Below are positions 1 to 64,000 of a stretch of DNA of 64,000 bases, piece by piece (position 1 is the stretch's first letter; each line of letters starts with the position of its first letter). Origin of the DNA: Flavobacterium sp. CBA20B-1 (lineage in GTDB: Bacteria; Bacteroidota; Bacteroidia; Flavobacteriales; Flavobacteriaceae); NCBI RefSeq assembly GCF_028473145.1, contig NZ_CP092370.1, positions 2,418,001 through 2,482,000 of the forward strand, in the 5' to 3' direction. The translations under genes were made by a program, and so were the position numbers. Under the pieces are notes generated by a model. It was not told the origin of the DNA, made no database searches, and saw nothing but the letters and a program-made list of their open reading frames with translations.

Positions 1-352
1 CTACAGATACCAATAAACGCGATAACGCACTGTTTACACCGCTTTGTGCCTGGCTGAATGCCGCTAATTGTTCAGGTGTAACGTTTGAAGCGTCAACCGT
101 AGTTTGCGTTGCTTTTGAACGCGCATTGATTACTGCTTCTAGTGTCGATTTTTCAAAATCGGCAGCTCCTTTTACGGTATTTACAAGATTTTCTATCAAA
201 GAGTTTCTTCTTTCATAAGCAGTTTCAACATTTCCCCAACTTTCTTTAATATTCTCGTTTAAAGTTACTGCGGTGTTGTTTACTCCTTTTACCCATGAAT
301 AAATTCCAATTGCTACTACTGCAATGATTATTAGAGGAAGCCATTTTTTCAT
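1..352 (-). CDS. lemA: LemA family protein (3' end beyond window)
   Basis: This is the N-terminal 117 codons of a LemA-family protein; the gene runs off the left edge. It starts with an N-terminal membrane anchor (MKKWLPLIIIAVVAIGIYSW). The typical LemA core follows, with NENIKESWGNVETAYERR and then SLIENLVNTVKGAADFEKS near residues 45-65. LemA proteins are anchored helical-bundle proteins of unclear function, often encoded beside TPM-domain or peptidase genes. The ATG lies 11 bp after the stop of the MerR-type gene, so the two are probably cotranscribed on the minus strand. Confidence 0.85.
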   Translation of the reverse strand, partial: MKKWLPLIIIAVVAIGIYSWVKGVNNTAVTLNENIKESWGNVETAYERRNSLIENLVNTVKGAADFEKSTLEAVINARSKATQTTVDASNVTPEQLAAFSQAQSGVNSALSRLLVSV

Positions 353-363
353 AATTTTCTAAA

Positions 364-693
364 TTAAAGTTCGTTTTTAATATTAATTAATTGTTTTTTA
401 ATAAGTTGCAATTTTTCGATAATTTCAACGGTGTTTAAGGGTGCTTTTTTGCTGTTTTTTAAAAAATCTTTTGCCCCATCAAGTGTAAACCCTTTTTCTT
501 TTACTAAATGATAAATGGTTTTCAAGTTTTTTAAATCTTCGGGCGTAAACATTCTGTTGCCTTTTGCGTTTTTTTTCGGCTTCAAAACATCAAATTCCTT
601 TTCCCAAAAACGAATCAGCGAAGCGTTTACACGAAATGCTTGTGCAATTTCGCCTATGCTGTAATATCTTTTTTCAGGTAACTCAATCTGCAT
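364..693 (-). CDS. MerR family transcriptional regulator
   Basis: A small MerR-type DNA-binding protein. The winged HTH is clear at the N-terminus (KRYYSIGEIAQAFRVN, then SLIRFWEKEFDVLKPKKN), followed by the helix PEDLKNLKTIYHLVKEKGFTLDGAK. The C-terminal part is short and lysine-rich, with no cysteine-based sensor domain, so no ligand is suggested. In-frame ATGs also occur at 747 and 714; 693 is chosen because it places the HTH at the usual distance from the N-terminus. The gene is divergent from alaS and directly upstream of lemA, an arrangement I recall from other flavobacteria. Its target is unknown. Confidence 0.8.
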   Translation of the reverse strand: MQIELPEKRYYSIGEIAQAFRVNASLIRFWEKEFDVLKPKKNAKGNRMFTPEDLKNLKTIYHLVKEKGFTLDGAKDFLKNSKKAPLNTVEIIEKLQLIKKQLINIKNEL

Positions 694-862
694 TATCGTT
701 TCATTTTGCTGCATGCTAATATACAATTTTTTGAATTTATTCTGCAAGTAGTTTAATAATATCTTACAATTGCTGTAATTCTACCAAAAATCATTAATTT
801 TGCCCGTTAATTCACTTTTTTAAAGTGTTAGTTTTGAACGATTCATAATTTAGATATATCGA

Positions 863-3496
863 ATGAAATCACAAGATATCAGAAAAAAATTTCTTGATTT
901 TTTTGAAAGCAAAGGACATTTAATTGTTCCGTCGGCACCAATTGTTTTAAAAGACGATCCAACCCTTATGTTTAACAATTCGGGTATGGCACAGTTTAAA
1001 GAATATTTTTTGGGCAATGCCGTTCCAAAAAGCAACCGAATTGCCGATACACAAAAATGTTTACGTGTTTCGGGCAAGCATAACGATTTGGAAGATGTAG
1101 GTTTTGATACCTATCACCACACCATGTTCGAAATGTTGGGCAATTGGTCTTTTGGCGATTATTTCAAGAAAGAAGCTATTGCTTGGGCTTGGGAATTTTT
1201 AACCGAAGTTTTAAAGATTGATAAAGACCGCTTGTATGTTTCTGTTTTTGAAGGAAACGATGCTGAAAATGTACCTTTTGACCAAGAAGCTTGGGATTTA
1301 TGGAAACAATATGTTGCCGAAGACCGAATTATTCTTGGAAACAAAAAGGATAATTTCTGGGAAATGGGTGATCAAGGACCATGTGGACCGTGTTCTGAAA
1401 TTCATGTAGATTTACGTACCGATGCTGAAAGAAATGAAGTTTCTGGACGATCTTTAGTAAATGCCGATCATCCGCAGGTAGTTGAAATCTGGAACAACGT
1501 ATTTATGGAATTTAACCGTAAAGCCGATGGATCGTTAGAAAAATTGCCTGCAAAACATGTTGATACCGGAATGGGTTTTGAGCGTTTGTGTATGGCAATG
1601 CAAAATGTTACATCAAACTATGATACCGATGTTTTTACGCCACTTATCGAAAAAGTTACAGAAATTACTGGAGCTAAATATTTGCCTAACACTGTCACTC
1701 CGAGCGAAGTCGAGGAGAAAACCAATATTGCCATTCGCGTAATTGTAGATCACGTGCGTGCGGTGGCTTTCGCTATTGCCGATGGGCAGTTGCCGTCAAA
1801 CAACGGAGCAGGTTACGTAATCCGCAGAATTTTACGCAGAGCCATTCGTTACGGATTTACGTTTTTAGATACAAAAGAACCATTTATTTATCAGTTGGTT
1901 GATGTATTGTCAGCCCAAATGGGACAGTTCTTTCCGGAAATCGTATCGCAAAAAGATTTGGTTAAAAACGTAATCAAAGAAGAAGAAGCCTCTTTCTTAA
2001 GAACGTTGGATCAAGGTTTGCATTTGTTGGATTCTGTGATCGAAAAAACAGAAGGGAAAATTGTTGAAGGAGCAAAAGCGTTTGAATTGTATGATACTTT
2101 TGGATTTCCGATTGATTTAACAGCATTGATTTTACGTGAAAAAGGATATGAATTAGACGAAGCTGGTTTTGAAGCTGCGATGAAAGCACAGAAAGATCGT
2201 TCGCGTGCAGCATCTGAAATTTCTAAAGACGACTGGAATGTTTTAGTCGACGGGAATGTAGAAACATTTGAAGGATACGACAAAACGGAAAACGAAGTAA
2301 AAATCACACGTATTCGTAAAGTGGAATCTAAAAAAGACGGTACATTGTATCAAATTGTTTTAGATCATACACCGTTTTATGCCGAAGGTGGAGGTCAGGT
2401 TGGCGATAAAGGTGTTTTAGTTTCGGCTAATGAATCAATTGAAATCATCGATACTAAAAAAGAAAACAACCTTATTTTACATTTTTCAAAGCAAATTCCC
2501 GAAAATTTAGAAGGAACTTTCGTAGCAAAAGTAAATACAGATTTGCGCACAAAATCGTCTAAAAATCACTCGGCAACGCATTTGCTGCATCAGGCATTAC
2601 GCACCATTTTGGGTACACATGTAGAACAAAAAGGATCTTTAGTAGCGCCAAATTACTTACGTTTCGATTTTTCGCACTTCGCAAAAGTTACCGATGAGGA
2701 GTTACAGCAAATTGAAGCCTTTGTAAACGCACGTATTCAAGAGCAGTTGCCTTTAATCGAACGTAGAGAAATTCCGTTTAAACAAGCAATAGAAGAAGGC
2801 GTCATGGCATTGTTTGGCGAAAAATATGGCGATACGGTTCGTGCGATTAAGTTTGGTGATTCTATGGAATTATGTGGTGGGATTCACGTGCAAAATACAG
2901 CTGATATTTGGGCGTTTAAAATTGTATCTGAAAGTGCCGTTGCAGCAGGAATTCGTCGTATCGAAGCAATAACAGGCGATGCTGTTCAAGACTTCTACAA
3001 CAACCAAGAAGCTACTTTAAAAGAGCTAAAAGAAGCATTGAAAAATCCACAGGATACCATGAAAGCGGTTCTTTCGTTGCAAGATGAAAATGCTAAATTG
3101 AAAAAGCAAGTAGAACAGTTGCTGAAAGAAAAAACAAAAAGTTTAAAAGGCGATTTGCTGAACGAAGTTCAAGAAATAAACGGCGTACAATTTTTAGCAA
3201 AACAAGTAGATTTAGATGCAAACGGAGCCAAAGATCTGGCTTACGAAATTGGCGCAACAGGAACTAATTTCTTTATCTTGTTTGGAACCGTTACAAACGA
3301 CAAACCTATGTTGACTGCCTATGTTTCTAAAGAAATTACAGAAACCAAAGGCTTAAATGCCGGACAAATTGTTCGTGAACTAGGTAAATACATCCAAGGC
3401 GGCGGCGGCGGACAAGCATTTTTTGCTACAGCCGGCGGTAAAAATCCTGCAGGTATTGCAGAAGCGGTTGCAAATGCTGTGAATTTTGTGAAGTAA
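863..3496 (+). CDS. alaS: Alanine--tRNA ligase
   Basis: Alanyl-tRNA synthetase charges tRNA-Ala in the cytoplasm. At 877 residues it is full length for the family. The N-terminal class II catalytic core starts [17 protein letters not shown] and contains [18 protein letters not shown]. The editing domain carries the zinc-binding pair of motifs [10 protein letters not shown] (about residue 567) and CGGIHV (about 671). The C-Ala/DHHA1 domain ends with a glycine-rich run and [10 protein letters not shown]. The start is unambiguous, 115 bp from the divergent MerR gene. A strong hairpin terminator follows about 40 bp after the stop. Confidence 0.98.
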
Positions 3497-3536
3497 TAAA
3501 TTTTATGAAGCAATTATGCTTCCTCATGAAATAAGT

Positions 3537-3575
3537 AAAACCGTTGTATGTTTATTATACAACGGTTTTTTTTTT
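3537..3575. terminator. Rho-independent terminator, probably bidirectional
   Basis: A perfect 13-bp stem (3537-3549 with 3557-3569) and a 7-nt loop, followed by a run of T on the + strand and preceded by A on the same strand. It lies between the convergent alaS and O-methyltransferase genes and can serve both. Confidence 0.9.
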
Positions 3576-3580
3576 CAATT

Positions 3581-4222
3581 CTACAAAACCCTACTAACCG
3601 TTAAACCATCGCGTATTGGCAATAAAACGGTTTCAACCCGTGGGTCTTCATTCACTATTTTGTTGTATTCTAAAAGTACTTGGGTAGATCTATCATTCTT
3701 TTTAACAGTTTCTAAAACCTTGCCGCTCCACAACACATTATCACTTAAAATAATTCCTCCTTTATTCATTTTGGGTACCACCAAATTCCAGTAATTAATA
3801 TAGTTTTCCTTATCGGCATCAATAAAAACCAAATCAAATTTTTTATCTAAAGTAAGAATAATGTCCATAGCGTTTCCAATGTGCTGAACAATTTGATTTT
3901 TAAATTCTGAAGCCTTAAAGTATTTTTGCTGCATGGCCTCCAACTCTTCATTAATATCGATAGTATCAATTGTACCATCTGTTTTCAAACCTTCCGCTAA
4001 GCATAAAGTCGCATAACCCGTATAAGTGCCCACTTCTAAAATATGTTTCGGGTTCAGTATTTTTGAAAGCATACTCAACACACGGCCTTGAAAATGGCCA
4101 CTCAACATGCGCGGTTGCAACACTTTTTGATGGGTTTCTTTGTTTAATTGCTGTAAAAGTTCGGGTTCAACAGCCGAGTGTTTTGCTATATATTGTTCTA
4201 ATTCTTCGGAAATAAAATGCAT
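3581..4222 (-). CDS. Class I SAM-dependent O-methyltransferase
   Basis: A 213-residue methyltransferase of the Methyltransf_3 / catechol-O-methyltransferase-like family. Motif I is ILEVGTYTGYATLCLAEGL (about residue 60). The acidic motif DTIDINEELEAMQQKYF follows, and the metal-binding segment is FDLVFIDADKENYINYW (about residue 130). These enzymes transfer methyl groups to small phenolic or catechol substrates; the substrate here cannot be told from sequence. It is convergent with alaS and divergent from rlmN, whose start lies 79 bp away. Confidence 0.9.
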   Translation of the reverse strand: MHFISEELEQYIAKHSAVEPELLQQLNKETHQKVLQPRMLSGHFQGRVLSMLSKILNPKHILEVGTYTGYATLCLAEGLKTDGTIDTIDINEELEAMQQKYFKASEFKNQIVQHIGNAMDIILTLDKKFDLVFIDADKENYINYWNLVVPKMNKGGIILSDNVLWSGKVLETVKKNDRSTQVLLEYNKIVNEDPRVETVLLPIRDGLTVSRVL

Positions 4223-4289
4223 AATGATAATTTTTTAAGTAAAGATAGCCAAACAAATTCAAAGCTTTTAAACTACACCCAAATTATTG

Positions 4290-4297
4290 TAACTTTG
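4290..4297 (+). promoter_or_regulatory. Bacteroidota -7 box for rlmN
   Basis: TAACTTTG matches the Bacteroidota -7 consensus TAnnTTTG and ends only 4 nt before the rlmN ATG. The -33 side is weak (a TTTT run). The transcript would have little or no leader. Confidence 0.55.
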
Positions 4298-4301
4298 CCA
4301 A

Positions 4302-5342
4302 ATGAATACAGTTAAAAAAGATATACGCAGTTTAACCAAAGAGCAAATACGCGACTTTTTTGTGGCACAGGGCGATAAAGCTTTTCGTGGCAATCAAGTG
4401 TACGAATGGTTGTGGAGCAAGGGCGCGCATAGTTTTGATGATATGACCAACATATCAAAAGAAACCCGTGCTTTGCTAGAACAGTACTTTGTGATAAACC
4501 ACATTAAAGTAGATACCATGCAACACAGCAACGACGGTACTATAAAAAATGCGGTGCGATTGCACGATGGTTTAATCGTAGAATCTGTTTTAATTCCTAC
4601 CGAAACCCGCACTACAGCCTGCGTTTCAAGCCAGGTTGGTTGCAGTTTAGACTGTAATTTCTGTGCCACGGCACGTTTAAAACGCATGCGTAATTTAGCA
4701 CCCGATGAAATTTACGACCAAGTGGTGGCAATTGATCAAGAAAGCAGATTGTATCACAACCGTCCCTTATCAAATATCGTATTCATGGGCATGGGCGAAC
4801 CACTGATGAACTATCCAAACGTTATGAAAGCGATCGAAAAAATCACATCAAGCGAAGGCTTAGGAATGTCGCCCAAACGCATAACTGTATCCACATCGGG
4901 CGTTTCAAAAATGATAAAAAAAATGGCCGACGATGAGGTGAAAGTCAAGCTGGCTGTATCGCTGCACTCCGCAATCGAAGAAACCCGAAACCAAATCATG
5001 CCCTTCACCAAAAGTTTTCCGTTGCCCGAATTGCGCGAAGCCTTGGAATATTGGTACCGCAAAACCAAAAGTAAAATCACTTACGAATATGTGGTCTGGA
5101 AAGGTATAAACGATGATAAAAAAGCCATTGACGCCTTGGTGAAATTCTGCAAATACGTGCCCTGCAAAGTTAATATTATCGAGTACAATCCAATCGATGA
5201 TGGTGCATTTCAACAAGCCGATCCAACGGTTATCGATGCATACATAAAAGCTCTCGAAAACGCCGGAATTGTAGCAAAAGTACGCAGATCGCGCGGAAAA
5301 GACATTGATGCTGCCTGCGGACAATTGGCTAACAAATCATAA
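4302..5342 (+). CDS. rlmN: Dual-specificity rRNA/tRNA (adenine-C2)-methyltransferase RlmN
   Basis: A radical-SAM enzyme that methylates C2 of A2503 in 23S rRNA and A37 of some tRNAs. It has 346 residues, the usual length. The N-terminal helical domain reads QVYEWLWSKGAHSFDDMTNISKE. The radical-SAM cluster motif CSLDCNFCATA (about residues 114-123) is followed by NIVFMGMGEPLMNY. Family cysteines are present, including the C-terminal CGQL tail that carries the methyl-accepting or assisting cysteine. It is a single gene with its own promoter, divergent from the O-methyltransferase. Confidence 0.97.
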   Translation: MNTVKKDIRSLTKEQIRDFFVAQGDKAFRGNQVYEWLWSKGAHSFDDMTNISKETRALLEQYFVINHIKVDTMQHSNDGTIKNAVRLHDGLIVESVLIPTETRTTACVSSQVGCSLDCNFCATARLKRMRNLAPDEIYDQVVAIDQESRLYHNRPLSNIVFMGMGEPLMNYPNVMKAIEKITSSEGLGMSPKRITVSTSGVSKMIKKMADDEVKVKLAVSLHSAIEETRNQIMPFTKSFPLPELREALEYWYRKTKSKITYEYVVWKGINDDKKAIDALVKFCKYVPCKVNIIEYNPIDDGAFQQADPTVIDAYIKALENAGIVAKVRRSRGKDIDAACGQLANKS

Positions 5343-5417
5343 TTCACTTTAATTTTGTCACTCTAAATCAAATTCAGAGTTTCATCATAAGTTCATGTTT
5401 CGTTATTTTTATTGGAA

Positions 5418-5514
5418 GCTATTTCCGGCTTTCCGCTATATCTTTTATCGGCGCTTCGAGTGCCTCAGCCACCGATAAAAGGATGCCGCTGCAATCCGGG
5501 CTAGAAAAAATCTA
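5418..5514. repeat. Large imperfect palindrome (flavobacterial intergenic repeat)
   Basis: Two arms, GCTATTTCCGGCTTTCCGCT and the complement of GGATGCCGCTGCAATCCGGG, flank an inner exact stem TTTTATCGG/CCGATAAAA. The loop holds a CTGAG...TCGAAG-type sequence on the minus strand. From memory, this kind of element recurs between genes in Flavobacteriaceae genomes. It looks like a non-coding hairpin and not a gene. The rest of 5343-5620 shows nothing else. Confidence 0.55.
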
Positions 5515-5620
5515 TATTTGAAGAAAAATAATTATAATACTTTTAAAGACCATTTTAGATCTAAATCAACTATTAATAGGAATTGGTATTTTTATATTTG
5601 CTGTAAAAGCAATTCTAATA

Positions 5621-5900
5621 ATGGTTAAGAATAAAACTACTAAAGTAGATTTAGCTACTGTTTTCGGTGATAAGTTGTTTGGGTTTCTTATGATTGTTAT
5701 GATAATTATTGGAATTTCATATTTTTTGCTTAAAGATACTTATATAGTTGATGCTACAACTGAGCTTAAAAAATCAATCGCTAAAAACGATTCTTTATTT
5801 TTTTTCTAACGATATTATATATTTAGATACAAATAAAATTTATCCATGTGATATGGGTGGTAAATATTTAGACAATTCTATTTACACTTATGTTTTGTAA
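5621..5900 (+). pseudogene. Small membrane protein gene broken at a poly-T tract
   Basis: The first frame encodes 62 residues: a lysine-rich start, one membrane segment (FGFLMIVMIIIGISYFLL) and a short tail ending FFF at a stop at 5807-5809. Removing one T from the eight-T run at 5798-5805 opens the frame to SNDIIYLDTNKIYPCD and on to a stop at 5898-5900, just before a terminator. This suggests an original protein of about 92 residues with a periplasmic tail. It could be a true frameshift, slippage-based expression or a sequencing error. I do not recognise the family. Confidence 0.5.
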
Positions 5901-5940
5901 AAAAAAAACTCCAACAAAGTTTAAAACTTTATCAGAGTTT
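5899..5940 (-). terminator. Terminator of the GNAT gene
   Basis: Read on the minus strand, AAACTCTG...AGTTTTAAACTTTG...GAGTTT forms a nested hairpin followed by a T run (the A run at 5899-5908 on the + strand). It lies directly downstream of the GNAT gene and also at the end of the broken small membrane gene. Confidence 0.65.
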
Positions 5941-5945
5941 ATATG

Positions 5946-6227
5946 TTAAACCAAAACGTCTTGGATGTCTTTGTTCTTATCAAACATTGCTTTTGCAAAC
6001 GGACATAAAGGCAAAATCTTAATGTTGTTTTCGCGTGCGTATTCAACTGCTGCAAAAACCATTTCTTTACCAACTCCTTTTCCTTTGAATTCCGGATTTA
6101 CCTCGGTATGGTCTATAATAAATTTATCATCCCCAGCCTTACTATAAGTCATTTCACCGGCTTTTACATCGTTTTCTGTTGCAATAAAAACACCTTTATT
6201 TTCTTCTTTTCTGTGATTGATTTCCAT
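5946..6227 (-). CDS. GNAT-type N-acetyltransferase (YjdJ-like, short)
   Basis: A 93-residue protein of the Acetyltransf_CG type, a minimal GNAT fold. Seen: GEMTYSKAGDDKFIIDHTEV, then the acetyl-CoA loop PEFKGKGVGKEMVFAAVEYAR, and LPLCPFAKAMFDKN near the C-terminus, with the LCPFA cysteine typical of this subfamily. Members acetylate small molecules or proteins; no substrate is known here. It is a single gene with its own terminator. Its neighbours give no functional hint. Confidence 0.85.
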   Translation of the reverse strand: MEINHRKEENKGVFIATENDVKAGEMTYSKAGDDKFIIDHTEVNPEFKGKGVGKEMVFAAVEYARENNIKILPLCPFAKAMFDKNKDIQDVLV

Positions 6228-6294
6228 AATAATTTTTGTGTTAGATTAGTTCATTAAAATTATAAAATACTTTGGCAAAAATTGTTAAGCTATA

Positions 6295-7716
6295 TTAAGA
6301 TTGATTTTTATTCTTTTGAACAAGTTGAAATGTTATAAATAGAATAAGCAACCAAACCGGAATTAAAATTACCGAAACATGCATACCGGTCATACTCATT
6401 ATCACTAAAATCCCTAACAAAAACGCCATACATATATAATTAGAAACCGGATATAAAAACGATGGGAATTTGGTTTTTATCAAAACGCTGTCTTTAAACT
6501 TACGGAATTTTAAATGTGTAAACGAAATCATAATCCAGTTAATGATTAAACATGAAACCACCAAGGACATAAGTATTTTAAAGGCTTCATCTGGCATCAA
6601 CTTATTAATAATGATACACAAACCTGCAAAACAGCTCGAAACAATAATAGCGCGGGTGGGAACCGAACTTTTATTTAAGTGCATTACAAATTTTGGTGCA
6701 TTCCCTTGTTCTGCCAAGCCATATAACATGCGGCTGTTGCTGTAAACCGATGAATTATAAACCGATAATGCAGCTGTTAATACAATTAAATTAAGTACAT
6801 TGGCAATTAAATTTGTACCTGAAATATCGGTTCCGAATAGATTGAAATGCAAACCTTTTAAATTATCAAAAACGGTAACAAACGGGCTTGTTTCTGTGGT
6901 GATGGTTGCCCACGGAGAAAGCGAAAACAAAATAATTAAAGCACCTACATAGAAAATTAAAATACGATAAATTACTTGATTGGTTGCTTTTGGAATGTTT
7001 TTCTCGGGATTTGCGGCTTCGGCAGCTGTAATTCCAATTAGTTCCAATCCGCCGAATGAAAACATGATAATCGCCATCACCGAGAGCAAACCTTGGTATC
7101 CGTCACTGGTTTTTTCGAGCCAACCTTTTGGAAAAAATCCTCCGTTGTTTGTAAGGTTTGATATACTTGCCTGTTCGCCACCCGTTCCCGAAATTAATAA
7201 GTATGTTCCAAAAGCAATCATGGCCAAAATTGCCACTACTTTAATAATAGAAAACCAAAACTCGGCTTCGCCAAACATTTTAACAGAGCCTAAATTCAAG
7301 GCGGTTATCGTTACAAAGAAAAATAAACTGGAAACCCACAAGGGAATATCAGGCCACCAAAATTGTACATATTTGCCAATGGCTGTTAATTCTGCCATGG
7401 AAACCAAAATGTACAAAATCCAATAGTTCCAACCGGAAGAATAACCTGCAAAAGATCCCCAATATTTATAAGCAAAATGCGAAAAAGAGCCCGAAACAGG
7501 TTCTTCTACCACCATTTCGCCCAACTGACGCATGATGAAAAAAGCAATAATTCCTGCAAAGGCATATCCTAAAATAACCGATGGTCCGGCCAAAACAGCA
7601 GCGGGTCCAATTCCTAAGAATAAGCCCGTTCCAATGGCTCCACCCAAGGCAATTAACTGAATATGGCGGTTAGACAATCCTCTTTTCAAAGAATTGCTTG
7701 TAGTTGTTTGTTCCAA
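6295..7716 (-). CDS. Amino acid permease (APC superfamily, AAT family)
   Basis: A 473-residue inner-membrane transporter with about 12 hydrophobic helices. The start matches the proton-coupled amino-acid permease family (GLSNRHIQLIALGGAIGTGL), with GPSVILGYAFAGIIAFFIMR as helix 2 and FGGLELIGITAAEAANPEKN, the conserved helix 6 region. It resembles the ProY/AroP/PheP group, which imports aromatic or other neutral amino acids. Specificity cannot be read from the sequence. It stands alone, with about 80 bp on either side. Confidence 0.92.
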   Translation of the reverse strand: MEQTTTSNSLKRGLSNRHIQLIALGGAIGTGLFLGIGPAAVLAGPSVILGYAFAGIIAFFIMRQLGEMVVEEPVSGSFSHFAYKYWGSFAGYSSGWNYWILYILVSMAELTAIGKYVQFWWPDIPLWVSSLFFFVTITALNLGSVKMFGEAEFWFSIIKVVAILAMIAFGTYLLISGTGGEQASISNLTNNGGFFPKGWLEKTSDGYQGLLSVMAIIMFSFGGLELIGITAAEAANPEKNIPKATNQVIYRILIFYVGALIILFSLSPWATITTETSPFVTVFDNLKGLHFNLFGTDISGTNLIANVLNLIVLTAALSVYNSSVYSNSRMLYGLAEQGNAPKFVMHLNKSSVPTRAIIVSSCFAGLCIIINKLMPDEAFKILMSLVVSCLIINWIMISFTHLKFRKFKDSVLIKTKFPSFLYPVSNYICMAFLLGILVIMSMTGMHVSVILIPVWLLILFITFQLVQKNKNQS

Positions 7717-7799
7717 AGTTGAAAGTTTTAGTTTGTTTTAACTGCTAAAATAAACGTTTATTTTAAAAAATCAATAAAAAAAGGCTGCACTTGGCAACC

Positions 7800-8354
7800 T
7801 TAATTTTTTACGATAAAAACCCATTTGGCATGTTCTACAAAACCGCCTGTGTCTGTAATGTGTTTAAAATAGTGTATAGAACCTTTGTTTTGTTGCAACG
7901 CATTGCGAATCACTTCTAAATTTTGAATTTGTGCCCATTTTTCTTCAGCTTTTCCTTCGGGCGATGGTGCGTTTGTCAGTTCCACAGCATCATTTGGAAA
8001 AGCAAAGAAATCTTCGGTCAGCACGCTCTGAAAATCTTGTGGCGGTTTTAATGGGTTGGGAACAATTATTTCACCATTGCCCATGAAAACTTGGGTGGCG
8101 TGATAAATCAACTGATTTGCTTCCACATAATGCACTTTAATATATCCAACATCAACCGGGGGAACATTTTCAACCGTTAAATTATAGGTTGAAAATTCCT
8201 GATTATAATGATAAATCTTTCCGCCTTCAAAATTATTGGTTATAGCATCAACAATTAATACGGCAACATACGATCCTCGCGGTTCAGGAGTTGGAAGATC
8301 ATCATTCAATCTTGTGCAACAAGCGCTGAACGAAAATGCTGCAACCAACAACAA
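7800..8354 (-). CDS. Putative lipoprotein; start unclear (TTG or poly-A frame slip)
   Basis: A 184-residue exported protein of unknown family. The N-terminus LLLVAAFSFSACC is a lipoprotein signal with the lipid-attachment cysteine. The rest is soluble, with no motif I recognise. As it stands the only start is TTG at 8354, which leaves no positive n-region. Dropping one A from the eight-A run (minus strand, 8360-8367) joins the ATG at 8376 and gives MESKKIVLLLVAAFSFSACC, a textbook signal. A slip, phase-variable tract or sequencing error is therefore likely. It sits just after the 62-residue gene, whose stop overlaps this leader. Confidence 0.6.
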   Translation of the reverse strand: MLLVAAFSFSACCTRLNDDLPTPEPRGSYVAVLIVDAITNNFEGGKIYHYNQEFSTYNLTVENVPPVDVGYIKVHYVEANQLIYHATQVFMGNGEIIVPNPLKPPQDFQSVLTEDFFAFPNDAVELTNAPSPEGKAEEKWAQIQNLEVIRNALQQNKGSIHYFKHITDTGGFVEHAKWVFIVKN

Positions 8355-8365
8355 TACTATTTTTT

Positions 8366-8554
8366 TTACTTTCCATATTTTTTTAAAATCCCATAAAACA
8401 ACATACTTAAGCCAACGCCAACCGCTGCACCCAATGTTTTAGAATGTCCTGTAACCTTCGTAACGGCAATACCTGCCGCCGCACCTGTGGTTACCAAAGC
8501 AGCTACATCTTCGTAATTTAGTTGCTGCATTTCTTGTTTCATTACATTTTTCAT
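8366..8554 (-). CDS. Small glycine-rich membrane protein, function unknown
   Basis: A 62-residue protein with a hydrophilic N-terminus (KNVMKQEMQQLNYEDVAAL) and two small-residue-rich hydrophobic stretches (TTGAAAGIAVTKV, LGAAVGVGLSMLFYGIL), ending KKYGK. The pattern suggests a glycine-zipper-like membrane hairpin. The gene is immediately upstream of the putative lipoprotein and probably cotranscribed with it. I do not recognise the family. Confidence 0.55.
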   Translation of the reverse strand: MKNVMKQEMQQLNYEDVAALVTTGAAAGIAVTKVTGHSKTLGAAVGVGLSMLFYGILKKYGK

Positions 8555-8678
8555 AGTTTTCTCTTTTTTATATTAAATGTACAAAATTTAATTATTGGTC
8601 AATTTTTTTTAACAAATTGATTCCTTTTGAACAATTACTCTGATTTTAGGTTTTATCTTTGAAGAAACTTTGAATAAA

Positions 8679-9374
8679 ATGATACAAAACATACAAGTAA
8701 TTGCCTTTGACGCCGACGATACACTGTTTATTAACGAACCTTATTTTGACGAAGCCGAAGAAAAATTTTGTGCTTTAATGAGTGATTATCTCTCAAAACA
8801 AAGTTTGGCGCAGGCGCTGTTCAAAACACAAATTGGCAATTTACCATTGTATGGCTATGGAATTAAAGGATACGTTTTATCGATGGTGCAAACGGCTTAC
8901 GAGGTTTCAAACCACACAGTATCGACCAAAGTAATGCAAAAAATCATTGAAATTGGAAAAGAATTATTGGCAAAACCGGTTGTTCTGTTAGAAGGCATTG
9001 AAGAAACCTTGCAACAATTACACGGAAAATACAAATTGGTGGTGGCAACGAAAGGCGATTTAAAAGACCAACACCGCAAGTTGCATTTATCGGGTTTGGG
9101 AGCATATTTTCATCATATCGAAGTGATGGTTGAAAAAGAAGAATTGGATTACGAAAAACTTTTGAAACGTTTGGAAATTGAACCTGAAAACTTTTTAATG
9201 ATTGGAAACTCGTTAAAATCTGATGTGCTGCCGGTTTTAAACATTGGCGGAACTGCCGTGCACGTACCTTTTCACACCACTTGGGCACACGAACGCATTG
9301 ACCACGAAATTGTGCACAATAATTTTTACAGCGTTGAAAAAGCAAGCGAAATTATTACGTTATTGAACATATGA
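8679..9374 (+). CDS. HAD family hydrolase
   Basis: A haloacid-dehalogenase-like phosphatase of about 231 residues. Motif I is IAFDADDTLF with the nucleophile and acid aspartates. Motif II is LVVATKGDLKDQ, motif III lysine is EKLLKRLEIEP, and motif IV is FLMIGNSLKSDVLP. An alpha-helical cap lies between motifs I and II, as in subfamily IA. The ATG at 8679 is preferred over the TTG at 8670. The stop overlaps the next ATG by 4 bp, so it is translationally coupled to the CAT-like gene. The substrate is probably a small phosphorylated metabolite. Confidence 0.88.
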   Translation: MIQNIQVIAFDADDTLFINEPYFDEAEEKFCALMSDYLSKQSLAQALFKTQIGNLPLYGYGIKGYVLSMVQTAYEVSNHTVSTKVMQKIIEIGKELLAKPVVLLEGIEETLQQLHGKYKLVVATKGDLKDQHRKLHLSGLGAYFHHIEVMVEKEELDYEKLLKRLEIEPENFLMIGNSLKSDVLPVLNIGGTAVHVPFHTTWAHERIDHEIVHNNFYSVEKASEIITLLNI

Positions 9375-9997
9375 AAACAGAAATTGATTTAGATACTTGG
9401 AAACGAAAAAGTCATTTTGAATTTTTCTCGGCAATGGATGAACCCTTTTACGGACTTACTGTGGAAATCGATGTTACCAAAGCCTACGAAAAAGCGAAAG
9501 CATTAAACACGTCGTTTTTTATTTATTATTTGTATGCTGCATTGAAAACCATGAATCAATTGCCGGCTTTTAAACTGCGGATTGACAATGGAAAGGTTTT
9601 TCAGTATAATCGGATTGATGCTTCGTCAACGGTTTTAAAAAAAAACGAAACCTTTGGCTTTTCGCATATTATTTATCAAGAAGATTTAGAGCTTTTTCAA
9701 AAATCGGTAAAAAACGAAATAGCTCGAGTTCAACAAACCGACACCTTGCTTACGAAAGACGATTACGGCGAAAATATCATTCATTTTTCTGCTATTCCTT
9801 GGGTAAATTTTACCTCGTTAACGCATGCCCGTGGCTTTCAATACCCTGATAGTGCACCAAAAGTTTCTATTGGTAAAATGATGGACAAAAATGGTAGAAA
9901 ATTTTTCAATGTTGCCTTATTTGCACATCACGGCTTGGTTGACGGTATTGATATGGGGCGCTTTTTTGATTTGTTTCAGGATATTTTGAATGAGTAG
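9371..9997 (+). CDS. CatA-like O-acetyltransferase (chloramphenicol acetyltransferase family)
   Basis: A 208-residue protein of the trimeric CAT family. The catalytic motif is present near the C-terminus as FAHHGLVDGIDMGRFFDLFQ (HHxxxDG). Also seen are the early DLDTWKRKSHFEFFSAMDEP and SFFIYYLYAALKTMNQLPAF. True CATs acetylate chloramphenicol, but most chromosomal flavobacterial members have unknown acceptors, so resistance should not be assumed. It overlaps the upstream HAD gene by 4 bp, forming a two-gene operon. Confidence 0.88.
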   Translation: MKTEIDLDTWKRKSHFEFFSAMDEPFYGLTVEIDVTKAYEKAKALNTSFFIYYLYAALKTMNQLPAFKLRIDNGKVFQYNRIDASSTVLKKNETFGFSHIIYQEDLELFQKSVKNEIARVQQTDTLLTKDDYGENIIHFSAIPWVNFTSLTHARGFQYPDSAPKVSIGKMMDKNGRKFFNVALFAHHGLVDGIDMGRFFDLFQDILNE

Positions 9998-10026
9998 AAT
10001 TTGCTGAAAAGTAAAAGTTATAGTAA

Positions 10027-10695
10027 TTATTTTTCAACGCATTTTTCCTTAATTTCATTATAAGCACCTTGTGCATTGGTTATATAATATTCATCAAAAT
10101 TTGAGTTTATAATTTTTTCGCAAAATTTTAAAGCTTTATCACAATTGTTTAATTTATAATTTAAAAAAGCTCTTTGCATATAGTATAGAAATTCCTCTTG
10201 TTCCGTTTTTTTCAAATTCTCTGCTTTTTGCATAGTCATATCGGCATCTTCATAATTCTTCAATCGTTCATAAAGTGTGGCAAGATTAAACAAATTGTTA
10301 ATGAAATCTGGATTGATTTTAATAGCTTTCTCTAACTTATTTTCAGACAGTTCATATCGTTTCAAATCCATATAAACAATACCTAAACTACCCAATACAA
10401 GTTCATTTTCCTTCTCAGATTTCTCAAGTTCTAATAATTTTTTTAATGCCTCATTATAATTCCCTTGAATATGTAAACTTTCACTTTCCTTAAATATTTT
10501 ATAATTATCAGATGTCTTAAAATACTTTTCAGGTGTATCCTGATAAATAATATTTCTTTTTGAAGTGTTTTTTTTTATATCAATAATTTGGGATTCTTTC
10601 TTATCGCCACTACATGAAAACATTATAAACATTATTGATATACACATAATATTATGAAAAGTCAAACTTTGCTGTATTTCTTTAAATAAATTCAT
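10027..10695 (-). CDS. TPR-repeat lipoprotein
   Basis: A 222-residue protein with an N-terminal hydrophobic segment ending IMFSCSGDKKE, a lipobox. The body has about four helical TPR-type repeats, for example YNEALKKLLELEKSEKENEL, YMDLKRYELSENKLEKAIKI and YERLKNYEDADMTMQKAENL. TPR lipoproteins usually mediate protein-protein contacts at the cell envelope; no partner is evident. The start at 10695 is 41 bp from the divergent deacetylase gene. An internal ATG about 15 codons in is possible. Confidence 0.75.
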   Translation of the reverse strand: MNLFKEIQQSLTFHNIMCISIMFIMFSCSGDKKESQIIDIKKNTSKRNIIYQDTPEKYFKTSDNYKIFKESESLHIQGNYNEALKKLLELEKSEKENELVLGSLGIVYMDLKRYELSENKLEKAIKINPDFINNLFNLATLYERLKNYEDADMTMQKAENLKKTEQEEFLYYMQRAFLNYKLNNCDKALKFCEKIINSNFDEYYITNAQGAYNEIKEKCVEK

Positions 10696-10735
10696 AGTTT
10701 TTTTATTTTAGTGTCGCAATTTACAAAAAACAAAA

Positions 10736-11641
10736 ATGTTTCCCATAGCGTATCATCCTATTTACAAACATCCGGTTCCAGAAAACCATCGATTTCCTAT
10801 GGAAAAATACGAGCTACTACCACAACAACTGCTTTTGGAAGGAATTGTGAGCGAGGAACATTTTTTTCAACCCACTGAAATAGACACCAACACCGTTTGT
10901 TTGGTTCACGGTAGCGATTATGTGAACCGATATATGAATTTACAACTCACCGCAAAAGAAATTAGAAAAACGGGCTTTGTGCACAACGCCCAACTGGTGC
11001 GCCGGGAACGAATCATTGCACAAGGCACTTTAACCGGCGCTTTAAAAGCGATAGAAAACAGCGGTATTGCCTTTAATATTGCCGGAGGCACCCACCACGC
11101 TTTTTCTAATTATGGCGAAGGTTTTTGTATGCTGAACGACCAAGCAATTGCAGCTGCCTATTTGCTAAAACACCATTTGGTATCTAAAGTACTAATTGTT
11201 GATTTAGATGTGCATCAAGGCAATGGAACAGCGGAAATTTTCAGAAACAACCCAAACGTTTTCACTTTTTCTATGCATGGAAAAGCCAATTATCCGTTTA
11301 AAAAAGAACAATCGAGTTTAGACATTGCACTAGAAAACAACATTACCGATGCGGTATATATCCAGCTTTTAACACAGCATTTAGAGCCCATAATTGCTGC
11401 TGAAAACCCCGACTTTATTTTTTACCAAGCAGGTGTGGATATTTTAACAACAGACAAATTGGGTAAATTGAATTGTACAATTAATGGTTGCAAACAACGC
11501 GACATATTGGTATTTTCATTGGCTAAAAAATACCATATTCCCATTCAGTGCAGCATGGGTGGAGGTTATTCACCCGACCTGCGAACTATATTGCAGGCCC
11601 ATGTAAACACCTTTAAAGCAACCCGCGACTTATTGATTTAG
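10736..11641 (+). CDS. Histone deacetylase superfamily protein
   Basis: A 301-residue member of the arginase/HDAC-fold deacetylases. The zinc and catalytic signature is complete: NIAGGTHHAFSNYGEGFCML (tandem His), KVLIVDLDVHQGNGTAEIF (metal Asp/His) and FYQAGVDILTTDKLG. Length and order fit the bacterial class IV-like or AcuC-related group that removes acyl groups from lysines or polyamines. It is a single gene, divergent from the TPR lipoprotein. An inverted repeat follows its stop. Confidence 0.92.
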   Translation: MFPIAYHPIYKHPVPENHRFPMEKYELLPQQLLLEGIVSEEHFFQPTEIDTNTVCLVHGSDYVNRYMNLQLTAKEIRKTGFVHNAQLVRRERIIAQGTLTGALKAIENSGIAFNIAGGTHHAFSNYGEGFCMLNDQAIAAAYLLKHHLVSKVLIVDLDVHQGNGTAEIFRNNPNVFTFSMHGKANYPFKKEQSSLDIALENNITDAVYIQLLTQHLEPIIAAENPDFIFYQAGVDILTTDKLGKLNCTINGCKQRDILVFSLAKKYHIPIQCSMGGGYSPDLRTILQAHVNTFKATRDLLI

Positions 11642-11648
11642 AATAAAA

Positions 11649-11685
11649 CCACAGATGCAAAGATTACACATCTGTGCATCTGTGG
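11649..11685. terminator. Inverted repeat between convergent genes
   Basis: CCACAGATGCA (11649-11659) pairs exactly with TGCATCTGTGG (11675-11685). It lies between the convergent HDAC-like and ssb genes. There is no clear T run, so it is either a weak terminator or another small repeat. Confidence 0.5.
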
Positions 11686-11715
11686 AAATGCTATTAAACC
11701 CTACGGATTTTGATT

Positions 11716-12039
11716 TTAGAAAAACAACACTTCGCTGATTACAATCTCGGTAATACTGCGCTTGATGCCATCTTTATCTTCGTATGTACGATAGGTTAAT
11801 TTACCCTCCACGGCAATTTCTTTACCTTTTTCAACATATTTTTGAATCAGTTCAGCGGTTTTGCCCCATGCAACGATGTTGTGCCATTGGATGGTTTCTA
11901 TTTTTTCTTTTTTATCGTTGTAGTAAAAGTCGCTAGTTGCTAACGATAAAGTAACTTTTGTAGCATTGTCAAAAGTTTTTGCTTCCGGTGTGTTACCTAC
12001 TCTTCCTACAAGACGAACACTGTTTCTTAATGTACTCAT
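11716..12039 (-). CDS. ssb: Single-stranded DNA-binding protein (short form)
   Basis: A 107-residue SSB consisting essentially of the OB fold: STLRNSVRLVGRVGNTPEAK, VTLSLATSDFYYNDKKEKIE, TIQWHNIVAWGKTAELIQKY and VEGKLTYRTYEDKDGIKRS. It ends LFF without the long disordered tail and acidic DIPF-like tip of housekeeping SSB, so it is probably a secondary paralogue. It is the last core gene before the cassette array. The array carries ssDNA-type hairpins, but a functional link is only speculation. Confidence 0.9.
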   Translation of the reverse strand: MSTLRNSVRLVGRVGNTPEAKTFDNATKVTLSLATSDFYYNDKKEKIETIQWHNIVAWGKTAELIQKYVEKGKEIAVEGKLTYRTYEDKDGIKRSITEIVISEVLFF

Positions 12040-12226
12040 GGCGTATAAAATTTTAATGTTAAATAATTATTTGGTACAAAGTTGCGACAGCTTGCAAATT
12101 TTATTCGGTTGTTAAACATTTGTAGTCGATTGTAAATGTTTGTTGTCGTTTATATTATTAATAAACAATCGTTTATGTTTTTATTCTTTATTTTTTGTTA
12201 ATTAATAAACTTTCGTATATATTTGT

Positions 12227-12385
12227 GATGTAGCGAAATCCGCTTACGCTCCTTTCGCTACATCGGGGCGACGCCTGCACCGCACGATGCGCTTGTCGCT
12301 TCGCGAACTTCGCACATCATGCGGTTTTGCTAAATCCTTTCCCCGAGCAAGCTCGGAAAAAGAACTTCGCAAAGCCGCCGCCCCG
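12227..12385 (+). repeat. Gene-less mini-cassette M1 (GC-rich attC-like site)
   Basis: GATGTAGCGAAA (12227-12238) pairs exactly with TTTCGCTACATC (12253-12264) across a 14-nt spacer. A second palindrome follows, with outer arms GGGGCGACGCC and GCCGCCGCCCC and inner CCGCACGATG/CATCATGCGG and CCGAG/CTCGG hairpins, ending at the G of CCCCG|TT. This is a cassette with terminal repeat and recombination-type site but no gene. A near-identical copy is at 15545-15703 and the end of a third is at 26461-26528. It marks the left edge of the array. The 12040-12226 stretch before it shows no gene. Confidence 0.65.
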
Positions 12386-12455
12386 TTGTGCCCAATTAAA
12401 AAATCCGTCACATTACATAATTTTGTTTAAATGATTGTATCTTTGATAGTATCAA

Positions 12456-13424
12456 ATGATAGTATCACAAATGAAACCACCTTACGAAATAACATCTTCT
12501 ATTTTAAAATTAATAACCTCTATCTCTGAGAAAATGGGAGAAGTAAATGCTAATTTATTAAACAGACCTTCACCTAAATTGAGGAAACAGAATAGAATCA
12601 AGACTATTCATTCTTCGTTAAAAATAGAAGGAAACACACTTACAAAAGAACAAATTACAGCGCTTGTAGACAACAAAAGAGTTATTGGCCCAAAAAAAGA
12701 TGTCCTTGAGGTTTTGAATGCTATCAAAATCTATGAAAATTTAGAAAAATATAATCCCTCTAATGAACAGTCATTTTTAAAAGCTCATAAAAACTTAATG
12801 GAAGGTCTTATTGAAAATTCAGGAAAATATAGAAAACAAAGTGTCGGAATCGTAAAAGGTTCAAAAGTTGAACATTTAGCACCTCCATTTGGCAATGTTC
12901 CTTATTTAATGAAGGAACTTTTTGAATACCTGAAAAAGTCAGACGAAATTGAGTTAATTAAAAGTTGTGTTTTTCATTACGAAATGGAATTTATACATCC
13001 GTTTGTAGATGGAAACGGAAGAATGGGGAGGTTATGGCAAACTTTGATTTTAATGGAGAAATATCCGGTATTTGAGTTTTTACCGTTTGAAACTTTAATT
13101 AGTAGTGACCAAGAAAAATATTACAAGGCTCTTGCAGAAAGTGATAAGTCAGGAAATTCAACAAAATTTATTGAGTATATGTTAAAAGTAATTGATAATT
13201 CAATAAGTGAATTATTAGATTTCAATAATCGGACATTAAACGAAAAAGACAGATTAGAATATTATGTTTCATTAAATAAAACCGAATTTACAAGAAAAGA
13301 TTATATGGATGTTTTTAAAGATATTTCTTCTGCAACAGCTAGTAGAGATTTAAAAAAGGGAGCTGAACTAGGCTTTTTTGAAAAAATAGGAGAAAAAAAT
13401 AAGACAATCTATCGTTTAAAATAA
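12456..13424 (+). CDS. Fic/DOC family protein (cassette 1)
   Basis: A 322-residue Fic protein. The catalytic loop is HPFVDGNGRMGRLWQTL (about residue 185), matching HPFx[DE]GNGRxxR of AMP-transferring enzymes. The N-terminal segment SSLKIEGNTLT fits the inhibitory helix motif (S/T)xxxE(G/N), so the protein is a self-inhibited class II Fic. The C-terminal region is a winged-helix-like domain (FTRKDYMDVFKDISSATASR, then DLKKGAELGFFEKIGEKNK). Fic enzymes modify proteins, usually by AMPylation. The gene is alone between repeats GTTGTGCCCA and TGGGCACAAC. A second in-frame ATG is at 12471, and a TATCTTTG -7 box at 12439-12446 lacks a good -33. Confidence 0.92.
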   Translation: MIVSQMKPPYEITSSILKLITSISEKMGEVNANLLNRPSPKLRKQNRIKTIHSSLKIEGNTLTKEQITALVDNKRVIGPKKDVLEVLNAIKIYENLEKYNPSNEQSFLKAHKNLMEGLIENSGKYRKQSVGIVKGSKVEHLAPPFGNVPYLMKELFEYLKKSDEIELIKSCVFHYEMEFIHPFVDGNGRMGRLWQTLILMEKYPVFEFLPFETLISSDQEKYYKALAESDKSGNSTKFIEYMLKVIDNSISELLDFNNRTLNEKDRLEYYVSLNKTEFTRKDYMDVFKDISSATASRDLKKGAELGFFEKIGEKNKTIYRLK

Positions 13425-13425
13425 C

Positions 13426-13622
13426 TGGGCACAACAATGTATAACCGCAATAGCGGGTTAAGTGATAAAGTTATAGTTACTACTTCCATTTTCGCTACTT
13501 GCAATTTAATTTCCTTTTTGTAAATTTAGCAAATAAAATAGCAAGTAGCTTATGTTTGTGCTAAGTTGAAAGTTTCGACTTCCCTACTCCGCTACTGCGT
13601 TTATACGTAACCGTTAGCGGTC
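13426..13622 (+). repeat. attC-like site 1 (family 1, about 197 bp)
   Basis: It runs from R'' TGGGCACAAC of the Fic cassette to R' GTTAGCGGTC of the next. The outer stem pairs TATAACCGCAATAGCGG with CCGCTACTGCGTTTATA. The left arm lacks 3 nt present on the right (ACC before GTT), which leaves a bulge. A further stem near the apex, seen best in the sister copies as GCTACTTGCA/TGCAAGTAGC, closes the centre. Sister copies are at 15358 and 20760. Confidence 0.75.
13499..13529 (+). promoter_or_regulatory. Promoter inside attC-like site 1
   Basis: TTG (13499-13501), 19 nt, then TAAATTTAG (13521-13529), close to the Bacteroidota consensus TTTG-N19-TAnnTTTG. It points to the next cassette gene. The same spacing occurs in the other five family 1 and family 2 sites. 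Confidence 0.55.
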
Positions 13623-13662
13623 AGCTAAAAAAACGAAATCGTAAAAAATAAACGAGAAAGAA

Positions 13663-14073
13663 ATGAAAATACATTCGACAAATTATTTTGACACTTTTAT
13701 CGAAGTTGCGGAAGACACAAAAGCGGAAAGGGGAACAAAACCGCCAACAAAGGACAAAAAAACCGTAGCGGAAATGCAATACGAAATGATTGCAAAAAAT
13801 CCCTACAAATTTACTTCTGATGACGTTTTCTTTCAAGTGTTTTCCGACCGAAAAGACTTGACTAAAGCTGAATATAAACAAGCACGAGAACAATTTTTCT
13901 CAAAAGGGCAGCCTTGCTTTCGAGCTTCACCCTTGACAAAAACATATGGTTTTGGTATTCATAGTGACAGTGATGGGAAAATAGCACTTTTCGGAATGGA
14001 AACGGAAGAGTATCGAAAATTTATAGAGGATTCAAAAATTAAGAAAGTTAAAGCAATGAAATCACGCAGATAA
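13663..14073 (+). CDS. DUF6157 family protein (cassette 2)
   Basis: A 136-residue protein that I recognise as DUF6157: KIHSTNYFDTFIEVAEDTKA, then GTKPPTKDKKTVAEMQYEMI, YKFTSDDVFFQVFSDRKDL and QPCFRASPLTKTYGFGIHSD. It is soluble with no signal peptide. The function of this family is not known; members are common in mobile or accessory contexts of Bacteroidota and Firmicutes. It shares 1 bp with the downstream DUF1761 gene (ATAATGG), so the two are translated together. The pair sits in one cassette. Confidence 0.8.
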   Translation: MKIHSTNYFDTFIEVAEDTKAERGTKPPTKDKKTVAEMQYEMIAKNPYKFTSDDVFFQVFSDRKDLTKAEYKQAREQFFSKGQPCFRASPLTKTYGFGIHSDSDGKIALFGMETEEYRKFIEDSKIKKVKAMKSRR

Positions 14074-14492
14074 TGGAAGTACTTGTAGAAATTAGTTGGT
14101 TGGCTATTGCAATAGGAACAATATTTTATTGTGCATTTTGCGGTATATGGCACAGACAATTTGCTTTTGGTAAAAGTTGGGAAGATGCAATGGGTTTTGA
14201 AAGACCCGAAAATTGGAAAGAGACCAATATTTATTACATCGCACCATTATTCGCTTGCTTCGTTACGACAGTTGTGATTGCCATTTTGCTAAAACTGACA
14301 AATACAAGTTCGTATAATGGAGCATTAAAACTTGGGCTTTTAATTGGATTTGGAATTGCAATGGCTGTCGTTTTTACAACCTCTGTAATTCCGACAATGA
14401 AAAAACCATTGACATTTGGAGCAATAACAGGCACAGCCCAAGCTTTGGGGATAACTTTAACGACCTTGATAATTTACGCAATAACGAATTGA
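14073..14492 (+). CDS. DUF1761 integral membrane protein (cassette 2)
   Basis: A 139-residue protein with four predicted membrane helices (ISWLAIAIGTIFYCAFCGIW, YIAPLFACFVTTVVIAILLK, ALKLGLLIGFGIAMAVVFTT, GTAQALGITLTTLIIYAITN). This is the DUF1761 pattern, including the aromatic-rich HRQFAFGKSWEDAMGF loop. The function is unknown. It overlaps the DUF6157 stop by one base and is followed within 15 bp by the terminal repeat ACCGCTAAC of its cassette. Confidence 0.8.
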   Translation: MEVLVEISWLAIAIGTIFYCAFCGIWHRQFAFGKSWEDAMGFERPENWKETNIYYIAPLFACFVTTVVIAILLKLTNTSSYNGALKLGLLIGFGIAMAVVFTTSVIPTMKKPLTFGAITGTAQALGITLTTLIIYAITN

Positions 14493-14505
14493 AAATAAAA
14501 AGCCG

Positions 14506-14642
14506 AACCGCTAACAATGTATATAAAAAATAGGCGAAACAGTAGAAAAATAAAGGGTTTTGGCTCGTATCAAACTTTGTGCTTAACGGAAAGTTTCGGA
14601 CTTCGAAATCGCCTACTTTTCATATACTAACCGTTGCCCACT
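14506..14642 (+). repeat. attC-like site 2 (short form, about 137 bp)
   Basis: R'' ACCGCTAAC, then TGTATATAAAAAATAGGCGA pairing with TCGCCTACTTTTCATATACT, then ACC and R' GTTGCCCACT. It has the same architecture and the same 3-nt asymmetry as family 1 but a different sequence. No promoter motif is obvious. Confidence 0.7.
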
Positions 14643-14659
14643 ATGCTGGAAAAAACCAA

Positions 14660-15352
14660 ATGAATGAACTAATTGACTTTTTAAAACCTTTCGTCCTTTA
14701 CCTATTCTTTGGGTTCATTGGCTTATTGATATTATACGTTAGGACTTTTATTCAGGAAAGCGCAAAAATTAATGCTCTTAAACGGAAAAACAAAGAACTT
14801 GTTGAAGAAACCGAATCCATTAAAAAAGACCATCAATTAGACATTAGCAAAAGGAGATATCAATACGAGAGTAAAAAAGAACAATATCTTGGATTTTTTA
14901 AGCTTTTAGACAATTTTACAAACGAAGCGACTTTAAAAAATCAATCTGAATTAATGCCAATTTTAGATGAATTCAATAAAAACTATCTAAATGCAGCCAC
15001 TCAAGGAAATAAAAAGAAAGAAAATTTAGCTGTAACAGTAATGTCCAAGAAAATACAAAAAATGACTTTCGATTCCTATGCTGAACTAACAAAATTAAAG
15101 CAAGAAACAAATACAATTCGCCTAATTGCAAGCGATGAAATTTTAGACAAACTCAATCTCTTGGAATTATCATATGACAAATTAATGGAACAGTCTGACA
15201 AAATGATGTCTGACCTACCAAAATTAATGTTGACTGGAAATCAAGTAAGAATTGAATTACAACAAAAGGAACTTGAATTAAAGGGTAAAGTAACTCAAAG
15301 CATTAAAGACGATATTATCAAATTAATGAGAAAAGAACTAAATGAAATATAA
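14660..15352 (+). CDS. Membrane-anchored coiled-coil protein, unknown (cassette 3)
   Basis: A 230-residue protein. An N-terminal membrane helix (FVLYLFFGFIGLLILYVRTF) is followed by long charged helices with heptad character (ALKRKNKELVEETESIKKDH, then LTGNQVRIELQQKELELKGK). I do not recognise the family. The ATG at 14660 is chosen; the longer open frame from 14579 reads through the attC-like site and is not real. It is the only gene between repeats GTTGCCCACT and AGTGGGCAAC. Confidence 0.65.
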   Translation: MNELIDFLKPFVLYLFFGFIGLLILYVRTFIQESAKINALKRKNKELVEETESIKKDHQLDISKRRYQYESKKEQYLGFFKLLDNFTNEATLKNQSELMPILDEFNKNYLNAATQGNKKKENLAVTVMSKKIQKMTFDSYAELTKLKQETNTIRLIASDEILDKLNLLELSYDKLMEQSDKMMSDLPKLMLTGNQVRIELQQKELELKGKVTQSIKDDIIKLMRKELNEI

Positions 15353-15357
15353 AGCAC

Positions 15358-15554
15358 AGTGGGCAACAATGTATAACCGCAATAGCGGGATAAGTGTTAA
15401 AATTATAGTTACTACATCCTTTGTCGCTACTTGCAAATTAATTTCCTTTTTGTAAATTTAGCAAATGAATATGCAAGTAGCTTATGTTTGTGTAAAGTTG
15501 AAAGTTTCGACTTCACTACTCCGCTACTGCGTTTATACGTAACCGATGTAGCGA
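15358..15554 (+). repeat. attC-like site 3 (family 1)
   Basis: A near copy of site 1: R'' AGTGGGCAAC, outer stem TATAACCGCAATAGCGG with CCGCTACTGCGTTTATA, inner stem GCTACTTGCA/TGCAAGTAGC. It ends AACCG and is followed by GATGTAGCGA, the start of the empty mini-cassette M2, rather than GTT. Confidence 0.75.
15431..15461 (+). promoter_or_regulatory. Promoter inside attC-like site 3
   Basis: TTG (15431-15433), N19, TAAATTTAG (15453-15461), same strand as the cassettes. Confidence 0.5.
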
Positions 15555-15703
15555 AATCCGCTTACGCTCCTTTCGCTACATCGGGGCGGCGCCTGCACCG
15601 CACGATGCGCTTGTCGCTTCGCGAACTTCGCACATCATGCGGTTTTGCAAAATCCTTTCCCCGAGCAAGCTCGGAAAAAGAACTTCGCAAAGCCGCCGCC
15701 CCG
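15545..15703 (+). repeat. Gene-less mini-cassette M2
   Basis: Almost identical to M1: 12-bp terminal repeat 15545-15556/15571-15582, then the GC-rich palindromic site ending CCCCG|TT. Differences seen: GGCGGCGCC for GGCGACGCC and TTTGCAAAATCC for TTTGCTAAATCC. Here it lies inside the array, inserted at the ACCG|TT point of site 3, which supports the view that it moves as a cassette. Confidence 0.65.
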
Positions 15704-15722
15704 TTGGTGGCAATTTTACCGA

Positions 15723-15734
15723 ACCGACCGCTAA
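15723..15734 (+). repeat. Orphan cassette-end remnant
   Basis: CGACCGCTAAC ends like the cassette 2 terminus (ACCGCTAAC) but has no attC-like site after it and no partner GTTAGCGGT nearby. It is probably the trace of a deleted cassette. Confidence 0.4.
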
Positions 15735-15764
15735 CAAAAAAAGCATTAAAATTTACTCATTTTA

Positions 15765-15796
15765 TTTTGTAATTGTTCCATTATTCGTTAACTTTG
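15765..15796 (+). promoter_or_regulatory. Dedicated promoter of the toxin-antitoxin cassette
   Basis: TTTTG (15765-15769), exactly 19 nt, TAACTTTG (15789-15796): a full Bacteroidota consensus. The ATG at 15801 is only 4 nt downstream, so the mRNA would be leaderless or nearly so. Confidence 0.75.
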
Positions 15797-15800
15797 TCAA

Positions 15801-16166
15801 ATGGAAATAATTAGAGAAATTGTTTTTTATAAAGACTATTTTGACGACTTTTTTGAACCATTGACCGACAAAGTAAAGGACAAAATTGACGAAGTTCTTT
15901 TTATGATGACAATTATTGAACGTGTTCCAACCAAGTTTTTTAAAAGTATCGAAGGTGTAAAAGGACTTTTTGAAATTCGAGTAGAATATGAAAGTAATAT
16001 TTACAGAATTTTTTGCTGTTTTGACAAAGGAAATTTAGTAGTTCTTTTCAATGGATTTCAAAAGAAAACGCAAAAAACACCGAAGAAAGAGATAATTAGA
16101 GCAGAAAAAATAATGCAGGAATATTTTAATGAACAAAAAGAAAATAAAAATGGAAACAAAAAATAA
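15801..16166 (+). CDS. RelE/ParE-superfamily toxin, Gp49/HigB-like (cassette 5)
   Basis: A 121-residue putative toxin. It reads REIVFYKDYFDDFFEPLTDK, then FFKSIEGVKGLFEIRVEYES, NIYRIFCCFDKGNLVVLFNG and FQKKTQKTPKKEIIRAEKIM. These are the Gp49-like HigB features: GLFEIR, IYRIFC, and LFNGFQKKTQKTP with the basic catalytic tail. Such toxins cleave ribosome-bound mRNA. The gene comes before its antitoxin, as in higBA, and has its own promoter. The 3' end overlaps the downstream gene. Confidence 0.88.
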   Translation: MEIIREIVFYKDYFDDFFEPLTDKVKDKIDEVLFMMTIIERVPTKFFKSIEGVKGLFEIRVEYESNIYRIFCCFDKGNLVVLFNGFQKKTQKTPKKEIIRAEKIMQEYFNEQKENKNGNKK

Positions 16167-16452
16167 AAATATCAAGACTTTTGCTCAACATCTTGACAAA
16201 AGATATGGGTTAACTGGAACTAAAGAAAGAACTGACTTTGAAATTAAAGCCAAATCTTTTGCCATTGGAGAATTAATAAAAGAAGAACGAAAATTGGCTC
16301 AAATGACACAAGAGCAACTTGCTGAGAAAATTGGGGCAAAAAAAAGCTTTATATCGAGAATTGAAAATGGACACAGCGATATTCAACTTTCGACACTTTA
16401 TAAACTTATTGAAATTGGACTTGGACGAAAAATCAACTTTACAATTCAATAA
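16150..16452 (+). CDS. XRE-family antitoxin (HigA-like, cassette 5)
   Basis: About 100 residues, containing an HTH_3 domain: FAIGELIKEERKLAQMTQEQ followed by LAEKIGAKKSFISRIENGHS and TLYKLIEIGLGRKINFTI. It should bind DNA and neutralise the upstream toxin, repressing the shared promoter. ATGs at 16129 and 16150 are possible; both overlap the toxin gene. The stop is followed within 5 bp by the cassette end TGCCACCAA, where an IS91-like element has inserted. Confidence 0.88.
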   Translation: METKNKNIKTFAQHLDKRYGLTGTKERTDFEIKAKSFAIGELIKEERKLAQMTQEQLAEKIGAKKSFISRIENGHSDIQLSTLYKLIEIGLGRKINFTIQ

Positions 16453-16752
16453 AAAACTGCCACCAATAACTAAGCTTTCGTCTTGCCCGGAGGGCATGAG
16501 ATGAATTGAAAATCACTGAACACCAAAACAAATAATAAACAAGTGAAGTAAAGCCCGTTGAACCCTTCGATAAACTCAGGGCAGGCTCACCGGAGTAGCT
16601 TTATGTATTATGGAGTTTTCGAAGTGTAGCTTTAAAATATACCAGCAGTAATTTTGCCATTACTGCTTTTTTTGTGTTTGAACTTGTACTGTTTCAACCT
16701 TTTTCACTTTCTTTTTTTAACGATGAAACACAAGTTCCCTTACCCGTAAAAG

Positions 16753-17850
16753 TTAATTCACAGAAGCAAGTGTATTTTCGATAAGATATACTTTTGGCGG
16801 CCCTCTTTGCCCAAAAACATGCAACGTAACCAGATTTCCAATTTTACAACAAAAACATTTTCTATGTTGTGTTTTGATTTCGATTTCGGGTCTTACAACA
16901 TTTAAATGCTCTTGTAATTGTTGGAGTTTTCCGCGTTTCCAACTACTACTTAAAATGCCATAATGCCTAATCCGAACAAAGCGTTTGGGTAAAATATGCA
17001 AACTAAATCTGCGAACAAACTCTTCATTTTTTAAGGTGAGTTGCTTGGTTTTACTACCGTCTTTATAATCTTTGTATGCAATGGTAACTTCGTGATTGGT
17101 TACGTTTTTAATCCGATGATTGCTAATAGCTACTTTGTGTGTGTATCTACCTAAATATTCAATCACTTGTTTTGGTCCACCAAAAGGACGTTTGGCATAA
17201 ACCACCCAATTCTTTTCGAATAATTGATTGTACAACGCTTGATTTCCTAAACTTTCTTTACGCATGGAGGCCACAAATTTTGCTCGAAAAACCTTACTCA
17301 ATGCTTTTACACAAAACAAGTATTTATCGGTTTTTATCTTGCGTTTCCATTTACCGTTTGCATCAATTCCACCTCCAGGAATAATGCAATGAATATGCGG
17401 ATGCAAACTCAGATTTTGTCCCCAAGTATGCAAAATTCCAATCATTCCTAAATGCATATTTTCAGTTTTTCCGAACTGAGAAAGCGTTGCCCAAACCGAA
17501 TCAAACAAGATTTTATACATCAATTGTGGCTGATGAATCGTTAATCCATTAAGCGAATCTGGAAGGGTAAAAACCACATGATAATACGAACAAGGCAATA
17601 AATCTTGTTCGCGCGCCTGAATCCATTCTTCACGTTTATGACCTTGACATTTCGGACAATGTCTGTTTCGGCAACTGTTGTAGCTAATGCTGATGTTTCC
17701 GCAAGTATCACAAGCATCTACATGTCCGCCCAAAGCAGCAGTTCTGCATAAAGTCAATGCTCGAAGTGTTTTTTCTTGATGAACCGTAAAGTTTTGGTTA
17801 GACAAATCGACTTTTTTGAGCACATCGGCTACTTCCCATTGCGGCTGCAT
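16753..17850 (-). CDS. IS91 family transposase (Y2/HUH type)
   Basis: A 365-residue rolling-circle transposase. An N-terminal zinc-binding domain (CDTCGNISISYNSCRNRHCP, KCQGHKREEW) precedes the HUH motif HPHIHCIIPGGG. The Y2 catalytic motif lies in IEYLGRYTHKVAIS (YxxxY), and the C-terminus has RIRHYGILSSSWKRG and CFCCKIGN. It should nick ssDNA at the element ends and transpose without making target duplications. It overlaps the upstream recombinase by 22 bp. The gene looks intact. Confidence 0.93.
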   Translation of the reverse strand: MQPQWEVADVLKKVDLSNQNFTVHQEKTLRALTLCRTAALGGHVDACDTCGNISISYNSCRNRHCPKCQGHKREEWIQAREQDLLPCSYYHVVFTLPDSLNGLTIHQPQLMYKILFDSVWATLSQFGKTENMHLGMIGILHTWGQNLSLHPHIHCIIPGGGIDANGKWKRKIKTDKYLFCVKALSKVFRAKFVASMRKESLGNQALYNQLFEKNWVVYAKRPFGGPKQVIEYLGRYTHKVAISNHRIKNVTNHEVTIAYKDYKDGSKTKQLTLKNEEFVRRFSLHILPKRFVRIRHYGILSSSWKRGKLQQLQEHLNVVRPEIEIKTQHRKCFCCKIGNLVTLHVFGQRGPPKVYLIENTLASVN

Positions 17851-18731
17851 AGCGCAAAAACGGTATCAATTGGACTGTGTACTTTTTGGTTTTCGAGCTG
17901 ACAAACATGTAAGTATTCCATCGTAGTTTCAATACGTTCATGTCCCATCAATTTCTGAACTTGCAGAATATTTACACCATCTTCGAGCAAATGCGTAGCG
18001 TAGCTGTGACGCAATGTATGGGTGTGCACATCTTTTAAAATTCCGGCCTTTTTACAAACCGATTTTATGACCCATTGAACCCCACGCTGACTATAACGCG
18101 AATCAAAACCTTTGGCATCTTTGGTGTTTCCGGTAAATAAAAAGGTGGTAGGATGTTCGACCGAAATATACTTTTTAATCCCTCGAATAATATGATCAGA
18201 AAGTGGAACATAACGATCTTTCTTCCCTTTACTTTGAACAATATGTAGTAATTTTCTATCGAAATCGAGATGTTTGAGTTCGATGTTTCTCACTTCCATA
18301 CAGCGCAATCCACAGCTATAAATCAAACCAATTAAAATGCGATGTTTGAGCAAATCGGCATGTTGAAGCAGTTTCCAAATCTCATGACGACTTAAAATAA
18401 CAGGAAGTTTTTTTTCTTTAGGAATTGCCGGTAAATGAAGATAATCATACGGAAGATTTTCGGTCTTTAGTAGAAATCGAAGTCCGTAAACAGTGTGTTT
18501 AAAATACGATTGTGAAGGAGATTTAGAGCGTTGTTGGAGTTCAAAGAGGTAATCTTTAACCTGTTCAGGATCTAATTCGGTTGGTAAACAGCCAAAATGT
18601 AAGGCCATTGCAGCAACATGGCGAGAATAATTTTCGAAAGTGCGTTTACTTCGTCCTAAAATAGAAATATTACGCTCAAAACGTTGCAGAAGTTCAGAAA
18701 AACCATTAATTTCACTACAAGCGCGATTCAA
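17829..18731 (-). CDS. Tyrosine recombinase of the IS91-like element
   Basis: A 300-residue phage-integrase-family protein. The N-terminal SAM-like domain reads GRSKRTFENYSRHVAAMALH. Catalytic residues are complete: CGLRCMEVRNI (Arg), HTLRHSYATHLLEDG (HxxR), LMGHERIETTMEYLHV (His and nucleophile Tyr). It lacks the extra helix insert typical of integron IntI as far as I can see. The open frame starts at TTG 18731; an ATG at 18778 joins only if an eight-A tract (18762-18769) slips. Both element copies have the eight-base tract. A role on the cassettes is unproven. Confidence 0.9.
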   Translation of the reverse strand: MNRACSEINGFSELLQRFERNISILGRSKRTFENYSRHVAAMALHFGCLPTELDPEQVKDYLFELQQRSKSPSQSYFKHTVYGLRFLLKTENLPYDYLHLPAIPKEKKLPVILSRHEIWKLLQHADLLKHRILIGLIYSCGLRCMEVRNIELKHLDFDRKLLHIVQSKGKKDRYVPLSDHIIRGIKKYISVEHPTTFLFTGNTKDAKGFDSRYSQRGVQWVIKSVCKKAGILKDVHTHTLRHSYATHLLEDGVNILQVQKLMGHERIETTMEYLHVCQLENQKVHSPIDTVFALCSRNGK

Positions 18732-18779
18732 ATATTTGTTCGCTCTTAATTCCTCCGGAGATTTTTTTTAGTTACCATA

Positions 18780-19755
18780 ACCCGTAGTGCATTATATAAA
18801 AAGTTGCTCAAGATACAAAAAAGTAGTATATTGTATTGACTGACAATCAAATACAATCATGAGCAACTTAGAAGCAAGTTACAAATTAATTTTGAAGGAA
18901 TTGCGGAAAATTTCGGAAAAAGAGAATTTATATTTTAAACCAATAAAGCCTAAACTATCTGATATTGAATTAATTAGTTTAATAATCTTGTCAGAATTTA
19001 AATCGATTGATTCTGAACATCAGCTATTTAGAGAAATTAAGGGTTTTGAAATTGAATCTAAAATTGAGCGAAGTGTTTACAACAGAAGAAAAAGAAAATT
19101 ATTTCCATTTATCGAAGAAATCAGAATGAAAATGGTAAAAAAATTTAATGAGTTTGAAAACTATTTTGTGGTCGATAGTATGCCCTTGGAAGTGTGCAAA
19201 ATAACACGTTCTTCCAGAAGTAAAATATGTAAGGAGGTCGATTATGCCATTCCCAACAAGGGATTTTGTGCTTCACAAAATTTACATTTTTATGGCTATA
19301 AATTACACGCTGTTTGCTCAATTTCTGGTGTTTTTCAAAGTTTTGATTTATCTCCTGCCTCTGTCCACGATATTCATTATTTGCAGGATATAAGAAAGCA
19401 AATGTCTGATTGTGTTTTACTTGGAGATAAAGGTTATCTTTCACAAACCATTCAACTTGATTTATTTAACCAGGTCAATATCCAATTAGAAACTCCGAAA
19501 AGAAAAAATCAAAAAGGTTATAAACCTCAATTTTATCATTTCAAAAAATATAGAAAAAGAATTGAAACTCTGTTCTCACAATTGTGTGACCAATTTATGA
19601 TTAGAAGAAATTACGCAAAGACCTTTGAAGGATTTGAAACAAGAATTCTGGCTAAAATTACAACACTGACAACTATTCAATATTTGAATAAATTTGTGTT
19701 TAATAGAAATATTAACAACCTAAAAATTAATCTCGTTTAATAATGCACCAGGGGT
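18780..19755 (+). mobile_element. IS982-family element nested in the IS91-like element
   Basis: A 976-bp element with terminal inverted repeats ACCCGTAGTGCATTAT and the complement ACCCCTGGTGCATTAT. It is flanked by the 8-bp target duplication TTACCATA (18772-18779 and 19756-19763). The second IS91-like copy has the uninterrupted site with a single TTACCATA, which proves the insertion. It lies just upstream of the recombinase reading frame. Confidence 0.95.
18859..19740 (+). CDS. IS982 family transposase
   Basis: A 293-residue DDE transposase. It starts SNLEASYKLILKELRKISEK. DDE residues are VVDSMPLEVCK (first D), LLGDKGYLSQTI (second D) and KYRKRIETLFSQLCDQF (E). It appears complete, with an upstream promoter-like region inside the element, and spans nearly the full IS from end to end. 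Confidence 0.95.
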   Translation: MSNLEASYKLILKELRKISEKENLYFKPIKPKLSDIELISLIILSEFKSIDSEHQLFREIKGFEIESKIERSVYNRRKRKLFPFIEEIRMKMVKKFNEFENYFVVDSMPLEVCKITRSSRSKICKEVDYAIPNKGFCASQNLHFYGYKLHAVCSISGVFQSFDLSPASVHDIHYLQDIRKQMSDCVLLGDKGYLSQTIQLDLFNQVNIQLETPKRKNQKGYKPQFYHFKKYRKRIETLFSQLCDQFMIRRNYAKTFEGFETRILAKITTLTTIQYLNKFVFNRNINNLKINLV

Positions 19756-19840
19756 TTACCATAGTATCAATTATTTAATCGTTAATAAATACTAAGATAC
19801 GAATATCATCGCAACGAAAGCTACCGGAGGTTTAGTTCAA

Positions 19841-20022
19841 CAAAGGCTATACATAATGCGGGGTTAAGTGCGAAATTTAGAGTTTTAGTCTTGTCTTTCG
19901 CTTCGCCTTTTGTATATTTAGTGAAAATTTAAAATATTCAACGGCTACGCTCTACTCCGTGCCGATTTGAAACTTTCAGTCTTCAAATCCCGCACTACGT
20001 ATAGCCCAAACCGTTGTAGCCA
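19841..20022 (+). repeat. attC-like site 5 (family 2), left box split off by IS91
   Basis: GGCTATACATAATGCGGGG pairs with TCCCGCACTACGTATAGCCC. It ends AAACCG|TT with R' GTTGTAGCCA. Its R'' (TGCCACCAA) lies 3.4 kb upstream at 16458-16466 because of the IS91-like insertion. Sister sites are at 22274 and 23049. Confidence 0.75.
19891..19921 (+). promoter_or_regulatory. Promoter inside attC-like site 5
   Basis: TTG (19891-19893), N19, TATATTTAG (19913-19921), facing the 20052 gene. Confidence 0.5.
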
Positions 20023-20051
20023 ATTTAAAAAAAACATCGTCCTAAATTAAA

Positions 20052-20753
20052 ATGAGATTAGAGAAAGTCAAAAACATCTTTTTTAAATATTTCAAAGTTT
20101 GGTGGATTCCAATTGTATCATATTTGATTCCTTTCATAGTGTTTCTGCTTGGAGAAGTTTTGAAAAGCGACTCAATAATTGATATTTCTCTGATGTTATT
20201 TTTTGCAAACATTTTAGGAAATATAATATCTGCAATTGTTCAAATATTTATCAAAAAATGGTATTTCCTGATTCCTCAAGTACTGATTTCAGGATTTTTA
20301 TTTCTCTTTGTATCAATCATTTTTACTTTTTCGCCACCAGATTACTACGGAGCGAATAAAGAAATTCCAAATGACATTGAGATTTATGAACCAAAGGAAA
20401 CTGAACCAACTGAAAATGACTTTGGAGAATTTAACTTGGTTTTGGCTTCATCTTTCCAACCAGGAATTTATAACTACTTTACAGATTACAAACCAACTGA
20501 AAAAGGTAACTTTTATATAAAAGCATTTGAAGTGACTTCAAATGACCATCTTTCAGCAGATAGAATGAAAATTAGGTCTAAAGTCAATGTAGAAAATTTC
20601 GAACCCAAATTATATTCGGGAGAATTTACTATTTACGAAGGTTCTTGGGGAGATAAATATGGAGCGAGAATTGAATTATGGTTCGAACCTTTAAATGGAA
20701 AGGATTATAAAATAACTGAACGGAATTATATTGTCGAAGGATGGATGAGATAA
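20052..20753 (+). CDS. Membrane protein of unknown function (cassette 6)
   Basis: A 233-residue protein. Three membrane helices occupy the first half (WIPIVSYLIPFIVFLLGEVL, MLFFANILGNIISAIVQIF, QVLISGFLFLFVSIIFTFS). A soluble, beta-rich domain of about 130 residues follows (FGEFNLVLASSFQPGIYNYF, YSGEFTIYEGSWGDKYGARI). I do not recognise the family. It is the only gene between GTTGTAGCCA and TGGCTACAAC. Confidence 0.65.
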   Translation: MRLEKVKNIFFKYFKVWWIPIVSYLIPFIVFLLGEVLKSDSIIDISLMLFFANILGNIISAIVQIFIKKWYFLIPQVLISGFLFLFVSIIFTFSPPDYYGANKEIPNDIEIYEPKETEPTENDFGEFNLVLASSFQPGIYNYFTDYKPTEKGNFYIKAFEVTSNDHLSADRMKIRSKVNVENFEPKLYSGEFTIYEGSWGDKYGARIELWFEPLNGKDYKITERNYIVEGWMR

Positions 20754-20759
20754 AAAAAC

Positions 20760-20956
20760 TGGCTACAACATCGTATAACCGCAATAGCGGGATAAGTACC
20801 AAAATCAAAGTTTCTACATCCTTTGTCGCTACTTGCAAATTAATTTCCTTTTTGTAAATTTAGCAAATAAATATGCAAGTAGCTTATGTTTGTGTAAAGT
20901 TGAAAGTTTCCACTTCCCTACTCCGCTACTGCGTTTATACGTAACCGTTGTAAAAC
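20760..20956 (+). repeat. attC-like site 6 (family 1)
   Basis: R'' TGGCTACAAC; outer stem TATAACCGCAATAGCGG with CCGCTACTGCGTTTATA; inner stem GCTACTTGCA/TGCAAGTAGC; ACCG|TT; R' GTTGTAAAAC. Close in sequence to sites 1 and 3. Confidence 0.75.
20833..20863 (+). promoter_or_regulatory. Promoter inside attC-like site 6
   Basis: TTG (20833-20835), N19, TAAATTTAG (20855-20863), facing the 20972 gene. Confidence 0.5.
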
Positions 20957-20971
20957 ATTTTGACAAACCGA

Positions 20972-21388
20972 ATGAGTTGTGTTTTAAGAATAGATGGAAA
21001 GAATTTTAAAGTCGATGATTTTTTAAAATCAACCGATTTGAAACCCTATAAAACGTATCGGATAGGCGAAAAAACAAAAATCGGAAAGAAAAAAATTGAG
21101 AACTCAAACGGTTGCTCTTTTGAATTGAGTAATGCCGATTACAATTACTTTGAACAGCAAAGAAAAGATGCGACTGAATTTTTAAAAGCCAACTTTGATA
21201 AACTTGAAACTGTATTTTCATTTGGACTTTCAGATAACGAAAACCCAATAATTGATTTCGGAATTGCAACGAGAATGCACGAAGTTGAAGCTCAATTTGA
21301 CTATTTGGAACCTGAATTGCTAAAACTAGCTGGAAACCTGAATTTTGGAATTGAAATTAGCCAATATCATCCAGCGGCTGAGGAATAG
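20972..21388 (+). CDS. Small protein, possibly DUF4279 family (cassette 7)
   Basis: A 138-residue soluble protein: SCVLRIDGKNFKVDDFLKST, then YKTYRIGEKTKIGKKKIENS and NPIIDFGIATRMHEVEAQFD. The alternation of short strands and helices and the opening LRIDG...FL resemble DUF4279 proteins, whose function is unknown; this match is tentative. The ATG at 20972 is preferred over a TTG 12 nt upstream. It is alone in its cassette, between GTTGTAAAAC and GTTTTACAAC. Confidence 0.6.
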   Translation: MSCVLRIDGKNFKVDDFLKSTDLKPYKTYRIGEKTKIGKKKIENSNGCSFELSNADYNYFEQQRKDATEFLKANFDKLETVFSFGLSDNENPIIDFGIATRMHEVEAQFDYLEPELLKLAGNLNFGIEISQYHPAAEE

Positions 21389-21404
21389 AAATTGGATAAA
21401 AAAC

Positions 21405-21544
21405 GTTTTACAACAACGTGTATAGCTCATTGCGGCTGAATTTCCCTGGCGGAAAATTCGCTGCAATTCACAAATGTTTGTGATTATTTGAAAGTTTTTC
21501 CATAACTTTCCGCAACGAAGCCATACACAAAACCGTTGCCAATA
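21405..21544 (+). repeat. attC-like site 7 (short form, about 140 bp)
   Basis: R'' GTTTTACAAC; GTGTATAGCTCATTGCGG pairs with CCGCAACGAAGCCATACAC; ACCG|TT; R' GTTGCCAATA. A smaller hairpin (GAATTTCCC/GGAAAATTC) sits in the left half. The sequence is unrelated to families 1 and 2 but has the same plan. Confidence 0.7.
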
Positions 21545-21563
21545 ATTATTATTAACAACACGA

Positions 21564-22298
21564 ATGAAAGAAATATACGAACCAAAATTTGTTGAAAAGC
21601 TATTTGACAAAATGAGTAGTTCGTATTCTAAAATGAATTACATAACTTCTTTTGGATTCAGCGAAAGATGGAGAAAACAATGTGTTGAGGAAATTGAAAT
21701 CGAGAGCGGTAAAACTATTGTCGATTTAATGACCGGAATGGGAGAATGTTGGAAGTATATTCTTAAAAATTCAGATAAAAACTCAACTTTAATCGGACTT
21801 TACTTTTCAACCGAAATGATAAATCGAGCTGAGAAAAACAAAAGTAAGTTCAAAAGAACTAAAATTGAAATTCTAAAAGAAAACGTGTTTGAAAATTCAA
21901 TCGAGAACGAAACTGCGGATTTTATTATTTCGGGTTTTGGTTTAAAGACATTTAATGATGAACAACTTGAAAAATTAGCATTTGAAATTGATCGAATTTT
22001 AAAACCAGGTGGAAAGTTTTCCTTGATTGATGTTTCTGTTCCAGATAATAAACTTCTAAAAACATTTTATATGTTTTATTTGAAAAAAATTATTCCTGTT
22101 TTAGGAAAATTATTTCTTGGAAATCCTGAAACTTATAGAATGTTAGGTGTTTATACAGAAGAATATAGAAATTCAAAAAATGTACATCGAATTTTTAGCC
22201 AAATGGAACTTGAAGTTGAATATATAGAATATTTCTACGGCTGTGCAAGCGGAATTAAAGGGCAAAAAATAACTATTGGCAACAAGGGCTATACATAA
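21564..22298 (+). CDS. Class I SAM methyltransferase, UbiE-like (cassette 8)
   Basis: A 244-residue methyltransferase: FDKMSSSYSKMNYITSFGFS as in UbiE/MenG proteins, motif I TIVDLMTGMGECWKYILKN, ADFIISGFGLKTFNDEQLEK (motif II) and RILKPGGKFSLIDVSVPDN (motif III). The substrate is unknown; a quinone role is unlikely for a cassette gene. The last codons (TIGNKGYT and stop) lie inside the R'' box and left arm of the next attC-like site, which therefore supplies the C-terminus and stop codon. Confidence 0.85.
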   Translation: MKEIYEPKFVEKLFDKMSSSYSKMNYITSFGFSERWRKQCVEEIEIESGKTIVDLMTGMGECWKYILKNSDKNSTLIGLYFSTEMINRAEKNKSKFKRTKIEILKENVFENSIENETADFIISGFGLKTFNDEQLEKLAFEIDRILKPGGKFSLIDVSVPDNKLLKTFYMFYLKKIIPVLGKLFLGNPETYRMLGVYTEEYRNSKNVHRIFSQMELEVEYIEYFYGCASGIKGQKITIGNKGYT

Positions 22299-22464
22299 TG
22301 CGGGGTTAAGTGCAAAATTTGAAATTTTCGTCTTGTATTTCGCTTCGCCTTTTGTATATTTAGTGAAAATTTAAAATATTCAACGGCTACGCTCTACTTC
22401 GTGCCGATTTGAAACTTTCAGTCTTCAAATCCCGCACTACGTATAGCCCAGACCGTTGTGCAAC
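22274..22464 (+). repeat. attC-like site 8 (family 2)
   Basis: R'' TATTGGCAAC; GGCTATACATAATGCGGGG pairs with TCCCGCACTACGTATAGCCC; ACCG|TT; R' GTTGTGCAAC. It overlaps the 3' end of the methyltransferase gene by 25 bp. Confidence 0.75.
22333..22363 (+). promoter_or_regulatory. Promoter inside attC-like site 8
   Basis: TTG (22333-22335), N19, TATATTTAG (22355-22363). Confidence 0.5.
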
Positions 22465-22489
22465 AGTTAAAAAAAAAATAACGCAAAAA

Positions 22490-22519
22490 TTGAATGATAG
22501 AATTAAATTTGTAACTTTG
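22490..22519 (+). promoter_or_regulatory. Dedicated promoter of the second toxin-antitoxin cassette
   Basis: TTG (22490-22492), exactly 19 nt, TAACTTTG (22512-22519), a consensus match. The ATG is at 22525, 5 nt after the box, so the transcript is probably leaderless, as in cassette 5. Confidence 0.75.
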
Positions 22520-22524
22520 ATATT

Positions 22525-22758
22525 ATGGATTTAAGTTTAGAAAAGAAAAAAATCGAATTAATTCAATGGTTATCAACATTAAACGACAAGTCTTTGATTG
22601 ACAAACTAATGAAATTAAGAGATGAAGAAAAAACCGATTGGTGGAATGAAATTTCTGCTTCCGAAAAAGAATCTATTGAAAAAGGAATTCAAGATGCTGA
22701 CAACGGAAAATTAACTTCTCACTCTAACGTGAAAGGAATTTATGAAAAGTGGTTATAA
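22525..22758 (+). CDS. RelB-like antitoxin / addiction module component (cassette 9)
   Basis: A 77-residue, largely helical protein: DLSLEKKKIELIQWLSTLND, then LIDKLMKLRDEEKTDWWNEI and SEKESIEKGIQDADNGKLTS, then HSNVKGIYEKWL. The layout (helical N-terminal dimerisation half, SExxSIExGxxD region, short C-terminal toxin-binding tail) is that of small antitoxins paired with RelE/ParE toxins. It overlaps the next gene by 17 bp. Confidence 0.8.
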   Translation: MDLSLEKKKIELIQWLSTLNDKSLIDKLMKLRDEEKTDWWNEISASEKESIEKGIQDADNGKLTSHSNVKGIYEKWL

Positions 22759-23044
22759 AATACTGTGGACTGACCACGCAATCTCTGAACTTAAAGAAAC
22801 TATTGAATATCTTGAAAATAATTGGACTGAAAGAGAATTAAGAAAATTTGCTGCTAAATTAGATCACACAATCGAACTGATTTCAAAAATGCCTGCAATT
22901 TTCCCCGAATCAATTGAAAAAAAGAAAATCCGAAAAGCTGTAGTTGAAAAGCATAACAATTTATACTACAGAATCAATAAAAATTCAATTGAGATTGTTT
23001 CTTTATTTTCAAACAGAAAGAATCCAAATAAGAAAAAAATATAA
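22742..23044 (+). CDS. RelE/ParE family toxin (cassette 9)
   Basis: A 100-residue toxin-fold protein: GYKILWTDHAISELKETIEY, then ENNWTERELRKFAAKLDHTI, KMPAIFPESIEKKKIRKAVV and NLYYRINKNSIEIVSLFSNR. The pattern W(T/S)xxAxxxLxxIxxY...LYYRI...I.L.R matches ParE/RelE. Targets differ in this superfamily (gyrase or mRNA) and cannot be assigned here. Together with the antitoxin it fills one cassette, GTTGTGCAAC to GTTGCACAAC. Confidence 0.85.
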   Translation: MKSGYKILWTDHAISELKETIEYLENNWTERELRKFAAKLDHTIELISKMPAIFPESIEKKKIRKAVVEKHNNLYYRINKNSIEIVSLFSNRKNPNKKKI

Positions 23045-23048
23045 AACC

Positions 23049-23239
23049 GTTGCACAACAAAGGCTATACATAATGCGGGGTTAAGTGTGAAATTTGAAAT
23101 TTTCGTCTTGTATTTCGCTTCGCCTTTTGTATATTTATTGAAAATTTAAAATATTCAACGGCTACGCTCTACTTCGTGCCGATTTGAAACTTTCAGCTTT
23201 CAAATCCCGCACTACGTATAGCCCAGACAGTTGTAGCCA
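23049..23239 (+). repeat. attC-like site 9 (family 2)
   Basis: R'' GTTGCACAAC; GGCTATACATAATGCGGGG pairs with TCCCGCACTACGTATAGCCC; ends ACAG|TT (C to A compared with the other sites); R' GTTGTAGCCA. Confidence 0.75.
23108..23138 (+). promoter_or_regulatory. Promoter inside attC-like site 9
   Basis: TTG (23108-23110), N19, TATATTTAT (23130-23138), facing the M23 peptidase gene. Confidence 0.45.
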
Positions 23240-23253
23240 ATTAAATCAGACAA

Positions 23254-24090
23254 ATGAAATTTAGGGTATTTTATGTAATAATTATACTTTTAGTTGTTGG
23301 TTGCTCAACAACTAAACTTCCTGCAAAGAAAATATCTCAAGCTGAAATTCCCACACCAAAATTTATTTTGAAAAACAAGAGTTTGGAAATACAACTCATA
23401 AATCCCGCTAGTTGTCCAATTAGATTTGAAATTGAAACTAATAACTCAAATTTAAATAATAGACTTAAAGAACTTGGTATCATCGAATTGAAAGCAAAGT
23501 CAGATACATTAGTTAGAATAAGAAATGTATCCCAGTTTGACCAGAATGCATCATTTGGTTACAACTGGAGATTTGGTAGTTTATCAAAAAAGATTACACC
23601 TATCAAAATGGAATTACCTTTTCCAAAAGGCAAAAAATATAAAGTCATTCAAGGAAATAATACAAATCATACTCATAATACAGAATGGTCAAAATTTGCT
23701 GTTGATTTTGACCTGAAAATAAATGATACTATTTGTTCATCAACCGATGGTTTTGTAGTTGGGGTTGTTGACCAATATAAATATGGAGGCAAAGGAGATG
23801 AATGGAAATCTTATGGAAATTTTGTAACTATATATGAACCAAATTCAGGCATTTTTACCCAATATGTACATTTAACTGAAAATGGAAGTTTGGTTAAAGT
23901 AGGTGATAAAATCAAGAAAGGTCAACCTATTGGGATGTCAGGTATGACAGGCCAAACAGATATTGAACATCTGCATTTTAATTGTTTAGTTCCAACAAAC
24001 AGCGAAGATGGATTAAAGTCAATCGAATTTGATTTTGTTGGTGGTTATAAAAGTATTGAACTAAAGAAAGGCGATATACTTGAAAAATAA
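23254..24090 (+). CDS. M23 family metallopeptidase lipoprotein (cassette 10)
   Basis: A 278-residue envelope protein. The lipoprotein signal is VIIILLVVGCSTTK. The C-terminal half is a LytM/M23 peptidase domain: HNTEWSKFAVDFDL (metal Asp), TDGFVVGVVDQYKYGGKG, TQYVHLTENGSLVKVGDKIK and IEHLHFNCLVP (HxH). M23 enzymes cut peptidoglycan cross-links. The N-terminal part is an unassigned beta domain. It sits alone between GTTGTAGCCA and TGGCTACAAC. As cassette cargo it may act in envelope remodelling or competition (inference). Confidence 0.88.
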   Translation: MKFRVFYVIIILLVVGCSTTKLPAKKISQAEIPTPKFILKNKSLEIQLINPASCPIRFEIETNNSNLNNRLKELGIIELKAKSDTLVRIRNVSQFDQNASFGYNWRFGSLSKKITPIKMELPFPKGKKYKVIQGNNTNHTHNTEWSKFAVDFDLKINDTICSSTDGFVVGVVDQYKYGGKGDEWKSYGNFVTIYEPNSGIFTQYVHLTENGSLVKVGDKIKKGQPIGMSGMTGQTDIEHLHFNCLVPTNSEDGLKSIEFDFVGGYKSIELKKGDILEK

Positions 24091-24091
24091 C

Positions 24092-24228
24092 TGGCTACAA
24101 CAATGGCTATAAACAATTGGGGCGAAAGTGATAAAACGGAAGTATAAACATAAAACAAAGGTCGGTGCTAAACTGAAAAGTTAAGGCGTAAAATCCCCAA
24201 CTGTTTATAACCGAGACCGTTGTGCGTA
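24092..24228 (+). repeat. attC-like site 10 (short form, about 137 bp)
   Basis: R'' TGGCTACAAC; GGCTATAAACAATTGGGG pairs with CCCCAACTGTTTATAACC; ACCG|TT; R' GTTGTGCGTA. It shows the same CAAT/CAGT mismatch in the stem as the other sites. Confidence 0.72.
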
Positions 24229-24305
24229 ATTAAAACAGAACTCAAAATGACTTTTTGTAATAAATAATTATTGCGTTCGTCTTATAAAAAATAGCTGATA
24301 ATCCA

Positions 24306-25694
24306 ATGAACAAAATATTTTTCGCAATAATCCTACTTTTAACCATTAGTACAGTCAAAGCACAGTCGAAAGCTGAAAAATTAGACAGTATTTTTACTTT
24401 ACTTCATCAAAGTGATAGATTTAATGGTTCAATTCTAATAGCCGAAAAAGGGGTTCCTATTTTTGAAAAAAGTTATGGCCTTTCAAATATTGAGCAGCAA
24501 ATATCATTATCTAATAATTCTATCTATAAGTTGAATTCTGTTTCCAAGCAATTTACAGCAATGGGAATATTCATTTTAAAGAATAAAGGGAAGTTAAAGC
24601 TAACAGATGAATTGTCAAAATATATCCCTGAATTGAAATTCTATAAAAATGTAACGATTCAAAATTTACTAACTCACACTCACGGAATTCCCGATTATGA
24701 TTCCCTTTTTGAAGAAAAATGGGATAAAAATAAAATTGCAGACAATAAAGACATTATCAAGCTATATAAAAAGTACAAGCCAATAAAAAAATTTAATCCT
24801 GGAGAAAAATTCCTTTATGGAGGAATAGGATTTGAACTTTTAGCCATTGTAATTGAACGAGTTTCCCATAAATCATATAATGATTTTTTAACCAAGAATA
24901 TCTTCAATCCATTGAAAATGGAAAACACATTTGATTATCACAGATTTGAGCATAAAACAATTAAGAAAAATATGGCTCTTGGATACATTTACTCTGTCAG
25001 TTTACAAAAACGAGAGCGACCTGAAATTTTATCTCATCACGGAGAAGTTATGTGGAGTAATGGAATTTATGGTTCTGGTAATATTCATACAACAACATCA
25101 GATTTGCTAAAATGGGATAGAGCATTGTATGATAAAAAATTCATTTCTAAACGAGATTTAGATTTAATATATGGCTTCACCCAACTAACTGACGGAAATT
25201 CAATAAATTATGGTTTTGGTTGGTGGATAACAGAAAAAGAAGGAATTGGAAAAGTGGTATATCACGCTGGAAATTCTAATGGTTTTGAAACTCATTTTGA
25301 AAGACATTTAGACAGTGATAAAACCATTATCATTTTGCAAAACTTTGATGCAACTACACCTGCTATTGAAGCAATAGATGCAATTTTATACAACAAACCT
25401 TTAAAGTTCGTTGCTTCAAGAAAAGAAATTCAATTATCAGAAATTCAATTAAAAGAATTTGAAGGAAATTATGCTATTAATGAAAATGTGATTTTCAACA
25501 TTTTCATTAAAGATTCTATATTATTTGCTCAACTATCAGGACAAAGTGCAATCGAATTAATCCCTGAAACTCAAAATAAGTTTTTTGTTAAAAAAGTAGA
25601 TGTACAGTTTGAATTTATCAGAGATGAAAATTATAAGATAATAAAAATGAATATCTTTCAGAATGGAAATAAAATGGAAGCGATAAAAAAATAA
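24306..25694 (+). CDS. Serine hydrolase, beta-lactamase/penicillin-binding fold (cassette 11)
   Basis: A 462-residue exported protein with signal peptide NKIFFAIILLLTISTVKAQS. The class C-type serine hydrolase domain has SVSKQFTAMG (SxxK), YGGIGFELLAIV at the YxN position (Tyr kept, Asn replaced by Gly) and YHAGNSNGFETHF (HxG). A C-terminal domain of about 90 residues starts ELQLKEF-like (KEFEGNYAINENVIF). Such proteins include esterases and D-aminopeptidases; beta-lactam hydrolysis should not be assumed. It is the only gene of its cassette; its end repeat TACGCACAA is cut by an IS91-like remnant. Confidence 0.88.
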   Translation: MNKIFFAIILLLTISTVKAQSKAEKLDSIFTLLHQSDRFNGSILIAEKGVPIFEKSYGLSNIEQQISLSNNSIYKLNSVSKQFTAMGIFILKNKGKLKLTDELSKYIPELKFYKNVTIQNLLTHTHGIPDYDSLFEEKWDKNKIADNKDIIKLYKKYKPIKKFNPGEKFLYGGIGFELLAIVIERVSHKSYNDFLTKNIFNPLKMENTFDYHRFEHKTIKKNMALGYIYSVSLQKRERPEILSHHGEVMWSNGIYGSGNIHTTTSDLLKWDRALYDKKFISKRDLDLIYGFTQLTDGNSINYGFGWWITEKEGIGKVVYHAGNSNGFETHFERHLDSDKTIIILQNFDATTPAIEAIDAILYNKPLKFVASRKEIQLSEIQLKEFEGNYAINENVIFNIFIKDSILFAQLSGQSAIELIPETQNKFFVKKVDVQFEFIRDENYKIIKMNIFQNGNKMEAIKK

Positions 25695-25704
25695 CTACGC
25701 ACAA

Positions 25705-26460
25705 TAACTAAGCTTTCGTCTTGCCCGGAGGGCATGAGATGAATTGAAAATCACTGAACACCAAAACAAATAATAAACAAGTGAAGTAAAGCCCGTTGAA
25801 CCCTTCGATAAACTCAGGGCAGGCTCACCGGAGTAGCTTTATGTATTATGGAGTTTTCGAAGTGTAGCTTTAAAATATACCAGCAGTAATTTTGCCATTA
25901 CTGCTTTTTTTTATGGTTGAACTTGTACTGTTTCAACCTTTTTCACTTTCTTTTCTTTACGATGAAACACAAGTTCCCTTACCCGTAAAAGTTAATTCAC
26001 AGAAGCAAGTGTATTTTCGATAAGATATACTTTTGGCGGACCTCTTTGCCCAAAAACATGCAACGTAACCAGATTTCCAACCTTAGTCCGTAAACGGTGT
26101 GTTTAAAATACGATTGTGAAAGAGATTTAGAGCGTTGTTGGAGTACAAAGAGGTAATCTTTAACCTGTTCAGGATCTAATTGGGTTGGTAAAGATCCAAA
26201 ATGAAGCGCCATTGCAGCTATATGACGTGAATAATTTTCGAAAGTCCGTTTACTTCGTCCTAAAATAGAAATATTACGCTCAAAACGTTGTAGAAGTTCT
26301 GAAAAACCATTAATTTCGTTACAAGCGCGATTCAGGTATTTGTTCGCTCTTAATTCCTCCGGAGATTTTTTTTAGTTACCATAGTATCAATTATTTAATC
26401 GTTAATAAATACTAAGGTACGAATATCATCGCAACGAAAGCTACCGGAGGTTTAGTTCAA
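25705..26460 (-). mobile_element. Internally deleted IS91-like element, copy 2
   Basis: Both ends match copy 1. The left part (25705-26080) equals 16467-16841. It then jumps to the equivalent of about 18480 and runs to ...GGTTTAGTTCAA. About 1.6 kb is lost, taking nearly all of the transposase and the recombinase catalytic domain. The right part differs from copy 1 at several bases, so this is an older or different copy. Within it, 25997-26212 still encodes a recombinase fragment. It may still be mobilised in trans. Confidence 0.85.
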
Positions 26461-26528
26461 AATGCGGTTTTGCTAAATCCTTTCCCCGAGCAAGCTCGGA
26501 AAAAGAACTTCGCAAAGCCGCCGCCCCG
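26461..26528 (+). repeat. Right end of a third GC-rich mini-cassette site (M3)
   Basis: ATGCGGTTTTGCTAAATCC onward matches the last 68 bp of M1, including CCGAG/CTCGG and GCCGCCGCCCCG|TT. The left part was lost at the IS91-like insertion. R' GTTAGGCAGC follows. Confidence 0.75.
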
Positions 26529-26581
26529 TTAGGCAGCAAGGCTAACACGACACATAAACCTAATAATAACAACATTAAACA

Positions 26582-27676
26582 ATGGGAATTTTTGACAAAA
26601 TATTTGGAAAGAAAGAAGATAAAATTCAGACGTATGCAGACTTTTGGAATTGGTTTTCTGCAAACGAACAGACATTCTATAATGTAGTAAGGACAGGTAA
26701 AAATATAGAAGCGGGCTTTTTCAACAAACTTTCACCAAAACTTGAAGAATTAAAAGACGGTTTCTTTTATCTGACAGGTATGTATGACGACAATACAGCA
26801 GAATTGGTATTTACACCTGATGGAGTATTAAAGAACATTGTTTTTGTTGAAGAACTTGTGAGTTCAGCACCCAAAATACCTAATTGGAAATTTACTGCAT
26901 TAAAACCCGAACTTGACATAGAGAACGTTGGGATTAAAATGGCAGACTATACTTTTGACAGAGATAATCTATCGTTTTACGCTATTGAGCATAAAAATTT
27001 TCCTGATGAAGTTGACATAGTTGTAGCCCACAACGACTATAAAGAAGACGAGAAATCAACAATTATAAATGGGACATACATTTTCCTTGACAATTATCTC
27101 GGTGAACTTAACTCTGTTACAACCATCGACAACTTAACAGTAATTTCAAAAGACCATGCAGAAAAAGAATTGATACCAATTGAAAAACTAAAAGATTATC
27201 TAATTTGGAGAGAGAAAGAGTTTTTGGAAAGATATGAAGGCATTCGTTACAACACAGAAAATGATAGTTTTTCAAGTTTAGAAGCGACACTTAATATCGG
27301 ACTTCCATTAGTTGCAATTATCAATACAACTTTACTTGATTGGGACAGTAAAGCATCACATCCTTGGATATTGAAAGTTGAAATAAAATTTGACGGCAGT
27401 AAAAACAATGGAATGCCTGACAATAATACTTATGAGCAACTAAATAGCTTTGAAGATGAAATAATGGCTGAACTTAAAGACTTTGAAGGATATTTAAACA
27501 TAGGTAGACAAACAGCAGACAGTGAAAGAATTATTTATTTCGCTTGTAAAGATTTCAGAAAGCCATCAAAGCTTCTTTACAATTTGACAAAGAAATATTC
27601 AGACAAATTAGATTTAAGCTATGACCTTTATAAAGACAAATATTGGCAATCATTTGAAAGGTTCAGGCCCAACTAA
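26582..27676 (+). CDS. DUF695 domain protein (cassette 12)
   Basis: A 364-residue soluble protein. The C-terminal third shows the DUF695 pattern (LLDWDSKASHPWILKVEIKF, then NTYEQLNSFEDEIMAELKDF and ADSERIIYFACKDFRKPSKL). The N-terminal two thirds (TYADFWNWFSANEQTFYNVV, then FNKLSPKLEELKDGFFYLTG) is the partner domain often seen in Bacteroidota immunity-like or regulatory proteins. The function is unknown. It starts 54 bp after the CCCCG|TT of M3 and is the last gene of the array. Confidence 0.8.
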   Translation: MGIFDKIFGKKEDKIQTYADFWNWFSANEQTFYNVVRTGKNIEAGFFNKLSPKLEELKDGFFYLTGMYDDNTAELVFTPDGVLKNIVFVEELVSSAPKIPNWKFTALKPELDIENVGIKMADYTFDRDNLSFYAIEHKNFPDEVDIVVAHNDYKEDEKSTIINGTYIFLDNYLGELNSVTTIDNLTVISKDHAEKELIPIEKLKDYLIWREKEFLERYEGIRYNTENDSFSSLEATLNIGLPLVAIINTTLLDWDSKASHPWILKVEIKFDGSKNNGMPDNNTYEQLNSFEDEIMAELKDFEGYLNIGRQTADSERIIYFACKDFRKPSKLLYNLTKKYSDKLDLSYDLYKDKYWQSFERFRPN

Positions 27677-27689
27677 CAAAAGAAGTTCA

Positions 27690-27797
27690 GCTGCCAACAC
27701 GGGTTTTGCGTCAGGCGGGTTGACGTGTAAACTTGGAGCTCCTATGTTTGCAAATTTATTACTTTGCAAACATAGGAGCCCTAGAACGTTATCGGCA
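27690..27797 (+). repeat. Last, hybrid attC-like site with a perfect 17-bp hairpin
   Basis: It begins GCTGCCAAC, partly complementary to the cassette start GTTAGGCAGC. The left arm (ACACGGGTTTTGCGTCAGGC) has no matching right arm. Instead GCTCCTATGTTTGCAAA (27738-27754) pairs perfectly with 27763-27779 over an 8-nt loop, and the site ends GAACGTTATCGG. It may be a recombined or decayed end of the array. Confidence 0.5.
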
Positions 27798-27892
27798 ATT
27801 ATATCGCGAAACTGCTAACCACCAAAACAATGAGTTATACTTTTAACTTGTACTAAAAAGGGGAAGCCTATAACATTAGTAGCGATTCGATC

Positions 27893-28927
27893 TTATTTCA
27901 AAGCTTTCCTTACCTCCGGAGCTACTTTAGTTCCAAATAATTCAATCGATTTCATAAGCATATTGTGGGCTGGGTCTCCCACATCCATTTGTCCTACGAA
28001 GCGGGTATGACCAAACCATTCATGCTGTTGCAAAATTTTATCGATCACCGCATTGGGTTCTCCCATAATATAAGCTCCTTCTGGTTGGGTGGTGTTTAAA
28101 AATACTTCTTTGCTAAATGGTGCCCAACCGCGCTCTTTTCCTATATGATCCATCTGGGCTGCATAGAACGGAAAATAATCATCTTTTATACTGCCGGTAG
28201 CGCCTAAAAAAGTATGTGAATTAATACCTACTTGCATTTTTGCTGCATCGTGACCTGCTGCCAGATAATTTTCTTTGTAATAATCAACCAAAGGTTTGAA
28301 ATTAATAGGCATTCCACCAATAATTGCAAACATAATCGGCACACCCAATCGTGCAGCACGAAGCACTGATGCGGGCGTTCCACCCACAGCAATCCAAACG
28401 GGCAGTTGGTCTTGAAATGGTTTGGGATGTAGATTTACGTTTTGCAAACTCTGTGTTAGTCGGCCATTCCAATTGATATTGGTACCGTTTTTAGCAACAA
28501 TATCCAACAAAAGCAGTAGTTTATCTTCAAACAAGGCATCATAATCGTCTAAGCTAAAGCCAAAAAGCGGAAACGATTCTATAAAACTACCGCGACCTGC
28601 CATAATATGTGCCCTGCCTTTTGAAATTTGGTCCAACATACTGAAATCTTCGAACAAACGCACTGGGTCGCTAGAGCTTAAAACTGTTACAGCCGATCCT
28701 AACTTTATGTTTTTTGTAACAGCCGCTGCGGCGCTTAAAAACAATTGTGGATTGGTTACGCTGTAATCGGCGCGGTGGTGTTCGCCCATTTCAAAAACAT
28801 CCAAACCAGCTTCGTCTGCCAGTTTAACCTGTTCCAGCATTTCCGTAAACCGTTGATGAGGTTCTTTTCGCTGTTTCGTTTGCGGATCTAACCTTAAATC
28901 GCCAAACATCGATATTCCTAGTTCCAT
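27893..28927 (-). CDS. LLM class flavin-dependent oxidoreductase
   Basis: A 344-residue luciferase-like monooxygenase-fold protein: LGISMFGDLRLDPQTKQRKE at the start, then ADEAGLDVFEMGEHHRADYS (flavin-binding region), KLGSAVTVLSSSDPVRLFED and PVWIAVGGTPASVLRAARLG. It resembles flavin oxidoreductases of the alkanal/FMN type in Bacteroidota. The substrate is unknown. It is the first core gene to the right of the cassette array, and is on the opposite strand to the cassettes. Confidence 0.92.
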   Translation of the reverse strand: MELGISMFGDLRLDPQTKQRKEPHQRFTEMLEQVKLADEAGLDVFEMGEHHRADYSVTNPQLFLSAAAAVTKNIKLGSAVTVLSSSDPVRLFEDFSMLDQISKGRAHIMAGRGSFIESFPLFGFSLDDYDALFEDKLLLLLDIVAKNGTNINWNGRLTQSLQNVNLHPKPFQDQLPVWIAVGGTPASVLRAARLGVPIMFAIIGGMPINFKPLVDYYKENYLAAGHDAAKMQVGINSHTFLGATGSIKDDYFPFYAAQMDHIGKERGWAPFSKEVFLNTTQPEGAYIMGEPNAVIDKILQQHEWFGHTRFVGQMDVGDPAHNMLMKSIELFGTKVAPEVRKALK

Positions 28928-28991
28928 ATTTTCTGATTTTTAGTAAAGTTCGTGAAATAGTTGCGGTATCTGCTTAATGTAGTGCAAGAAG

Positions 28992-30179
28992 TTACTCCCT
29001 TTTTTCTTTGCGATACAAATCCCAGATCTTTTCTTGCTCTTTCCTGCCTTTTTGTGCCACTTGGATGTATGATTTTGAATTGCTTTTCGCTTTTTTATCG
29101 AAATAATGGTTGATGTTGTTCAGCAACAAAATCCAGTATTTGGCTTTAGAGTAGGGAAGTCCTAATCCAGACCGACTTTCACTGCCCAATAAAACTTCGT
29201 TGTATCCGACGTTTGTTTTTTGCACAAACCATTTCATAAATGAATTATTGGTAAACGTAACCAGTTTGGGTTCTTCATATAACGCATAAGCCAAATCTTT
29301 TGAATCTTGATCGATACCTTTCTGGGTTTTACTCCATAAATAAAGCTGTTTTGCAGCTTCCTCGCCTGTATCGGGCAATAATTCCAACGGAATGCCTAAA
29401 AGATAACCTACGTATTTCCAAAGGTGTAAAACTGCGGTCAGTTCTTTATTGGTCGGTGGCAGTTTTAATTTTGATAATCCGTCCATAAAAGCGATCGAAA
29501 AACCTAAATTGGTAGCCAGCATATCCCATAAATTAATGGGTCTGCCCCACAATTCCGGTTTCCAATCAGTCGATTTTTCAATATGTAAACGGGAATAAGA
29601 ATGAATCAATCGTGTGGTTAATATCGAATAGATTCCTTTTTGTTGAGGCTTTAATCCGTTTACCGTTGTAACATTCATCCAGAAATCCACCGTATCAGCC
29701 AAACGTTTTACGGCACCTTTGTGCAATGCCTGTGTAAAAATAAGCGGTTTGTTAATGGCTGAAGATTCGTATCCGCCCATTAAACAATAATTGCGCAAAA
29801 CCGATAATGCCGATGTGCCGCAACGGTTACAGTACGTCGCCGCAAGATTAATCAAATCGAAATTTACCCAAGCTGGAATATCGGACAGTTGTTTAAAAAG
29901 TTGTTGTGTAGGTTCTGAAAGATTTTCTTTGTTTGAAGGATACATCGAAAAATCACGATGCAATGTTCCAATAGCTTCGCTAAACTGTTTATTGGTAAAA
30001 TATTCTTTTGCTACAGTATCGCCCCATTCATCAACCTGAAAATACAACGGAATAAGTTGTTCGCTTTCTTCCAAAGAAACATTCGGCAGTAATTTTGGCA
30101 ATAAATTATCGTTGGTAGGTTTCCAGTAACTGGAAAAAGAATTGTTATTTTCGGTGATATATCTTTCGGGAGCTTTCAT
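28992..30179 (-). CDS. MpaB/latex-clearing-type oxygenase (DUF2236)
   Basis: A 395-residue protein of the ER-bound oxygenase mpaB / rubber oxygenase catalytic domain family. Seen: IPAWVNFDLINLAATYCNRC, NKPLIFTQALHKGAVKRLAD with DTVDFWMNVT, and RLIHSYSRLHIEKSTDW, which carries the conserved His and Arg used for haem binding. TNKELTAVLHLWKYVGYLLG and LDGLSKLKLPPTN-like segments follow. No signal peptide is evident. Members oxidise hydrophobic substrates; the substrate here is unknown. It lies upstream of the LLM oxidoreductase on the same strand, 64 bp apart. Confidence 0.85.
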   Translation of the reverse strand: MKAPERYITENNNSFSSYWKPTNDNLLPKLLPNVSLEESEQLIPLYFQVDEWGDTVAKEYFTNKQFSEAIGTLHRDFSMYPSNKENLSEPTQQLFKQLSDIPAWVNFDLINLAATYCNRCGTSALSVLRNYCLMGGYESSAINKPLIFTQALHKGAVKRLADTVDFWMNVTTVNGLKPQQKGIYSILTTRLIHSYSRLHIEKSTDWKPELWGRPINLWDMLATNLGFSIAFMDGLSKLKLPPTNKELTAVLHLWKYVGYLLGIPLELLPDTGEEAAKQLYLWSKTQKGIDQDSKDLAYALYEEPKLVTFTNNSFMKWFVQKTNVGYNEVLLGSESRSGLGLPYSKAKYWILLLNNINHYFDKKAKSNSKSYIQVAQKGRKEQEKIWDLYRKEKRE

Positions 30180-30232
30180 AGTTTAAATATTGCAATGGGT
30201 GATACAAATTTACAAGCTTTGTATGTTTACCA

Positions 30233-30265
30233 AGACCTCACAGGTTTTTAAAACCTGTGAGGTCT
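30233..30265. repeat. Perfect 16-bp inverted repeat
   Basis: AGACCTCACAGGTTTT, one base, then its exact complement. I recall this palindrome from many Flavobacteriaceae intergenic regions. It lies between the MpaB gene and the nuo terminator. Confidence 0.6.
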
Positions 30266-30314
30266 GAAAATTAACAAATTATTTTTGTCTTATTCTAACT
30301 TTAAAGATATGAAA

Positions 30315-30345
30315 AAAGGTTGATTTGAACTTCAAATCAACCTTT
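30315..30345 (-). terminator. Terminator of the nuo operon
   Basis: AAAGGTTGATTTGAA pairs with TTCAAATCAACCTTT around one base. On the minus strand it is followed by a T run. It lies just after the nuoN stop. Confidence 0.85.
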
Positions 30346-30363
30346 AGTAAAGTAATCAATTAA

Positions 30364-31737
30364 CTAAAATAAATCTATTATTAATGATGGGCAAAATCCG
30401 ATAACTAGATTAATAATGATGGCTGCAACTGCAACCGCAGCATACACAACGTTTTTCTGGTAAACCGTATTGGCATCTGCATTTTTATAGGTAAACATGG
30501 TGATGATTACCTTAAAGTAGTAATAAATACTAATGATTGATGTAATTACTGCTGTAATAACCGTGATGTAGAAACCTTGCTTTAAAGCTTCGGTAAACAA
30601 GAATAATTTTCCAAAGAATCCTGCTAAAATAGGTATTCCCGCCATTGATAATAAAGCCAACGACAAGGTTACTGCCAACACAGGTTTGTGTTTTGCAAAT
30701 CCGCGGAAATGCATAACCAATTCTTCTTTTTTATCCTGACATACATATAAAATAACGCTGAATGCCGCAATACCTGCAATGGCATAAGCTGTCATATAGT
30801 AAAATAAATAAGGTTCTGCGGTTTTACCCAACAAAATTGCCATTAACATAAAACCGGCATGCGAAATACCCGAATAGGCCATAAGGCGTTTAATGTTGTT
30901 TTGTTTCAGCGCCATTACGTTACCAATGATCAATGTGGCAACAATTAAAAAAGCAATTAAGTTTACAAAGTTTGTTGGCATGGCAGGGAAAAATACTACG
31001 CTTAACTTGTAAAACGCAGCTACCGCAGCAACTTTTGCCAATGTACTCATGGTTGTTGTGGTTAGCAAAGGCGATCCTTGGTAAACATCCGGAGCCCAGA
31101 AATGGAACGGGAAGGCTGCTATTTTAAACAGTAAACCAACCAACATTAAGGTAAAACCAACGGTGAACCATTTTGGCATTGCCAATTGTGTGCTTGCCAA
31201 AAGAATCTGATCTAGATCAAACGAAGCTGTTGCGCCATAAATCAAGGCAATTCCGAACAAAATAAATCCTGAAGCGAAAGATCCCATTAAGAAATATTTC
31301 ATTCCGGCTTCGTTACTTTTTATATTCGTTCTGTCGCTTCCTGCTAAAATGTATAAGGTGATCGATAAAATTTCTAATCCTAAAAAGAACATTACCAGAT
31401 TTCCGAACGAAACCATACAGTAAGCGCCAATCAATAAGAATATTTTTAAAGAGGTGTAATCTGATATTTTATCGTATTGTTCCTTGTAGAACGATTGTCC
31501 CAACGCCACAATAAAAAACGTTAAAACAATAAAAAGCGAATTGAATAAAACCGTTGATTTGTTTACCACAATCATGTTGTTGTAGAACGAATCAATTGAA
31601 TTAAAATCGCATATATTCAAGCCTAACGCAACCAATAAACCCACCAAAGTTAAAGGCACAATGGTTTTGCGCAGGTTAAAAATCTCTAATACTAATATAA
31701 GAACCGCTAAAGATGCTAAAGCTATTAATGTACTCAT
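30364..31737 (-). CDS. nuoN: NADH-quinone oxidoreductase subunit N
   Basis: Antiporter-like membrane subunit of respiratory complex I; 457 residues and about 14 helices. The key proton-path segments are present: FGNLVMFFLGLEILSITLYI, FKIAAFPFHFWAPDVYQGSP (conserved Lys and His) and NNIKRLMAYSGISHAGFMLM. It is the last gene of the operon, 19 bp after nuoM. Confidence 0.96.
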   Translation of the reverse strand: MSTLIALASLAVLILVLEIFNLRKTIVPLTLVGLLVALGLNICDFNSIDSFYNNMIVVNKSTVLFNSLFIVLTFFIVALGQSFYKEQYDKISDYTSLKIFLLIGAYCMVSFGNLVMFFLGLEILSITLYILAGSDRTNIKSNEAGMKYFLMGSFASGFILFGIALIYGATASFDLDQILLASTQLAMPKWFTVGFTLMLVGLLFKIAAFPFHFWAPDVYQGSPLLTTTTMSTLAKVAAVAAFYKLSVVFFPAMPTNFVNLIAFLIVATLIIGNVMALKQNNIKRLMAYSGISHAGFMLMAILLGKTAEPYLFYYMTAYAIAGIAAFSVILYVCQDKKEELVMHFRGFAKHKPVLAVTLSLALLSMAGIPILAGFFGKLFLFTEALKQGFYITVITAVITSIISIYYYFKVIITMFTYKNADANTVYQKNVVYAAVAVAAIIINLVIGFCPSLIIDLF

Positions 31738-31756
31738 AGTTTAATTTTTCTATGTT

Positions 31757-33166
31757 CTATTGAATAAATAAATCGGTTAGTAATTTCGGATAGATTCCCA
31801 AACCAATTAAAACCACACAAATAACCGCTAAAACAAAATATTCTTTTGTAGTTACTTCGGCAAAAACCTTGTTTTCTGTGCTTCCTAACACGGCATTTTG
31901 AAACATTTTAAGCATGTAATACGCTCCAAGAATGATCGATGTTCCTGCAAAAACGGCATACAGTAATTCTTTTTCTGATAATGCGAACAACAAGGTAAAT
32001 TCTCCAATGAATCCAAAAGTTCCTGGTAAACCAATTGACGCAAATAGGATGATTAAAAAGAAAGTGGTGAATTTAGGAGCTTGTGAACGAATACCGCCCA
32101 TTTCCTTAATTTCGTAAGTATCGTATCTTTTGTGAATGATATCAGCCAAATAAAACAAACCAACCACTACAAAACCGTGTGCAACCATTTGAATAATCGC
32201 ACCTTGATAACCTGTACTATTTCCAACATAAGCACCTGCAGCAACCAAACCAACGTGTGCCATTGACGAATATGCCAATAAACGTTTTAGGTTGTTTGAT
32301 CTTAATGCGATTAATGATGCGTAGATGATACCAATGATACAAAGAACGATAACCGTTTTTAAGATGTTTTCTGATACATTTCCTGCAATTGGCATTTGCC
32401 AGCGTAAAATAGAATAGATACCCATTTTAAGCATGATACCCGAAAGTAACATAGTTCCGATAGTTGGAGATTTCTCGTAGGTGTTTGCCTGCCACGTGTG
32501 TAACGGGAAAACCGGAATTTTAATTCCATAAGCTAAGAAAAATGCCAAGAAAATATAATTTGCTTCTTTGGTTGATAGCACTGCTTTAGAAAGATCATCC
32601 CAAGCAAAACTGCCGGTTAGTGAATACAAGTAAGCAAAAGCTGCCAACATAAACAGCGATCCTGCAAAAGTATAGATAAAGAACGTTACCATTACGCGTT
32701 TTCGTACTTTCCAATCGTCGCTTCCCCATAATAATCCAATAAAGAAAATAGGTAACAATGCTAATTCCCAGAAAATATAGTACACCAAACCATCTTGTGC
32801 CAAGAATGTTCCAGCCATTGCAAATGCCATAAACAAAACCAAAGCATACAACTGATTTGCTTTAGAATATAAGGTGTTGAACGATGCCAAAATAATAATT
32901 GGCAACAAAAGCGTTGTTAATAGCACCATGGTTAAGCTTAAACCATCCACCACAAATGATAAAGAGATGTTCGGGTTGCTGATCCATTGCTGCGTAAACG
33001 AAATATCGCCACCGTTTAAATATTCGCCTGTTAAAATTAAAGCAATTACGGCGTTAATTAAGCTGGTTACTAAAGCTATTTTAGCTGCATTTTTAGAGTT
33101 TGATGCCAATGTAGCAACAGCTCCCAAAACATAAATAAGTAAAATAATAATACAATTCATTGCCAT
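31757..33166 (-). CDS. nuoM: NADH-quinone oxidoreductase subunit M
   Basis: Antiporter-like subunit of complex I, about 470 residues. Seen: DGLSLTMVLLTTLLLPIIIL, YIFWELALLPIFFIGLLWGS (the conserved Glu), IKIPVFPLHTWQANTYEKSP and NNLKRLLAYSSMAHVGLVAA. The open frame extends to 33214 inside nuoL, but the ATG at 33166 (or 33160) leaves only a few bases after the nuoL stop and gives a normal first helix, so it is preferred. Confidence 0.95.
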   Translation of the reverse strand: MAMNCIIILLIYVLGAVATLASNSKNAAKIALVTSLINAVIALILTGEYLNGGDISFTQQWISNPNISLSFVVDGLSLTMVLLTTLLLPIIILASFNTLYSKANQLYALVLFMAFAMAGTFLAQDGLVYYIFWELALLPIFFIGLLWGSDDWKVRKRVMVTFFIYTFAGSLFMLAAFAYLYSLTGSFAWDDLSKAVLSTKEANYIFLAFFLAYGIKIPVFPLHTWQANTYEKSPTIGTMLLSGIMLKMGIYSILRWQMPIAGNVSENILKTVIVLCIIGIIYASLIALRSNNLKRLLAYSSMAHVGLVAAGAYVGNSTGYQGAIIQMVAHGFVVVGLFYLADIIHKRYDTYEIKEMGGIRSQAPKFTTFFLIILFASIGLPGTFGFIGEFTLLFALSEKELLYAVFAGTSIILGAYYMLKMFQNAVLGSTENKVFAEVTTKEYFVLAVICVVLIGLGIYPKLLTDLFIQ

Positions 33167-33170
33167 AATT

Positions 33171-35039
33171 TTAGTAACACATAAATAAATAATACAACAA
33201 GCCACAAACGCCAATTACAAAGGCAAATAAATACAGACCAATGTTTCCGTTTTGTGCTTTTTTACCTTGATAAGATAGTTCTGCTGGAATTCTCCCAAAG
33301 CTTAAAACAATTCCGTTTATTAATCCGTCGATTTGATTTTTAAAGAATGATCCAAAGAAATTCAAGGGATGAACAATTAAAGATTGATAAATTTCATCTA
33401 AATAATATTTGTTTGCAAACAACTTCTGTAAGCCCGAAACATTATTGTCGTTAACCGGAACCTGTTTGTTTTTAATATACTTAAAGTAAGCAACCATTAA
33501 ACCAACCAATGCACCAACAACAGCCAAGCCCATTAACATGTATTCGGTTGTGCCCAATACATGCGGATGTGATGCCGCGTTGTTTTTAATCACCGGTTTT
33601 AAAAATTCGTTTAACCAGCTGTTTCCCGGAATACTGATTAATCCGCCAACTGCTGCCAAAACTGCTAAAATGATTAAAGGCATGGTCATTGCAGACGGAC
33701 TTTCGTGTAAATGATCTTCTTGCTCTTTGGTTCCTCTGAATTTGTTAGAGAAGGTTAAGAACAACAAACGGAACATATAGAATGCGGTTAAAATCGATGC
33801 TAAACTTGCTACAACCCATAATACGATGTTATGGTGAAATGCAGTTAATAAAATTTCGTCTTTAGAGAAGAAACCTGATAGAGGAGGAAAACCTGAAATA
33901 GCTAAAGTAGATATAAAAAATGTAGCATACGTGATTTTCATGTGCTTTTTTAATCCACCCATGTGGCGCATATCTTGTTCGCCACCAATTGCGTGGATAA
34001 CTGATCCCGATCCCAAGAACAAACAAGCTTTAAAGAAAGCGTGTGTTATAACATGGAAAACAGCAACTTCGTAAGCACCTAAACCTAATGCCAAAAACAT
34101 TAAACCTAATTGCGATACGGTTGAATATGCCAATACCTTTTTAATATCGTTTTGAACCAAAGCAATTGTAGCTGCTACTAACGAGGTAACCGCACCAATA
34201 ATTGCAATGATATGTTGCACATCTGGCGTTAAATCGAACAAAAAGTTTAAACGCGTTATCATAAAGATACCAGCCGTAACCATGGTTGCTGCGTGGATTA
34301 ATGCCGACACCGGTGTGGGTCCCGCCATTGCATCTGGTAACCAAGTGTAAAGCGGTAATTGCGCACTTTTACCTGTTGCTGCAATAAAGAACGCCATGGT
34401 TGCTATTCCTAAAGTAGGGGCTAAGTAGCTTTGTTCTTTCAACGCTACAAAGTCTAAAGTATGGAATAAATATCCGGTTACAAAAATTCCAATTAGAAAG
34501 CCTAAATCCCCAATACGGTTCATGATGAATGCTTTTTTAGCGGCGTTGTTGTAATCTTGGTTTTTATACCAGAAACCAATTAATAGGTATGAGCATAAAC
34601 CAACACCTTCCCAACCAATGAACATCATTGCCAAGTTGCTTCCAGTTACTAAAATCAACATGAAGAAAACAAAGAAATTCAGATATGTGAAGAATTTAGA
34701 GAAATGCTCATCATGGCTCATATAACTTGTTGAATACAGATGGATCAATGTTCCGATACCTGTGATGAACAACAACCAAAGAGCCGCTAATTGATCGAAA
34801 TAAAATCCGAAATCAATAGAAAAATAATTGAATTTCATCCATTCAAACAAAACAATCTTTACAGGTTCTGCATCTTGAATGTAAGCGAAAAATAAGCATG
34901 AAGTTACAAACGAAGCGGCAATTGCCACTGTTGCAATAGTACCCGATACTTTTTTGCTTAAATGTTTGCCCCAAAATCCGTTGATTAATGTACCAACCAA
35001 AGGGAAAATCAATGTAAGTAGTAATATAGTTGTACTCAT
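33171..35039 (-). CDS. nuoL: NADH-quinone oxidoreductase subunit L
   Basis: The largest antiporter-like membrane subunit, 622 residues. Conserved segments: FIGWEGVGLCSYLLIGFWYK (Glu), ATGKSAQLPLYTWLPDAMAG (Lys), PTPVSALIHAATMVTAGIFM and NDIKKVLAYSTVSQLGLMFL. The C-terminal lateral helix and a final membrane helix are present. It starts one base after the nuoK stop region. Confidence 0.97.
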   Translation of the reverse strand: MSTTILLLTLIFPLVGTLINGFWGKHLSKKVSGTIATVAIAASFVTSCLFFAYIQDAEPVKIVLFEWMKFNYFSIDFGFYFDQLAALWLLFITGIGTLIHLYSTSYMSHDEHFSKFFTYLNFFVFFMLILVTGSNLAMMFIGWEGVGLCSYLLIGFWYKNQDYNNAAKKAFIMNRIGDLGFLIGIFVTGYLFHTLDFVALKEQSYLAPTLGIATMAFFIAATGKSAQLPLYTWLPDAMAGPTPVSALIHAATMVTAGIFMITRLNFLFDLTPDVQHIIAIIGAVTSLVAATIALVQNDIKKVLAYSTVSQLGLMFLALGLGAYEVAVFHVITHAFFKACLFLGSGSVIHAIGGEQDMRHMGGLKKHMKITYATFFISTLAISGFPPLSGFFSKDEILLTAFHHNIVLWVVASLASILTAFYMFRLLFLTFSNKFRGTKEQEDHLHESPSAMTMPLIILAVLAAVGGLISIPGNSWLNEFLKPVIKNNAASHPHVLGTTEYMLMGLAVVGALVGLMVAYFKYIKNKQVPVNDNNVSGLQKLFANKYYLDEIYQSLIVHPLNFFGSFFKNQIDGLINGIVLSFGRIPAELSYQGKKAQNGNIGLYLFAFVIGVCGLLYYLFMCY

Positions 35040-35040
35040 G

Positions 35041-35361
35041 CTATCCTTTTAATTTTTTAAGTTTATCAATATCAATCGATCCTATATTTCTATAAATCGC
35101 CACCAAAATTGCCAGTCCAATTGCTACTTCGGCAGCAGCTACAGCCATTGTAAAGAAAACGAATACTTGTCCGTTTGCATCTTCGTGATACGTTGAAAAA
35201 GCAACTAAAAGCAAGTTTGCAGCGTTCAGCATAATTTCGATCGACATAAACATTACAATTGCGTTTCGGCGGTATAAAATACCAAACGCTCCAATACAAA
35301 ATAATAATATGGCTAGATAAATGTATTGGTCTATACCAATTTGTTGTAAAACTTGTTCCAT
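35041..35361 (-). CDS. nuoK: NADH-quinone oxidoreductase subunit K
   Basis: A 106-residue, three-helix subunit of the complex I membrane arm. RRNAIVMFMSIEIMLNAANL carries the conserved membrane Glu, and GQVFVFFTMAVAAAEVAIGL the second. The length is exactly typical. It is tightly packed between nuoJ and nuoL. Confidence 0.96.
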   Translation of the reverse strand: MEQVLQQIGIDQYIYLAILLFCIGAFGILYRRNAIVMFMSIEIMLNAANLLLVAFSTYHEDANGQVFVFFTMAVAAAEVAIGLAILVAIYRNIGSIDIDKLKKLKG

Positions 35362-35362
35362 A

Positions 35363-35869
35363 TTATGCTGTTTTTTTCTCTTTTTTAGATATTAATACGG
35401 CACCAATCATCGCCATTAACAATAAAATTGCCGCCATTTCAAAAGGTAGTACAAATTCGTTCAATAAAACTTTTCCTAAAACTTGAATGGTTTGGAAATC
35501 TACCCCTGTGCTGGCGTATGTTTCTAATGCCGGAGCTGTTTGTGCTAACGAACTCACCAAAAAGAAACCAATCAAGCAAAAACAAATTGTAGCAATGATT
35601 TTGGTAACCACTGGTTTTGCAATTTCATCGCTTATGTTTAGGTTCATTAACATGATGGTGAACAACATTAAAATCATGATGGCACCAGAATATACAATGA
35701 TGTGCACCATTGCCAAAAATTGTGAATTTAACAACGCATAATGACCCGCAATGCTAAAGAAACATACTACTAACCAAATAGCACTGTGAATGGGGTTTTT
35801 AGAAAGAATGGTTAAAAACGCGCTTCCTAAAGTAACAGCCGAAAGAATGTAAAATAAAATCTCTATCAT
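35363..35869 (-). CDS. nuoJ: NADH-quinone oxidoreductase subunit J
   Basis: A 168-residue membrane subunit with five helices: FYILSAVTLGSAFLTILSKN, NPIHSAIWLVVCFFSIAGHY and MVHIIVYSGAIMILMLFTIM, the conserved pi-bulge helix. It ends with a basic tail. One base separates it from nuoK and two from nuoI. Confidence 0.95.
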   Translation of the reverse strand: MIEILFYILSAVTLGSAFLTILSKNPIHSAIWLVVCFFSIAGHYALLNSQFLAMVHIIVYSGAIMILMLFTIMLMNLNISDEIAKPVVTKIIATICFCLIGFFLVSSLAQTAPALETYASTGVDFQTIQVLGKVLLNEFVLPFEMAAILLLMAMIGAVLISKKEKKTA

Positions 35870-35871
35870 TT

Positions 35872-36411
35872 TTATTCTGATTTAGCGGTGTTACGTATAG
35901 CCTGTTCTAAAGGCATAACCAATTGTTCTTTTCCGAAGATAAAATGCTCGCGATTGGTATCTGCCTTTACAATTTTTTTAGATGTAGTTAAGTAGATGGC
36001 TTGTTTAGGGCAAGCTTCTTCACACAAACCGCAATAAATACAACGCAACATGTTAATTTCGTATATCTCTGCGTATTTTTCTTCTCTGTACAAATGTTTC
36101 TCATCTGGTTTACGCTCGGCAGCTTTCATTGTAATTGCTTCGGCAGGGCATGATAAGGCACACAAACCACAAGCTGTACAACGTTCTCTGCCTTCTTCAT
36201 CGCGCATAAGCATGTGTTGCCCACGATAAACCGGACTGAACGGACGGGTTTCTTCAGGATAATTAATGGTTACTTTCTTTTTAAACAAATGCTTAAAAGT
36301 AGTTGCCATACCGCCTGCAATTGCACCAATGTATAAGCGCTCGCCCAAGGTCATTTCTTTATTAGAAACCTGTTTTTTACGGCCTGATAAGGATATATTT
36401 TGAATAGACAT
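35872..36411 (-). CDS. nuoI: NADH-quinone oxidoreductase subunit I (2 x 4Fe-4S)
   Basis: A 179-residue iron-sulfur subunit that links the peripheral arm to quinone reduction. Two ferredoxin-type motifs are complete: CTACGLCALSCPAEAI and CIYCGLCEEACPKQAI, each CxxCxxCxxxCP. RGQHMLMRDEEGRERCTAC precedes the first. An amphipathic N-terminus (YIGAIAGGMATTFKHLFKKK) contacts NuoH. Confidence 0.97.
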   Translation of the reverse strand: MSIQNISLSGRKKQVSNKEMTLGERLYIGAIAGGMATTFKHLFKKKVTINYPEETRPFSPVYRGQHMLMRDEEGRERCTACGLCALSCPAEAITMKAAERKPDEKHLYREEKYAEIYEINMLRCIYCGLCEEACPKQAIYLTTSKKIVKADTNREHFIFGKEQLVMPLEQAIRNTAKSE

Positions 36412-36422
36412 ATTCTTAATTT

Positions 36423-37454
36423 TTAGCTTTTTAATAATAACACAACCGCTGTGATAACGATATTAATAATGGCTAACGGTATCAATGTTTTCCAGCCTAA
36501 ATTCATTAATTGATCGTAGCGGAAACGCGGAATGGTCCAACGCACCCACATGTATAAAAATATAAAGAAACATATTTTCACAAATAATACAGCAATACCA
36601 ATACCGTTAGCTGCATTTTCGCCCCAGTTTTCGGCTGCCCACGTCATACCCGGATAATTGTAAGCCCCCAAATAAAGAACCGCCAATAGGGTAGAAGAGA
36701 TAAACATTGCGGCATATTCTGCAAACAAGAAGAATCCCATTCGCATAGACGAATATTCTGTGTGGTATCCACCAATTAACTCTTGTTCACATTCTGCTAA
36801 ATCAAAAGGAGTTCTGTTGGTTTCTGCAAACGAACAAATTAAAAAGATTAAAAAACCAATTGGTTGGTAAAATATATTCCAATTCATCTCGTGCTGACCT
36901 GCTGCAATATCGCGTAAACTCATAGAGCTGTGCATCATTAGCAATGCCACAATAGACAAGCCCATCGCAATTTCGTACGAAATCATTTGCGAAGCTACAC
37001 GCATGGCACTAATCAACGAATATTTGTTGTTTGATGCCCAGCCACCAATCATGATGCCATATACACTTACCGATAAAACTGCAAAAACATAAAGCATTGC
37101 CACGTTAATATCAGCTGCTTGTAGAACGACTTTTCTACCGCCAATTTCTAAGGTATCGCCCCACGGAATTACTGCGGAGGTCATCAACGCCATAGTCATT
37201 GATATAAACGGACCCAATACAAACAAAAACGTGTTGGGTGTGTTTGGCATGAATTCTTCTTTCGCAAAAAGTTTTAAACCATCTGCCAAAGGTTGAAGCA
37301 TTCCGCCCGGACCTGCACGGTTTGGACCTCTACGGTCTTGAATCCATGCGGCAATTTTTCGTTCTGCCAATGTACAATACATGGCAAAAAGCATTGTAAT
37401 TGCAAAAACAGCTACAATGATTACACTTTTTTCTATAATAATTGCTTCTTCCAT
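36423..37454 (-). CDS. nuoH: NADH-quinone oxidoreductase subunit H
   Basis: A 343-residue, eight-helix membrane subunit that forms part of the quinone site. Signature segments are AERKIAAWIQDRRGPNRAGP and GGMLQPLADGLKLFAKEEFM, then FAETNRTPFDLAECEQELIG with its run of conserved acidic residues, and FLYMWVRWTIPRFRYDQLM. Two bases separate it from the nuoG stop. Confidence 0.97.
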   Translation of the reverse strand: MEEAIIIEKSVIIVAVFAITMLFAMYCTLAERKIAAWIQDRRGPNRAGPGGMLQPLADGLKLFAKEEFMPNTPNTFLFVLGPFISMTMALMTSAVIPWGDTLEIGGRKVVLQAADINVAMLYVFAVLSVSVYGIMIGGWASNNKYSLISAMRVASQMISYEIAMGLSIVALLMMHSSMSLRDIAAGQHEMNWNIFYQPIGFLIFLICSFAETNRTPFDLAECEQELIGGYHTEYSSMRMGFFLFAEYAAMFISSTLLAVLYLGAYNYPGMTWAAENWGENAANGIGIAVLFVKICFFIFLYMWVRWTIPRFRYDQLMNLGWKTLIPLAIINIVITAVVLLLKS

Positions 37455-37456
37455 AA

Positions 37457-38479
37457 TTAACTGTTTTCTGTGTTTTTATATGGAACTTCTTTCATACTGA
37501 TTTTTTTGCGGTCTTGCTCTCGACCTTCTAAAATCTGTTTTTCGGTAGCAATTTTCACAGTATCCATTTTTCGGGTATAGTTGTTTTGATTGATAACCGA
37601 GAATTTTTCAAATTTTCTTGGACCTTCAATCACCCAATCCGATACTTCTTTATGATCGAATCGACATTCATTGCAAATGAATTCTTCTACTTCGTGATAC
37701 TCATCTTTACGAGCTGTAACACGTTGAATTTCGTTACCAAACATCCACAAAGTTGTTTTTCCGCAACATTTGTCGCAGTTTCTGTGTGCATTAAACGGTT
37801 TGTTAAACCAAACACGCGATTTAAAACGGAAGGTTTTATCTGTTAACGCACCAACCGGACAAACATCAATCATGTTTCCAGACATTTCGTGGTCAATCGC
37901 TGCAGAAACATAGGTAGAAATTTGTGCATGGTCGCCACGGTTTAAAACTCCGTGATTTCTGCTGCCACAAACCTGCTCTGCGGTATGCACACAACGATAG
38001 CACAAAATGCAACGGTTCATGTGCAACTGAATTTTATCGCCAATATTTTCAGGCTCAAAAGTGCGTTTTTCTTCTTTAAAACGGGTTTTTTCTAAACCGT
38101 GTTTAAACGATAAGTTTTGCAAATCACATTCACCAGCCTGATCGCACACAGGGCAATCTAAGGGGTGGTTGATCAACAAAAATTCTGTAACCGCTTTGCG
38201 GGCATCTAATGCACGTTCCGAAGTTTTTACTTTCACTTCCATACCGTCCATAACACCTGTTTTGCAAGAAGGCATCATTTTAGGCATTGGGCGCGGATCT
38301 GCTTCGCTGCCTTTTGATACTTCTACCAAACACGCACGACAGTTACCGCCTGTATCTTTTAATTTTGAATAGTAGCACATAGCAGGTGGCACCACATCGC
38401 CGCCAATCATACGAGCAGCCTGCAATACAGTGGTTCCCGGTTCTACTTCTATTTCTATTCCGTCTATTGTAACTTTCAT
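37457..38479 (-). CDS. nuoG: Short NuoG (2Fe-2S / 4Fe-4S domains only)
   Basis: A 340-residue iron-sulfur subunit. An N-terminal 2Fe-2S domain (CYYSKLKDTGGNCRACLVEV) is followed by the His-Cys 4Fe-4S motif HPLDCPVCDQAGECDLQN and the ferredoxin-like NRCILCYRCVHTAEQVCG. It ends after CDKCCGKTTLW...CNECRFDHKEVSDWV and lacks the large molybdopterin-like domain of full-length NuoG (about 800-900 residues). I recall this short form from Flavobacteriia, so it is probably not a truncation. Confidence 0.93.
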   Translation of the reverse strand: MKVTIDGIEIEVEPGTTVLQAARMIGGDVVPPAMCYYSKLKDTGGNCRACLVEVSKGSEADPRPMPKMMPSCKTGVMDGMEVKVKTSERALDARKAVTEFLLINHPLDCPVCDQAGECDLQNLSFKHGLEKTRFKEEKRTFEPENIGDKIQLHMNRCILCYRCVHTAEQVCGSRNHGVLNRGDHAQISTYVSAAIDHEMSGNMIDVCPVGALTDKTFRFKSRVWFNKPFNAHRNCDKCCGKTTLWMFGNEIQRVTARKDEYHEVEEFICNECRFDHKEVSDWVIEGPRKFEKFSVINQNNYTRKMDTVKIATEKQILEGREQDRKKISMKEVPYKNTENS

Positions 38480-38487
38480 TGTTTTGT

Positions 38488-38553
38488 AGTTTAAAGTTTG
38501 ATGTTTAACGTTTAAGGTTACGAAATTTGAACCTTAAACTTTAAACCTTAAAC
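38488..38553. repeat. Inverted repeat inside the nuo operon
   Basis: GTTTAAGGTT (38510-38519) pairs with AACCTTAAAC (38530-38539), extended by TTTAAAGTTT and AAACTTTAAA type repeats on both sides. It lies in the only sizeable gap of the operon, between nuoF and nuoG. It may act in mRNA processing or differential expression, or simply be an inserted repeat. Confidence 0.6.
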
Positions 38554-38557
38554 AAAA

Positions 38558-39922
38558 TTATATGGTTACTGAATTTAGTAAATGTTTTACTTTTTCAAAA
38601 GGCTCATTTACAAAATGATCTCTGTTTTTAATTTTTTCTGGGAAACGAATATGGTATTCAAACTCGTCTCTAAAATGACGAATGGCAGCAGCAACTGGCC
38701 AAGCAGCCGCATCGCCCAACGGACAAATGGTGTTTCCTTCAATTTTTGCTTGAACACTCCACAATACATCAATGTCTTCTTCTGTACCCTGACCGTTTTC
38801 AATTCTCCACAATATTTTTTCCATCCATCCGGTGCCTTCACGACAAGGCGAACATTGCCCACAACTTTCATGGTGATAGAATCTTGAGAAATTCCATGTA
38901 TTTCGAACGATACAAGCCGTATCATTATAAACAATAAATCCGCCTGAACCTAATGATGATCCTGTTGCAAAACCGCCGTCTGCTAATGATTCATACGTCA
39001 TTAAACGATCTTCACCGTTTGCGGTTTTAAAAATTAAATGTTGTGGAAGAATTGGCACCGATGAACCTCCGGGAATTAATCCTTTCAACGGACGATCATC
39101 AATCATTCCACCACAATATTCATCAGAATTCATGAATTCATCAACGGTAATTCCCATTTCAATTTCATAAACTCCTGGTTTTTTAACGTGACCCGAAACA
39201 GAGAATAGCTTGGTTCCGGTAGATCTGCCTAAACCAATTTTAGCATAATCTTCGCCCGAATTCAGTACAATCCATGGCACAGAGGCGATTGATTCTACGT
39301 TGTTTACAACTGTTGGGTTTTGCCACAAACCTTTAACAGCCGGAAAAGGCGGTTTGATACGCGGGTTTCCACGTTTACCTTCTAAAGATTCAATTAAAGC
39401 GGTTTCTTCGCCACAAATATAAGCGCCACCTCCACAATGAACGTGAAGGTCTAAATCGTAACCCGATCCTTTTATATTTTTACCCAACCAACCGGCTGCA
39501 TACGCTTCTTTAATAGCGCGTTCCAAGGTTTTAAAAATCCACATATATTCACCACGAATGTAGATATATGAAAGGTTTGCGCCCAAGGCAAACGACGAGG
39601 TAATCATTCCTTCGATTAATAAATGCGGAATGTATTCCATTAAATAGCGATCTTTAAAAGTACCAGGTTCCGATTCATCGGCATTACAAACCAAATGGCG
39701 TGGATTTCCCGATTTTTTATCGATAAAACTCCACTTTAAACCCACAGGGAAACCTGCACCACCGCGACCACGCAAACCAGAAGTTTTCACTTCTTCGGTG
39801 ATATCGTCGGGGTTCATTTTCAATGCTTTTTCAACAGAAGCATAGCCACCATTTTCGCGATAAACATCGTATGTTTTGATACCCGGAATATGGATTTTAT
39901 CAAATAATATTTTTTGTCCCAT
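38558..39922 (-). CDS. nuoF: NADH-quinone oxidoreductase subunit F
   Basis: The 454-residue NADH- and FMN-binding subunit. [20 protein letters not shown] (NADH/FMN loop), [18 protein letters not shown], and [19 protein letters not shown] with [10 protein letters not shown] are present. The 4Fe-4S cluster N3 motif is [15 protein letters not shown] with a later Cys in [15 protein letters not shown]. It oxidises NADH and passes electrons to NuoE and NuoG. It starts 4 bp after the nuoE stop. Confidence 0.98.
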
Positions 39923-39926
39923 GGTA

Positions 39927-40463
39927 TTATTTATCGTGTAAGGTTATTTTTCCTTCTTTACAATCGGCAATCAGCTGATCTACTTTTTCTTTGGTTAAGT
40001 GTTCGTGGTAAAAATCGCCCAATTGCAACATGGGAGCATAACCACAAGCACCTAAACATTGTACGCCCACCACAGAAAACATTCCGTCTGCTGTTACCTG
40101 CCCGGGTTTCACACCTAATTTTTCGCAAGTATAATCCATAACATCTTCTGCTTTATTAATAGCACAACAAGATGTTACGCAAAATTCCAACATATATTTT
40201 CCTACCGGTTTTTGGTTGAACATGGTGTAAAAAGTAACCACTTCATACACTTCAATAGGCGTAATGTTTAAAAATTCGGCAGCTTTGTTTTGCAATTCCA
40301 CACTCAACCAATTGTCGTGTGCATCTTGCAATTCGTGCAATACGGGCAACAATGCTGATTTTTGTTTTCCTTCGGGATAATGACTTATTAACTCGTTGAT
40401 GCGTTCCATTAACGCCGGAGTTATATTTATATCTTGATGGTATTTTTTATCTATAGTTTCCAT
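39927..40463 (-). CDS. nuoE: NADH-quinone oxidoreductase subunit E
   Basis: A 178-residue thioredoxin-fold 2Fe-2S subunit. The helical start is PALMERINELISHYPEGKQK. FLNITPIEVYEVVTFYTMFN and the cluster ligands in EFCVTSCCAINKAEDV and VQCLGACGYAPMLQLGD follow. It partners NuoF. It lies 3 bp downstream of nuoD. Confidence 0.96.
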   Translation of the reverse strand: METIDKKYHQDINITPALMERINELISHYPEGKQKSALLPVLHELQDAHDNWLSVELQNKAAEFLNITPIEVYEVVTFYTMFNQKPVGKYMLEFCVTSCCAINKAEDVMDYTCEKLGVKPGQVTADGMFSVVGVQCLGACGYAPMLQLGDFYHEHLTKEKVDQLIADCKEGKITLHDK

Positions 40464-40466
40464 ATA

Positions 40467-41705
40467 CTAACAATCTAATTCACCAGCAATAACGTTCATA
40501 CTTGAAAGCGTAATAATAGCATCAGACAAGCTGCGCCCTTTCACAATTTCGTTAAAAGCTTGGTAATAAATGAAACAAGGTCTGCGGAAGTGCAAACGAT
40601 AAGGCACACGGCTTCCGTTGGTAATCAGGTAAAAGCCTAATTCGCCGTTTCCGCCTTCCACTGAATGATACACTTCGGTATTTGGAACCGGAATTTCGCC
40701 CATAACAATTTTGAAATGGTAAATTAAGGCTTCCATATTGTTGTACACATCTTCTTTTGGTGGAAGATAATAATCGGGAACATCGGCATGGAAACCTCCT
40801 TCGGCTGGCATTTTTTCTAATGCTTGACGGATGATTTTCATACTTTCCCAAACTTCGGCATTTCGCACACAAAAACGATCGTAGCAATCGCCATTTTGAC
40901 CAACAGGAATATCGAATTCAAAATCTTCGTACGAACAATAAGGACTTGCCACACGGATATCGTAATCAACACCGGCAGCACGTAAGTTAGGACCTGTAAA
41001 GCCATAGCTCATTGCCATATCGGCATCAACAGCACCAGCACCAATGGTACGATCCATAAAGATACGATTGCGGGTTAGCATGTTTTCAAACTCTGTCCAA
41101 ACTGCTGGAAATTCCGCTAAAAATTCATCGATTTTTCTCCACGCCGTTTCGCTCCAATCGCGTTCAAAACCTCCGATTCTTCCCATGTTAGTCGTTAGGC
41201 GTGCACCACAAATTTCTTCGTAGATTTCGTATATTTTTTCGCGGTACTGCATTACGTATAAGAAACCAGTCAATGCACCGGTATCAACACCCATTACAGA
41301 ACTACAAATGATATGATCGGCAATACGAGCTAATTCCATAATAATTACACGCATATATTGTACGCGTTTTGGAATTTCGATACCCAACATTTTTTCAACC
41401 GTCATCCACCAACCGGTATTGTTAATGGGTGATGAACAGTAATTTAAACGATCGGTTAAAACGTTTATTTGATAAAACGGACGGTTTTCTGCAATTTTTT
41501 CAAAGGCACGGTGAATGTATCCAACAGTTCCTTCGCCATCGATGATTTTTTCTCCATCCATTAAAAGAATGTTCTGAAAAATTCCGTGGGTTGCAGGGTG
41601 TGTAGGACCTAAATTTAAAATAGATAATTCTACACCATCTTTTTCTTTGGTTTCCTTGATTTGTTTTTCAAATCGCTTTTCCGGAACTAATAATAAATCA
41701 GACAT
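40467..41705 (-). CDS. nuoD: NADH-quinone oxidoreductase subunit D
   Basis: The 49-kDa-type subunit that lines the quinone-binding cavity, about 412 residues. SILNLGPTHPATHGIFQNIL holds the quinone-site His residues. RVQYMRVIIMELARIADHII, TGALTGFLYVMQYREKIYEI and the C-terminal DAIITLSSMNVIAGELDC are conserved. An upstream ATG at 41741 overlaps nuoC; the ATG at 41705 is preferred because it gives the typical N-terminus (SDLLLVPEKRFE). Confidence 0.97.
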   Translation of the reverse strand: MSDLLLVPEKRFEKQIKETKEKDGVELSILNLGPTHPATHGIFQNILLMDGEKIIDGEGTVGYIHRAFEKIAENRPFYQINVLTDRLNYCSSPINNTGWWMTVEKMLGIEIPKRVQYMRVIIMELARIADHIICSSVMGVDTGALTGFLYVMQYREKIYEIYEEICGARLTTNMGRIGGFERDWSETAWRKIDEFLAEFPAVWTEFENMLTRNRIFMDRTIGAGAVDADMAMSYGFTGPNLRAAGVDYDIRVASPYCSYEDFEFDIPVGQNGDCYDRFCVRNAEVWESMKIIRQALEKMPAEGGFHADVPDYYLPPKEDVYNNMEALIYHFKIVMGEIPVPNTEVYHSVEGGNGELGFYLITNGSRVPYRLHFRRPCFIYYQAFNEIVKGRSLSDAIITLSSMNVIAGELDC

Positions 41706-41715
41706 CGTTTTCGTA

Positions 41716-42237
41716 TTAACAATTAGGACCAGTTCTACCAAAGAAACGGTCGTCTTTATCGGTTCTACCTTGATCTTCTAAAGGAAATTCTTTTCTAAGT
41801 GGGAAAGATTCCATTTCATCCATATTTAAAATACGTTTTAACTGCGGATGATTTTTAAATACAATTCCGTAAAAATCGTATGTTTCGCGCTCTTGCCAAT
41901 TTGCAGCAGGATACAACGAAACAATGCTTTCCACTTCGGGATTGTTTGCCGGTAAAAATACTTTTACGCGAACACGTATATTATCGAACCAATTGTGCAA
42001 ATGATATACCACACAAAATTGGCGATTTTCTTCATAATCGGGATAGTGCACTCCGCAAACATCGGTTAAGAAATTAAAGTTCATAGAAGAATCTTCTTTT
42101 AAGAATTTAATCACTTCGAACGATGCTTCTTTCTTAACTTCAAACGCCAACATATCGTGCAGAACATGAAAATTTTCTACCTTAGGGGTAAACTGTTGGC
42201 TTAGCGTTTGCTGAATGATTTCGTTTGTTAAGCTCAT
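41716..42237 (-). CDS. nuoC: NADH-quinone oxidoreductase subunit C
   Basis: The 173-residue 30-kDa-type subunit of the peripheral arm. Seen: FLTDVCGVHYPDYEENRQFC and QERETYDFYGIVFKNHPQLK followed by RILNMDEMESFPLRKEFPLE, the NuoC signature. It is separate from nuoD, not fused as in enterobacteria. It starts one base after the nuoB stop. Confidence 0.96.
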   Translation of the reverse strand: MSLTNEIIQQTLSQQFTPKVENFHVLHDMLAFEVKKEASFEVIKFLKEDSSMNFNFLTDVCGVHYPDYEENRQFCVVYHLHNWFDNIRVRVKVFLPANNPEVESIVSLYPAANWQERETYDFYGIVFKNHPQLKRILNMDEMESFPLRKEFPLEDQGRTDKDDRFFGRTGPNC

Positions 42238-42238
42238 G

Positions 42239-42790
42239 TTATTTAATGTTGTATGAGTTTAATAAATCTTTGTATTCATCGCTGCTTCTACGGCGTACCG
42301 ATTCGTTTTTAACGATGTTTTGCAGCTCTAAAATTCCGTCTAAAATTTGTTCCGGACGCGGTGGGCAACCAGGTACGTACACATCAACAGGAATTACTTT
42401 ATCGATACCCTGCAAAACCGAATACGTATCAAAAACACCACCTGTACTTGCGCAAGCACCAACGGCAATCACCCATTTAGGTTCTGCCATTTGTTCGTAC
42501 ACTTGTCGTAAAATAGGCGCCATTTTTTTAGCGATGGTTCCCATTACCAAAAGCATATCGGCTTGGCGAGGAGAGAAACTCATACGTTCTGATCCAAATC
42601 GGCCAATATCGTAAGTAGCAGCCATAGTAGCCATGTATTCAATACCGCAACATGAGGTTGCAAAAGGCAGTGGCCACATAGAATTGGCACGCGCTAAACC
42701 TACCACTTCACTTAATTTTGTTGCAAAAAAACCTTCGCCAGCGAAACCATCGGGCGGAGCAACTTGTTTTATGTTTGATGGATTACTCAT
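42239..42790 (-). CDS. nuoB: NADH-quinone oxidoreductase subunit B
   Basis: The 183-residue subunit carrying cluster N2. [37 protein letters not shown] (tandem Cys), [19 protein letters not shown] and [20 protein letters not shown] supply the four ligands. It starts 14 bp after the nuoA stop. Confidence 0.98.
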
Positions 42791-42804
42791 AATTTTTACT
42801 GCAT

Positions 42805-43170
42805 TTATTCAAACTCTAATCCTTTTTTCTTAAACTCATATAATAAGCCTACAATTAATAGGAACATAAAAATGCCCATTTTATATAAGCCTTCCCAGCC
42901 TAATTCCATGAAATTTACGGCCCAAGGATACATGAAAATAACCTCTACATCGAACAAAACAAAGAGAATGGCCACCAAAAAGTAGCGCACATTGAAAGGA
43001 ACGCGGGCATTACCGAACGATTCGATACCACATTCGAAGTTTACGTCTTTATTTTTCGATGCTTTTTTAGGACCTAAAAAACCTGAAATTATAATGGTAA
43101 CAAAAACAAAACCCGCTGCCAGCCCAAGCTGCATAAGGATTGGGATTAAATCTAATTGATTTGATTGCAT
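42805..43170 (-). CDS. nuoA: NADH-quinone oxidoreductase subunit A
   Basis: A 121-residue, three-helix membrane subunit: [40 protein letters not shown] (the conserved Cys loop), [20 protein letters not shown] and [11 protein letters not shown] at the end. It is the first gene of the operon, with a -7 box about 30 bp upstream. Confidence 0.96.
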
Positions 43171-43199
43171 GTTGTTTGGTGCATTAAATTTTCAAACTT

Positions 43200-43207
43200 C
43201 AAATATA
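43200..43207 (-). promoter_or_regulatory. -7 box of the nuo operon
   Basis: On the minus strand TATATTTG, matching TAnnTTTG, about 30 bp before the nuoA ATG. The -33 side is only a T-rich stretch, so the promoter call rests mainly on the -7 box. Confidence 0.5.
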
Positions 43208-43308
43208 ATTTTTTCATAGCGTATAAAAAACCAATTGTTTTGCTTTGTGTAGCATTTTAACGGTTTTGTAGTAATTTATAATGATTTTAAATAATCTGTT
43301 TGTATAAA

Positions 43309-43335
43309 AAAACACCTGCAAAAAGCAGGTGTTTT
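43309..43335 (-). terminator. Terminator of the cold-shock gene
   Basis: AAAACACCTGC (43309-43319) pairs with GCAGGTGTTTT (43325-43335) over an A5 loop. On the minus strand a seven-T run follows. Confidence 0.85.
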
Positions 43336-43371
43336 AATTTTGGAAGTAAATATATGTTGTACTAACGTATA

Positions 43372-43566
43372 TTATAAAACAACAACGTCAGTTGCGATTT
43401 TTCCTTTTTTTCCGTCAGATTCAACGTAGTTCACTACATCTCCATCTTTTAATTCTCTTGATTTAAGTCCAGAGATGTGAACGAAAATGTCTTGACCTGT
43501 TGTTTCGTCTGTAATAAATCCAAATCCTTTTGATTCATTGAAGAACTTTACTGTACCTGTTCTCAT
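43372..43566 (-). CDS. Cold-shock domain protein (CspA family)
   Basis: A 64-residue OB-fold RNA chaperone: TGTVKFFNESKGFGFITDET contains the RNP1 motif KGFGFI, DIFVHISGLKSRELKDGD contains RNP2 (IFVHIS), and VVNYVESDGKKGKIATDVVV closes the domain. It binds single-stranded nucleic acid and melts mRNA structures. It is monocistronic, with a clear promoter and terminator. Confidence 0.96.
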   Translation of the reverse strand: MRTGTVKFFNESKGFGFITDETTGQDIFVHISGLKSRELKDGDVVNYVESDGKKGKIATDVVVL

Positions 43567-43597
43567 TTGTAATAATAAAAAATAAATTAATAATGGT

Positions 43598-43627
43598 CAA
43601 AGATAAACTTTTTATTCTGTTTTCAAA
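43598..43627 (-). promoter_or_regulatory. Promoter of the cold-shock gene
   Basis: On the minus strand TTTG (43627-43624), 18 nt, TATCTTTG (43605-43598). The 5' leader is about 30 nt. The stretch from here to 43923 holds no gene or repeat that I can see. Confidence 0.65.
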
Positions 43628-43923
43628 GTTTTTAAGAAGTATTTTTAATCAAAAAATAAAAATTTTAAAGGAATGGTAATTTAAGCCTTTTGTAATTTGA
43701 AATTGCTTATAAGTGTTTAAAAAAGTTGGTAGAAATTGTTTTGCTCAGCAAAGTCGAGTTGTTACTTAATAAAAATCGATTAAAAAGTAAAAAAAAAGGC
43801 AGTTTAAAAACTCAAACAAATCTTCTTTAATTGGTATGTAAACACAAATATTTTTTACTTTTGGCATAGCGCATTATTATATGATTTTTTTATTGTATAA
43901 AGCAAACAGCAAAAGTTAAAATT

Positions 43924-43971
43924 CCCCGCTGCCGCACGAATCCCCGCTGCCGCACGAATCCCTTCGTGTGG
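43924..43971. repeat. REP hairpin, left of the RAYT gene (1.5 copies)
   Basis: CCCCGCTGCCGCACGAA occurs twice in tandem. The second copy continues into TCCCTTCGTGTGG, forming the stem CGCACGAA/TTCGTGTG. It is the inverted partner of 44609-44638. Confidence 0.8.
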
Positions 43972-44034
43972 CTTTTTCTTTTAACAAAGTTTTCTAAAAT
44001 TACAATTTTATTTATCTTTATAAAAAACATAAAG

Positions 44035-44601
44035 ATGAGCAGAAATTACAAGTTCCACAATCCTGAAGGATTATATTTCATAAGTTTTGCAGTTGTAGGC
44101 TGGCTGGATGTATTTATCCGAAATGAATACAAAGAAATTTTTCTGGAAAGTGTAAGATCCTGCCAAAAAAATAAAGGTTTGGAAATTCATGCATAGTGTA
44201 TTATGTCCAGTCATGTGCATTTAGTTTTCAGAAGTATAAACGGGCAAAAACCTGAACTTTTGATTGGTGATTTAAAGAGATTTACAAGCCGGGTAATTGT
44301 ATTAGCCATCAAAGAAAATCCTAAAGAAAGCAGAAGAGAATTTCTATTGGATTTTTTTCTTAAAGAAGGTTTACAAAGTTCAAATGTGAAACAATATCAA
44401 TTCTGGAGACATGATAACAAACCTATTGAACTTTGGAGTGACCATATGATCAATCAAAAGATCAATTATGTTCATCAAAACCCTGTAGAAGCAGGTCTTG
44501 TTTTTCGTGCACAAGACTACCCATACAGTAGTGCGGTAGATTATTCTGATGAAAAAGGTCTGCTTGATGATATTGCTGTTTTCAGAATGTTTGGTTTTTA
44601 A
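44035..44601 (+). pseudogene. REP-associated tyrosine transposase (RAYT) with an in-frame stop
   Basis: A Y1 transposase of the IS200/REP-associated type, about 188 codons. The first part (SRNYKFHNPEGLYFISFAVV) runs to GLEIHA, then a TAG at 44194 replaces what is normally Trp. It continues CIMSSHVHLVFRSINGQKPE (HUH motif HVH) and QPIE-like PIELWSDHMINQKINYVHQN PVEAG, typical of RAYTs. RAYTs process REP hairpins as ssDNA. The flanking inverted REPs fit this. The single nonsense change suggests recent inactivation. Confidence 0.88.
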
Positions 44602-44608
44602 AGAATGA

Positions 44609-44638
44609 CCACACGAAAGGATTCGTGCGGCAGCGGGG
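44609..44638. repeat. REP hairpin, right of the RAYT gene
   Basis: CCACACGAAAGGATTCGTGC followed by GGCAGCGGGG: stem CACACGAA/TTCGTGCG. It is inverted relative to the left REP, so the RAYT gene sits in a symmetric REP pair. Confidence 0.8.
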
Positions 44639-44639
44639 G

Positions 44640-44855
44640 AAGAGTAGAGCATTAACATCTTTTCATGAAGGTTTTGGTCATGGGATACCTTTTTCAAGAG
44701 GAATTACGGGACGAGTTAATCAATATAATGCTATAAAATATGAAAATATGATTAGAAGAGTGATGGGGATAAAAACAATGCGAAATGGACAAAATCCAAT
44801 TCATGGAGGAGGAGAAATTGTTCCTATTTCTACGACTTTACCAACTTATAGATAA
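44640..44855 (+). pseudogene. C-terminal fragment of an Rhs-type toxin (fragment A)
   Basis: An open frame with no start of its own, entering directly from the REP. It encodes about 71 residues including RALTSFHEGFGHGIPFSRGI and KYENMIRRVMGIKTMRNGQN, then HGGGEIVPISTTLPTYR. The HE...GH and later E resemble the zinc-peptidase toxin domains found at Rhs C-termini, but the spacing is not a clean HExxH. The upstream Rhs core is missing. The next gene starts 5 bp later and could be its immunity gene. Confidence 0.5.
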
Positions 44856-44860
44856 AATTT

Positions 44861-45367
44861 ATGAAGATAGCTGCTTATTTTTTTTTATTTTTCATTTCTG
44901 TAAATTGTTTTTCTCAAAATAATGAGAATTATTTTAAACTTAAAATTGAAAAAGTAGAACAAGATTATAGAAAAATTTTAAACAATAGAAAATATATAAT
45001 TTACTCAACACCTTATAAAATGCATTTATTGTTTTTAAAGGACGGAAGTTTTTATAACTTTATTTTTAAAAGTGAATATGAAGAGGATTTTGTTCTTGAT
45101 GACTTTGTAGTTAATAAAAGTGATGATATTATTCAAAATCTGTTTAATAGTTCAAATTATGAAAAAGGAGTTATTGATTTTAATTCTCATTTTTATATTA
45201 AAAATCCGATTATAACTAGTATAGGTTTATCAACATATTTTTCACTGAATGATGGTTATCAAAGTCGCTATTGTGAGTATTTCTTAACTATTGCAGTTAA
45301 ACCTGTACCTATGAATTTAGAAATATATCAATATTTGAGTTTATTAATATTAAATAAAATCAATTAG
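44861..45367 (+). CDS. Exported protein of unknown function, possible immunity protein A
   Basis: A 168-residue protein with a signal peptide (KIAAYFFLFFISVNCFSQNN). The body shows KLKIEKVEQDYRKILNNRKY and a Tyr/Phe-rich beta region (HLLFLKDGSFYNFIFKSEYE). No family is recognised. Its position right after the toxin fragment, and its very low GC, fit an Rhs-linked immunity gene, but this is inference. Confidence 0.5.
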   Translation: MKIAAYFFLFFISVNCFSQNNENYFKLKIEKVEQDYRKILNNRKYIIYSTPYKMHLLFLKDGSFYNFIFKSEYEEDFVLDDFVVNKSDDIIQNLFNSSNYEKGVIDFNSHFYIKNPIITSIGLSTYFSLNDGYQSRYCEYFLTIAVKPVPMNLEIYQYLSLLILNKIN

Positions 45368-45392
45368 TAAGATATATGATAATGTAGCCAGT

Positions 45393-45415
45393 CGGGGATT
45401 CGTGCGGCAGCGGGG
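45393..45415. repeat. REP fragment between toxin remnants
   Basis: CGGGGATTCGTGCGGCAGCGGGG matches the core of the RAYT-flanking REPs. It lies exactly at the joint before the next toxin remnant (45415). Confidence 0.7.
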
Positions 45416-45471
45416 AATTTGTTGAAGAGAAGTTCAATAAAGATTATGGAGCTTTAGTTGATTTTAAATAA
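45415..45471 (+). pseudogene. Eighteen-codon tail of a second Rhs-type toxin (fragment B)
   Basis: The frame EFVEEKFNKDYGALVDFK and stop begins at the REP edge and ends 8 bp before the next gene. It looks like the extreme C-terminus of a toxin whose body was lost. Confidence 0.35.
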
Positions 45472-45478
45472 TATTTTA

Positions 45479-45892
45479 ATGAATATATTTGATTACATTT
45501 TTTATAGGGTTTATAGAGTTTATCTTAAAAAGGATGATCCAGCACGATTTAATAGTACATTGTATATTTCTTTAATATATTTATTTATCTTGTTTCCATT
45601 ATTTAGTTTCTTATTGGAACTATTAAGAGGTGATAATAAATGGGTTACTAAATCTATGTATATTATATACTGTATTTTAATATTGTTTTATAATGTTACT
45701 AGATATAGTAAAAATTATATAAAAACTATTAATACAAATTATAAGGTAAATAGTGTTCCAAATTGGTTGTTTTTTGTTATATTACCAATTACAATGGTAC
45801 TAGGAATAGTATTGTATATTTGGATTAAAAAAAGTATAGTTGATGAATATCAACTTCAAGGTTATATATATAATAATTGGTTAAACTGGTAG
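45479..45892 (+). CDS. Small membrane protein, possible immunity protein B
   Basis: A 137-residue protein with three membrane helices (LYISLIYLFILFPLFSFLLE, SMYIIYCILILFYNVTRY, WLFFVILPITMVLGIVLYIW). No family is recognised. The ATG at 45479 is preferred to a TTG at 45458. It is placed directly after toxin tail B, in the place where Rhs immunity genes normally lie. Confidence 0.5.
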   Translation: MNIFDYIFYRVYRVYLKKDDPARFNSTLYISLIYLFILFPLFSFLLELLRGDNKWVTKSMYIIYCILILFYNVTRYSKNYIKTINTNYKVNSVPNWLFFVILPITMVLGIVLYIWIKKSIVDEYQLQGYIYNNWLNW

Positions 45893-45921
45893 TGTATCAA
45901 ATGTGTTGATGAAAGTTGAAA

Positions 45922-46004
45922 CCCGATGGCGCGGATTTGCAATCCGTGCCTATAAAAAGCAACAGCCTCTTTACACACGTATTGAGGCTGTTTTGTTATA
46001 AAAC
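45922..46004 (+). repeat. 83-bp double-hairpin repeat, copy 1
   Basis: Hairpin 1 is GGCGCGGATTTGCAATCCGTGCC (GCGCGGATT/AATCCGTGC). Hairpin 2 is AACAGCCTC...GAGGCTGTT followed by T's, like a terminator. The copy sits at the broken 5' edge of the Rhs core fragment. Other copies are at 48758, 49267, 49397 and 49578. Confidence 0.8.
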
Positions 46005-46890
46005 CCAGCAGGTGTGGGTTACGACAACAAATTTAAGTTCAACGATTTCGGAGGAGAAAGCGGGCAGAGCTTTGGACGAACGAACCGCGCAAAGCGCTGA
46101 ATTAGACGACGCCACACAAATGTATTATTACGGCGCACGTTATTATGACCCAAGAATTAGTATATTTGTAAGTGTAGATCCGCTAGCGGAACATCCAAAA
46201 CAAATTGGATCATCACCTTATATTTATGTTGCTAATAATCCTATCAATCTAATAGATCCTACGGGAATGATCTGGGAAAGACCAGAAGATAAAAAGCGTC
46301 TAGAAAGCGATATTAAAAGTAAGATTAAAAGTCATGAGGGAGAAATTGCTAATCTTACTGAATCCTTAACTAATGAAACAAAAGAAAAGAGAATTAATTC
46401 GATAAATAATAAGATTAAAGACTATGAAGAAAGGATAGGTTTGTTAAATCAATCTTTACATGATATTGAAATGTTAGATCAGGATTCTAGAAGTTATTTT
46501 CTTGAAGATTTGCCTGAAAGTGAAACCAATTCATTTGTTCATGGAGTTGGAGATAAAATCTATATCCAAGGAACTAATACTGGAGAACATTTACATGAAA
46601 TTAGACATGTTGGTCAATTTTTACAGAAAGGAAGAAACCTTAAATTTGTTGTTAAAAACGGTTATAATAGATTAACAAATGCAGGGAAAGATTTGGAGCA
46701 AATTTCTGACAATGAGGTTGAAGCTTATAAAATTCAGGCTGCATATAGTGGTAATGGTAGCGTAGGTATGCAAGGTGTAAACTTTATAAAAGATATTGAT
46801 GCTTCAAAGATTAATAGGAATAAACGTTTTTCGAACGGAAGTCCTATGTATCCTCTTATTGAAAGATTTTTAAAACTTAGATTCAACTAA
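45999..46890 (+). pseudogene. Rhs core end plus metallopeptidase-like toxin domain (fragment C)
   Basis: It begins in GVGYDNKFKFNDFGGE and, after a 43-bp insertion that breaks the frame, continues LDDATQMYYYGARYYDPRIS and VDPLAEHPKQIGSSPYIYVA NNPINLIDPTG, the end of the Rhs shell. The toxin domain of about 205 residues follows: a coiled-coil stretch (NSINNKIKDYEERIGLLNQS) and then GEHLHEIRHVGQFLQ (HExxH) with NEVEAYKIQAAY as a possible third zinc ligand. The 5' part of the rhs gene is absent; a chimeric open frame from 45916 is an artefact. Confidence 0.7.
46059..46101. repeat. 43-bp insertion in the Rhs core
   Basis: Removing 46059-46101 restores GGA GGA GAA TTA GAC, the expected FGGELDDATQMYYYGARYYDP reading. 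The inserted DNA starts AGCGGGCAGAGCTTTG, ends CGCAAAGCGCT, can fold on itself, and is bordered by GAA on both sides. Confidence 0.65.
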
Positions 46891-46912
46891 TAAATGCAAC
46901 CGCATAAAAAAA

Positions 46913-46958
46913 ACAGGGGGAACATTTTAGCCCCGCGGGGCTAAAATGTTCCCCCTGT
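46913..46958. repeat. Perfect 46-bp palindrome
   Basis: ACAGGGGGAACATTTTAGCC continues into its own exact complement centred on CCGCGG. It lies between the toxin gene and the IS30-family element. It can be a strong terminator for the toxin gene or a hot spot for IS30, which prefers symmetric targets. Confidence 0.8.
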
Positions 46959-46974
46959 TGGCGAAAAAACACCT

Positions 46975-48000
46975 TACTTTGTGGTTCCGGCACTACAAAA
47001 TAAAGATGGGACATTTAACGCTTGAACAAAGATACAAAATTGAAACTTACCACAGCTTAGGTAAACGAATTATTGAAATTGCCGACTATATCGGGAGAGA
47101 CAAATCGGTTGTTTCTAGAGAAATCAAGAGAAATTCTGATGGCAGAAACGGAATTTATAAAGCCAGTTTAGCACATCGAAAAGCCCAAAAAAGGCATCAA
47201 ATCAAGCCTAAAAAACTTACATTCACTCCAGAGGTTATAAGCAATGTAAAACAGTATTTAGAGCAAGATTTCAGTCCGGAGCAAATGGTAGGAAGAGCCG
47301 TTTTAGAAGGAAAAAAAATGGTTTCTCACGAACGTATTTATCAGTATATCTGGAAAGATAAGCGAGCCGGTGGCAACCTATACAAACATTTGAGAACCAA
47401 AGGTAAAAAATACCGCAAAAGAGCTAGTTCAAAAGACAATAGAGGATTGATAGCCAATAGGGTAGATATCAGCAAACGACCGCAAATTGTGGAGAAAAAA
47501 GAACGATTTGGAGATCTAGAAATAGATTTAGTTATTGGTAAAGATCATAAAGGTGCACTATTAACTATTAACGACCGTGCCACAGGATTACTTTTTATGG
47601 GAAAAATTGACAGCAAAGAAGCAAAAGCCGTAGAAACCAAAACAATAGAACTTTTAAAAGACTGGAAACCTTTATTATACACCATTACATCAGACAATGG
47701 AAAGGAATTTGCCAACCACGAGCAACTCTCAGAAAAGCTCGCTATTGATTACTTTTTTGCAAAGCCATATCATAGTTGGGAAAGAGGTGCTAATGAAAAT
47801 TTAAATGGTTTAGTAAGACAATATTTTCCCAAAAGTTCTAACTTTGAATCGATAACCCAAGATCAAATTAATAGAGTTATTAATATTTTAAACAACAGAC
47901 CACGAAAAAGATTTGGTTTCAAAACGCCTAACGAAGTTTTTGCTCTAAAAATGAACGAAAATAGACGAGTTGCATTTAAAACTTGAATCCACGAAAGAAA
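46975..48000 (+). mobile_element. IS30-family element (ends approximate)
   Basis: Imperfect terminal repeats are visible: ACTTTGTGGTTCC at about 46976 and GAATCCACGAAAG at 47987-47999. The exact ends and target duplication cannot be fixed by eye. It separates the toxin domain from its likely immunity gene. Confidence 0.65.
47006..47986 (+). CDS. IS30 family transposase
   Basis: A 326-residue DDE transposase. The N-terminal HTH reads GHLTLEQRYKIETYHSLGKR and IADYIGRDKSVVSREIKRNS, as in IS30. The catalytic residues lie in FGDLEIDLVIGKDHKGALLT (D), TITSDNGKEFANHEQL (D) and YHSWERGANENLNGLVRQYF (E). The ATG at 47006 gives the family N-terminus; the longer frame from 46946 is not needed. It appears intact. 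Confidence 0.96.
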   Translation: MGHLTLEQRYKIETYHSLGKRIIEIADYIGRDKSVVSREIKRNSDGRNGIYKASLAHRKAQKRHQIKPKKLTFTPEVISNVKQYLEQDFSPEQMVGRAVLEGKKMVSHERIYQYIWKDKRAGGNLYKHLRTKGKKYRKRASSKDNRGLIANRVDISKRPQIVEKKERFGDLEIDLVIGKDHKGALLTINDRATGLLFMGKIDSKEAKAVETKTIELLKDWKPLLYTITSDNGKEFANHEQLSEKLAIDYFFAKPYHSWERGANENLNGLVRQYFPKSSNFESITQDQINRVINILNNRPRKRFGFKTPNEVFALKMNENRRVAFKT

Positions 48001-48004
48001 AGAA

Positions 48005-48706
48005 ATGATGAAGAGTAATTTTATAGTTTTAATTTTTTTAGTATTTTATAATTCATTTGCTCAAGAAGTATATGAAAGTGATTTATATGAATTTCAAATA
48101 AAAGGAGATACTTTTGAATTGCATAATCGATATGATATAGAAGAAGAACTCTATGAAAGAAGAAAATCATTTTGTCCATTAATAGCAAAAGGATATATTA
48201 AAAAGGAAGATAAATTTTATTATAGCCTCAGGTCTATTCATTCATCCGAAGAATTTAAATCAAAGATAGTAAAATCTGAATATCGGAAGGAATTAGAAGA
48301 CTCTTTATCCATCACTATTAAAATTTTAAACGTTAATAAGTTAGATATTAATAATTTTATTTTTAGTAGTATTTATAATGTACAGATTCAAGAAGATAAT
48401 GATGATTGTAAATTAGTATTTAAGGCTCCAAAGTTGTGGACACACAAAATATCTTTATTGGCCTATCCTAAAAATGAGAATTTGTTATTAACTGACGATG
48501 TGATAAGCATATCTTTTAGCAATCAATTAGTTATTGATTTTTTTCGATACGATTTGTCATCATTAAAACATTATTATAATGATTTTTATTTTGAAATAGA
48601 GAACTTTAATCCATGTAATTTATATTTAAAATATTTTGATGGAGATTTTGTGAAAATAAAAAATAATAAACTGTATTGGAAAGATATGGTTTTTTTGAAA
48701 AAATAA
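48005..48706 (+). CDS. Exported protein, possible immunity protein C
   Basis: A 233-residue protein with a signal peptide (SNFIVLIFLVFYNSFAQEVY). The body is acidic and beta-rich (YEFQIKGDTFELHNRYDIEE, then ENFNPCNLYLKYFDGDFVKI). No family is recognised. Without the IS30 element it would follow the metallopeptidase-like toxin directly, so an immunity role is plausible but unproven. Tandem ATGs open the frame. Confidence 0.5.
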   Translation: MMKSNFIVLIFLVFYNSFAQEVYESDLYEFQIKGDTFELHNRYDIEEELYERRKSFCPLIAKGYIKKEDKFYYSLRSIHSSEEFKSKIVKSEYRKELEDSLSITIKILNVNKLDINNFIFSSIYNVQIQEDNDDCKLVFKAPKLWTHKISLLAYPKNENLLLTDDVISISFSNQLVIDFFRYDLSSLKHYYNDFYFEIENFNPCNLYLKYFDGDFVKIKNNKLYWKDMVFLKK

Positions 48707-48715
48707 TACTTCACC

Positions 48716-48742
48716 ACGCTGGCGCGGGCATCTTGCCCGTGC
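48716..48742. repeat. Hairpin related to the 83-bp repeat
   Basis: CGCGGGCA/TGCCCGTG stem in GGCGCGGGCATCTTGCCCGTGC, the same frame of bases (GGCGCGG...CCGTGC) as hairpin 1 of the 83-bp repeat but with a different stem core. Confidence 0.6.
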
Positions 48743-48757
48743 AATAAGCAATAAAAC

Positions 48758-48840
48758 CCCGATGGCGCGGATTTGTAATCCGTGCCTATAAAAACCAACA
48801 GCCTCTTTACAAACGTATGGAGGCTGTATTATTATAAAAC
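48758..48840 (+). repeat. 83-bp double-hairpin repeat, copy 2
   Basis: Same plan as 45922-46004. Here the second hairpin has ACAAACGTATGGAGG, a slight change. Confidence 0.8.
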
Positions 48841-49147
48841 ACATTACTTTTGTTGTATGTTTAATAGTTTCGACTTTTCAAAGGACACAGTAAGTAAGTG
48901 TGTTTTATAGTGGTAAAGTACACCAAAGTAACTTTTACAAACAACACGAACAGTAAATTATTTATAAAACTAAAGCAAACCGTACAACACCTATATACTA
49001 TAAATGTGGGTGTTTGTGCAGGTTACTGAGTTTATCGAAGTATAATTATATAATAACAGTTGTTTAAATTTGGTTGTATGGTGTTTTAAAAACGTACAAT
49101 TAATTTAAAAGTTGTTTTGGTGTAGTTGTAATATTAAAACATAAAAA

Positions 49148-49175
49148 AACGGTTGTACGTAAAAATACAACCGTT
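49148..49175. terminator. Hairpin terminator
   Basis: AACGGTTGTA (49148-49157) pairs with TACAACCGTT (49166-49175). It is preceded by A's and followed by TATT. It resembles the alaS terminator core and may end the minus-strand remnant next to it. Confidence 0.6.
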
Positions 49176-49194
49176 ATTAATTAAATGTTTGTTA

Positions 49195-49262
49195 CTACAC
49201 AGCGTAGTCAAGGTCTTCACCAGTAAAAAATTCGTCTTCGTTATCGTCAATAACAACATTTT
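49195..49262 (-). pseudogene. Acidic C-terminal peptide remnant
   Basis: On the minus strand the frame VVIDDNEDEFFTGEDLDYAV ends in TAG at 49195 just before the terminator at 49148. The upstream part is replaced by an 83-bp repeat. It is probably the tail of a lost gene. Confidence 0.3.
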
Positions 49263-49266
49263 TGCA

Positions 49267-49349
49267 CCCGATCGCGCGGATTTGTAATCCGTGCCTATAA
49301 AAACCAACAGCCTCTTTACACACGTATTGAGGCTGTTTTATTATAAAAC
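49267..49349 (+). repeat. 83-bp double-hairpin repeat, copy 3
   Basis: Starts CCCGATCGCGCGG (C for G compared with copies 1 and 2). Both hairpins are intact. Confidence 0.8.
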
Positions 49350-49396
49350 ATTGTACTGTTGTTGTATGTTTAATAGTTTGTGGTAAAAAGCAAAAC

Positions 49397-49760
49397 CCCG
49401 ATCGCGCGGATTTGCAATCCGTGCCTTTAAATCACAACAGCCTCTTTACACACGTATTGAGGCTGTTTTATAATAAAACACTTTACTGCTGTTTGTTTTA
49501 AACGAAAAAGACACGCCTAAAAAAGCGTGTCTTTCAGCATTAAAGAGGTGGTATATACAGCACAAAAATAAAACCAACCCGATGGCGCGGATTTGCAATC
49601 CGTGCTTTTAAAAACACAACAGCCTCTTTACCCACGTATTGAGGCTGTTTTACTAAAAAAAACTTACTGTTGTTTGTTTTAAACGAAAAAAGACACGCCT
49701 AAAAAAGCGTGTCTTTCAGCATTAAAGAGGTGGTATATACAGCACAAAAATAAAACCAAC
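49397..49760 (+). repeat. Tandem duplication of about 182 bp containing repeat copies 4 and 5
   Basis: Unit 1 (49397-49577) and unit 2 (49578-49760) each have the 83-bp repeat, then TTTGTTTTAAACGAAAA, a GACACGC/GCGTGTC hairpin and AAAGAGGTGGTATATACAGC. The units differ at a few bases only. Confidence 0.8.
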
Positions 49761-49870
49761 TAAAAAGCTGTTACCTCTATTTTTTGTTGAGAGGTAGCCC
49801 AACCACCTGCTTTAATCATCAACTTAAAAACTAAAATTATGAACAGAAGGTCCTAAAAAAATGGTGTGTG

Positions 49871-50686
49871 TTATACAATAAACAAGCCGGCTATCGTGTC
49901 TGCATCCGATCCGCTTAATACCTCATCATAGGCTGCGGAGCCAGCTGCTGCACCAAATGCATTGGCGGTGTTAAAACCTGCTTGGGTAATGTTTTCTTCG
50001 CCAGCATAAACAGCATTGGTTGCGGCCGGCATATTGCCGCCATTGTCTAATTCAATCCAGCCTTTGTTGTTGCGCATTCGGCGTACTTGCGAGGCATGGC
50101 GTGCTTCAACCGAGTGTATTTGTAAAGCAGCTTGCAGTATTTGTTTGTTGCCCATCACATTTCCTGCCTGGCCTTTATAAGCACGTACTCCGGTGTCTTC
50201 AAATGCTTGTGCCAAAATTAGAAACTGGTTATAGTCTGTGAAAGGGTTAAAATTGCCACCTGCTGTAAAATCAAAAGTGGGTTTTGCTACCGGAGTTTCG
50301 CCCAATGACGTTAATGCTGCTTTTAGAAAAGCTACATGTGCTGTTTCGTGTTTTGCAATTTGCATAAAAACAGTTCGGTCTGCTGATGGTATCAAACCGC
50401 CGGCATCTAACCCCATGCGGTAATATTCATCTTCTAAATATTCTAAGGTGAGTGCCAATTGCAAAGCATCGGTCAACACACCTGCTGCAAAAGCATTTGG
50501 AGCAGTTGTGGCATTGTTTTTTGTTTGTGCAGTTGTTGTGAATAAACTACCCAAACCCAACGGCAGTGCCGCTATTGCCGCTTTAGTTCCTATGTCGGTC
50601 ATGCCGGTGAGGGCATCTAACCTTGAAGCTTGTTTCGTGTAGAATTGATCATCTGAAAGCTTGTTTAATATCTTTAGTAAATTCAT
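49871..50686 (-). CDS. Ferritin-like domain protein (Ferritin_2)
   Basis: A 271-residue protein with a four-helix ferritin-like domain. ALQLALTLEYLEDEYYRMGL carries the first Glu pair, MQIAKHETAHVAFLKAALTS the second His/Glu set, LILAQAFEDTGVRAYKGQAG the third, and LQIHSVEARHASQVRRMRNN the fourth. A hydrophobic stretch near the N-terminus (KAAIAALPLGLGSLFTTTAQ) may direct export. It is a paralogue of the next gene upstream, with 17 bp between them. It probably binds iron or acts against oxidants; desiccation-associated proteins share this fold. Confidence 0.88.
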   Translation of the reverse strand: MNLLKILNKLSDDQFYTKQASRLDALTGMTDIGTKAAIAALPLGLGSLFTTTAQTKNNATTAPNAFAAGVLTDALQLALTLEYLEDEYYRMGLDAGGLIPSADRTVFMQIAKHETAHVAFLKAALTSLGETPVAKPTFDFTAGGNFNPFTDYNQFLILAQAFEDTGVRAYKGQAGNVMGNKQILQAALQIHSVEARHASQVRRMRNNKGWIELDNGGNMPAATNAVYAGEENITQAGFNTANAFGAAAGSAAYDEVLSGSDADTIAGLFIV

Positions 50687-50703
50687 AATACGTTATCTTT
50701 AAA

Positions 50704-51411
50704 TTATTGAATTCCTTGCTCTTTCCATGTGAAAGACGTTTTAATGAAACCTGCTGCGGTTGGTACAATTTCGCTGGGTTCTTTTGCAAGATCCAATCCG
50801 TTTGCGTCGATAACATCATCCCCTGAAAAAGCACTAGACCCTGGGTTAATTAAATCTCTAATGGCTGCAGCGTGGCGGGCTTCCACCGAAACAATTTTTC
50901 CGGCAATTACCAAATAATCTGCATTTGATATATATTTTCCAGCACCATTATATGCAGCCACTCCTGTATCTTCTAAGGCTTTTGCAGTGGCTAAAACCGA
51001 ATTTCTATCGTTGAAATTCACATTTGGATAGTGAAATTCTAGCATAGGCAACACATTTGTGGTGGCACCACTAATTGCAGCTTTAAAAAAATCTCTGTGG
51101 ATTACTTCATGGTGATACAAATCGGTAAATAGTTCTTTTTCTTTGCTTGATATTCCTGCATAAAAATTATTTACCACTTTGGTGTAAAAATCAGCTTCCA
51201 GCTGTTCCAAGGCATACGCATAATTCAATATCCCCACATCGCCCTTACCTAAATCGAAAACCATATTGGTGTCCATAATAGGTTCATCTTCGCAGCCCAC
51301 CAAGGTAAGTCCTGCCAACGCAAGTGTTACGCCGCTAAGCTTTAGAAAATCTCTTCTGCCGGTATCCAACGTGGTTTGTGCGTTCGATACACTAATAATT
51401 TCTTTTTTCAT
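50704..51411 (-). CDS. Tat-exported ferritin-like lipoprotein
   Basis: A 235-residue ferritin-like protein. The N-terminus GRRDFLKLSGVTLALAGLTL VGC is a twin-arginine signal with a lipobox cysteine, so it is folded, metallated and anchored outside the cytoplasm. Four-helix ligands are ALEQLEADFYTKVV, YHHEVIHRDFFKAAISG, ALEDTGVAAYNGAG and IVSVEARHAAAIRDL. It is the middle gene of the msrB-fasciclin-ferritin cluster. Confidence 0.9.
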   Translation of the reverse strand: MKKEIISVSNAQTTLDTGRRDFLKLSGVTLALAGLTLVGCEDEPIMDTNMVFDLGKGDVGILNYAYALEQLEADFYTKVVNNFYAGISSKEKELFTDLYHHEVIHRDFFKAAISGATTNVLPMLEFHYPNVNFNDRNSVLATAKALEDTGVAAYNGAGKYISNADYLVIAGKIVSVEARHAAAIRDLINPGSSAFSGDDVIDANGLDLAKEPSEIVPTAAGFIKTSFTWKEQGIQ

Positions 51412-51421
51412 ACAATTATAT

Positions 51422-51991
51422 TTAAGGCATTAAAACAGTATCAATTACATGAATCACACCGTTTGATTGGTTAACATCGGCAATGGTCACTTTTGCGTTG
51501 TTTCCTTTCACATCGGTTACATATAAATCTTTTCCTTTAGTCCAAAAAGTCAGTGGTGTGCCGACAACAGTAGCCATAGTTGCTTTTCCGTTACCTGCTT
51601 TCACAGCATCCCAAACTTGTTTTGCACTGTAATTTCCTGCCAGCACATGATAAGTCAGCACTTTTGTAAGCATGGGTTTGTTTTCTGGTTTTAAAAGCTC
51701 TTCCACGGTGCCTTTTGGCAATTTAGAGAATGCTTTGTCGGTTGGTGCAAATACGGTAAAAGGACCATCACCTTGTAAAGTTTCCACCAAGCCTGCAGCT
51801 TTTACAGCAGCCACCAATGTTTTGTGGTCTTTTGAATTTACGGCATTTTCAATGATGTTTTTGGATGGATACATAGGTGCACCGCCCACCATTACCGTTT
51901 GTTCTTTCATCGTTTGGGCAGAAGCTGTTCCGCTAAAAGCACATGTTAAAGCTGCTAAAACAAATGCTGAGATTGTTGATTGAATTTTCAT
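51422..51991 (-). CDS. Exported fasciclin (FAS1) domain protein
   Basis: A 189-residue protein with a signal peptide ending TASAQ. One FAS1 domain is complete: VAAVKAAGLVETLQGDGPFT, VFAPTDKAFSKLPKGTVEEL, TKVLTYHVLAGNYSAKQV and NQSNGVIHVIDTVLMP. FAS1 proteins mediate adhesion or act at the envelope. It lies 10 bp upstream of the Tat ferritin gene and is probably cotranscribed with it. Confidence 0.93.
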   Translation of the reverse strand: MKIQSTISAFVLAALTCAFSGTASAQTMKEQTVMVGGAPMYPSKNIIENAVNSKDHKTLVAAVKAAGLVETLQGDGPFTVFAPTDKAFSKLPKGTVEELLKPENKPMLTKVLTYHVLAGNYSAKQVWDAVKAGNGKATMATVVGTPLTFWTKGKDLYVTDVKGNNAKVTIADVNQSNGVIHVIDTVLMP

Positions 51992-52108
51992 TTCTATTTT
52001 TTTTTAAGATTAGTAATTTGTTTATATGTTCATTTACGACGGAATTTTTTATTTGGATTTCAGTTGGATGTTTTTTTTTGATTTTTTTTAAGATAGATGC
52101 TGCTTTTC

Positions 52109-52642
52109 TTAAAAAACTCCCAATTTGGTTGATGTTGCGAGGGGTTCAAAATGCAAACTGATCGAGTTCATACAAAAGCGTTTGCCGGTTGGCGGTGGGC
52201 CATCATCAAAAATATGTCCTAAATGCGATCCGCATCTTCCGCAAAGTACCTCGGTGCGTATCATTTGGTGCGATTCATCTTTTTTATACACCACACTTTT
52301 TTTGCGCAAAGGCTCATAAAACGACGGCCACCCGCAAGTTGATGCAAATTTGGCAGTAGATAAAAACAAACCGTTTCCGCAAACCGCACAGTAATAAGTG
52401 CCCTTTGCATTGTGTTTGTAATAAGCACCTGTAAAAGCACGTTCGGTGGCAGCTTCGCGGGCAACTTGATACAATTCTTTGGAAAGGATTTTTTTCCAAA
52501 CGGCATTTGATACTTTTAAAGTAGTTGTATCTGTTCGGGAGTAATAAGGGTTTTTTATTTGAAAGGAATTTGATTGCGAAAAAGCAACGTGCATATTGCA
52601 AACCAATAATAAATACACCATTATTTGATAGATTGATTTCAT
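52109..52642 (-). CDS. msrB: Exported peptide-methionine (R)-S-oxide reductase
   Basis: A 177-residue MsrB with a signal peptide (YQIMVYLLLVCNMHVAFSQS), so it repairs oxidised methionine outside the cytoplasm. Zinc motifs are CAVCG and CGRCGSHLGHIFDDGP. The catalytic Cys is in KRFCMNSISLHF. RAFTGAYYKHNAKGTYYCAV and FASTCGWPSFYEPL are classical MsrB. It is divergent from the ECF sigma gene and 117 bp upstream of the fasciclin gene. Confidence 0.95.
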   Translation of the reverse strand: MKSIYQIMVYLLLVCNMHVAFSQSNSFQIKNPYYSRTDTTTLKVSNAVWKKILSKELYQVAREAATERAFTGAYYKHNAKGTYYCAVCGNGLFLSTAKFASTCGWPSFYEPLRKKSVVYKKDESHQMIRTEVLCGRCGSHLGHIFDDGPPPTGKRFCMNSISLHFEPLATSTKLGVF

Positions 52643-52769
52643 AATTGGTAATTTTTTGTCGATGAATAGATTGATTTTCTTACTGTTTTATAATATGTAC
52701 GAGATAATTTTTAATTCAGATGTGGTAGTAGCATAAAAATGTGTACTTTTGAAATAAAATAAGAAAGCT

Positions 52770-53312
52770 ATTAAAACTATTTATTCAGAAGAAGATCTCG
52801 TTGTTTTATTAAAACAGAAAAGCGAAGCTGCATTTAACCATCTATACAGCCACTATTGTGGTGCTTTGTATGGGGTGGTGTTGCGCATTGTATCGTCTAA
52901 AGAATATACCGAAGAAGTTATTCAAGATGTTTTTGTGAAAATATGGAATGGCATTGGGCAATATGATGAATCCAAAGGGCGACTCTACACCTGGATGATT
53001 AATATTGCGCGAAATACAGCAATCGATTACTTAAAATCTAAATCATTTCAAAATCAATTAAAAAACCAATCGGTAACAGATGTCGTATATGCTTTAAAGG
53101 AAGATACCATAAACACCGCAGATTTTATTGGTTTTGCAAAGGTATTGGATCAATTAGATGCAGATAAAAAAGAACTCATTATATTGGCTTATTATCAAGG
53201 TTATACACAAGTGGAAATTTCCGAGAAATTAAGCATACCTTTGGGAACTGTAAAAACAAAAATGCGAAGCACCTTATTAAAATTAAAAGAGTTACTTAAA
53301 GAATATCAATAA
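52770..53312 (+). CDS. ECF sigma factor; apparent ATT start
   Basis: About 180 residues. Region 2 reads AAFNHLYSHYCGALYGVVLR and EEVIQDVFVKIWNGIGQYDE, with RLYTWMINIARNTAIDYLKS. Region 4 reads IILAYYQGYTQVEISEKLSI followed by GTVKTKMRSTLLKLKELL. The first ATG (52866) would cut region 2 in half. The frame upstream is open back to a TAA at 52758 with no ATG, GTG or TTG, and the best start is ATT at 52770 (IKTIYSEEDLVVLLKQKSEA). A TACTTTTG -7 box ends 19 nt before it. A rare start codon or a base error are both possible. Confidence 0.85.
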   Translation: MKTIYSEEDLVVLLKQKSEAAFNHLYSHYCGALYGVVLRIVSSKEYTEEVIQDVFVKIWNGIGQYDESKGRLYTWMINIARNTAIDYLKSKSFQNQLKNQSVTDVVYALKEDTINTADFIGFAKVLDQLDADKKELIILAYYQGYTQVEISEKLSIPLGTVKTKMRSTLLKLKELLKEYQ

Positions 53313-53313
53313 A

Positions 53314-54126
53314 TTGAACACAAAAGAATACATATCGTCTGGAATAATAGAATCGTATATTCTTGGTATTGCTACCGAGGACGAAGCTGCTATTTTAGAA
53401 TGTGTGATGAAGAATAATGCAGAGGTTAAAGCCGCTTATTTGGAAGCGCAGAAAACCTTGGAAGATTTCGCAACTGTGCAAGCAATTACACCACCAGAAG
53501 ACTTAAAAGGAAAAATATGGAGTAAAATACAGCAACAGGCGAACACCCCAACAACCGAACCAGAAGGAAATGTTGCACCCCCAAAACCTATTACAAAAGA
53601 GCGCATTCTTGTTAAAGAAAGCAACAGCAGTTGGAAAAATTGGGCAGTTGCAGCATCGGTTCTTTTTTTGATAAGTATTGCTGGAAATGTTTTTTGGTGG
53701 GAACATAAAAAGCAACAGCAAAACCAAATAAAGGGACTTACGACGCAATTAGCCGAACAAAATAATGCATTGCAACAAGTGCAAAAAAGGTGGGAAGTGG
53801 TGACAAACCCCAATATACAAACCATTACTCTGAATGGCGTAGAACAGCATCCCGATGCAAAAGCCTTGGTGTTTTGGGACAAAGAAACCAAGAATGTGTA
53901 TCTACATGCAGTAAATTTACCCGAACCTCCAGAAGGTATGCAATACCAATTATGGGCAATTCACAATGGCACACCAATCAGTGCGGGTATGTATCATCCA
54001 TCGGAAGACACCCAAGTGGTACTTTCAACAATTGGTGCGGCTCAGAACTTTGCCATTACTTTGGAAAAAGCGGGCGGAGTAGCAGCGCCTACTTTGCAAA
54101 ATATGTATGTAATTGGAGCGGTTTAA
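53314..54126 (+). CDS. Anti-sigma factor (RskA family)
   Basis: A 270-residue inner-membrane protein. The N-terminal cytosolic part reads SSGIIESYILGIATEDEAAI (anti-sigma helical region). One membrane helix is AVAASVLFLISIAGNVFWWE. A coiled-coil stretch (GLTTQLAEQNNALQQVQKRW) and a periplasmic RskA domain (ALVFWDKETKNVYLHAVNLP, then GMQYQLWAIHNGTPISAGMY) follow. It starts at TTG one base after the sigma stop and should hold the sigma factor inactive. Confidence 0.93.
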   Translation: MNTKEYISSGIIESYILGIATEDEAAILECVMKNNAEVKAAYLEAQKTLEDFATVQAITPPEDLKGKIWSKIQQQANTPTTEPEGNVAPPKPITKERILVKESNSSWKNWAVAASVLFLISIAGNVFWWEHKKQQQNQIKGLTTQLAEQNNALQQVQKRWEVVTNPNIQTITLNGVEQHPDAKALVFWDKETKNVYLHAVNLPEPPEGMQYQLWAIHNGTPISAGMYHPSEDTQVVLSTIGAAQNFAITLEKAGGVAAPTLQNMYVIGAV

Positions 54127-54136
54127 AACCAAAAGT

Positions 54137-54661
54137 TTACGCATCTTTCTCTAACAACTGCTCTTTTATTTGCTTTAGATGATGCAAAGGATGGTAACTC
54201 ATTAAATAGAACATTTCTCGTATAGTAAGGCGTCCCACCAAAGGATGAGGTAGGGTCAAAGTGTCTAATTCAGCGTCAGAAAAGGAAAGTAATAGTTCTT
54301 GAATATTTTTCACGTTTTTTAAAACAGCAGCCATCAACTCTTTTTTTGTCTCAAAAAACACATAATCATCGGGTATAAATTGTTCGGGTGCTTTACGGCT
54401 ACTGCTTAAATAGTGCTTAAAAACCGTTTGTTCATCCCAAATAGCTCTGTTGATTGGGCCAAATTTATCCAAAATAAAATCTTTCCTGATAAGTACGGTA
54501 GAAAAGGGTTGTATGGTAAGTAATAAATGCTGTAGCTGTTGTCCCGCAGACCATTTGCCTTCGCTGTGATAATTAAATTCTTGTTCGGTTAATAAATCAA
54601 TAGCATTTAAAACCATTTCGTGATTGGTTACAAATGTTCGTATTAATTTTTGTTTTTCCAT
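54137..54661 (-). CDS. DinB family protein
   Basis: About 174 residues, a four-helix DinB_2/YfiT-like fold. The opening EKQKLIRTFVTNHEMVLNAI and EGKWSAGQQLQHLLLTIQPF supply the first conserved His. YHPLHHLKQIKEQLLEKD near the end supplies the last two. These proteins bind a metal and often act in thiol-dependent chemistry. The ATG at 54661 is preferred to the one at 54709. The stop is convergent with the anti-sigma gene, 10 bp apart. Confidence 0.82.
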   Translation of the reverse strand: MEKQKLIRTFVTNHEMVLNAIDLLTEQEFNYHSEGKWSAGQQLQHLLLTIQPFSTVLIRKDFILDKFGPINRAIWDEQTVFKHYLSSSRKAPEQFIPDDYVFFETKKELMAAVLKNVKNIQELLLSFSDAELDTLTLPHPLVGRLTIREMFYLMSYHPLHHLKQIKEQLLEKDA

Positions 54662-54709
54662 AATTATTGCTTGTTTCAAATAATTTTTGCTATTCATTAA
54701 AACAGCCAA

Positions 54710-55096
54710 TTAACAGCTATCAAAAATCAGACAATTATTTTCATTTCAAGTAGAAATTCCATTAAAAACACCTGTTTTTTTGCTAATTGCATCATTTTCA
54801 ATCATAATATCGACAGATCGAAATCGCAAATGCCGCTTGCAAAACATATTTATAGTATCAATTTTCCACATTTTGTATATGGAAACAGTATTTATAATGA
54901 TTTTGTTTGATAAATACCCTATTATAAAAACTAATCTTCAAAATAAGGAATCTTTTAAACAATATTTTATAGCTTTGAGTTTTAATGAACCTTTGCAAGT
55001 TAATTTCTGTATAAAATGAACGATATTTCTTAATAAATCATTTGTTTTTACTGAAAAAAGCTTTGTAAATAGATAAAAATCAATATAAAAAAATTA
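54710..55096. other. Intergenic stretch with no supported gene
   Basis: AT-rich DNA between the divergent DinB and symporter genes. A 79-codon frame from a TTG at 54780 has no recognisable features. No clear consensus promoter or hairpin was found. Confidence 0.5.
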
Positions 55097-56527
55097 ATGG
55101 AGCGCATCATTTATTGGATTAACGATATAGTTTGGAGTAACGTTTTAATAGCCTTGTGTCTTTTCACGGGATTGTTTTTCAGTATAAAATTACGGTTTCC
55201 CCAAATACGTTTACTGCGCGAAATGGTTAGATTGTTGTTTGTAAAAGAAAAGTCTTCAGAAGGAATTTCGTCTTTTCAAGCATTTACATTGGCTATTTCG
55301 GGTCGAATAGGCACCGGAAACATTGCTGGTGTGGCAACTGCAATTGCAATGGGAGGTCCGGGAGCCATTTTTTGGATGTGGACTATTGCCTTTTTAGGCA
55401 GTTCATCGGCAATTATCGAAGCAACACTTTCACAAACCTACAAGGAAGTCAGCAAAGGTGAATTTCGTGGCGGACCGGCCTATTATATTTTAAAAGGTTT
55501 AAAAAATAAATATTTGGCAGTGTTGTTTGCAATTGCAACAGTTGTGAGTTGTGGTTTTTTGTTGCCAAGCGTTCAAAGTAATAGCATTGCTCTTGCGGTT
55601 GAAAAAGCATTTGGCGTAAATACCATAGTAACTGCTGCGGTGGTTTGCGTATTGTTGGCTTTAATTATTATCGGCGGAGTGAAACGAATAAGCAAAGTGG
55701 CAGAAATTATAGTGCCTTTCATGGCGGTTTCTTACATCGTTATGGCGTTGGTCATTATTTCCTTAAATATTTCCGAAGTGCCTGCAATGTTTGCATTGAT
55801 TTTTAAATCGGCTTTTGGTGTCGATGCCACATTTGGCGGAATGGTTGGTGCTGCAATAAGTTGGGGCGTTCAGCGAGGAATATACAGCAATGAAGCTGGT
55901 CAGGGAACTGCTCCGCATGCCGCAGCTGCTGCCGAAGTTTCACATCCGTACAAACAAGGATTGGTACAAGGGTTTTCGGTGTATGTTGATACGCTTTTTG
56001 TGTGCACAGCCACTGCTTTAATGATTCTTTTTACCAACCAATACAATGTGTTGAACGATGCATCGGGGTTTGTAGTGGAAAATATTCCGGGTATAGAACC
56101 GGGCGCGGCTTTTACTCAAAATGCCATCAGCACACATTTTCCGGTAATAGGAAACGAATTTGTGGCCATAGCCTTAATGTTTTTCGCTTTTACAACCATA
56201 ATGGCGTATTATTACATCGCCGAATCGAACATTGATTTTCTTTTCAATGGAAAAAAACTAAAAGCCGGAATATGGTTTTTAAGAGGATTAATTCTAGTTT
56301 CTACCTATTTAGGTTGTGTGAAATCTGCAAAATTGGCTTGGACATTGGGCGATATAGGGGTAGGGCTTATGGCGTGGATCAATTTAATAGCTATTTTATT
56401 ACTGCACAAAAAAGCAATGAAGGTAGCCAATGATTATGAATCGCAAAGAAAGCACAACAAAGAGCCTGAGTTTCATGCCGAAACAGCTGGGATTGACAAT
56501 GCCGATTTTTGGAAACCTGAACAATAA
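55097..56527 (+). CDS. Sodium:alanine symporter family protein (AgcS/AlsT)
   Basis: A 476-residue inner-membrane carrier of about 10-11 helices. The family signature is SGRIGTGNIAGVATAIAMGG followed by PGAIFWMWTIAFLGSSSAII. Also seen are FRGGPAYYILKGL, SWGVQRGIYSNEAGQGTAPH and AFTTIMAYYYIAESNIDFLF. It imports alanine or glycine with sodium. It is a single gene with no visible operon partner. Confidence 0.95.
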   Translation: MERIIYWINDIVWSNVLIALCLFTGLFFSIKLRFPQIRLLREMVRLLFVKEKSSEGISSFQAFTLAISGRIGTGNIAGVATAIAMGGPGAIFWMWTIAFLGSSSAIIEATLSQTYKEVSKGEFRGGPAYYILKGLKNKYLAVLFAIATVVSCGFLLPSVQSNSIALAVEKAFGVNTIVTAAVVCVLLALIIIGGVKRISKVAEIIVPFMAVSYIVMALVIISLNISEVPAMFALIFKSAFGVDATFGGMVGAAISWGVQRGIYSNEAGQGTAPHAAAAAEVSHPYKQGLVQGFSVYVDTLFVCTATALMILFTNQYNVLNDASGFVVENIPGIEPGAAFTQNAISTHFPVIGNEFVAIALMFFAFTTIMAYYYIAESNIDFLFNGKKLKAGIWFLRGLILVSTYLGCVKSAKLAWTLGDIGVGLMAWINLIAILLLHKKAMKVANDYESQRKHNKEPEFHAETAGIDNADFWKPEQ

Positions 56528-56625
56528 ATGGTTGTTTTTTTTTTAAATAGTGCTCTAACGGTTTAAAATGAAATATTTTCTTAGAAGTTTTACAGATTCA
56601 ATGACAAAATAACTTGTTTCAAGAT

Positions 56626-57768
56626 TTAGTTAACAGGAAAATCGGGTCTTCTCATCTTATATTGAGTGCCAGATAATGATTCCATAAATGCAACTAATGC
56701 TTTCTTTTCTTCTTTTGTTAATTTAAGTGGCTTTAGTAAAGGGTCAGTATATGGGTGCAAAGGGTCTTGTTCTTTTTGCTCCGGCGTAGGACTATTCATT
56801 TGCATACCACTATTGTAGATGTTTACAATACCTTCTAAATTATCAAAAAGACCATTGTGCATCCAAGGACGGGTTAGAAGTAAATCTCTTAAACTAGGTG
56901 TTTTAAATTTACCTACATCATCGGGTAGCTCTGTTATATTATATCTGCCTAAATCTTGATATTCTCTTTTATAGTAAGTTAATCCAATATTGTGAAATGA
57001 TTCATCGGTAAGGTGTTTTCCTGAATGGCAATTCATACATCGTGCTTTTGTTCTAAAAAGGTGCATGCCATAAATTTCCTGGTCGGTTAAAGCATTATAA
57101 TCCCCATCGATAAATTTATCAAATCTGCTGGGTTGGCTTTTTATTGATTTTTGAAATGCAGCTAAAGCTTTTGCTAGATGATTAAAAGTTATTTTATCTG
57201 TTCCATAAGCATTTTTTACCAGTGTTCTGTAGCCTTGTAATTTAGATAATTTGGAAACGATACTATCTGCATTTGCAGCCATTTCGTTGTGGGCACTAAT
57301 AGGCCCTGTTACTTGTTGCTCTAAAGTTTTGGCACGACCATCCCAAAAAAAAGAGTTTCTGTCTGCAATGTTAAACAGGGTCATGGTATTGCGAGCACCC
57401 TGTAAATGATCATGACCTAAAGCAACACGTCGGCGATCTGTCCAGCCCAATTCGGGGTCATGACAAGTACTGCATGATATTTGGTTCGATTTTGATAACT
57501 TCGGATCAAAAAAGAGCATTTTTCCCAAAATTACATCTGGTAAATCTTGTGTTTTAAAATAATTAGAATCTCTTTTAATGCTTTCAAATTCGTTCCATAT
57601 AACTCCTTTATCAATAGTGGGAGTGGGCCAATTTTTTATGGGTTGTTTATACAAGGGGATGATGGAATCATAAATATCATTGCTAGCAGCGTATTTGTGA
57701 GCAAGTGGTCCAAAATTAAAGAAAAGCAGGGAAACAATTATCGCTGCCGGTAATAAATTATTTTTCAT
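56626..57768 (-). CDS. Dihaem cytochrome c peroxidase / MauG family protein
   Basis: A 380-residue exported protein (LLPAAIIVSLLFFNFGPLA as signal or anchor). Two haem motifs are present: ISCSTCHDPELGWTDRRRVA and KARCMNCHSGKHLTDESFHN, each CxxCH. SFFWDGRAKTLEQQVTGPIS and TPSLRDLLLTRPWMHNGLFD are the conserved CCP segments. It reduces peroxide or oxidises a partner in the periplasm. It is the last gene of the TonB receptor-DUF4876-DUF6850 operon, one base after the preceding stop. Confidence 0.93.
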   Translation of the reverse strand: MKNNLLPAAIIVSLLFFNFGPLAHKYAASNDIYDSIIPLYKQPIKNWPTPTIDKGVIWNEFESIKRDSNYFKTQDLPDVILGKMLFFDPKLSKSNQISCSTCHDPELGWTDRRRVALGHDHLQGARNTMTLFNIADRNSFFWDGRAKTLEQQVTGPISAHNEMAANADSIVSKLSKLQGYRTLVKNAYGTDKITFNHLAKALAAFQKSIKSQPSRFDKFIDGDYNALTDQEIYGMHLFRTKARCMNCHSGKHLTDESFHNIGLTYYKREYQDLGRYNITELPDDVGKFKTPSLRDLLLTRPWMHNGLFDNLEGIVNIYNSGMQMNSPTPEQKEQDPLHPYTDPLLKPLKLTKEEKKALVAFMESLSGTQYKMRRPDFPVN

Positions 57769-57769
57769 T

Positions 57770-59293
57770 TTAAAAAGAGATTCCTAAACTTAAAGTTAAT
57801 TGTACATTATTTGTTTCATTAGTAAACCGATAATAATCAAATGCGAATATACTATAAATTGATTGGGTAAACGCTAGTTTTTTGTCGTATCTAACAGCAA
57901 CTTCTAGTGCCGTATAATTTGTTTTTTTTATATTAAGATCATGAATCAACCATTCATTAATGCCTTTGATTTGCGATACAGCCAAATTATTTCTGGTATA
58001 TTGTAATTGACGTTGGTAAATGTTTGCGTTCACATTTATACTGTTTTTACTGTTTAATTGTTGTAAGTAAAACAGTTTTGTTCCAATAAAACTGTATTTG
58101 AAATTTTGATAAGATGAATTGCTTTGTGTACTTTCTTCCGTAGAAACTACTGTATAAAAAGGTTGAGCAAAAAAATTAGAAGTGGTCTGTTTAAATTGTA
58201 TAATAAAATTGAAATTAAACTCATCACTCTTTAAATAATAATTTTTATTTTCTAACAGTTTTGATAGAACATCGGTGTTAGTTGTATATAAGATTTCTGT
58301 TCCAGTATTATTTATATTGTTATAGATTATTTTACCACCAATTGTAAATTTGTAATTTAATTTATAGAGTTTAGTAATACTTGCAAATTTTTTTTTAATT
58401 GCCAATCTATTAGTTTCATAAGTGTTGTTTCCACTTAATTCTATATTTTTTACTAAATTACCAAAAAAAGTACCAGCTGTTATTGAAAATAAATTGTTTG
58501 TTGACCCTAATGAAACAAGATATTTATGTGAAAAATCGGTATAAGACGCACTTTGTGATTTATTGCTAAAATAGAAATTATAGGTTCCTAAACCATTCAT
58601 TTGATACAATGCATTTTGCCTTATTTCGCTAGAAAATTTTATAGCAGATGTTTGTATGTATCTGTTTAAACCCGCAGCTAAACCAATTTTATAACGATTA
58701 TTCAAATTATAATTAGTACCAAACAATAAATGTAAATCAGATGTAGTGTTTTTTGGTCGGGGATCTTGGGTTTTATAATTTAAACTTGCCGTGTATGCCA
58801 ATTGCAGACCATAAGTAAATGTATTAATATTTTTGGCAAAGCCACCTCTAAAATTATAAGTTTGCAAATTCATTTTTCCACCGATTGAATCAGCAATAAC
58901 AAAGGGGTTTATTCGTTCAATATCAATATTGTTGTTCCATTGAATTTTTTCGGTTTGTGTATTTGTATAAGAAGCGTTGCCCCACAAAGTCAAATTTTTG
59001 GTAACTTTTTTATACGAATTAGTTTCAAAATTAAACTTCTTGTGTGATGCACCTTCTTGCAAAAGATATGATTCTTTGTTCGAAGTTTGATAATTTAAAG
59101 CGATATTCGAAAAAGAATAGCTACTATAGTCCGTCATATTTGCCGGATTATAGTAGTATTCTTTATTTAAAATTCTAAGTTGGTCATTTTGGTTATCTAT
59201 GTGCTGGTATAATGTAAGTGAATCTTGTGCATTACCAACAAAACCCATACAAATGATCAAAATTAGAATCAGTTTGGAACAACTATTTTTCAT
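57770..59293 (-). CDS. DUF6850 outer-membrane beta-barrel protein
   Basis: A 507-residue exported protein. The signal peptide is CSKLILILIICMGFVGNAQD. The rest alternates aromatic and polar residues as in an outer-membrane barrel (NLTLWGNASYTNTQTEKIQW, then YKIGLAAGLNRYIQTSAIKF) and ends VQLTLSLGISF with a terminal Phe. It fits DUF6850, a Bacteroidota family found with DUF4876. It lies between that gene and the peroxidase, 3 bp from DUF4876. Confidence 0.8.
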   Translation of the reverse strand: MKNSCSKLILILIICMGFVGNAQDSLTLYQHIDNQNDQLRILNKEYYYNPANMTDYSSYSFSNIALNYQTSNKESYLLQEGASHKKFNFETNSYKKVTKNLTLWGNASYTNTQTEKIQWNNNIDIERINPFVIADSIGGKMNLQTYNFRGGFAKNINTFTYGLQLAYTASLNYKTQDPRPKNTTSDLHLLFGTNYNLNNRYKIGLAAGLNRYIQTSAIKFSSEIRQNALYQMNGLGTYNFYFSNKSQSASYTDFSHKYLVSLGSTNNLFSITAGTFFGNLVKNIELSGNNTYETNRLAIKKKFASITKLYKLNYKFTIGGKIIYNNINNTGTEILYTTNTDVLSKLLENKNYYLKSDEFNFNFIIQFKQTTSNFFAQPFYTVVSTEESTQSNSSYQNFKYSFIGTKLFYLQQLNSKNSINVNANIYQRQLQYTRNNLAVSQIKGINEWLIHDLNIKKTNYTALEVAVRYDKKLAFTQSIYSIFAFDYYRFTNETNNVQLTLSLGISF

Positions 59294-59296
59294 AGA

Positions 59297-60520
59297 TTAA
59301 TGAACGATTCCGTTCTCAAAACTAGATGATGATGATTTTGTAAAATCAACATCAGAATTATTGGTGTCTTTGTATAATGGTTTACCGTTTTCCTTCGTAC
59401 CGATTATTTTTCTTCGAACTGTTTTTCCAAAGCGTTCTGGGTCGCTATTAATTGTTCCGCATGCAGTATATCCACTATCAATTGAACTTGCCAATGGATT
59501 GTGTAACCATGTTGCCGGCACCGCGCAATTCACACCGTCAAGAATCCATTCGTTTGGTATTGTATAAACACTTTTCTGAGTGATGTTCCCCGCTTGGTTT
59601 GGATATTGGTAGTCATACTTGTGATTTGCTAACCAGCTTTCAACTGTTTCCCCTGCAGGAAAACGTGCAATGGCATAACTTTCTAATCCACGATTGTGTA
59701 AAAAGAACATGTTATAGTTCATAGTTGTATAAATAACAGTGGCATCTGGTACTGCCGGGTTATCAACTTGTCCCAATGCAGGGTTATCTAAATTTGGAAA
59801 TTCATAATCGGCATTGCTTAAATCGAACGCAGGTATATTTGCTGTTTTATGATTAGTTGCCATATCTGCAATTACAACAAAATCGCCCGGTTGTACTTCT
59901 TTTCCTAAATTTGTAGGAATCATTAATACACCGCTTACTGCAAATGCTTGTTCACGAATTTCGGGAGATATATCGTATTTTAGTGAAGGGTTAAATTCTG
60001 ATTTCATTATCAACAAACCGGCTGTGTTTAAAACCTTATCAGTATTGTTTGTTAGCTTAAAATATTTACCAGAGTTATAAGCTTTTCCCTCTAAGGTTTG
60101 TACACCTGTGAAAAAAACTTCCTCTATAATGAAATCTTCATTAAAAGCTTTAATACTTAGAGGTATGTTGATGTTTTGAGTGTCTGTTGTTAAATCAAAA
60201 CTAATGGTTCCGGCTGTTTCCATTTCTTCACCACTTTTTAAAACAACTGTACCATTTGCAGTAGCTGTGTAAGATCCTTTTTTTAAATCCATTTCAAAAG
60301 GTGTACTGCTTACTTCTTTTGATATAATTTCACCTGAATTTGTTTCTTTAAAGGAAACCTGCATTGATTTAATTTCAGCAATGTTATCACCTGAAAAGGT
60401 CAATGTTAATTTACTTGGAGTTTGGACGATAGCATTACCACTGTCGTCACTGTTACAAGATACTGTAGTGATTGTTAGGCCAATTATGGCTAAAAACATT
60501 AATAAAAATCTAGTTTTCAT
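59297..60520 (-). CDS. DUF4876 surface lipoprotein
   Basis: A 407-residue lipoprotein with signal LLMFLAIIGLTITTVSCNSD. An N-terminal beta-sandwich of about 100 residues (KLTLTFSGDNIAEIKSMQVS) is followed by the DUF4876 core (DFIIEEVFFTGVQTLEGKAY, NSGKYFKLTNNTDKVLNTAG, and GDFVVIADMATNHKTANIPA). It probably sits on the outer membrane next to the TonB receptor and captures the ligand, like other receptor-linked lipoproteins. The ligand is unknown; the peroxidase in the operon hints at a metal or haem link (inference). Confidence 0.85.
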   Translation of the reverse strand: MKTRFLLMFLAIIGLTITTVSCNSDDSGNAIVQTPSKLTLTFSGDNIAEIKSMQVSFKETNSGEIISKEVSSTPFEMDLKKGSYTATANGTVVLKSGEEMETAGTISFDLTTDTQNINIPLSIKAFNEDFIIEEVFFTGVQTLEGKAYNSGKYFKLTNNTDKVLNTAGLLIMKSEFNPSLKYDISPEIREQAFAVSGVLMIPTNLGKEVQPGDFVVIADMATNHKTANIPAFDLSNADYEFPNLDNPALGQVDNPAVPDATVIYTTMNYNMFFLHNRGLESYAIARFPAGETVESWLANHKYDYQYPNQAGNITQKSVYTIPNEWILDGVNCAVPATWLHNPLASSIDSGYTACGTINSDPERFGKTVRRKIIGTKENGKPLYKDTNNSDVDFTKSSSSSFENGIVH

Positions 60521-60528
60521 AATATATA

Positions 60529-63294
60529 TTAAAAATTAAACGTTAATTCCATTCCAAAATATGGTTCGTTCCATAAATTGCGTTCTATTGTGCGGTTGTT
60601 AAAAGTGTAAGGGGCATAATAACTAAAAAGCCTGTTCACAAATAAAGATGCATTTACATTGTCATAAATTCGCTTGGTTACTTTTAAATTGGCAACCATA
60701 TCGAAGGTATATTCGGTAGCTAAATTATCAGTTGTGGTTACATTTCGAATTAACCACTGTTTGTAGGTGTCTGTTCTATCTGTTTCTTGAAATTCAAAAA
60801 TATTTCCGTCTTTATCGTAGTACGCATAAGGTTCTGCCATCCGTTTGGTTCGCTCTTCGTTTAAAAACAATGTTCCTTGTAATGATACAGAAATATTCAT
60901 ATCTAAATCTTTTAAATAAGTATCAATAATACAATTGTAGCGTAACCCTGTGTTGATATACCCATAATCGTTTTTATAAATTCCAACATAAGGAAATGAT
61001 ATTCCACCAACAGATTGGTTAGGTTTTTCGTGCAAAGGAGTGGTGTTTTCATAAAGTGTCTTAAACCAAGCACCATTTAGGGTTATTCGTGTGTTTAGAT
61101 TTTTAAAGCGCGGAGAACTATAACCAAATTCAATCCCTTTTTTTAAAGTTCTACTACCGTTTTGCTGCGTACTGTTTCCCAAAAATTCATATCGTTGTTC
61201 GTAAGGTAAATCGTTAATATTTGGTTTTTCGGTCATGTTTTCTAAATCTAAACCTGTAGCATCGTATCGGTTGTAATAATAGGTGGTGAATTGTACATCG
61301 TTGCGAAACCCTGATTTCATATCTTCATTAAAATAGGTGATAAAAAAGTTGTGCTTTTCGTACGAGAAATCAAGTCTAATTTCTTTTTTAACATTCTTTG
61401 CGGCGAGCAAATCATAGTTCGTAGGGTTGACAACGTAGGTCATGAAGTTAACATAGCGCAAATCAGGATTGTTATGATAAAAATTTAGCTGTTGAAAGTC
61501 TAAAAAGCGTAAGTTGGGGTAAAGCATCAGTAGCGTTGGTTGTTTGTACAACGAGCCATACCCTAAGGTAACATCGGTTTTTAAGTCTTTATTATTTATT
61601 TTTAATATGGGGGCATTCCATTGAAAATTTGCACGGGGTTCTATATAAGTTTTATCAGCTAACGCATATTGTTTTGGTAAGCCTATCATTTTTGAAACCC
61701 TTGCACCCACATAAAACAAAAATCCATGCGTATTAAAATCATATTGCACACGATCGCCAATAAAAAACGCTGCGTTTTGGTGAGCGGGTAGGTTATTATA
61801 TCCTCTGGGGCGAGTGGTCATGCTTGGCGATGGCGGTTTTAAAATATCATATATTTGACCGCGTCCGTTGTTTTTACTGTATCGAAAGTCGATGCCCGAT
61901 TCTAAATTGTGTGATAAATTACCCGTGAAAAATAATGCATCAGCAATTAATTTAAACGACATATCTATAGGTCTTCCTTCGGTTGTTAGATAGGAAATGT
62001 ATCGGGTTTCAGGAAAATATCCATCGTTTACCCCTTGTTCGGTTGCTATTGAAACTACCCGTGGTCCCGAAAATTGTACTAATTTGGTTTGATTAAGGTC
62101 TTCCAACCCTTTTCTTATCGAAGTGTTTAATTGGAATCGGTTAAAGAACGCACCAGAAATTTTGTAATCAAAATTATTTACAACGCTTAAATATCGTTTT
62201 TTGTTTTGATAACGATCTATTAGAGCAAAGCCACTGTCGGGGTCAACAGTTTCATTGTCTAAACTTAAGTTATAATCTAAATTAGTTTGCCATTTTAATT
62301 GATTGTTCGCTAGCTTTAAATTAGCAGTTGAGCGGAGCGATCCCGAGATTCGTTGGTAGTTTTCGTGTTCATTTCTAGGATCGGCTTTTGCATCTAAATA
62401 ATCTAAACTGGTATTAAGGCTCCAATTTTTTGCTATTTTAAAGCCTTTTGCTAAGTAGTATAATTTACTGAAACCATCAATTTTTAATCGACTTTGCCAA
62501 GCTGTTTCTCCAGTTTTTCTATTAATTAAAACCAATCCCGATGTTAAATCTCCATACGATGCGGTTGGTATGCCTCTGATAATTTCTACATTGTCAATGT
62601 CGTTGGTTGATATCGTGCGCATATCAATACCTGTATTATAGGTATTACGAGAAGAAGACGGCATTCCGGTGTTAATTGAATGACTTTCATTGGTGGATAC
62701 TTGCATATCTGCATTAGTGTTCATTGGATTGCCATCCATCATAAATTGCACACCTAAAGAACTTGTATTGTATTGGTTGTTTCGGCTTCCAAATTCACGC
62801 AGCTTTATAACATTTGTACCTGTTAGGTTTGGGTCTTTTGCGTTTCCACCTGGTAGTAATTCTAATAAATCAGTAAAACTTGATGGTTGCAAATGAGCCA
62901 TTGCTTGCCGATCTATTTTTGATGAGGTGGCTAAACCTTTACTTTCTTTTGCGGTGATAACAATTTCTTCTAATTGATTGCCGTCGTAACTAAGTTTTAT
63001 AGATAATGCTGTATTTTTATTTATGCTGATTTGATCTTTGTATTTTTTATAATCAGGATGTGCAATTTCTATAATGTAGCTATTTTTTTCTAACTGGATA
63101 ACTAATTTTCCATAGTTATTGCTACTAAAGTTAAATATTTTTTGTTTAGAATCTGTTAATTTGATTGCAGCATCGCTAACAGGTCTGTTTAAGCTGTCTG
63201 TTAACGATAATTGAACTGAATAACTTTGTGAAAAGCCAAAATTACTTACTAATAGTAAGCATAAAGTGATTAAAAATGAAAAAGTTTTTTGCAT
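60529..63294 (-). CDS. TonB-dependent outer membrane receptor
   Basis: A 921-residue receptor. Signal KTFSFLITLCLLLVSNFGFS; a carboxypeptidase-regulatory-like domain (SYSVQLSLTDSLNRPVSDAA); the TonB box and plug region (EEIVITAKESKGLATSSKID, then MRTISTNDIDNVEIIRGIPT and ASYGDLTSGLVLINRKTG); and a 22-strand barrel ending NLWNEPYFGMELTFNF. It is the first gene of a four-gene operon with DUF4876, DUF6850 and a dihaem peroxidase, each separated by fewer than 10 bp. Confidence 0.96.
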   Translation of the reverse strand: MQKTFSFLITLCLLLVSNFGFSQSYSVQLSLTDSLNRPVSDAAIKLTDSKQKIFNFSSNNYGKLVIQLEKNSYIIEIAHPDYKKYKDQISINKNTALSIKLSYDGNQLEEIVITAKESKGLATSSKIDRQAMAHLQPSSFTDLLELLPGGNAKDPNLTGTNVIKLREFGSRNNQYNTSSLGVQFMMDGNPMNTNADMQVSTNESHSINTGMPSSSRNTYNTGIDMRTISTNDIDNVEIIRGIPTASYGDLTSGLVLINRKTGETAWQSRLKIDGFSKLYYLAKGFKIAKNWSLNTSLDYLDAKADPRNEHENYQRISGSLRSTANLKLANNQLKWQTNLDYNLSLDNETVDPDSGFALIDRYQNKKRYLSVVNNFDYKISGAFFNRFQLNTSIRKGLEDLNQTKLVQFSGPRVVSIATEQGVNDGYFPETRYISYLTTEGRPIDMSFKLIADALFFTGNLSHNLESGIDFRYSKNNGRGQIYDILKPPSPSMTTRPRGYNNLPAHQNAAFFIGDRVQYDFNTHGFLFYVGARVSKMIGLPKQYALADKTYIEPRANFQWNAPILKINNKDLKTDVTLGYGSLYKQPTLLMLYPNLRFLDFQQLNFYHNNPDLRYVNFMTYVVNPTNYDLLAAKNVKKEIRLDFSYEKHNFFITYFNEDMKSGFRNDVQFTTYYYNRYDATGLDLENMTEKPNINDLPYEQRYEFLGNSTQQNGSRTLKKGIEFGYSSPRFKNLNTRITLNGAWFKTLYENTTPLHEKPNQSVGGISFPYVGIYKNDYGYINTGLRYNCIIDTYLKDLDMNISVSLQGTLFLNEERTKRMAEPYAYYDKDGNIFEFQETDRTDTYKQWLIRNVTTTDNLATEYTFDMVANLKVTKRIYDNVNASLFVNRLFSYYAPYTFNNRTIERNLWNEPYFGMELTFNF

Positions 63295-63651
63295 TAGTGG
63301 CAGTTGGCTTTAAAACGTTGCAAAATTATTTAACCAAATTTAAATTTCAAAGCTTATTTAGATTAAATTTTAATAATAATAGCTGCAATGTAATTTAAAG
63401 TAGTGGTATGTCATTTTAATTATTCTATAAACCAGAAAAAAAATTATATTTACAACCAAATACTTTTTATTTCATAATTATTAGAGTAGTTGACTACTGT
63501 GATTTTAAAGAGAGTTAAATTTTTTCAAACTATTGGTATAATTTATGTAATAAAACAGAAACTTTTAGAACCCAAAAGTTTGTAATAATCAATAGAACTA
63601 ACCAAATTCAGGTATTAAAACACTAAAAATACCTGATAATCTATCTATATC
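63295..63651. other. Intergenic region between divergent transcription units
   Basis: An AT-rich gap of 357 bp between the TonB receptor and the rightward exported-protein gene. AACCCAAAAGTTT-like and GGTATT...AATACC short repeats are seen near 63570-63635. No gene is supported. It should contain both promoters. Confidence 0.5.
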
Positions 63652-64000
63652 ATGAAAAATATTTTCCAATTGTTTGCTCTTTTAATGCCCGCGTTTTTTT
63701 ATGCACAACCATTTGAAATCAATGAAAATCCTGAACAATATATGCAGCATATTGTATCGTCTTGGCAGGTGGATCCCCAAAAAATTGTGTATATAACCAA
63801 TGAAACCGATTTAGAAGATTTAGCAACGGTAATGCACAATTCGGTGTTGGCTTTCGTGCAAAAAGAGCAATCAACAAGTGCTGAAATTCTCGATGGAAAG
63901 CGCGAGAAAGATCCCGACGCATGCGGTTTGGCGTTGAATAATTTAGAGTTGCAAAATGTGTATCAACATTTAAAAAATGGAAACGATTACACCTCTATTT
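63652..64000 (+). CDS. Exported protein (3' end beyond window)
   Basis: The first 116 codons of a gene cut by the right edge. It has a signal peptide (KNIFQLFALLMPAFFYAQPF). The mature part reads INENPEQYMQHIVSSWQVDP, then NETDLEDLATVMHNSVLAFV and KEKDPDACG-like KREKDPDACGLALNN. No family is recognised from this part. Confidence 0.65.
   Translation, partial: MKNIFQLFALLMPAFFYAQPFEINENPEQYMQHIVSSWQVDPQKIVYITNETDLEDLATVMHNSVLAFVQKEQSTSAEILDGKREKDPDACGLALNNLELQNVYQHLKNGNDYTSI

What the first reader, a model, noticed from the sequence alone, without database searches (positions are those of the whole stretch)
12227..27797. Integron-like cassette array without a visible integron integrase, in a flavobacterium
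Seen: 14 same-strand genes grouped in 11 units, each bounded by its own inverted terminal repeat and separated by structured sites of about 130-200 bp. The break point is constant (ACCG|TT or CCCCG|TT). Known: integron cassettes have this logic (one or few genes, attC at the end, ends pairing in the circular form, frequent toxin-antitoxin cargo). Different here: boxes match only GTT/AAC of GTTRRRY/RYYYAAC, sites are long, several unrelated families coexist, and no IntI lies nearby. Inference: a cassette-mobilising system distinct from, or strongly diverged from, classical integrons.
Basis: partly seen in the sequence, partly recalled or inferred. Interest (0 to 1): 0.95.

Follow-up and report, generated by a model that had tools for sequence, protein, structure and literature searches.

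The report
Integron-like gene arrays, unusual integrase
This stretch of a flavobacterial genome is a chain of apparently exchangeable gene cassettes like those of integrons, with hairpin sites of a kind present in most of the related genomes examined, and its likely enzyme lacks the part thought essential for integrons, so gene capture of this type may exist in a second, overlooked form.

Summary
In detail: 14 same-strand genes in 11 cassettes plus two geneless ones, each intact cassette's first ~10 bases matching the reverse complement of its own last ~10, separated by hairpin sites. It is one of three arrays in this genome, all starting at the same attI-like core. One array sits beside the likely recombinase: a XerA-like tyrosine recombinase (355 aa) without the IntI-specific insert, outside the IntI clade. 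Relatives (52-69% identity) at 80 named loci carry the same sites upstream on the opposite strand (113, against 2 on the other strand and 11 downstream in twice the DNA). Related recombinases in other genomes precede arrays on the same strand. A covariance model finds the sites in 79 of 90 genomes of the family. Homology between relatives stops at G|TT (15 of 15 Arenibacter pairs), and one 1586-base cassette is 97% identical end to end in two genera. Stem mismatches are A.C on the top strand (258 against 22 G.T), so the bottom strand folds better in 127 of 131 stems. Unexpectedly, gene bodies up to 92% identical carry different hairpins. It works like an integron but fails the IntI test: a new variant. 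Recombination itself is inferred, not shown.

The parts
12211..12227 (+). attI-like core TTTCGTATATATTTGTG|, crossover after 12227
   Evidence: Same core begins all three arrays of the genome; in close relative G650 homology stops here
12228..12385 (+). geneless cassette C (first copy)
   Evidence: 9 copies of its first 23 bases in the three arrays: window 2, array 1 4, array 2 3
12386..13613 (+). cassette c1: Fic-family gene plus A-type hairpin site (hairpin 13436-13613)
   Evidence: ends 10/10 complementary; PF02661; body homologs in other genera
13614..14633 (+). cassette c2: DUF6157 and DUF1761 genes plus B-type site
   Evidence: ends 9/10 complementary
14634..15545 (+). cassette c3: one gene without a Pfam match plus A-type site
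15546..15703 (+). geneless cassette C (second copy)
15704..16466 (+). cassette c5 body: RelE/Gp49-type toxin gene and HTH antitoxin gene
   Evidence: PF05973, PF01381; right end interrupted at R'' by IS91-like element
16467..19840 (.). IS91-like element (transposase 16753-17850 -, tyrosine recombinase 17829-18731 -) with nested IS982 transposase gene (18859-19740 +), inserted at R'' AA|C
   Evidence: NF033538, NF033520; junctions
19841..20013 (+). D-type hairpin site of interrupted cassette c5
20014..20947 (+). cassette c6 plus A-type site
   Evidence: body homologs in L236 and L242, whose own cassette ends were not recognised
20948..21535 (+). cassette c7 plus E-type site
21536..22455 (+). 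cassette c8: UbiE-like methyltransferase gene plus D-type site
   Evidence: PF01209; body homologs
22456..23230 (+). cassette c9: small gene and ParE-type toxin gene plus D-type site
   Evidence: PF05016; body homologs
23231..24219 (+). cassette c10: M23 peptidase gene plus F-type site
   Evidence: PF01551
24220..25704 (+). cassette c11 body: serine hydrolase of the beta-lactamase superfamily (no named family over its cut-off among the 25 of 47 shown)
   Evidence: PF00144; interrupted at R''
25705..26460 (.). remnant of a second IS91-like insertion
26461..26528 (+). 3' remnant of geneless cassette C
26529..27788 (+). cassette c12: DUF695 gene plus G-type site, last unit; imperfect end complementarity
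   Evidence: PF05117
11716..12039 (-). single-strand-binding-protein-like gene next to the attI core (platform shared with array 2; named from its sequence, no family search run)
   Evidence: window 11669-12226 matches G000:C1:1772360-1772916 at 89%

Best explanation
The region is an integron-like cassette array whose cassettes are likely captured at an attI site, as folded bottom-strand hairpins, by a XerA-like tyrosine recombinase that lacks the IntI-specific insert and is encoded 1.27 Mb away in the same genome. Shown by sequence: three arrays starting at one attI-like core; cassette ends that match each other far better than the two boxes of one integrated site do; a conserved hairpin with strand-specific mismatches; an association and orientation of such sites with this recombinase in many genera; homology that stops at G|TT between relatives; a whole cassette shared between genera. 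Inferred: the recombinase does the work, in trans on the window array; the excised cassette is a circle in which R'' and R' of the same cassette pair; the bottom strand is the substrate; integrated sites, whose R boxes pair little beyond three bases, excise poorly.
For: Three arrays with the same core. Recombinase divergent from array 1, start codon 170 bases from its attI. In 80 named loci: 113 sites upstream on the opposite strand in 355 kb, 2 upstream on the same strand, 11 downstream in 736 kb; 41 of 55 loci with at least 1.5 kb upstream carry a site. attI core 105-194 bases from the recombinase start in about 60 of 80. Cassette start against own end: 87 of 141 consecutive pairs match at 5 or more of 7 positions (shuffled 9.4%), R' against R'' of the same integrated site in 33 of 206. 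Compensatory end changes in homologous cassettes, e.g. GTTGTGC/GCACAAC to GTTATGC/GCATAAC. Mismatches 258 A.C against 22 G.T; bottom strand more stable in 127 of 131 stems. Homology stops at G|: 15 of 15 Arenibacter pairs 82-100% before, 43-56% after; G000/G650 81-85% before, 43-46% after; random 100-base stretches give 49% (sd 3). 1586-base cassette 97.2% identical in Kriegella and Algibacter. IntI clade 100/99 excludes these recombinases; 42-column insert missing.
Against: No recombination, circle or excision was observed. 14 of 55 recombinase loci with at least 1.5 kb upstream show no site by the scan, and 54 of 141 consecutive pairs do not match end to end, which I put down to missed sites without checking each. 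R' against R'' of one integrated site is slightly above the shuffled level (16% against 9.4%). The scan was tuned on the window's own sites, fixes AAC and G(T/A)T by construction and accepts only ungapped stems. In G253 an IntI with the insert lies 4-6 kb from two sites of this kind, so the hairpin class is not proven exclusive to the insert-less enzymes. Action in trans is inferred. Sites occur in more family genomes (79 of 90) than genomes with a close recombinase relative (75 of 249 at E 1e-60).
Confidence: 0.85

Rival explanations
1. A classical integron (IntI type) with a degenerate array: the cassettes were placed by an ordinary IntI that has since been lost.
For: IntI over the curated cut-off exists in the phylum (105 of 395 genomes), and in G253 an insert-bearing IntI lies 4-6 kb from two sites of this kind.
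Against: No IntI over the cut-off in this genome, nor in the 19 other same-genus genomes listed without a match at E 1e-45 (further no-match rows were not printed). The insert-less recombinase lies beside such arrays in dozens of genomes with fixed orientation and attI spacing, and relatives of the array still turn over.
Confidence: 0.06
2. The IS91-like element's own tyrosine recombinase, or its transposase, moves the cassettes; the array is a by-product of that element.
For: Three of four IS91-like left junctions fall inside an R'' box confirmed by its cassette start, at the AA|C step; the fourth also follows ..AA but fits no cassette start I found. Its recombinase ends in HSPID like IntI and also lacks the insert.
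Against: Its ends were found in arrays 2 and 3 only, not at attI; none in array 1. It is a long branch outside the array-recombinase group. The 80-locus association was found with the other recombinase; those loci were not searched for IS91-like elements.
Confidence: 0.05
3. Gene bodies bounded by ~10-bp inverted ends are small transposon-like units of their own, and the hairpins are resident terminators or targets.
For: Bodies of 70-92% identity keep paired ends but not the hairpin.
Against: The Kriegella/Algibacter pair shares body and hairpin end to end; array units run in one strand orientation between G|TT points; attI homology stops at G|.
Confidence: 0.1
4. Ordinary repeated transcription terminators between unrelated genes, without mobility.
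For: Sites lie 3' of genes and fold into hairpins.
Against: Ends of one unit pair with each other across hundreds to thousands of bases, with compensatory changes; exact-boundary turnover; orientation relative to a recombinase.
Confidence: 0.01

Closest known systems
Chromosomal integrons (IntI, attI, attC)
   Same: Recombinase, adjacent attI, array of one- or two-gene same-strand cassettes, hairpin site at each gene's 3' end, crossover G|TT, better-folding bottom strand, toxin-antitoxin cargo, geneless cassettes. (That integrons show both recombinase orientations is stated in PMC8352920 passages as inverted IntIs.)
   Different: Recombinase lacks the IntI-specific insert and lies outside the IntI clade. 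R boxes are cassette-specific over about 10 bases and match GTTRRRY only as GTTR. Ungapped 18-bp stem with A.C at positions 7 and 12. Type II attI is an inverted repeat in 9 of 17 loci. Gene bodies and hairpins separate in evolution; whether classical cassettes do so was not tested.
CALIN (clusters of attC sites lacking an integrase; IntegronFinder term, PMC9024848)
   Same: The window array has sites but no adjacent recombinase of the array type.
   Different: It keeps its own attI core, and the genome encodes the likely recombinase elsewhere.
XerA / NF040815 tyrosine recombinases
   Same: The recombinase scores 223.4 against the cut-off 220; best solved relative 4a8e.
   Different: Carries an N-terminal region of about 85 residues before the match and is tied to cassette arrays.
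Integron-like subgroup of tyrosine recombinases (PMC8138268)
   Different: It calls the insertion essential for integron function and describes no arrays for members without it in the passages I read.
Gene conversion among Vibrio 59-base elements (PMC1382264)
   Same: That paper suggests gene conversion could keep attC sites of one species alike (passages read), a known idea for site replacement.
   Different: Here similarity of the body ends at the R'' box and the site that follows belongs to another family.

Membership tests
Integron (IntI type) | Integrase with the IntI-specific additional domain (I2 region) | tested here: not met
   43 columns (42 of them in one block) filled in at least 80% of 15 IntI and at most 20% of 27 relatives of the array recombinase; about 41 residues of 2A3V unaligned; TIGR02249 202 bits against cut-off 265
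Integron (IntI type) | Integrase falls in the IntI clade | tested here: not met
   IntI 15 rows one clade, support 100/99, without the 27 recombinases; the tool warned of long branches
Integron (IntI type) | attI next to the integrase | tested here: met
   Type I core upstream, type II inverted repeat downstream in 9 of 17 loci; position inferred from cassette starts, not from cleavage
Integron (IntI type) | Array of mobile cassettes, each with a 3' hairpin site, crossover G|TT | tested here: met
   mobility inferred by comparison
Integron (IntI type) | R boxes RYYYAAC / GTTRRRY | tested here: not met
   205 sites: AAC and G(T/A)T fixed by the scan; 4th base R in 201; 5th and later bases not R/Y restricted
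Integron (IntI type) | Extrahelical bases for strand choice | tested here: inconclusive
   All 205 sites have ungapped 18-bp stems, but the scan accepts only such stems
Integron (IntI type) | Recombination of the folded bottom strand | not testable with these tools
   Only predicted: bottom strand folds better in 127 of 131 stems and 106 of 131 whole sites
NF040815 recomb_XerA_Arch | Score over the curated cut-off | tested here: met
   223.4 against 220

The most novel reading that the evidence does not exclude
These recombinases, lacking the device that lets IntI stop after one strand, exchange both strands between two folded sites and thereby swap the hairpin caps while leaving the gene bodies in place. 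Gene body (TT...AA) and hairpin (C...G) are then two separately shuffled modules, an incoming gene can acquire a resident hairpin, and Bacteroidota integrons are a second origin, or the surviving pre-I2 state, of single-strand cassette recombination.
Probability: 0.3. Interest if true: 0.97.

Novelty: new variant of a known kind. Interest (0 to 1): 0.92.

Why it matters
Published work ties recombination of folded single-stranded sites to the I2 helix of IntI and calls both exclusive to integron integrases (PMC7790495, passages read), and the IntegronFinder 2.0 survey reports one complete integron in Bacteroidetes, in Salinibacter, besides those of Chlorobi and Ignavibacteriae (PMC9024848, passages read). 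A covariance model built here finds attC-like sites in 79 of 90 genomes, one per genus, of one family. If the system works as inferred, a large pool of exchangeable genes has been missed by tools that require the IntI insert; how IntI arose becomes testable with a natural enzyme that lacks it; and the origin of cassettes gains a concrete mechanism to test: exchange of hairpins between gene bodies.

Tried and rejected
The IntI family in the own genome rang only below cut-off, as it does in all 14 control genomes, so that hit alone was not evidence; the link came from its position beside an array. AlphaFold on the recombinase was weak (pLDDT 72, pTM 0.38, residues 299-345 and 347-355 under 50), and the Foldseek matches (XerA, IntI4) are not used as evidence. 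Rfam gave nothing for the sites (only Flavo-1 elsewhere in the window).

I considered that hairpins simply diverge fast. Rejected: own array-1 cassette c5 and L302 are 92.4% identical in body, both with a recognised hairpin, and the first 115 bases after AAC are 59.4% identical with no blastn match; the baseline of site against shuffled site is 49% (sd 2.7, highest of 400: 57.3), so this pair lies just above it, as the shared consensus arms would give. Three Fic bodies 93-95% identical (L272, L273, L275) are followed by sequence 47-53% identical, but only L275 has a recognised hairpin. Against the reading: L241/L248 (bodies 79.9%) do share a hairpin type (70.8%), own/L241 and own/L292 have short blastn matches (33 and 16 bases), and Kriegella/Algibacter share body and hairpin. 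Of 22 bodies with ends paired at 8 or 9 of 9 positions, 12 are followed by a recognisable hairpin (shuffle p up to 0.06) and 10 are not (five at p 0.77 or more, four at 0.14-0.45, one at a contig end); the swap is read from the 12. Loci whose ends were not recognised (26 of 58) or paired at 7 of 9 only (10) were left out of that count.

I considered that insert-less enzymes and the hairpin class always go together; G253 speaks against a strict rule, while G299 has an insert-less recombinase divergent from two sites in a genome that also has an IntI. The attI pattern found 69 of 80 but made false picks (seven at 18-45 bases, and L144 and L209), which I discount. Type II attI: no inverted repeat in 8 of 17 loci, and no first cassette in 2 of 19. 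In the tree, 15 of 30 fetched IntI loci were used: 18 chosen, L129 not extracted, L117 and L126 dropped; the 27 relatives were not each checked for an array. Covariance model R1 was trained on 33 sites, some from genomes that were then searched, and no genome outside the phylum was searched with it.
Full report
OBSERVATION. The window array was rebuilt from the sequence. After an attI-like core at 12211-12227 follow 14 genes in 11 gene-bearing cassettes and two complete geneless cassettes (C), all on the + strand. For the 8 cassettes with both ends intact, the first 10 bases from G|TT match the reverse complement of the last 10 ending in AAC, exactly in 7 and at 9 of 10 in one. Nine of the separating sites share an 18-bp stem whose bases change on both sides together (33 sites). 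The C and G sites have other stems.

WHERE THE RECOMBINASE IS. A pattern drawn from the sites finds three arrays in the genome: C1 1.16 Mb (+), 1.75-1.77 Mb (-) and the window at 2.43 Mb (+). All three begin after the same core, TTTCGTATATATTTGTG|. Array 1 lies divergent from a 355-residue tyrosine recombinase whose start codon is 170 bases from its attI. The recombinase passes the XerA model (223.4 bits, cut-off 220) and fails the integron-integrase model (202, cut-off 265). The window array has no recombinase of its own beyond the one inside an IS91-like element, so the array-1 enzyme likely acts on it in trans.

ASSOCIATION IN OTHER GENOMES. Among 249 genomes of the family, 12 besides the own carry a full-length ortholog at 57-63% identity (one with two stop codons inside), then identities drop to 48% or less. 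A scan of 80 named loci (Flavobacteriaceae, Weeksellaceae and a few other Bacteroidota, names as in the record titles) finds 113 sites upstream on the opposite strand in 355 kb, 2 upstream on the same strand, and 11 downstream in 736 kb. 41 of 55 loci with at least 1.5 kb upstream carry a site; 14 do not. An attI core such as ACACATATATATGTG|TT or GCGTATATTTGTGTG|TT lies 105-194 bases from the recombinase start in about 60 of 80. More distant recombinases (about 34-48% identity) precede sites on their own strand: of 20 loci fetched downstream of them, 18 hold at least one site, one of these with an additional site on the other strand. Of 17 such loci with a recognisable first cassette, 9 have just before it an inverted repeat with arms of 9-14 bases that no shuffle of 200 reached, for example ATAACCGTATGTATACGGTTATCCTTACG|TT; 8 have none. 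A covariance model of 33 sites finds sites in 79 of 90 family genomes, one per genus, and in 56 of 90 genomes drawn from the phylum. Some training sites come from searched genomes, and no genomes outside the phylum were searched with it.

THE UNIT. For 141 pairs of consecutive sites, a cassette's start matches its own end at 5 or more of 7 positions beyond GTT/AAC in 87 (9.4% in shuffles); the two R boxes of one integrated site do so in 33 of 206. Homologous cassettes in other genera keep their ends complementary while both change. The ends of one cassette thus match each other, as they would pair in a circle, although they lie hundreds to thousands of bases apart in the chromosome.

STRAND. 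In 131 distinct stems, non-Watson-Crick positions are A.C on the top strand 258 times, G.T 22 times, other 112 times, with peaks at stem positions 7 and 12. A.C above means G.T below, so the bottom strand forms the better hairpin in 127 of 131 stems and in 106 of 131 whole sites. Classical attC sites are recombined as the bottom strand, with strand choice set mainly by the first extrahelical base (PMC2727003, passages read).

TURNOVER AT THE EXACT POINT. In six Arenibacter loci the 100 bases before the attI G| are 82-100% identical in all 15 pairs and the 100 bases after it 43-56%; random stretches give 49% (sd 3). L194 and L200 are 100% and 52%. The close relative G650 keeps the gene-plus-attI platforms of arrays 2 and 3 and differs from G| onward (81-85% before, 43-46% after). 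A 1586-base cassette is 97.2% identical from first to last base in Kriegella sp. EG-1 and an Algibacter sp. with different attI flanks and different next cassettes.

BODY AND HAIRPIN ARE SEPARABLE. Window and array-1 cassettes have 67-92% identical bodies in many other genera. Where the cassette ends are recognisable, similarity runs from G|TT to about the R'' box and stops. Of 58 matched loci, 32 have paired ends, 22 of these at 8 or 9 of 9 positions. In 12 of the 22 a recognisable hairpin follows, and it differs from the one in this genome (48-59% identity over 115 bases; baseline 49%, highest 57). The clearest pair is own array-1 cassette c5 and L302: body 92.4%, identical ends, hairpin 59%. 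The IS91-like element also enters at this step: three of four left junctions lie in a confirmed R'' box at AA|C. I read this as hairpin exchange at the R'' and R' steps. Complete two-strand exchange between two folded sites would do exactly that; IntI is held back from the second exchange by its I2 helix (PMC7790495, passages read), which these enzymes lack. Gene conversion, proposed for Vibrio sites (PMC1382264, passages read), is the older alternative. This step is a proposal.

THE RECOMBINASE FAMILY. In a 45-row tree (301 columns), 15 IntI form one clade (100/99); 27 relatives of the array recombinase form another group (82/88); two own-genome Xer-like rows were the outgroup, and the tool warned of long branches. 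The IntI insert is missing from the five relatives printed, the IS91-associated recombinase and the own Xer rows, and its columns are filled in at most 20% of the 27. Across the phylum, 105 of 395 genomes have an IntI over the cut-off; of the rows listed, one is in the own class and none in the own family or genus.

KNOWN AND NEW. Nine paper searches were made; no title or abstract start listed describes these arrays. The library holds open-licence PMC papers only, and no preprints. IntegronFinder 2.0 reports one complete integron in Bacteroidetes, Salinibacter ruber M1, besides Chlorobi and Ignavibacteriae (PMC9024848, passages read). Reviews list Bacteroidota among phyla with integrons (PMC8618304, passage read). 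I therefore file this as working like an integron but not a member of the IntI type.

LIMITS. Everything is comparative. The site scan was tuned on the window, fixes part of the R boxes, accepts only ungapped stems and misses sites. One IntI with the insert lies 4-6 kb from two sites of this kind in G253.

Noticed in passing
window 12228-12385, 15546-15703; L039 6739, 7825, 8736, 11740: A 158-base geneless cassette starting G|ATGTAGCG occurs 9 times in the three arrays, each time directly after an attI or a hairpin site and first in every array; other genera have other G|ATG.. sequences at attI (L153, L183, L207).
   Followed up: partly
window 16467, 25705; array 2: IS91-like elements carrying a tyrosine recombinase: three of four left junctions lie at the AA|C step of a confirmed R'' box, the fourth follows CTTCTAA without a matching cassette start. 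Insertion sequences that target attC are known to me from recall.
   Followed up: partly
window 11716-12039 and G000:C1:1772360-1772916: A single-strand-binding-protein-like gene sits beside the attI of both arrays without a recombinase, also in relative G650.
   Followed up: partly
L239 and L273: Two different cassette bodies in genome G153 are followed by the same sequence AAAGTACTGTGGTAAAAAACAAGT right after R'', possibly another element that targets this step.
   Followed up: no
L039 6310-6568 and L266: The recombinase of close relative G650 is only 66% identical; blastn homology of the locus stops before the N-terminal ~86 codons, as if that part were exchanged or evolved fast.
   Followed up: no
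upstream of type I recombinases, e.g. L197, L205: An inverted repeat like TTTTGTATATCA..TGATATACAAAA lies just upstream of several type I recombinase genes, a possible operator.
   Followed up: no
window 5418-5506: Flavo-1 RNA (RF01705), 73.5 bits.
   Followed up: no
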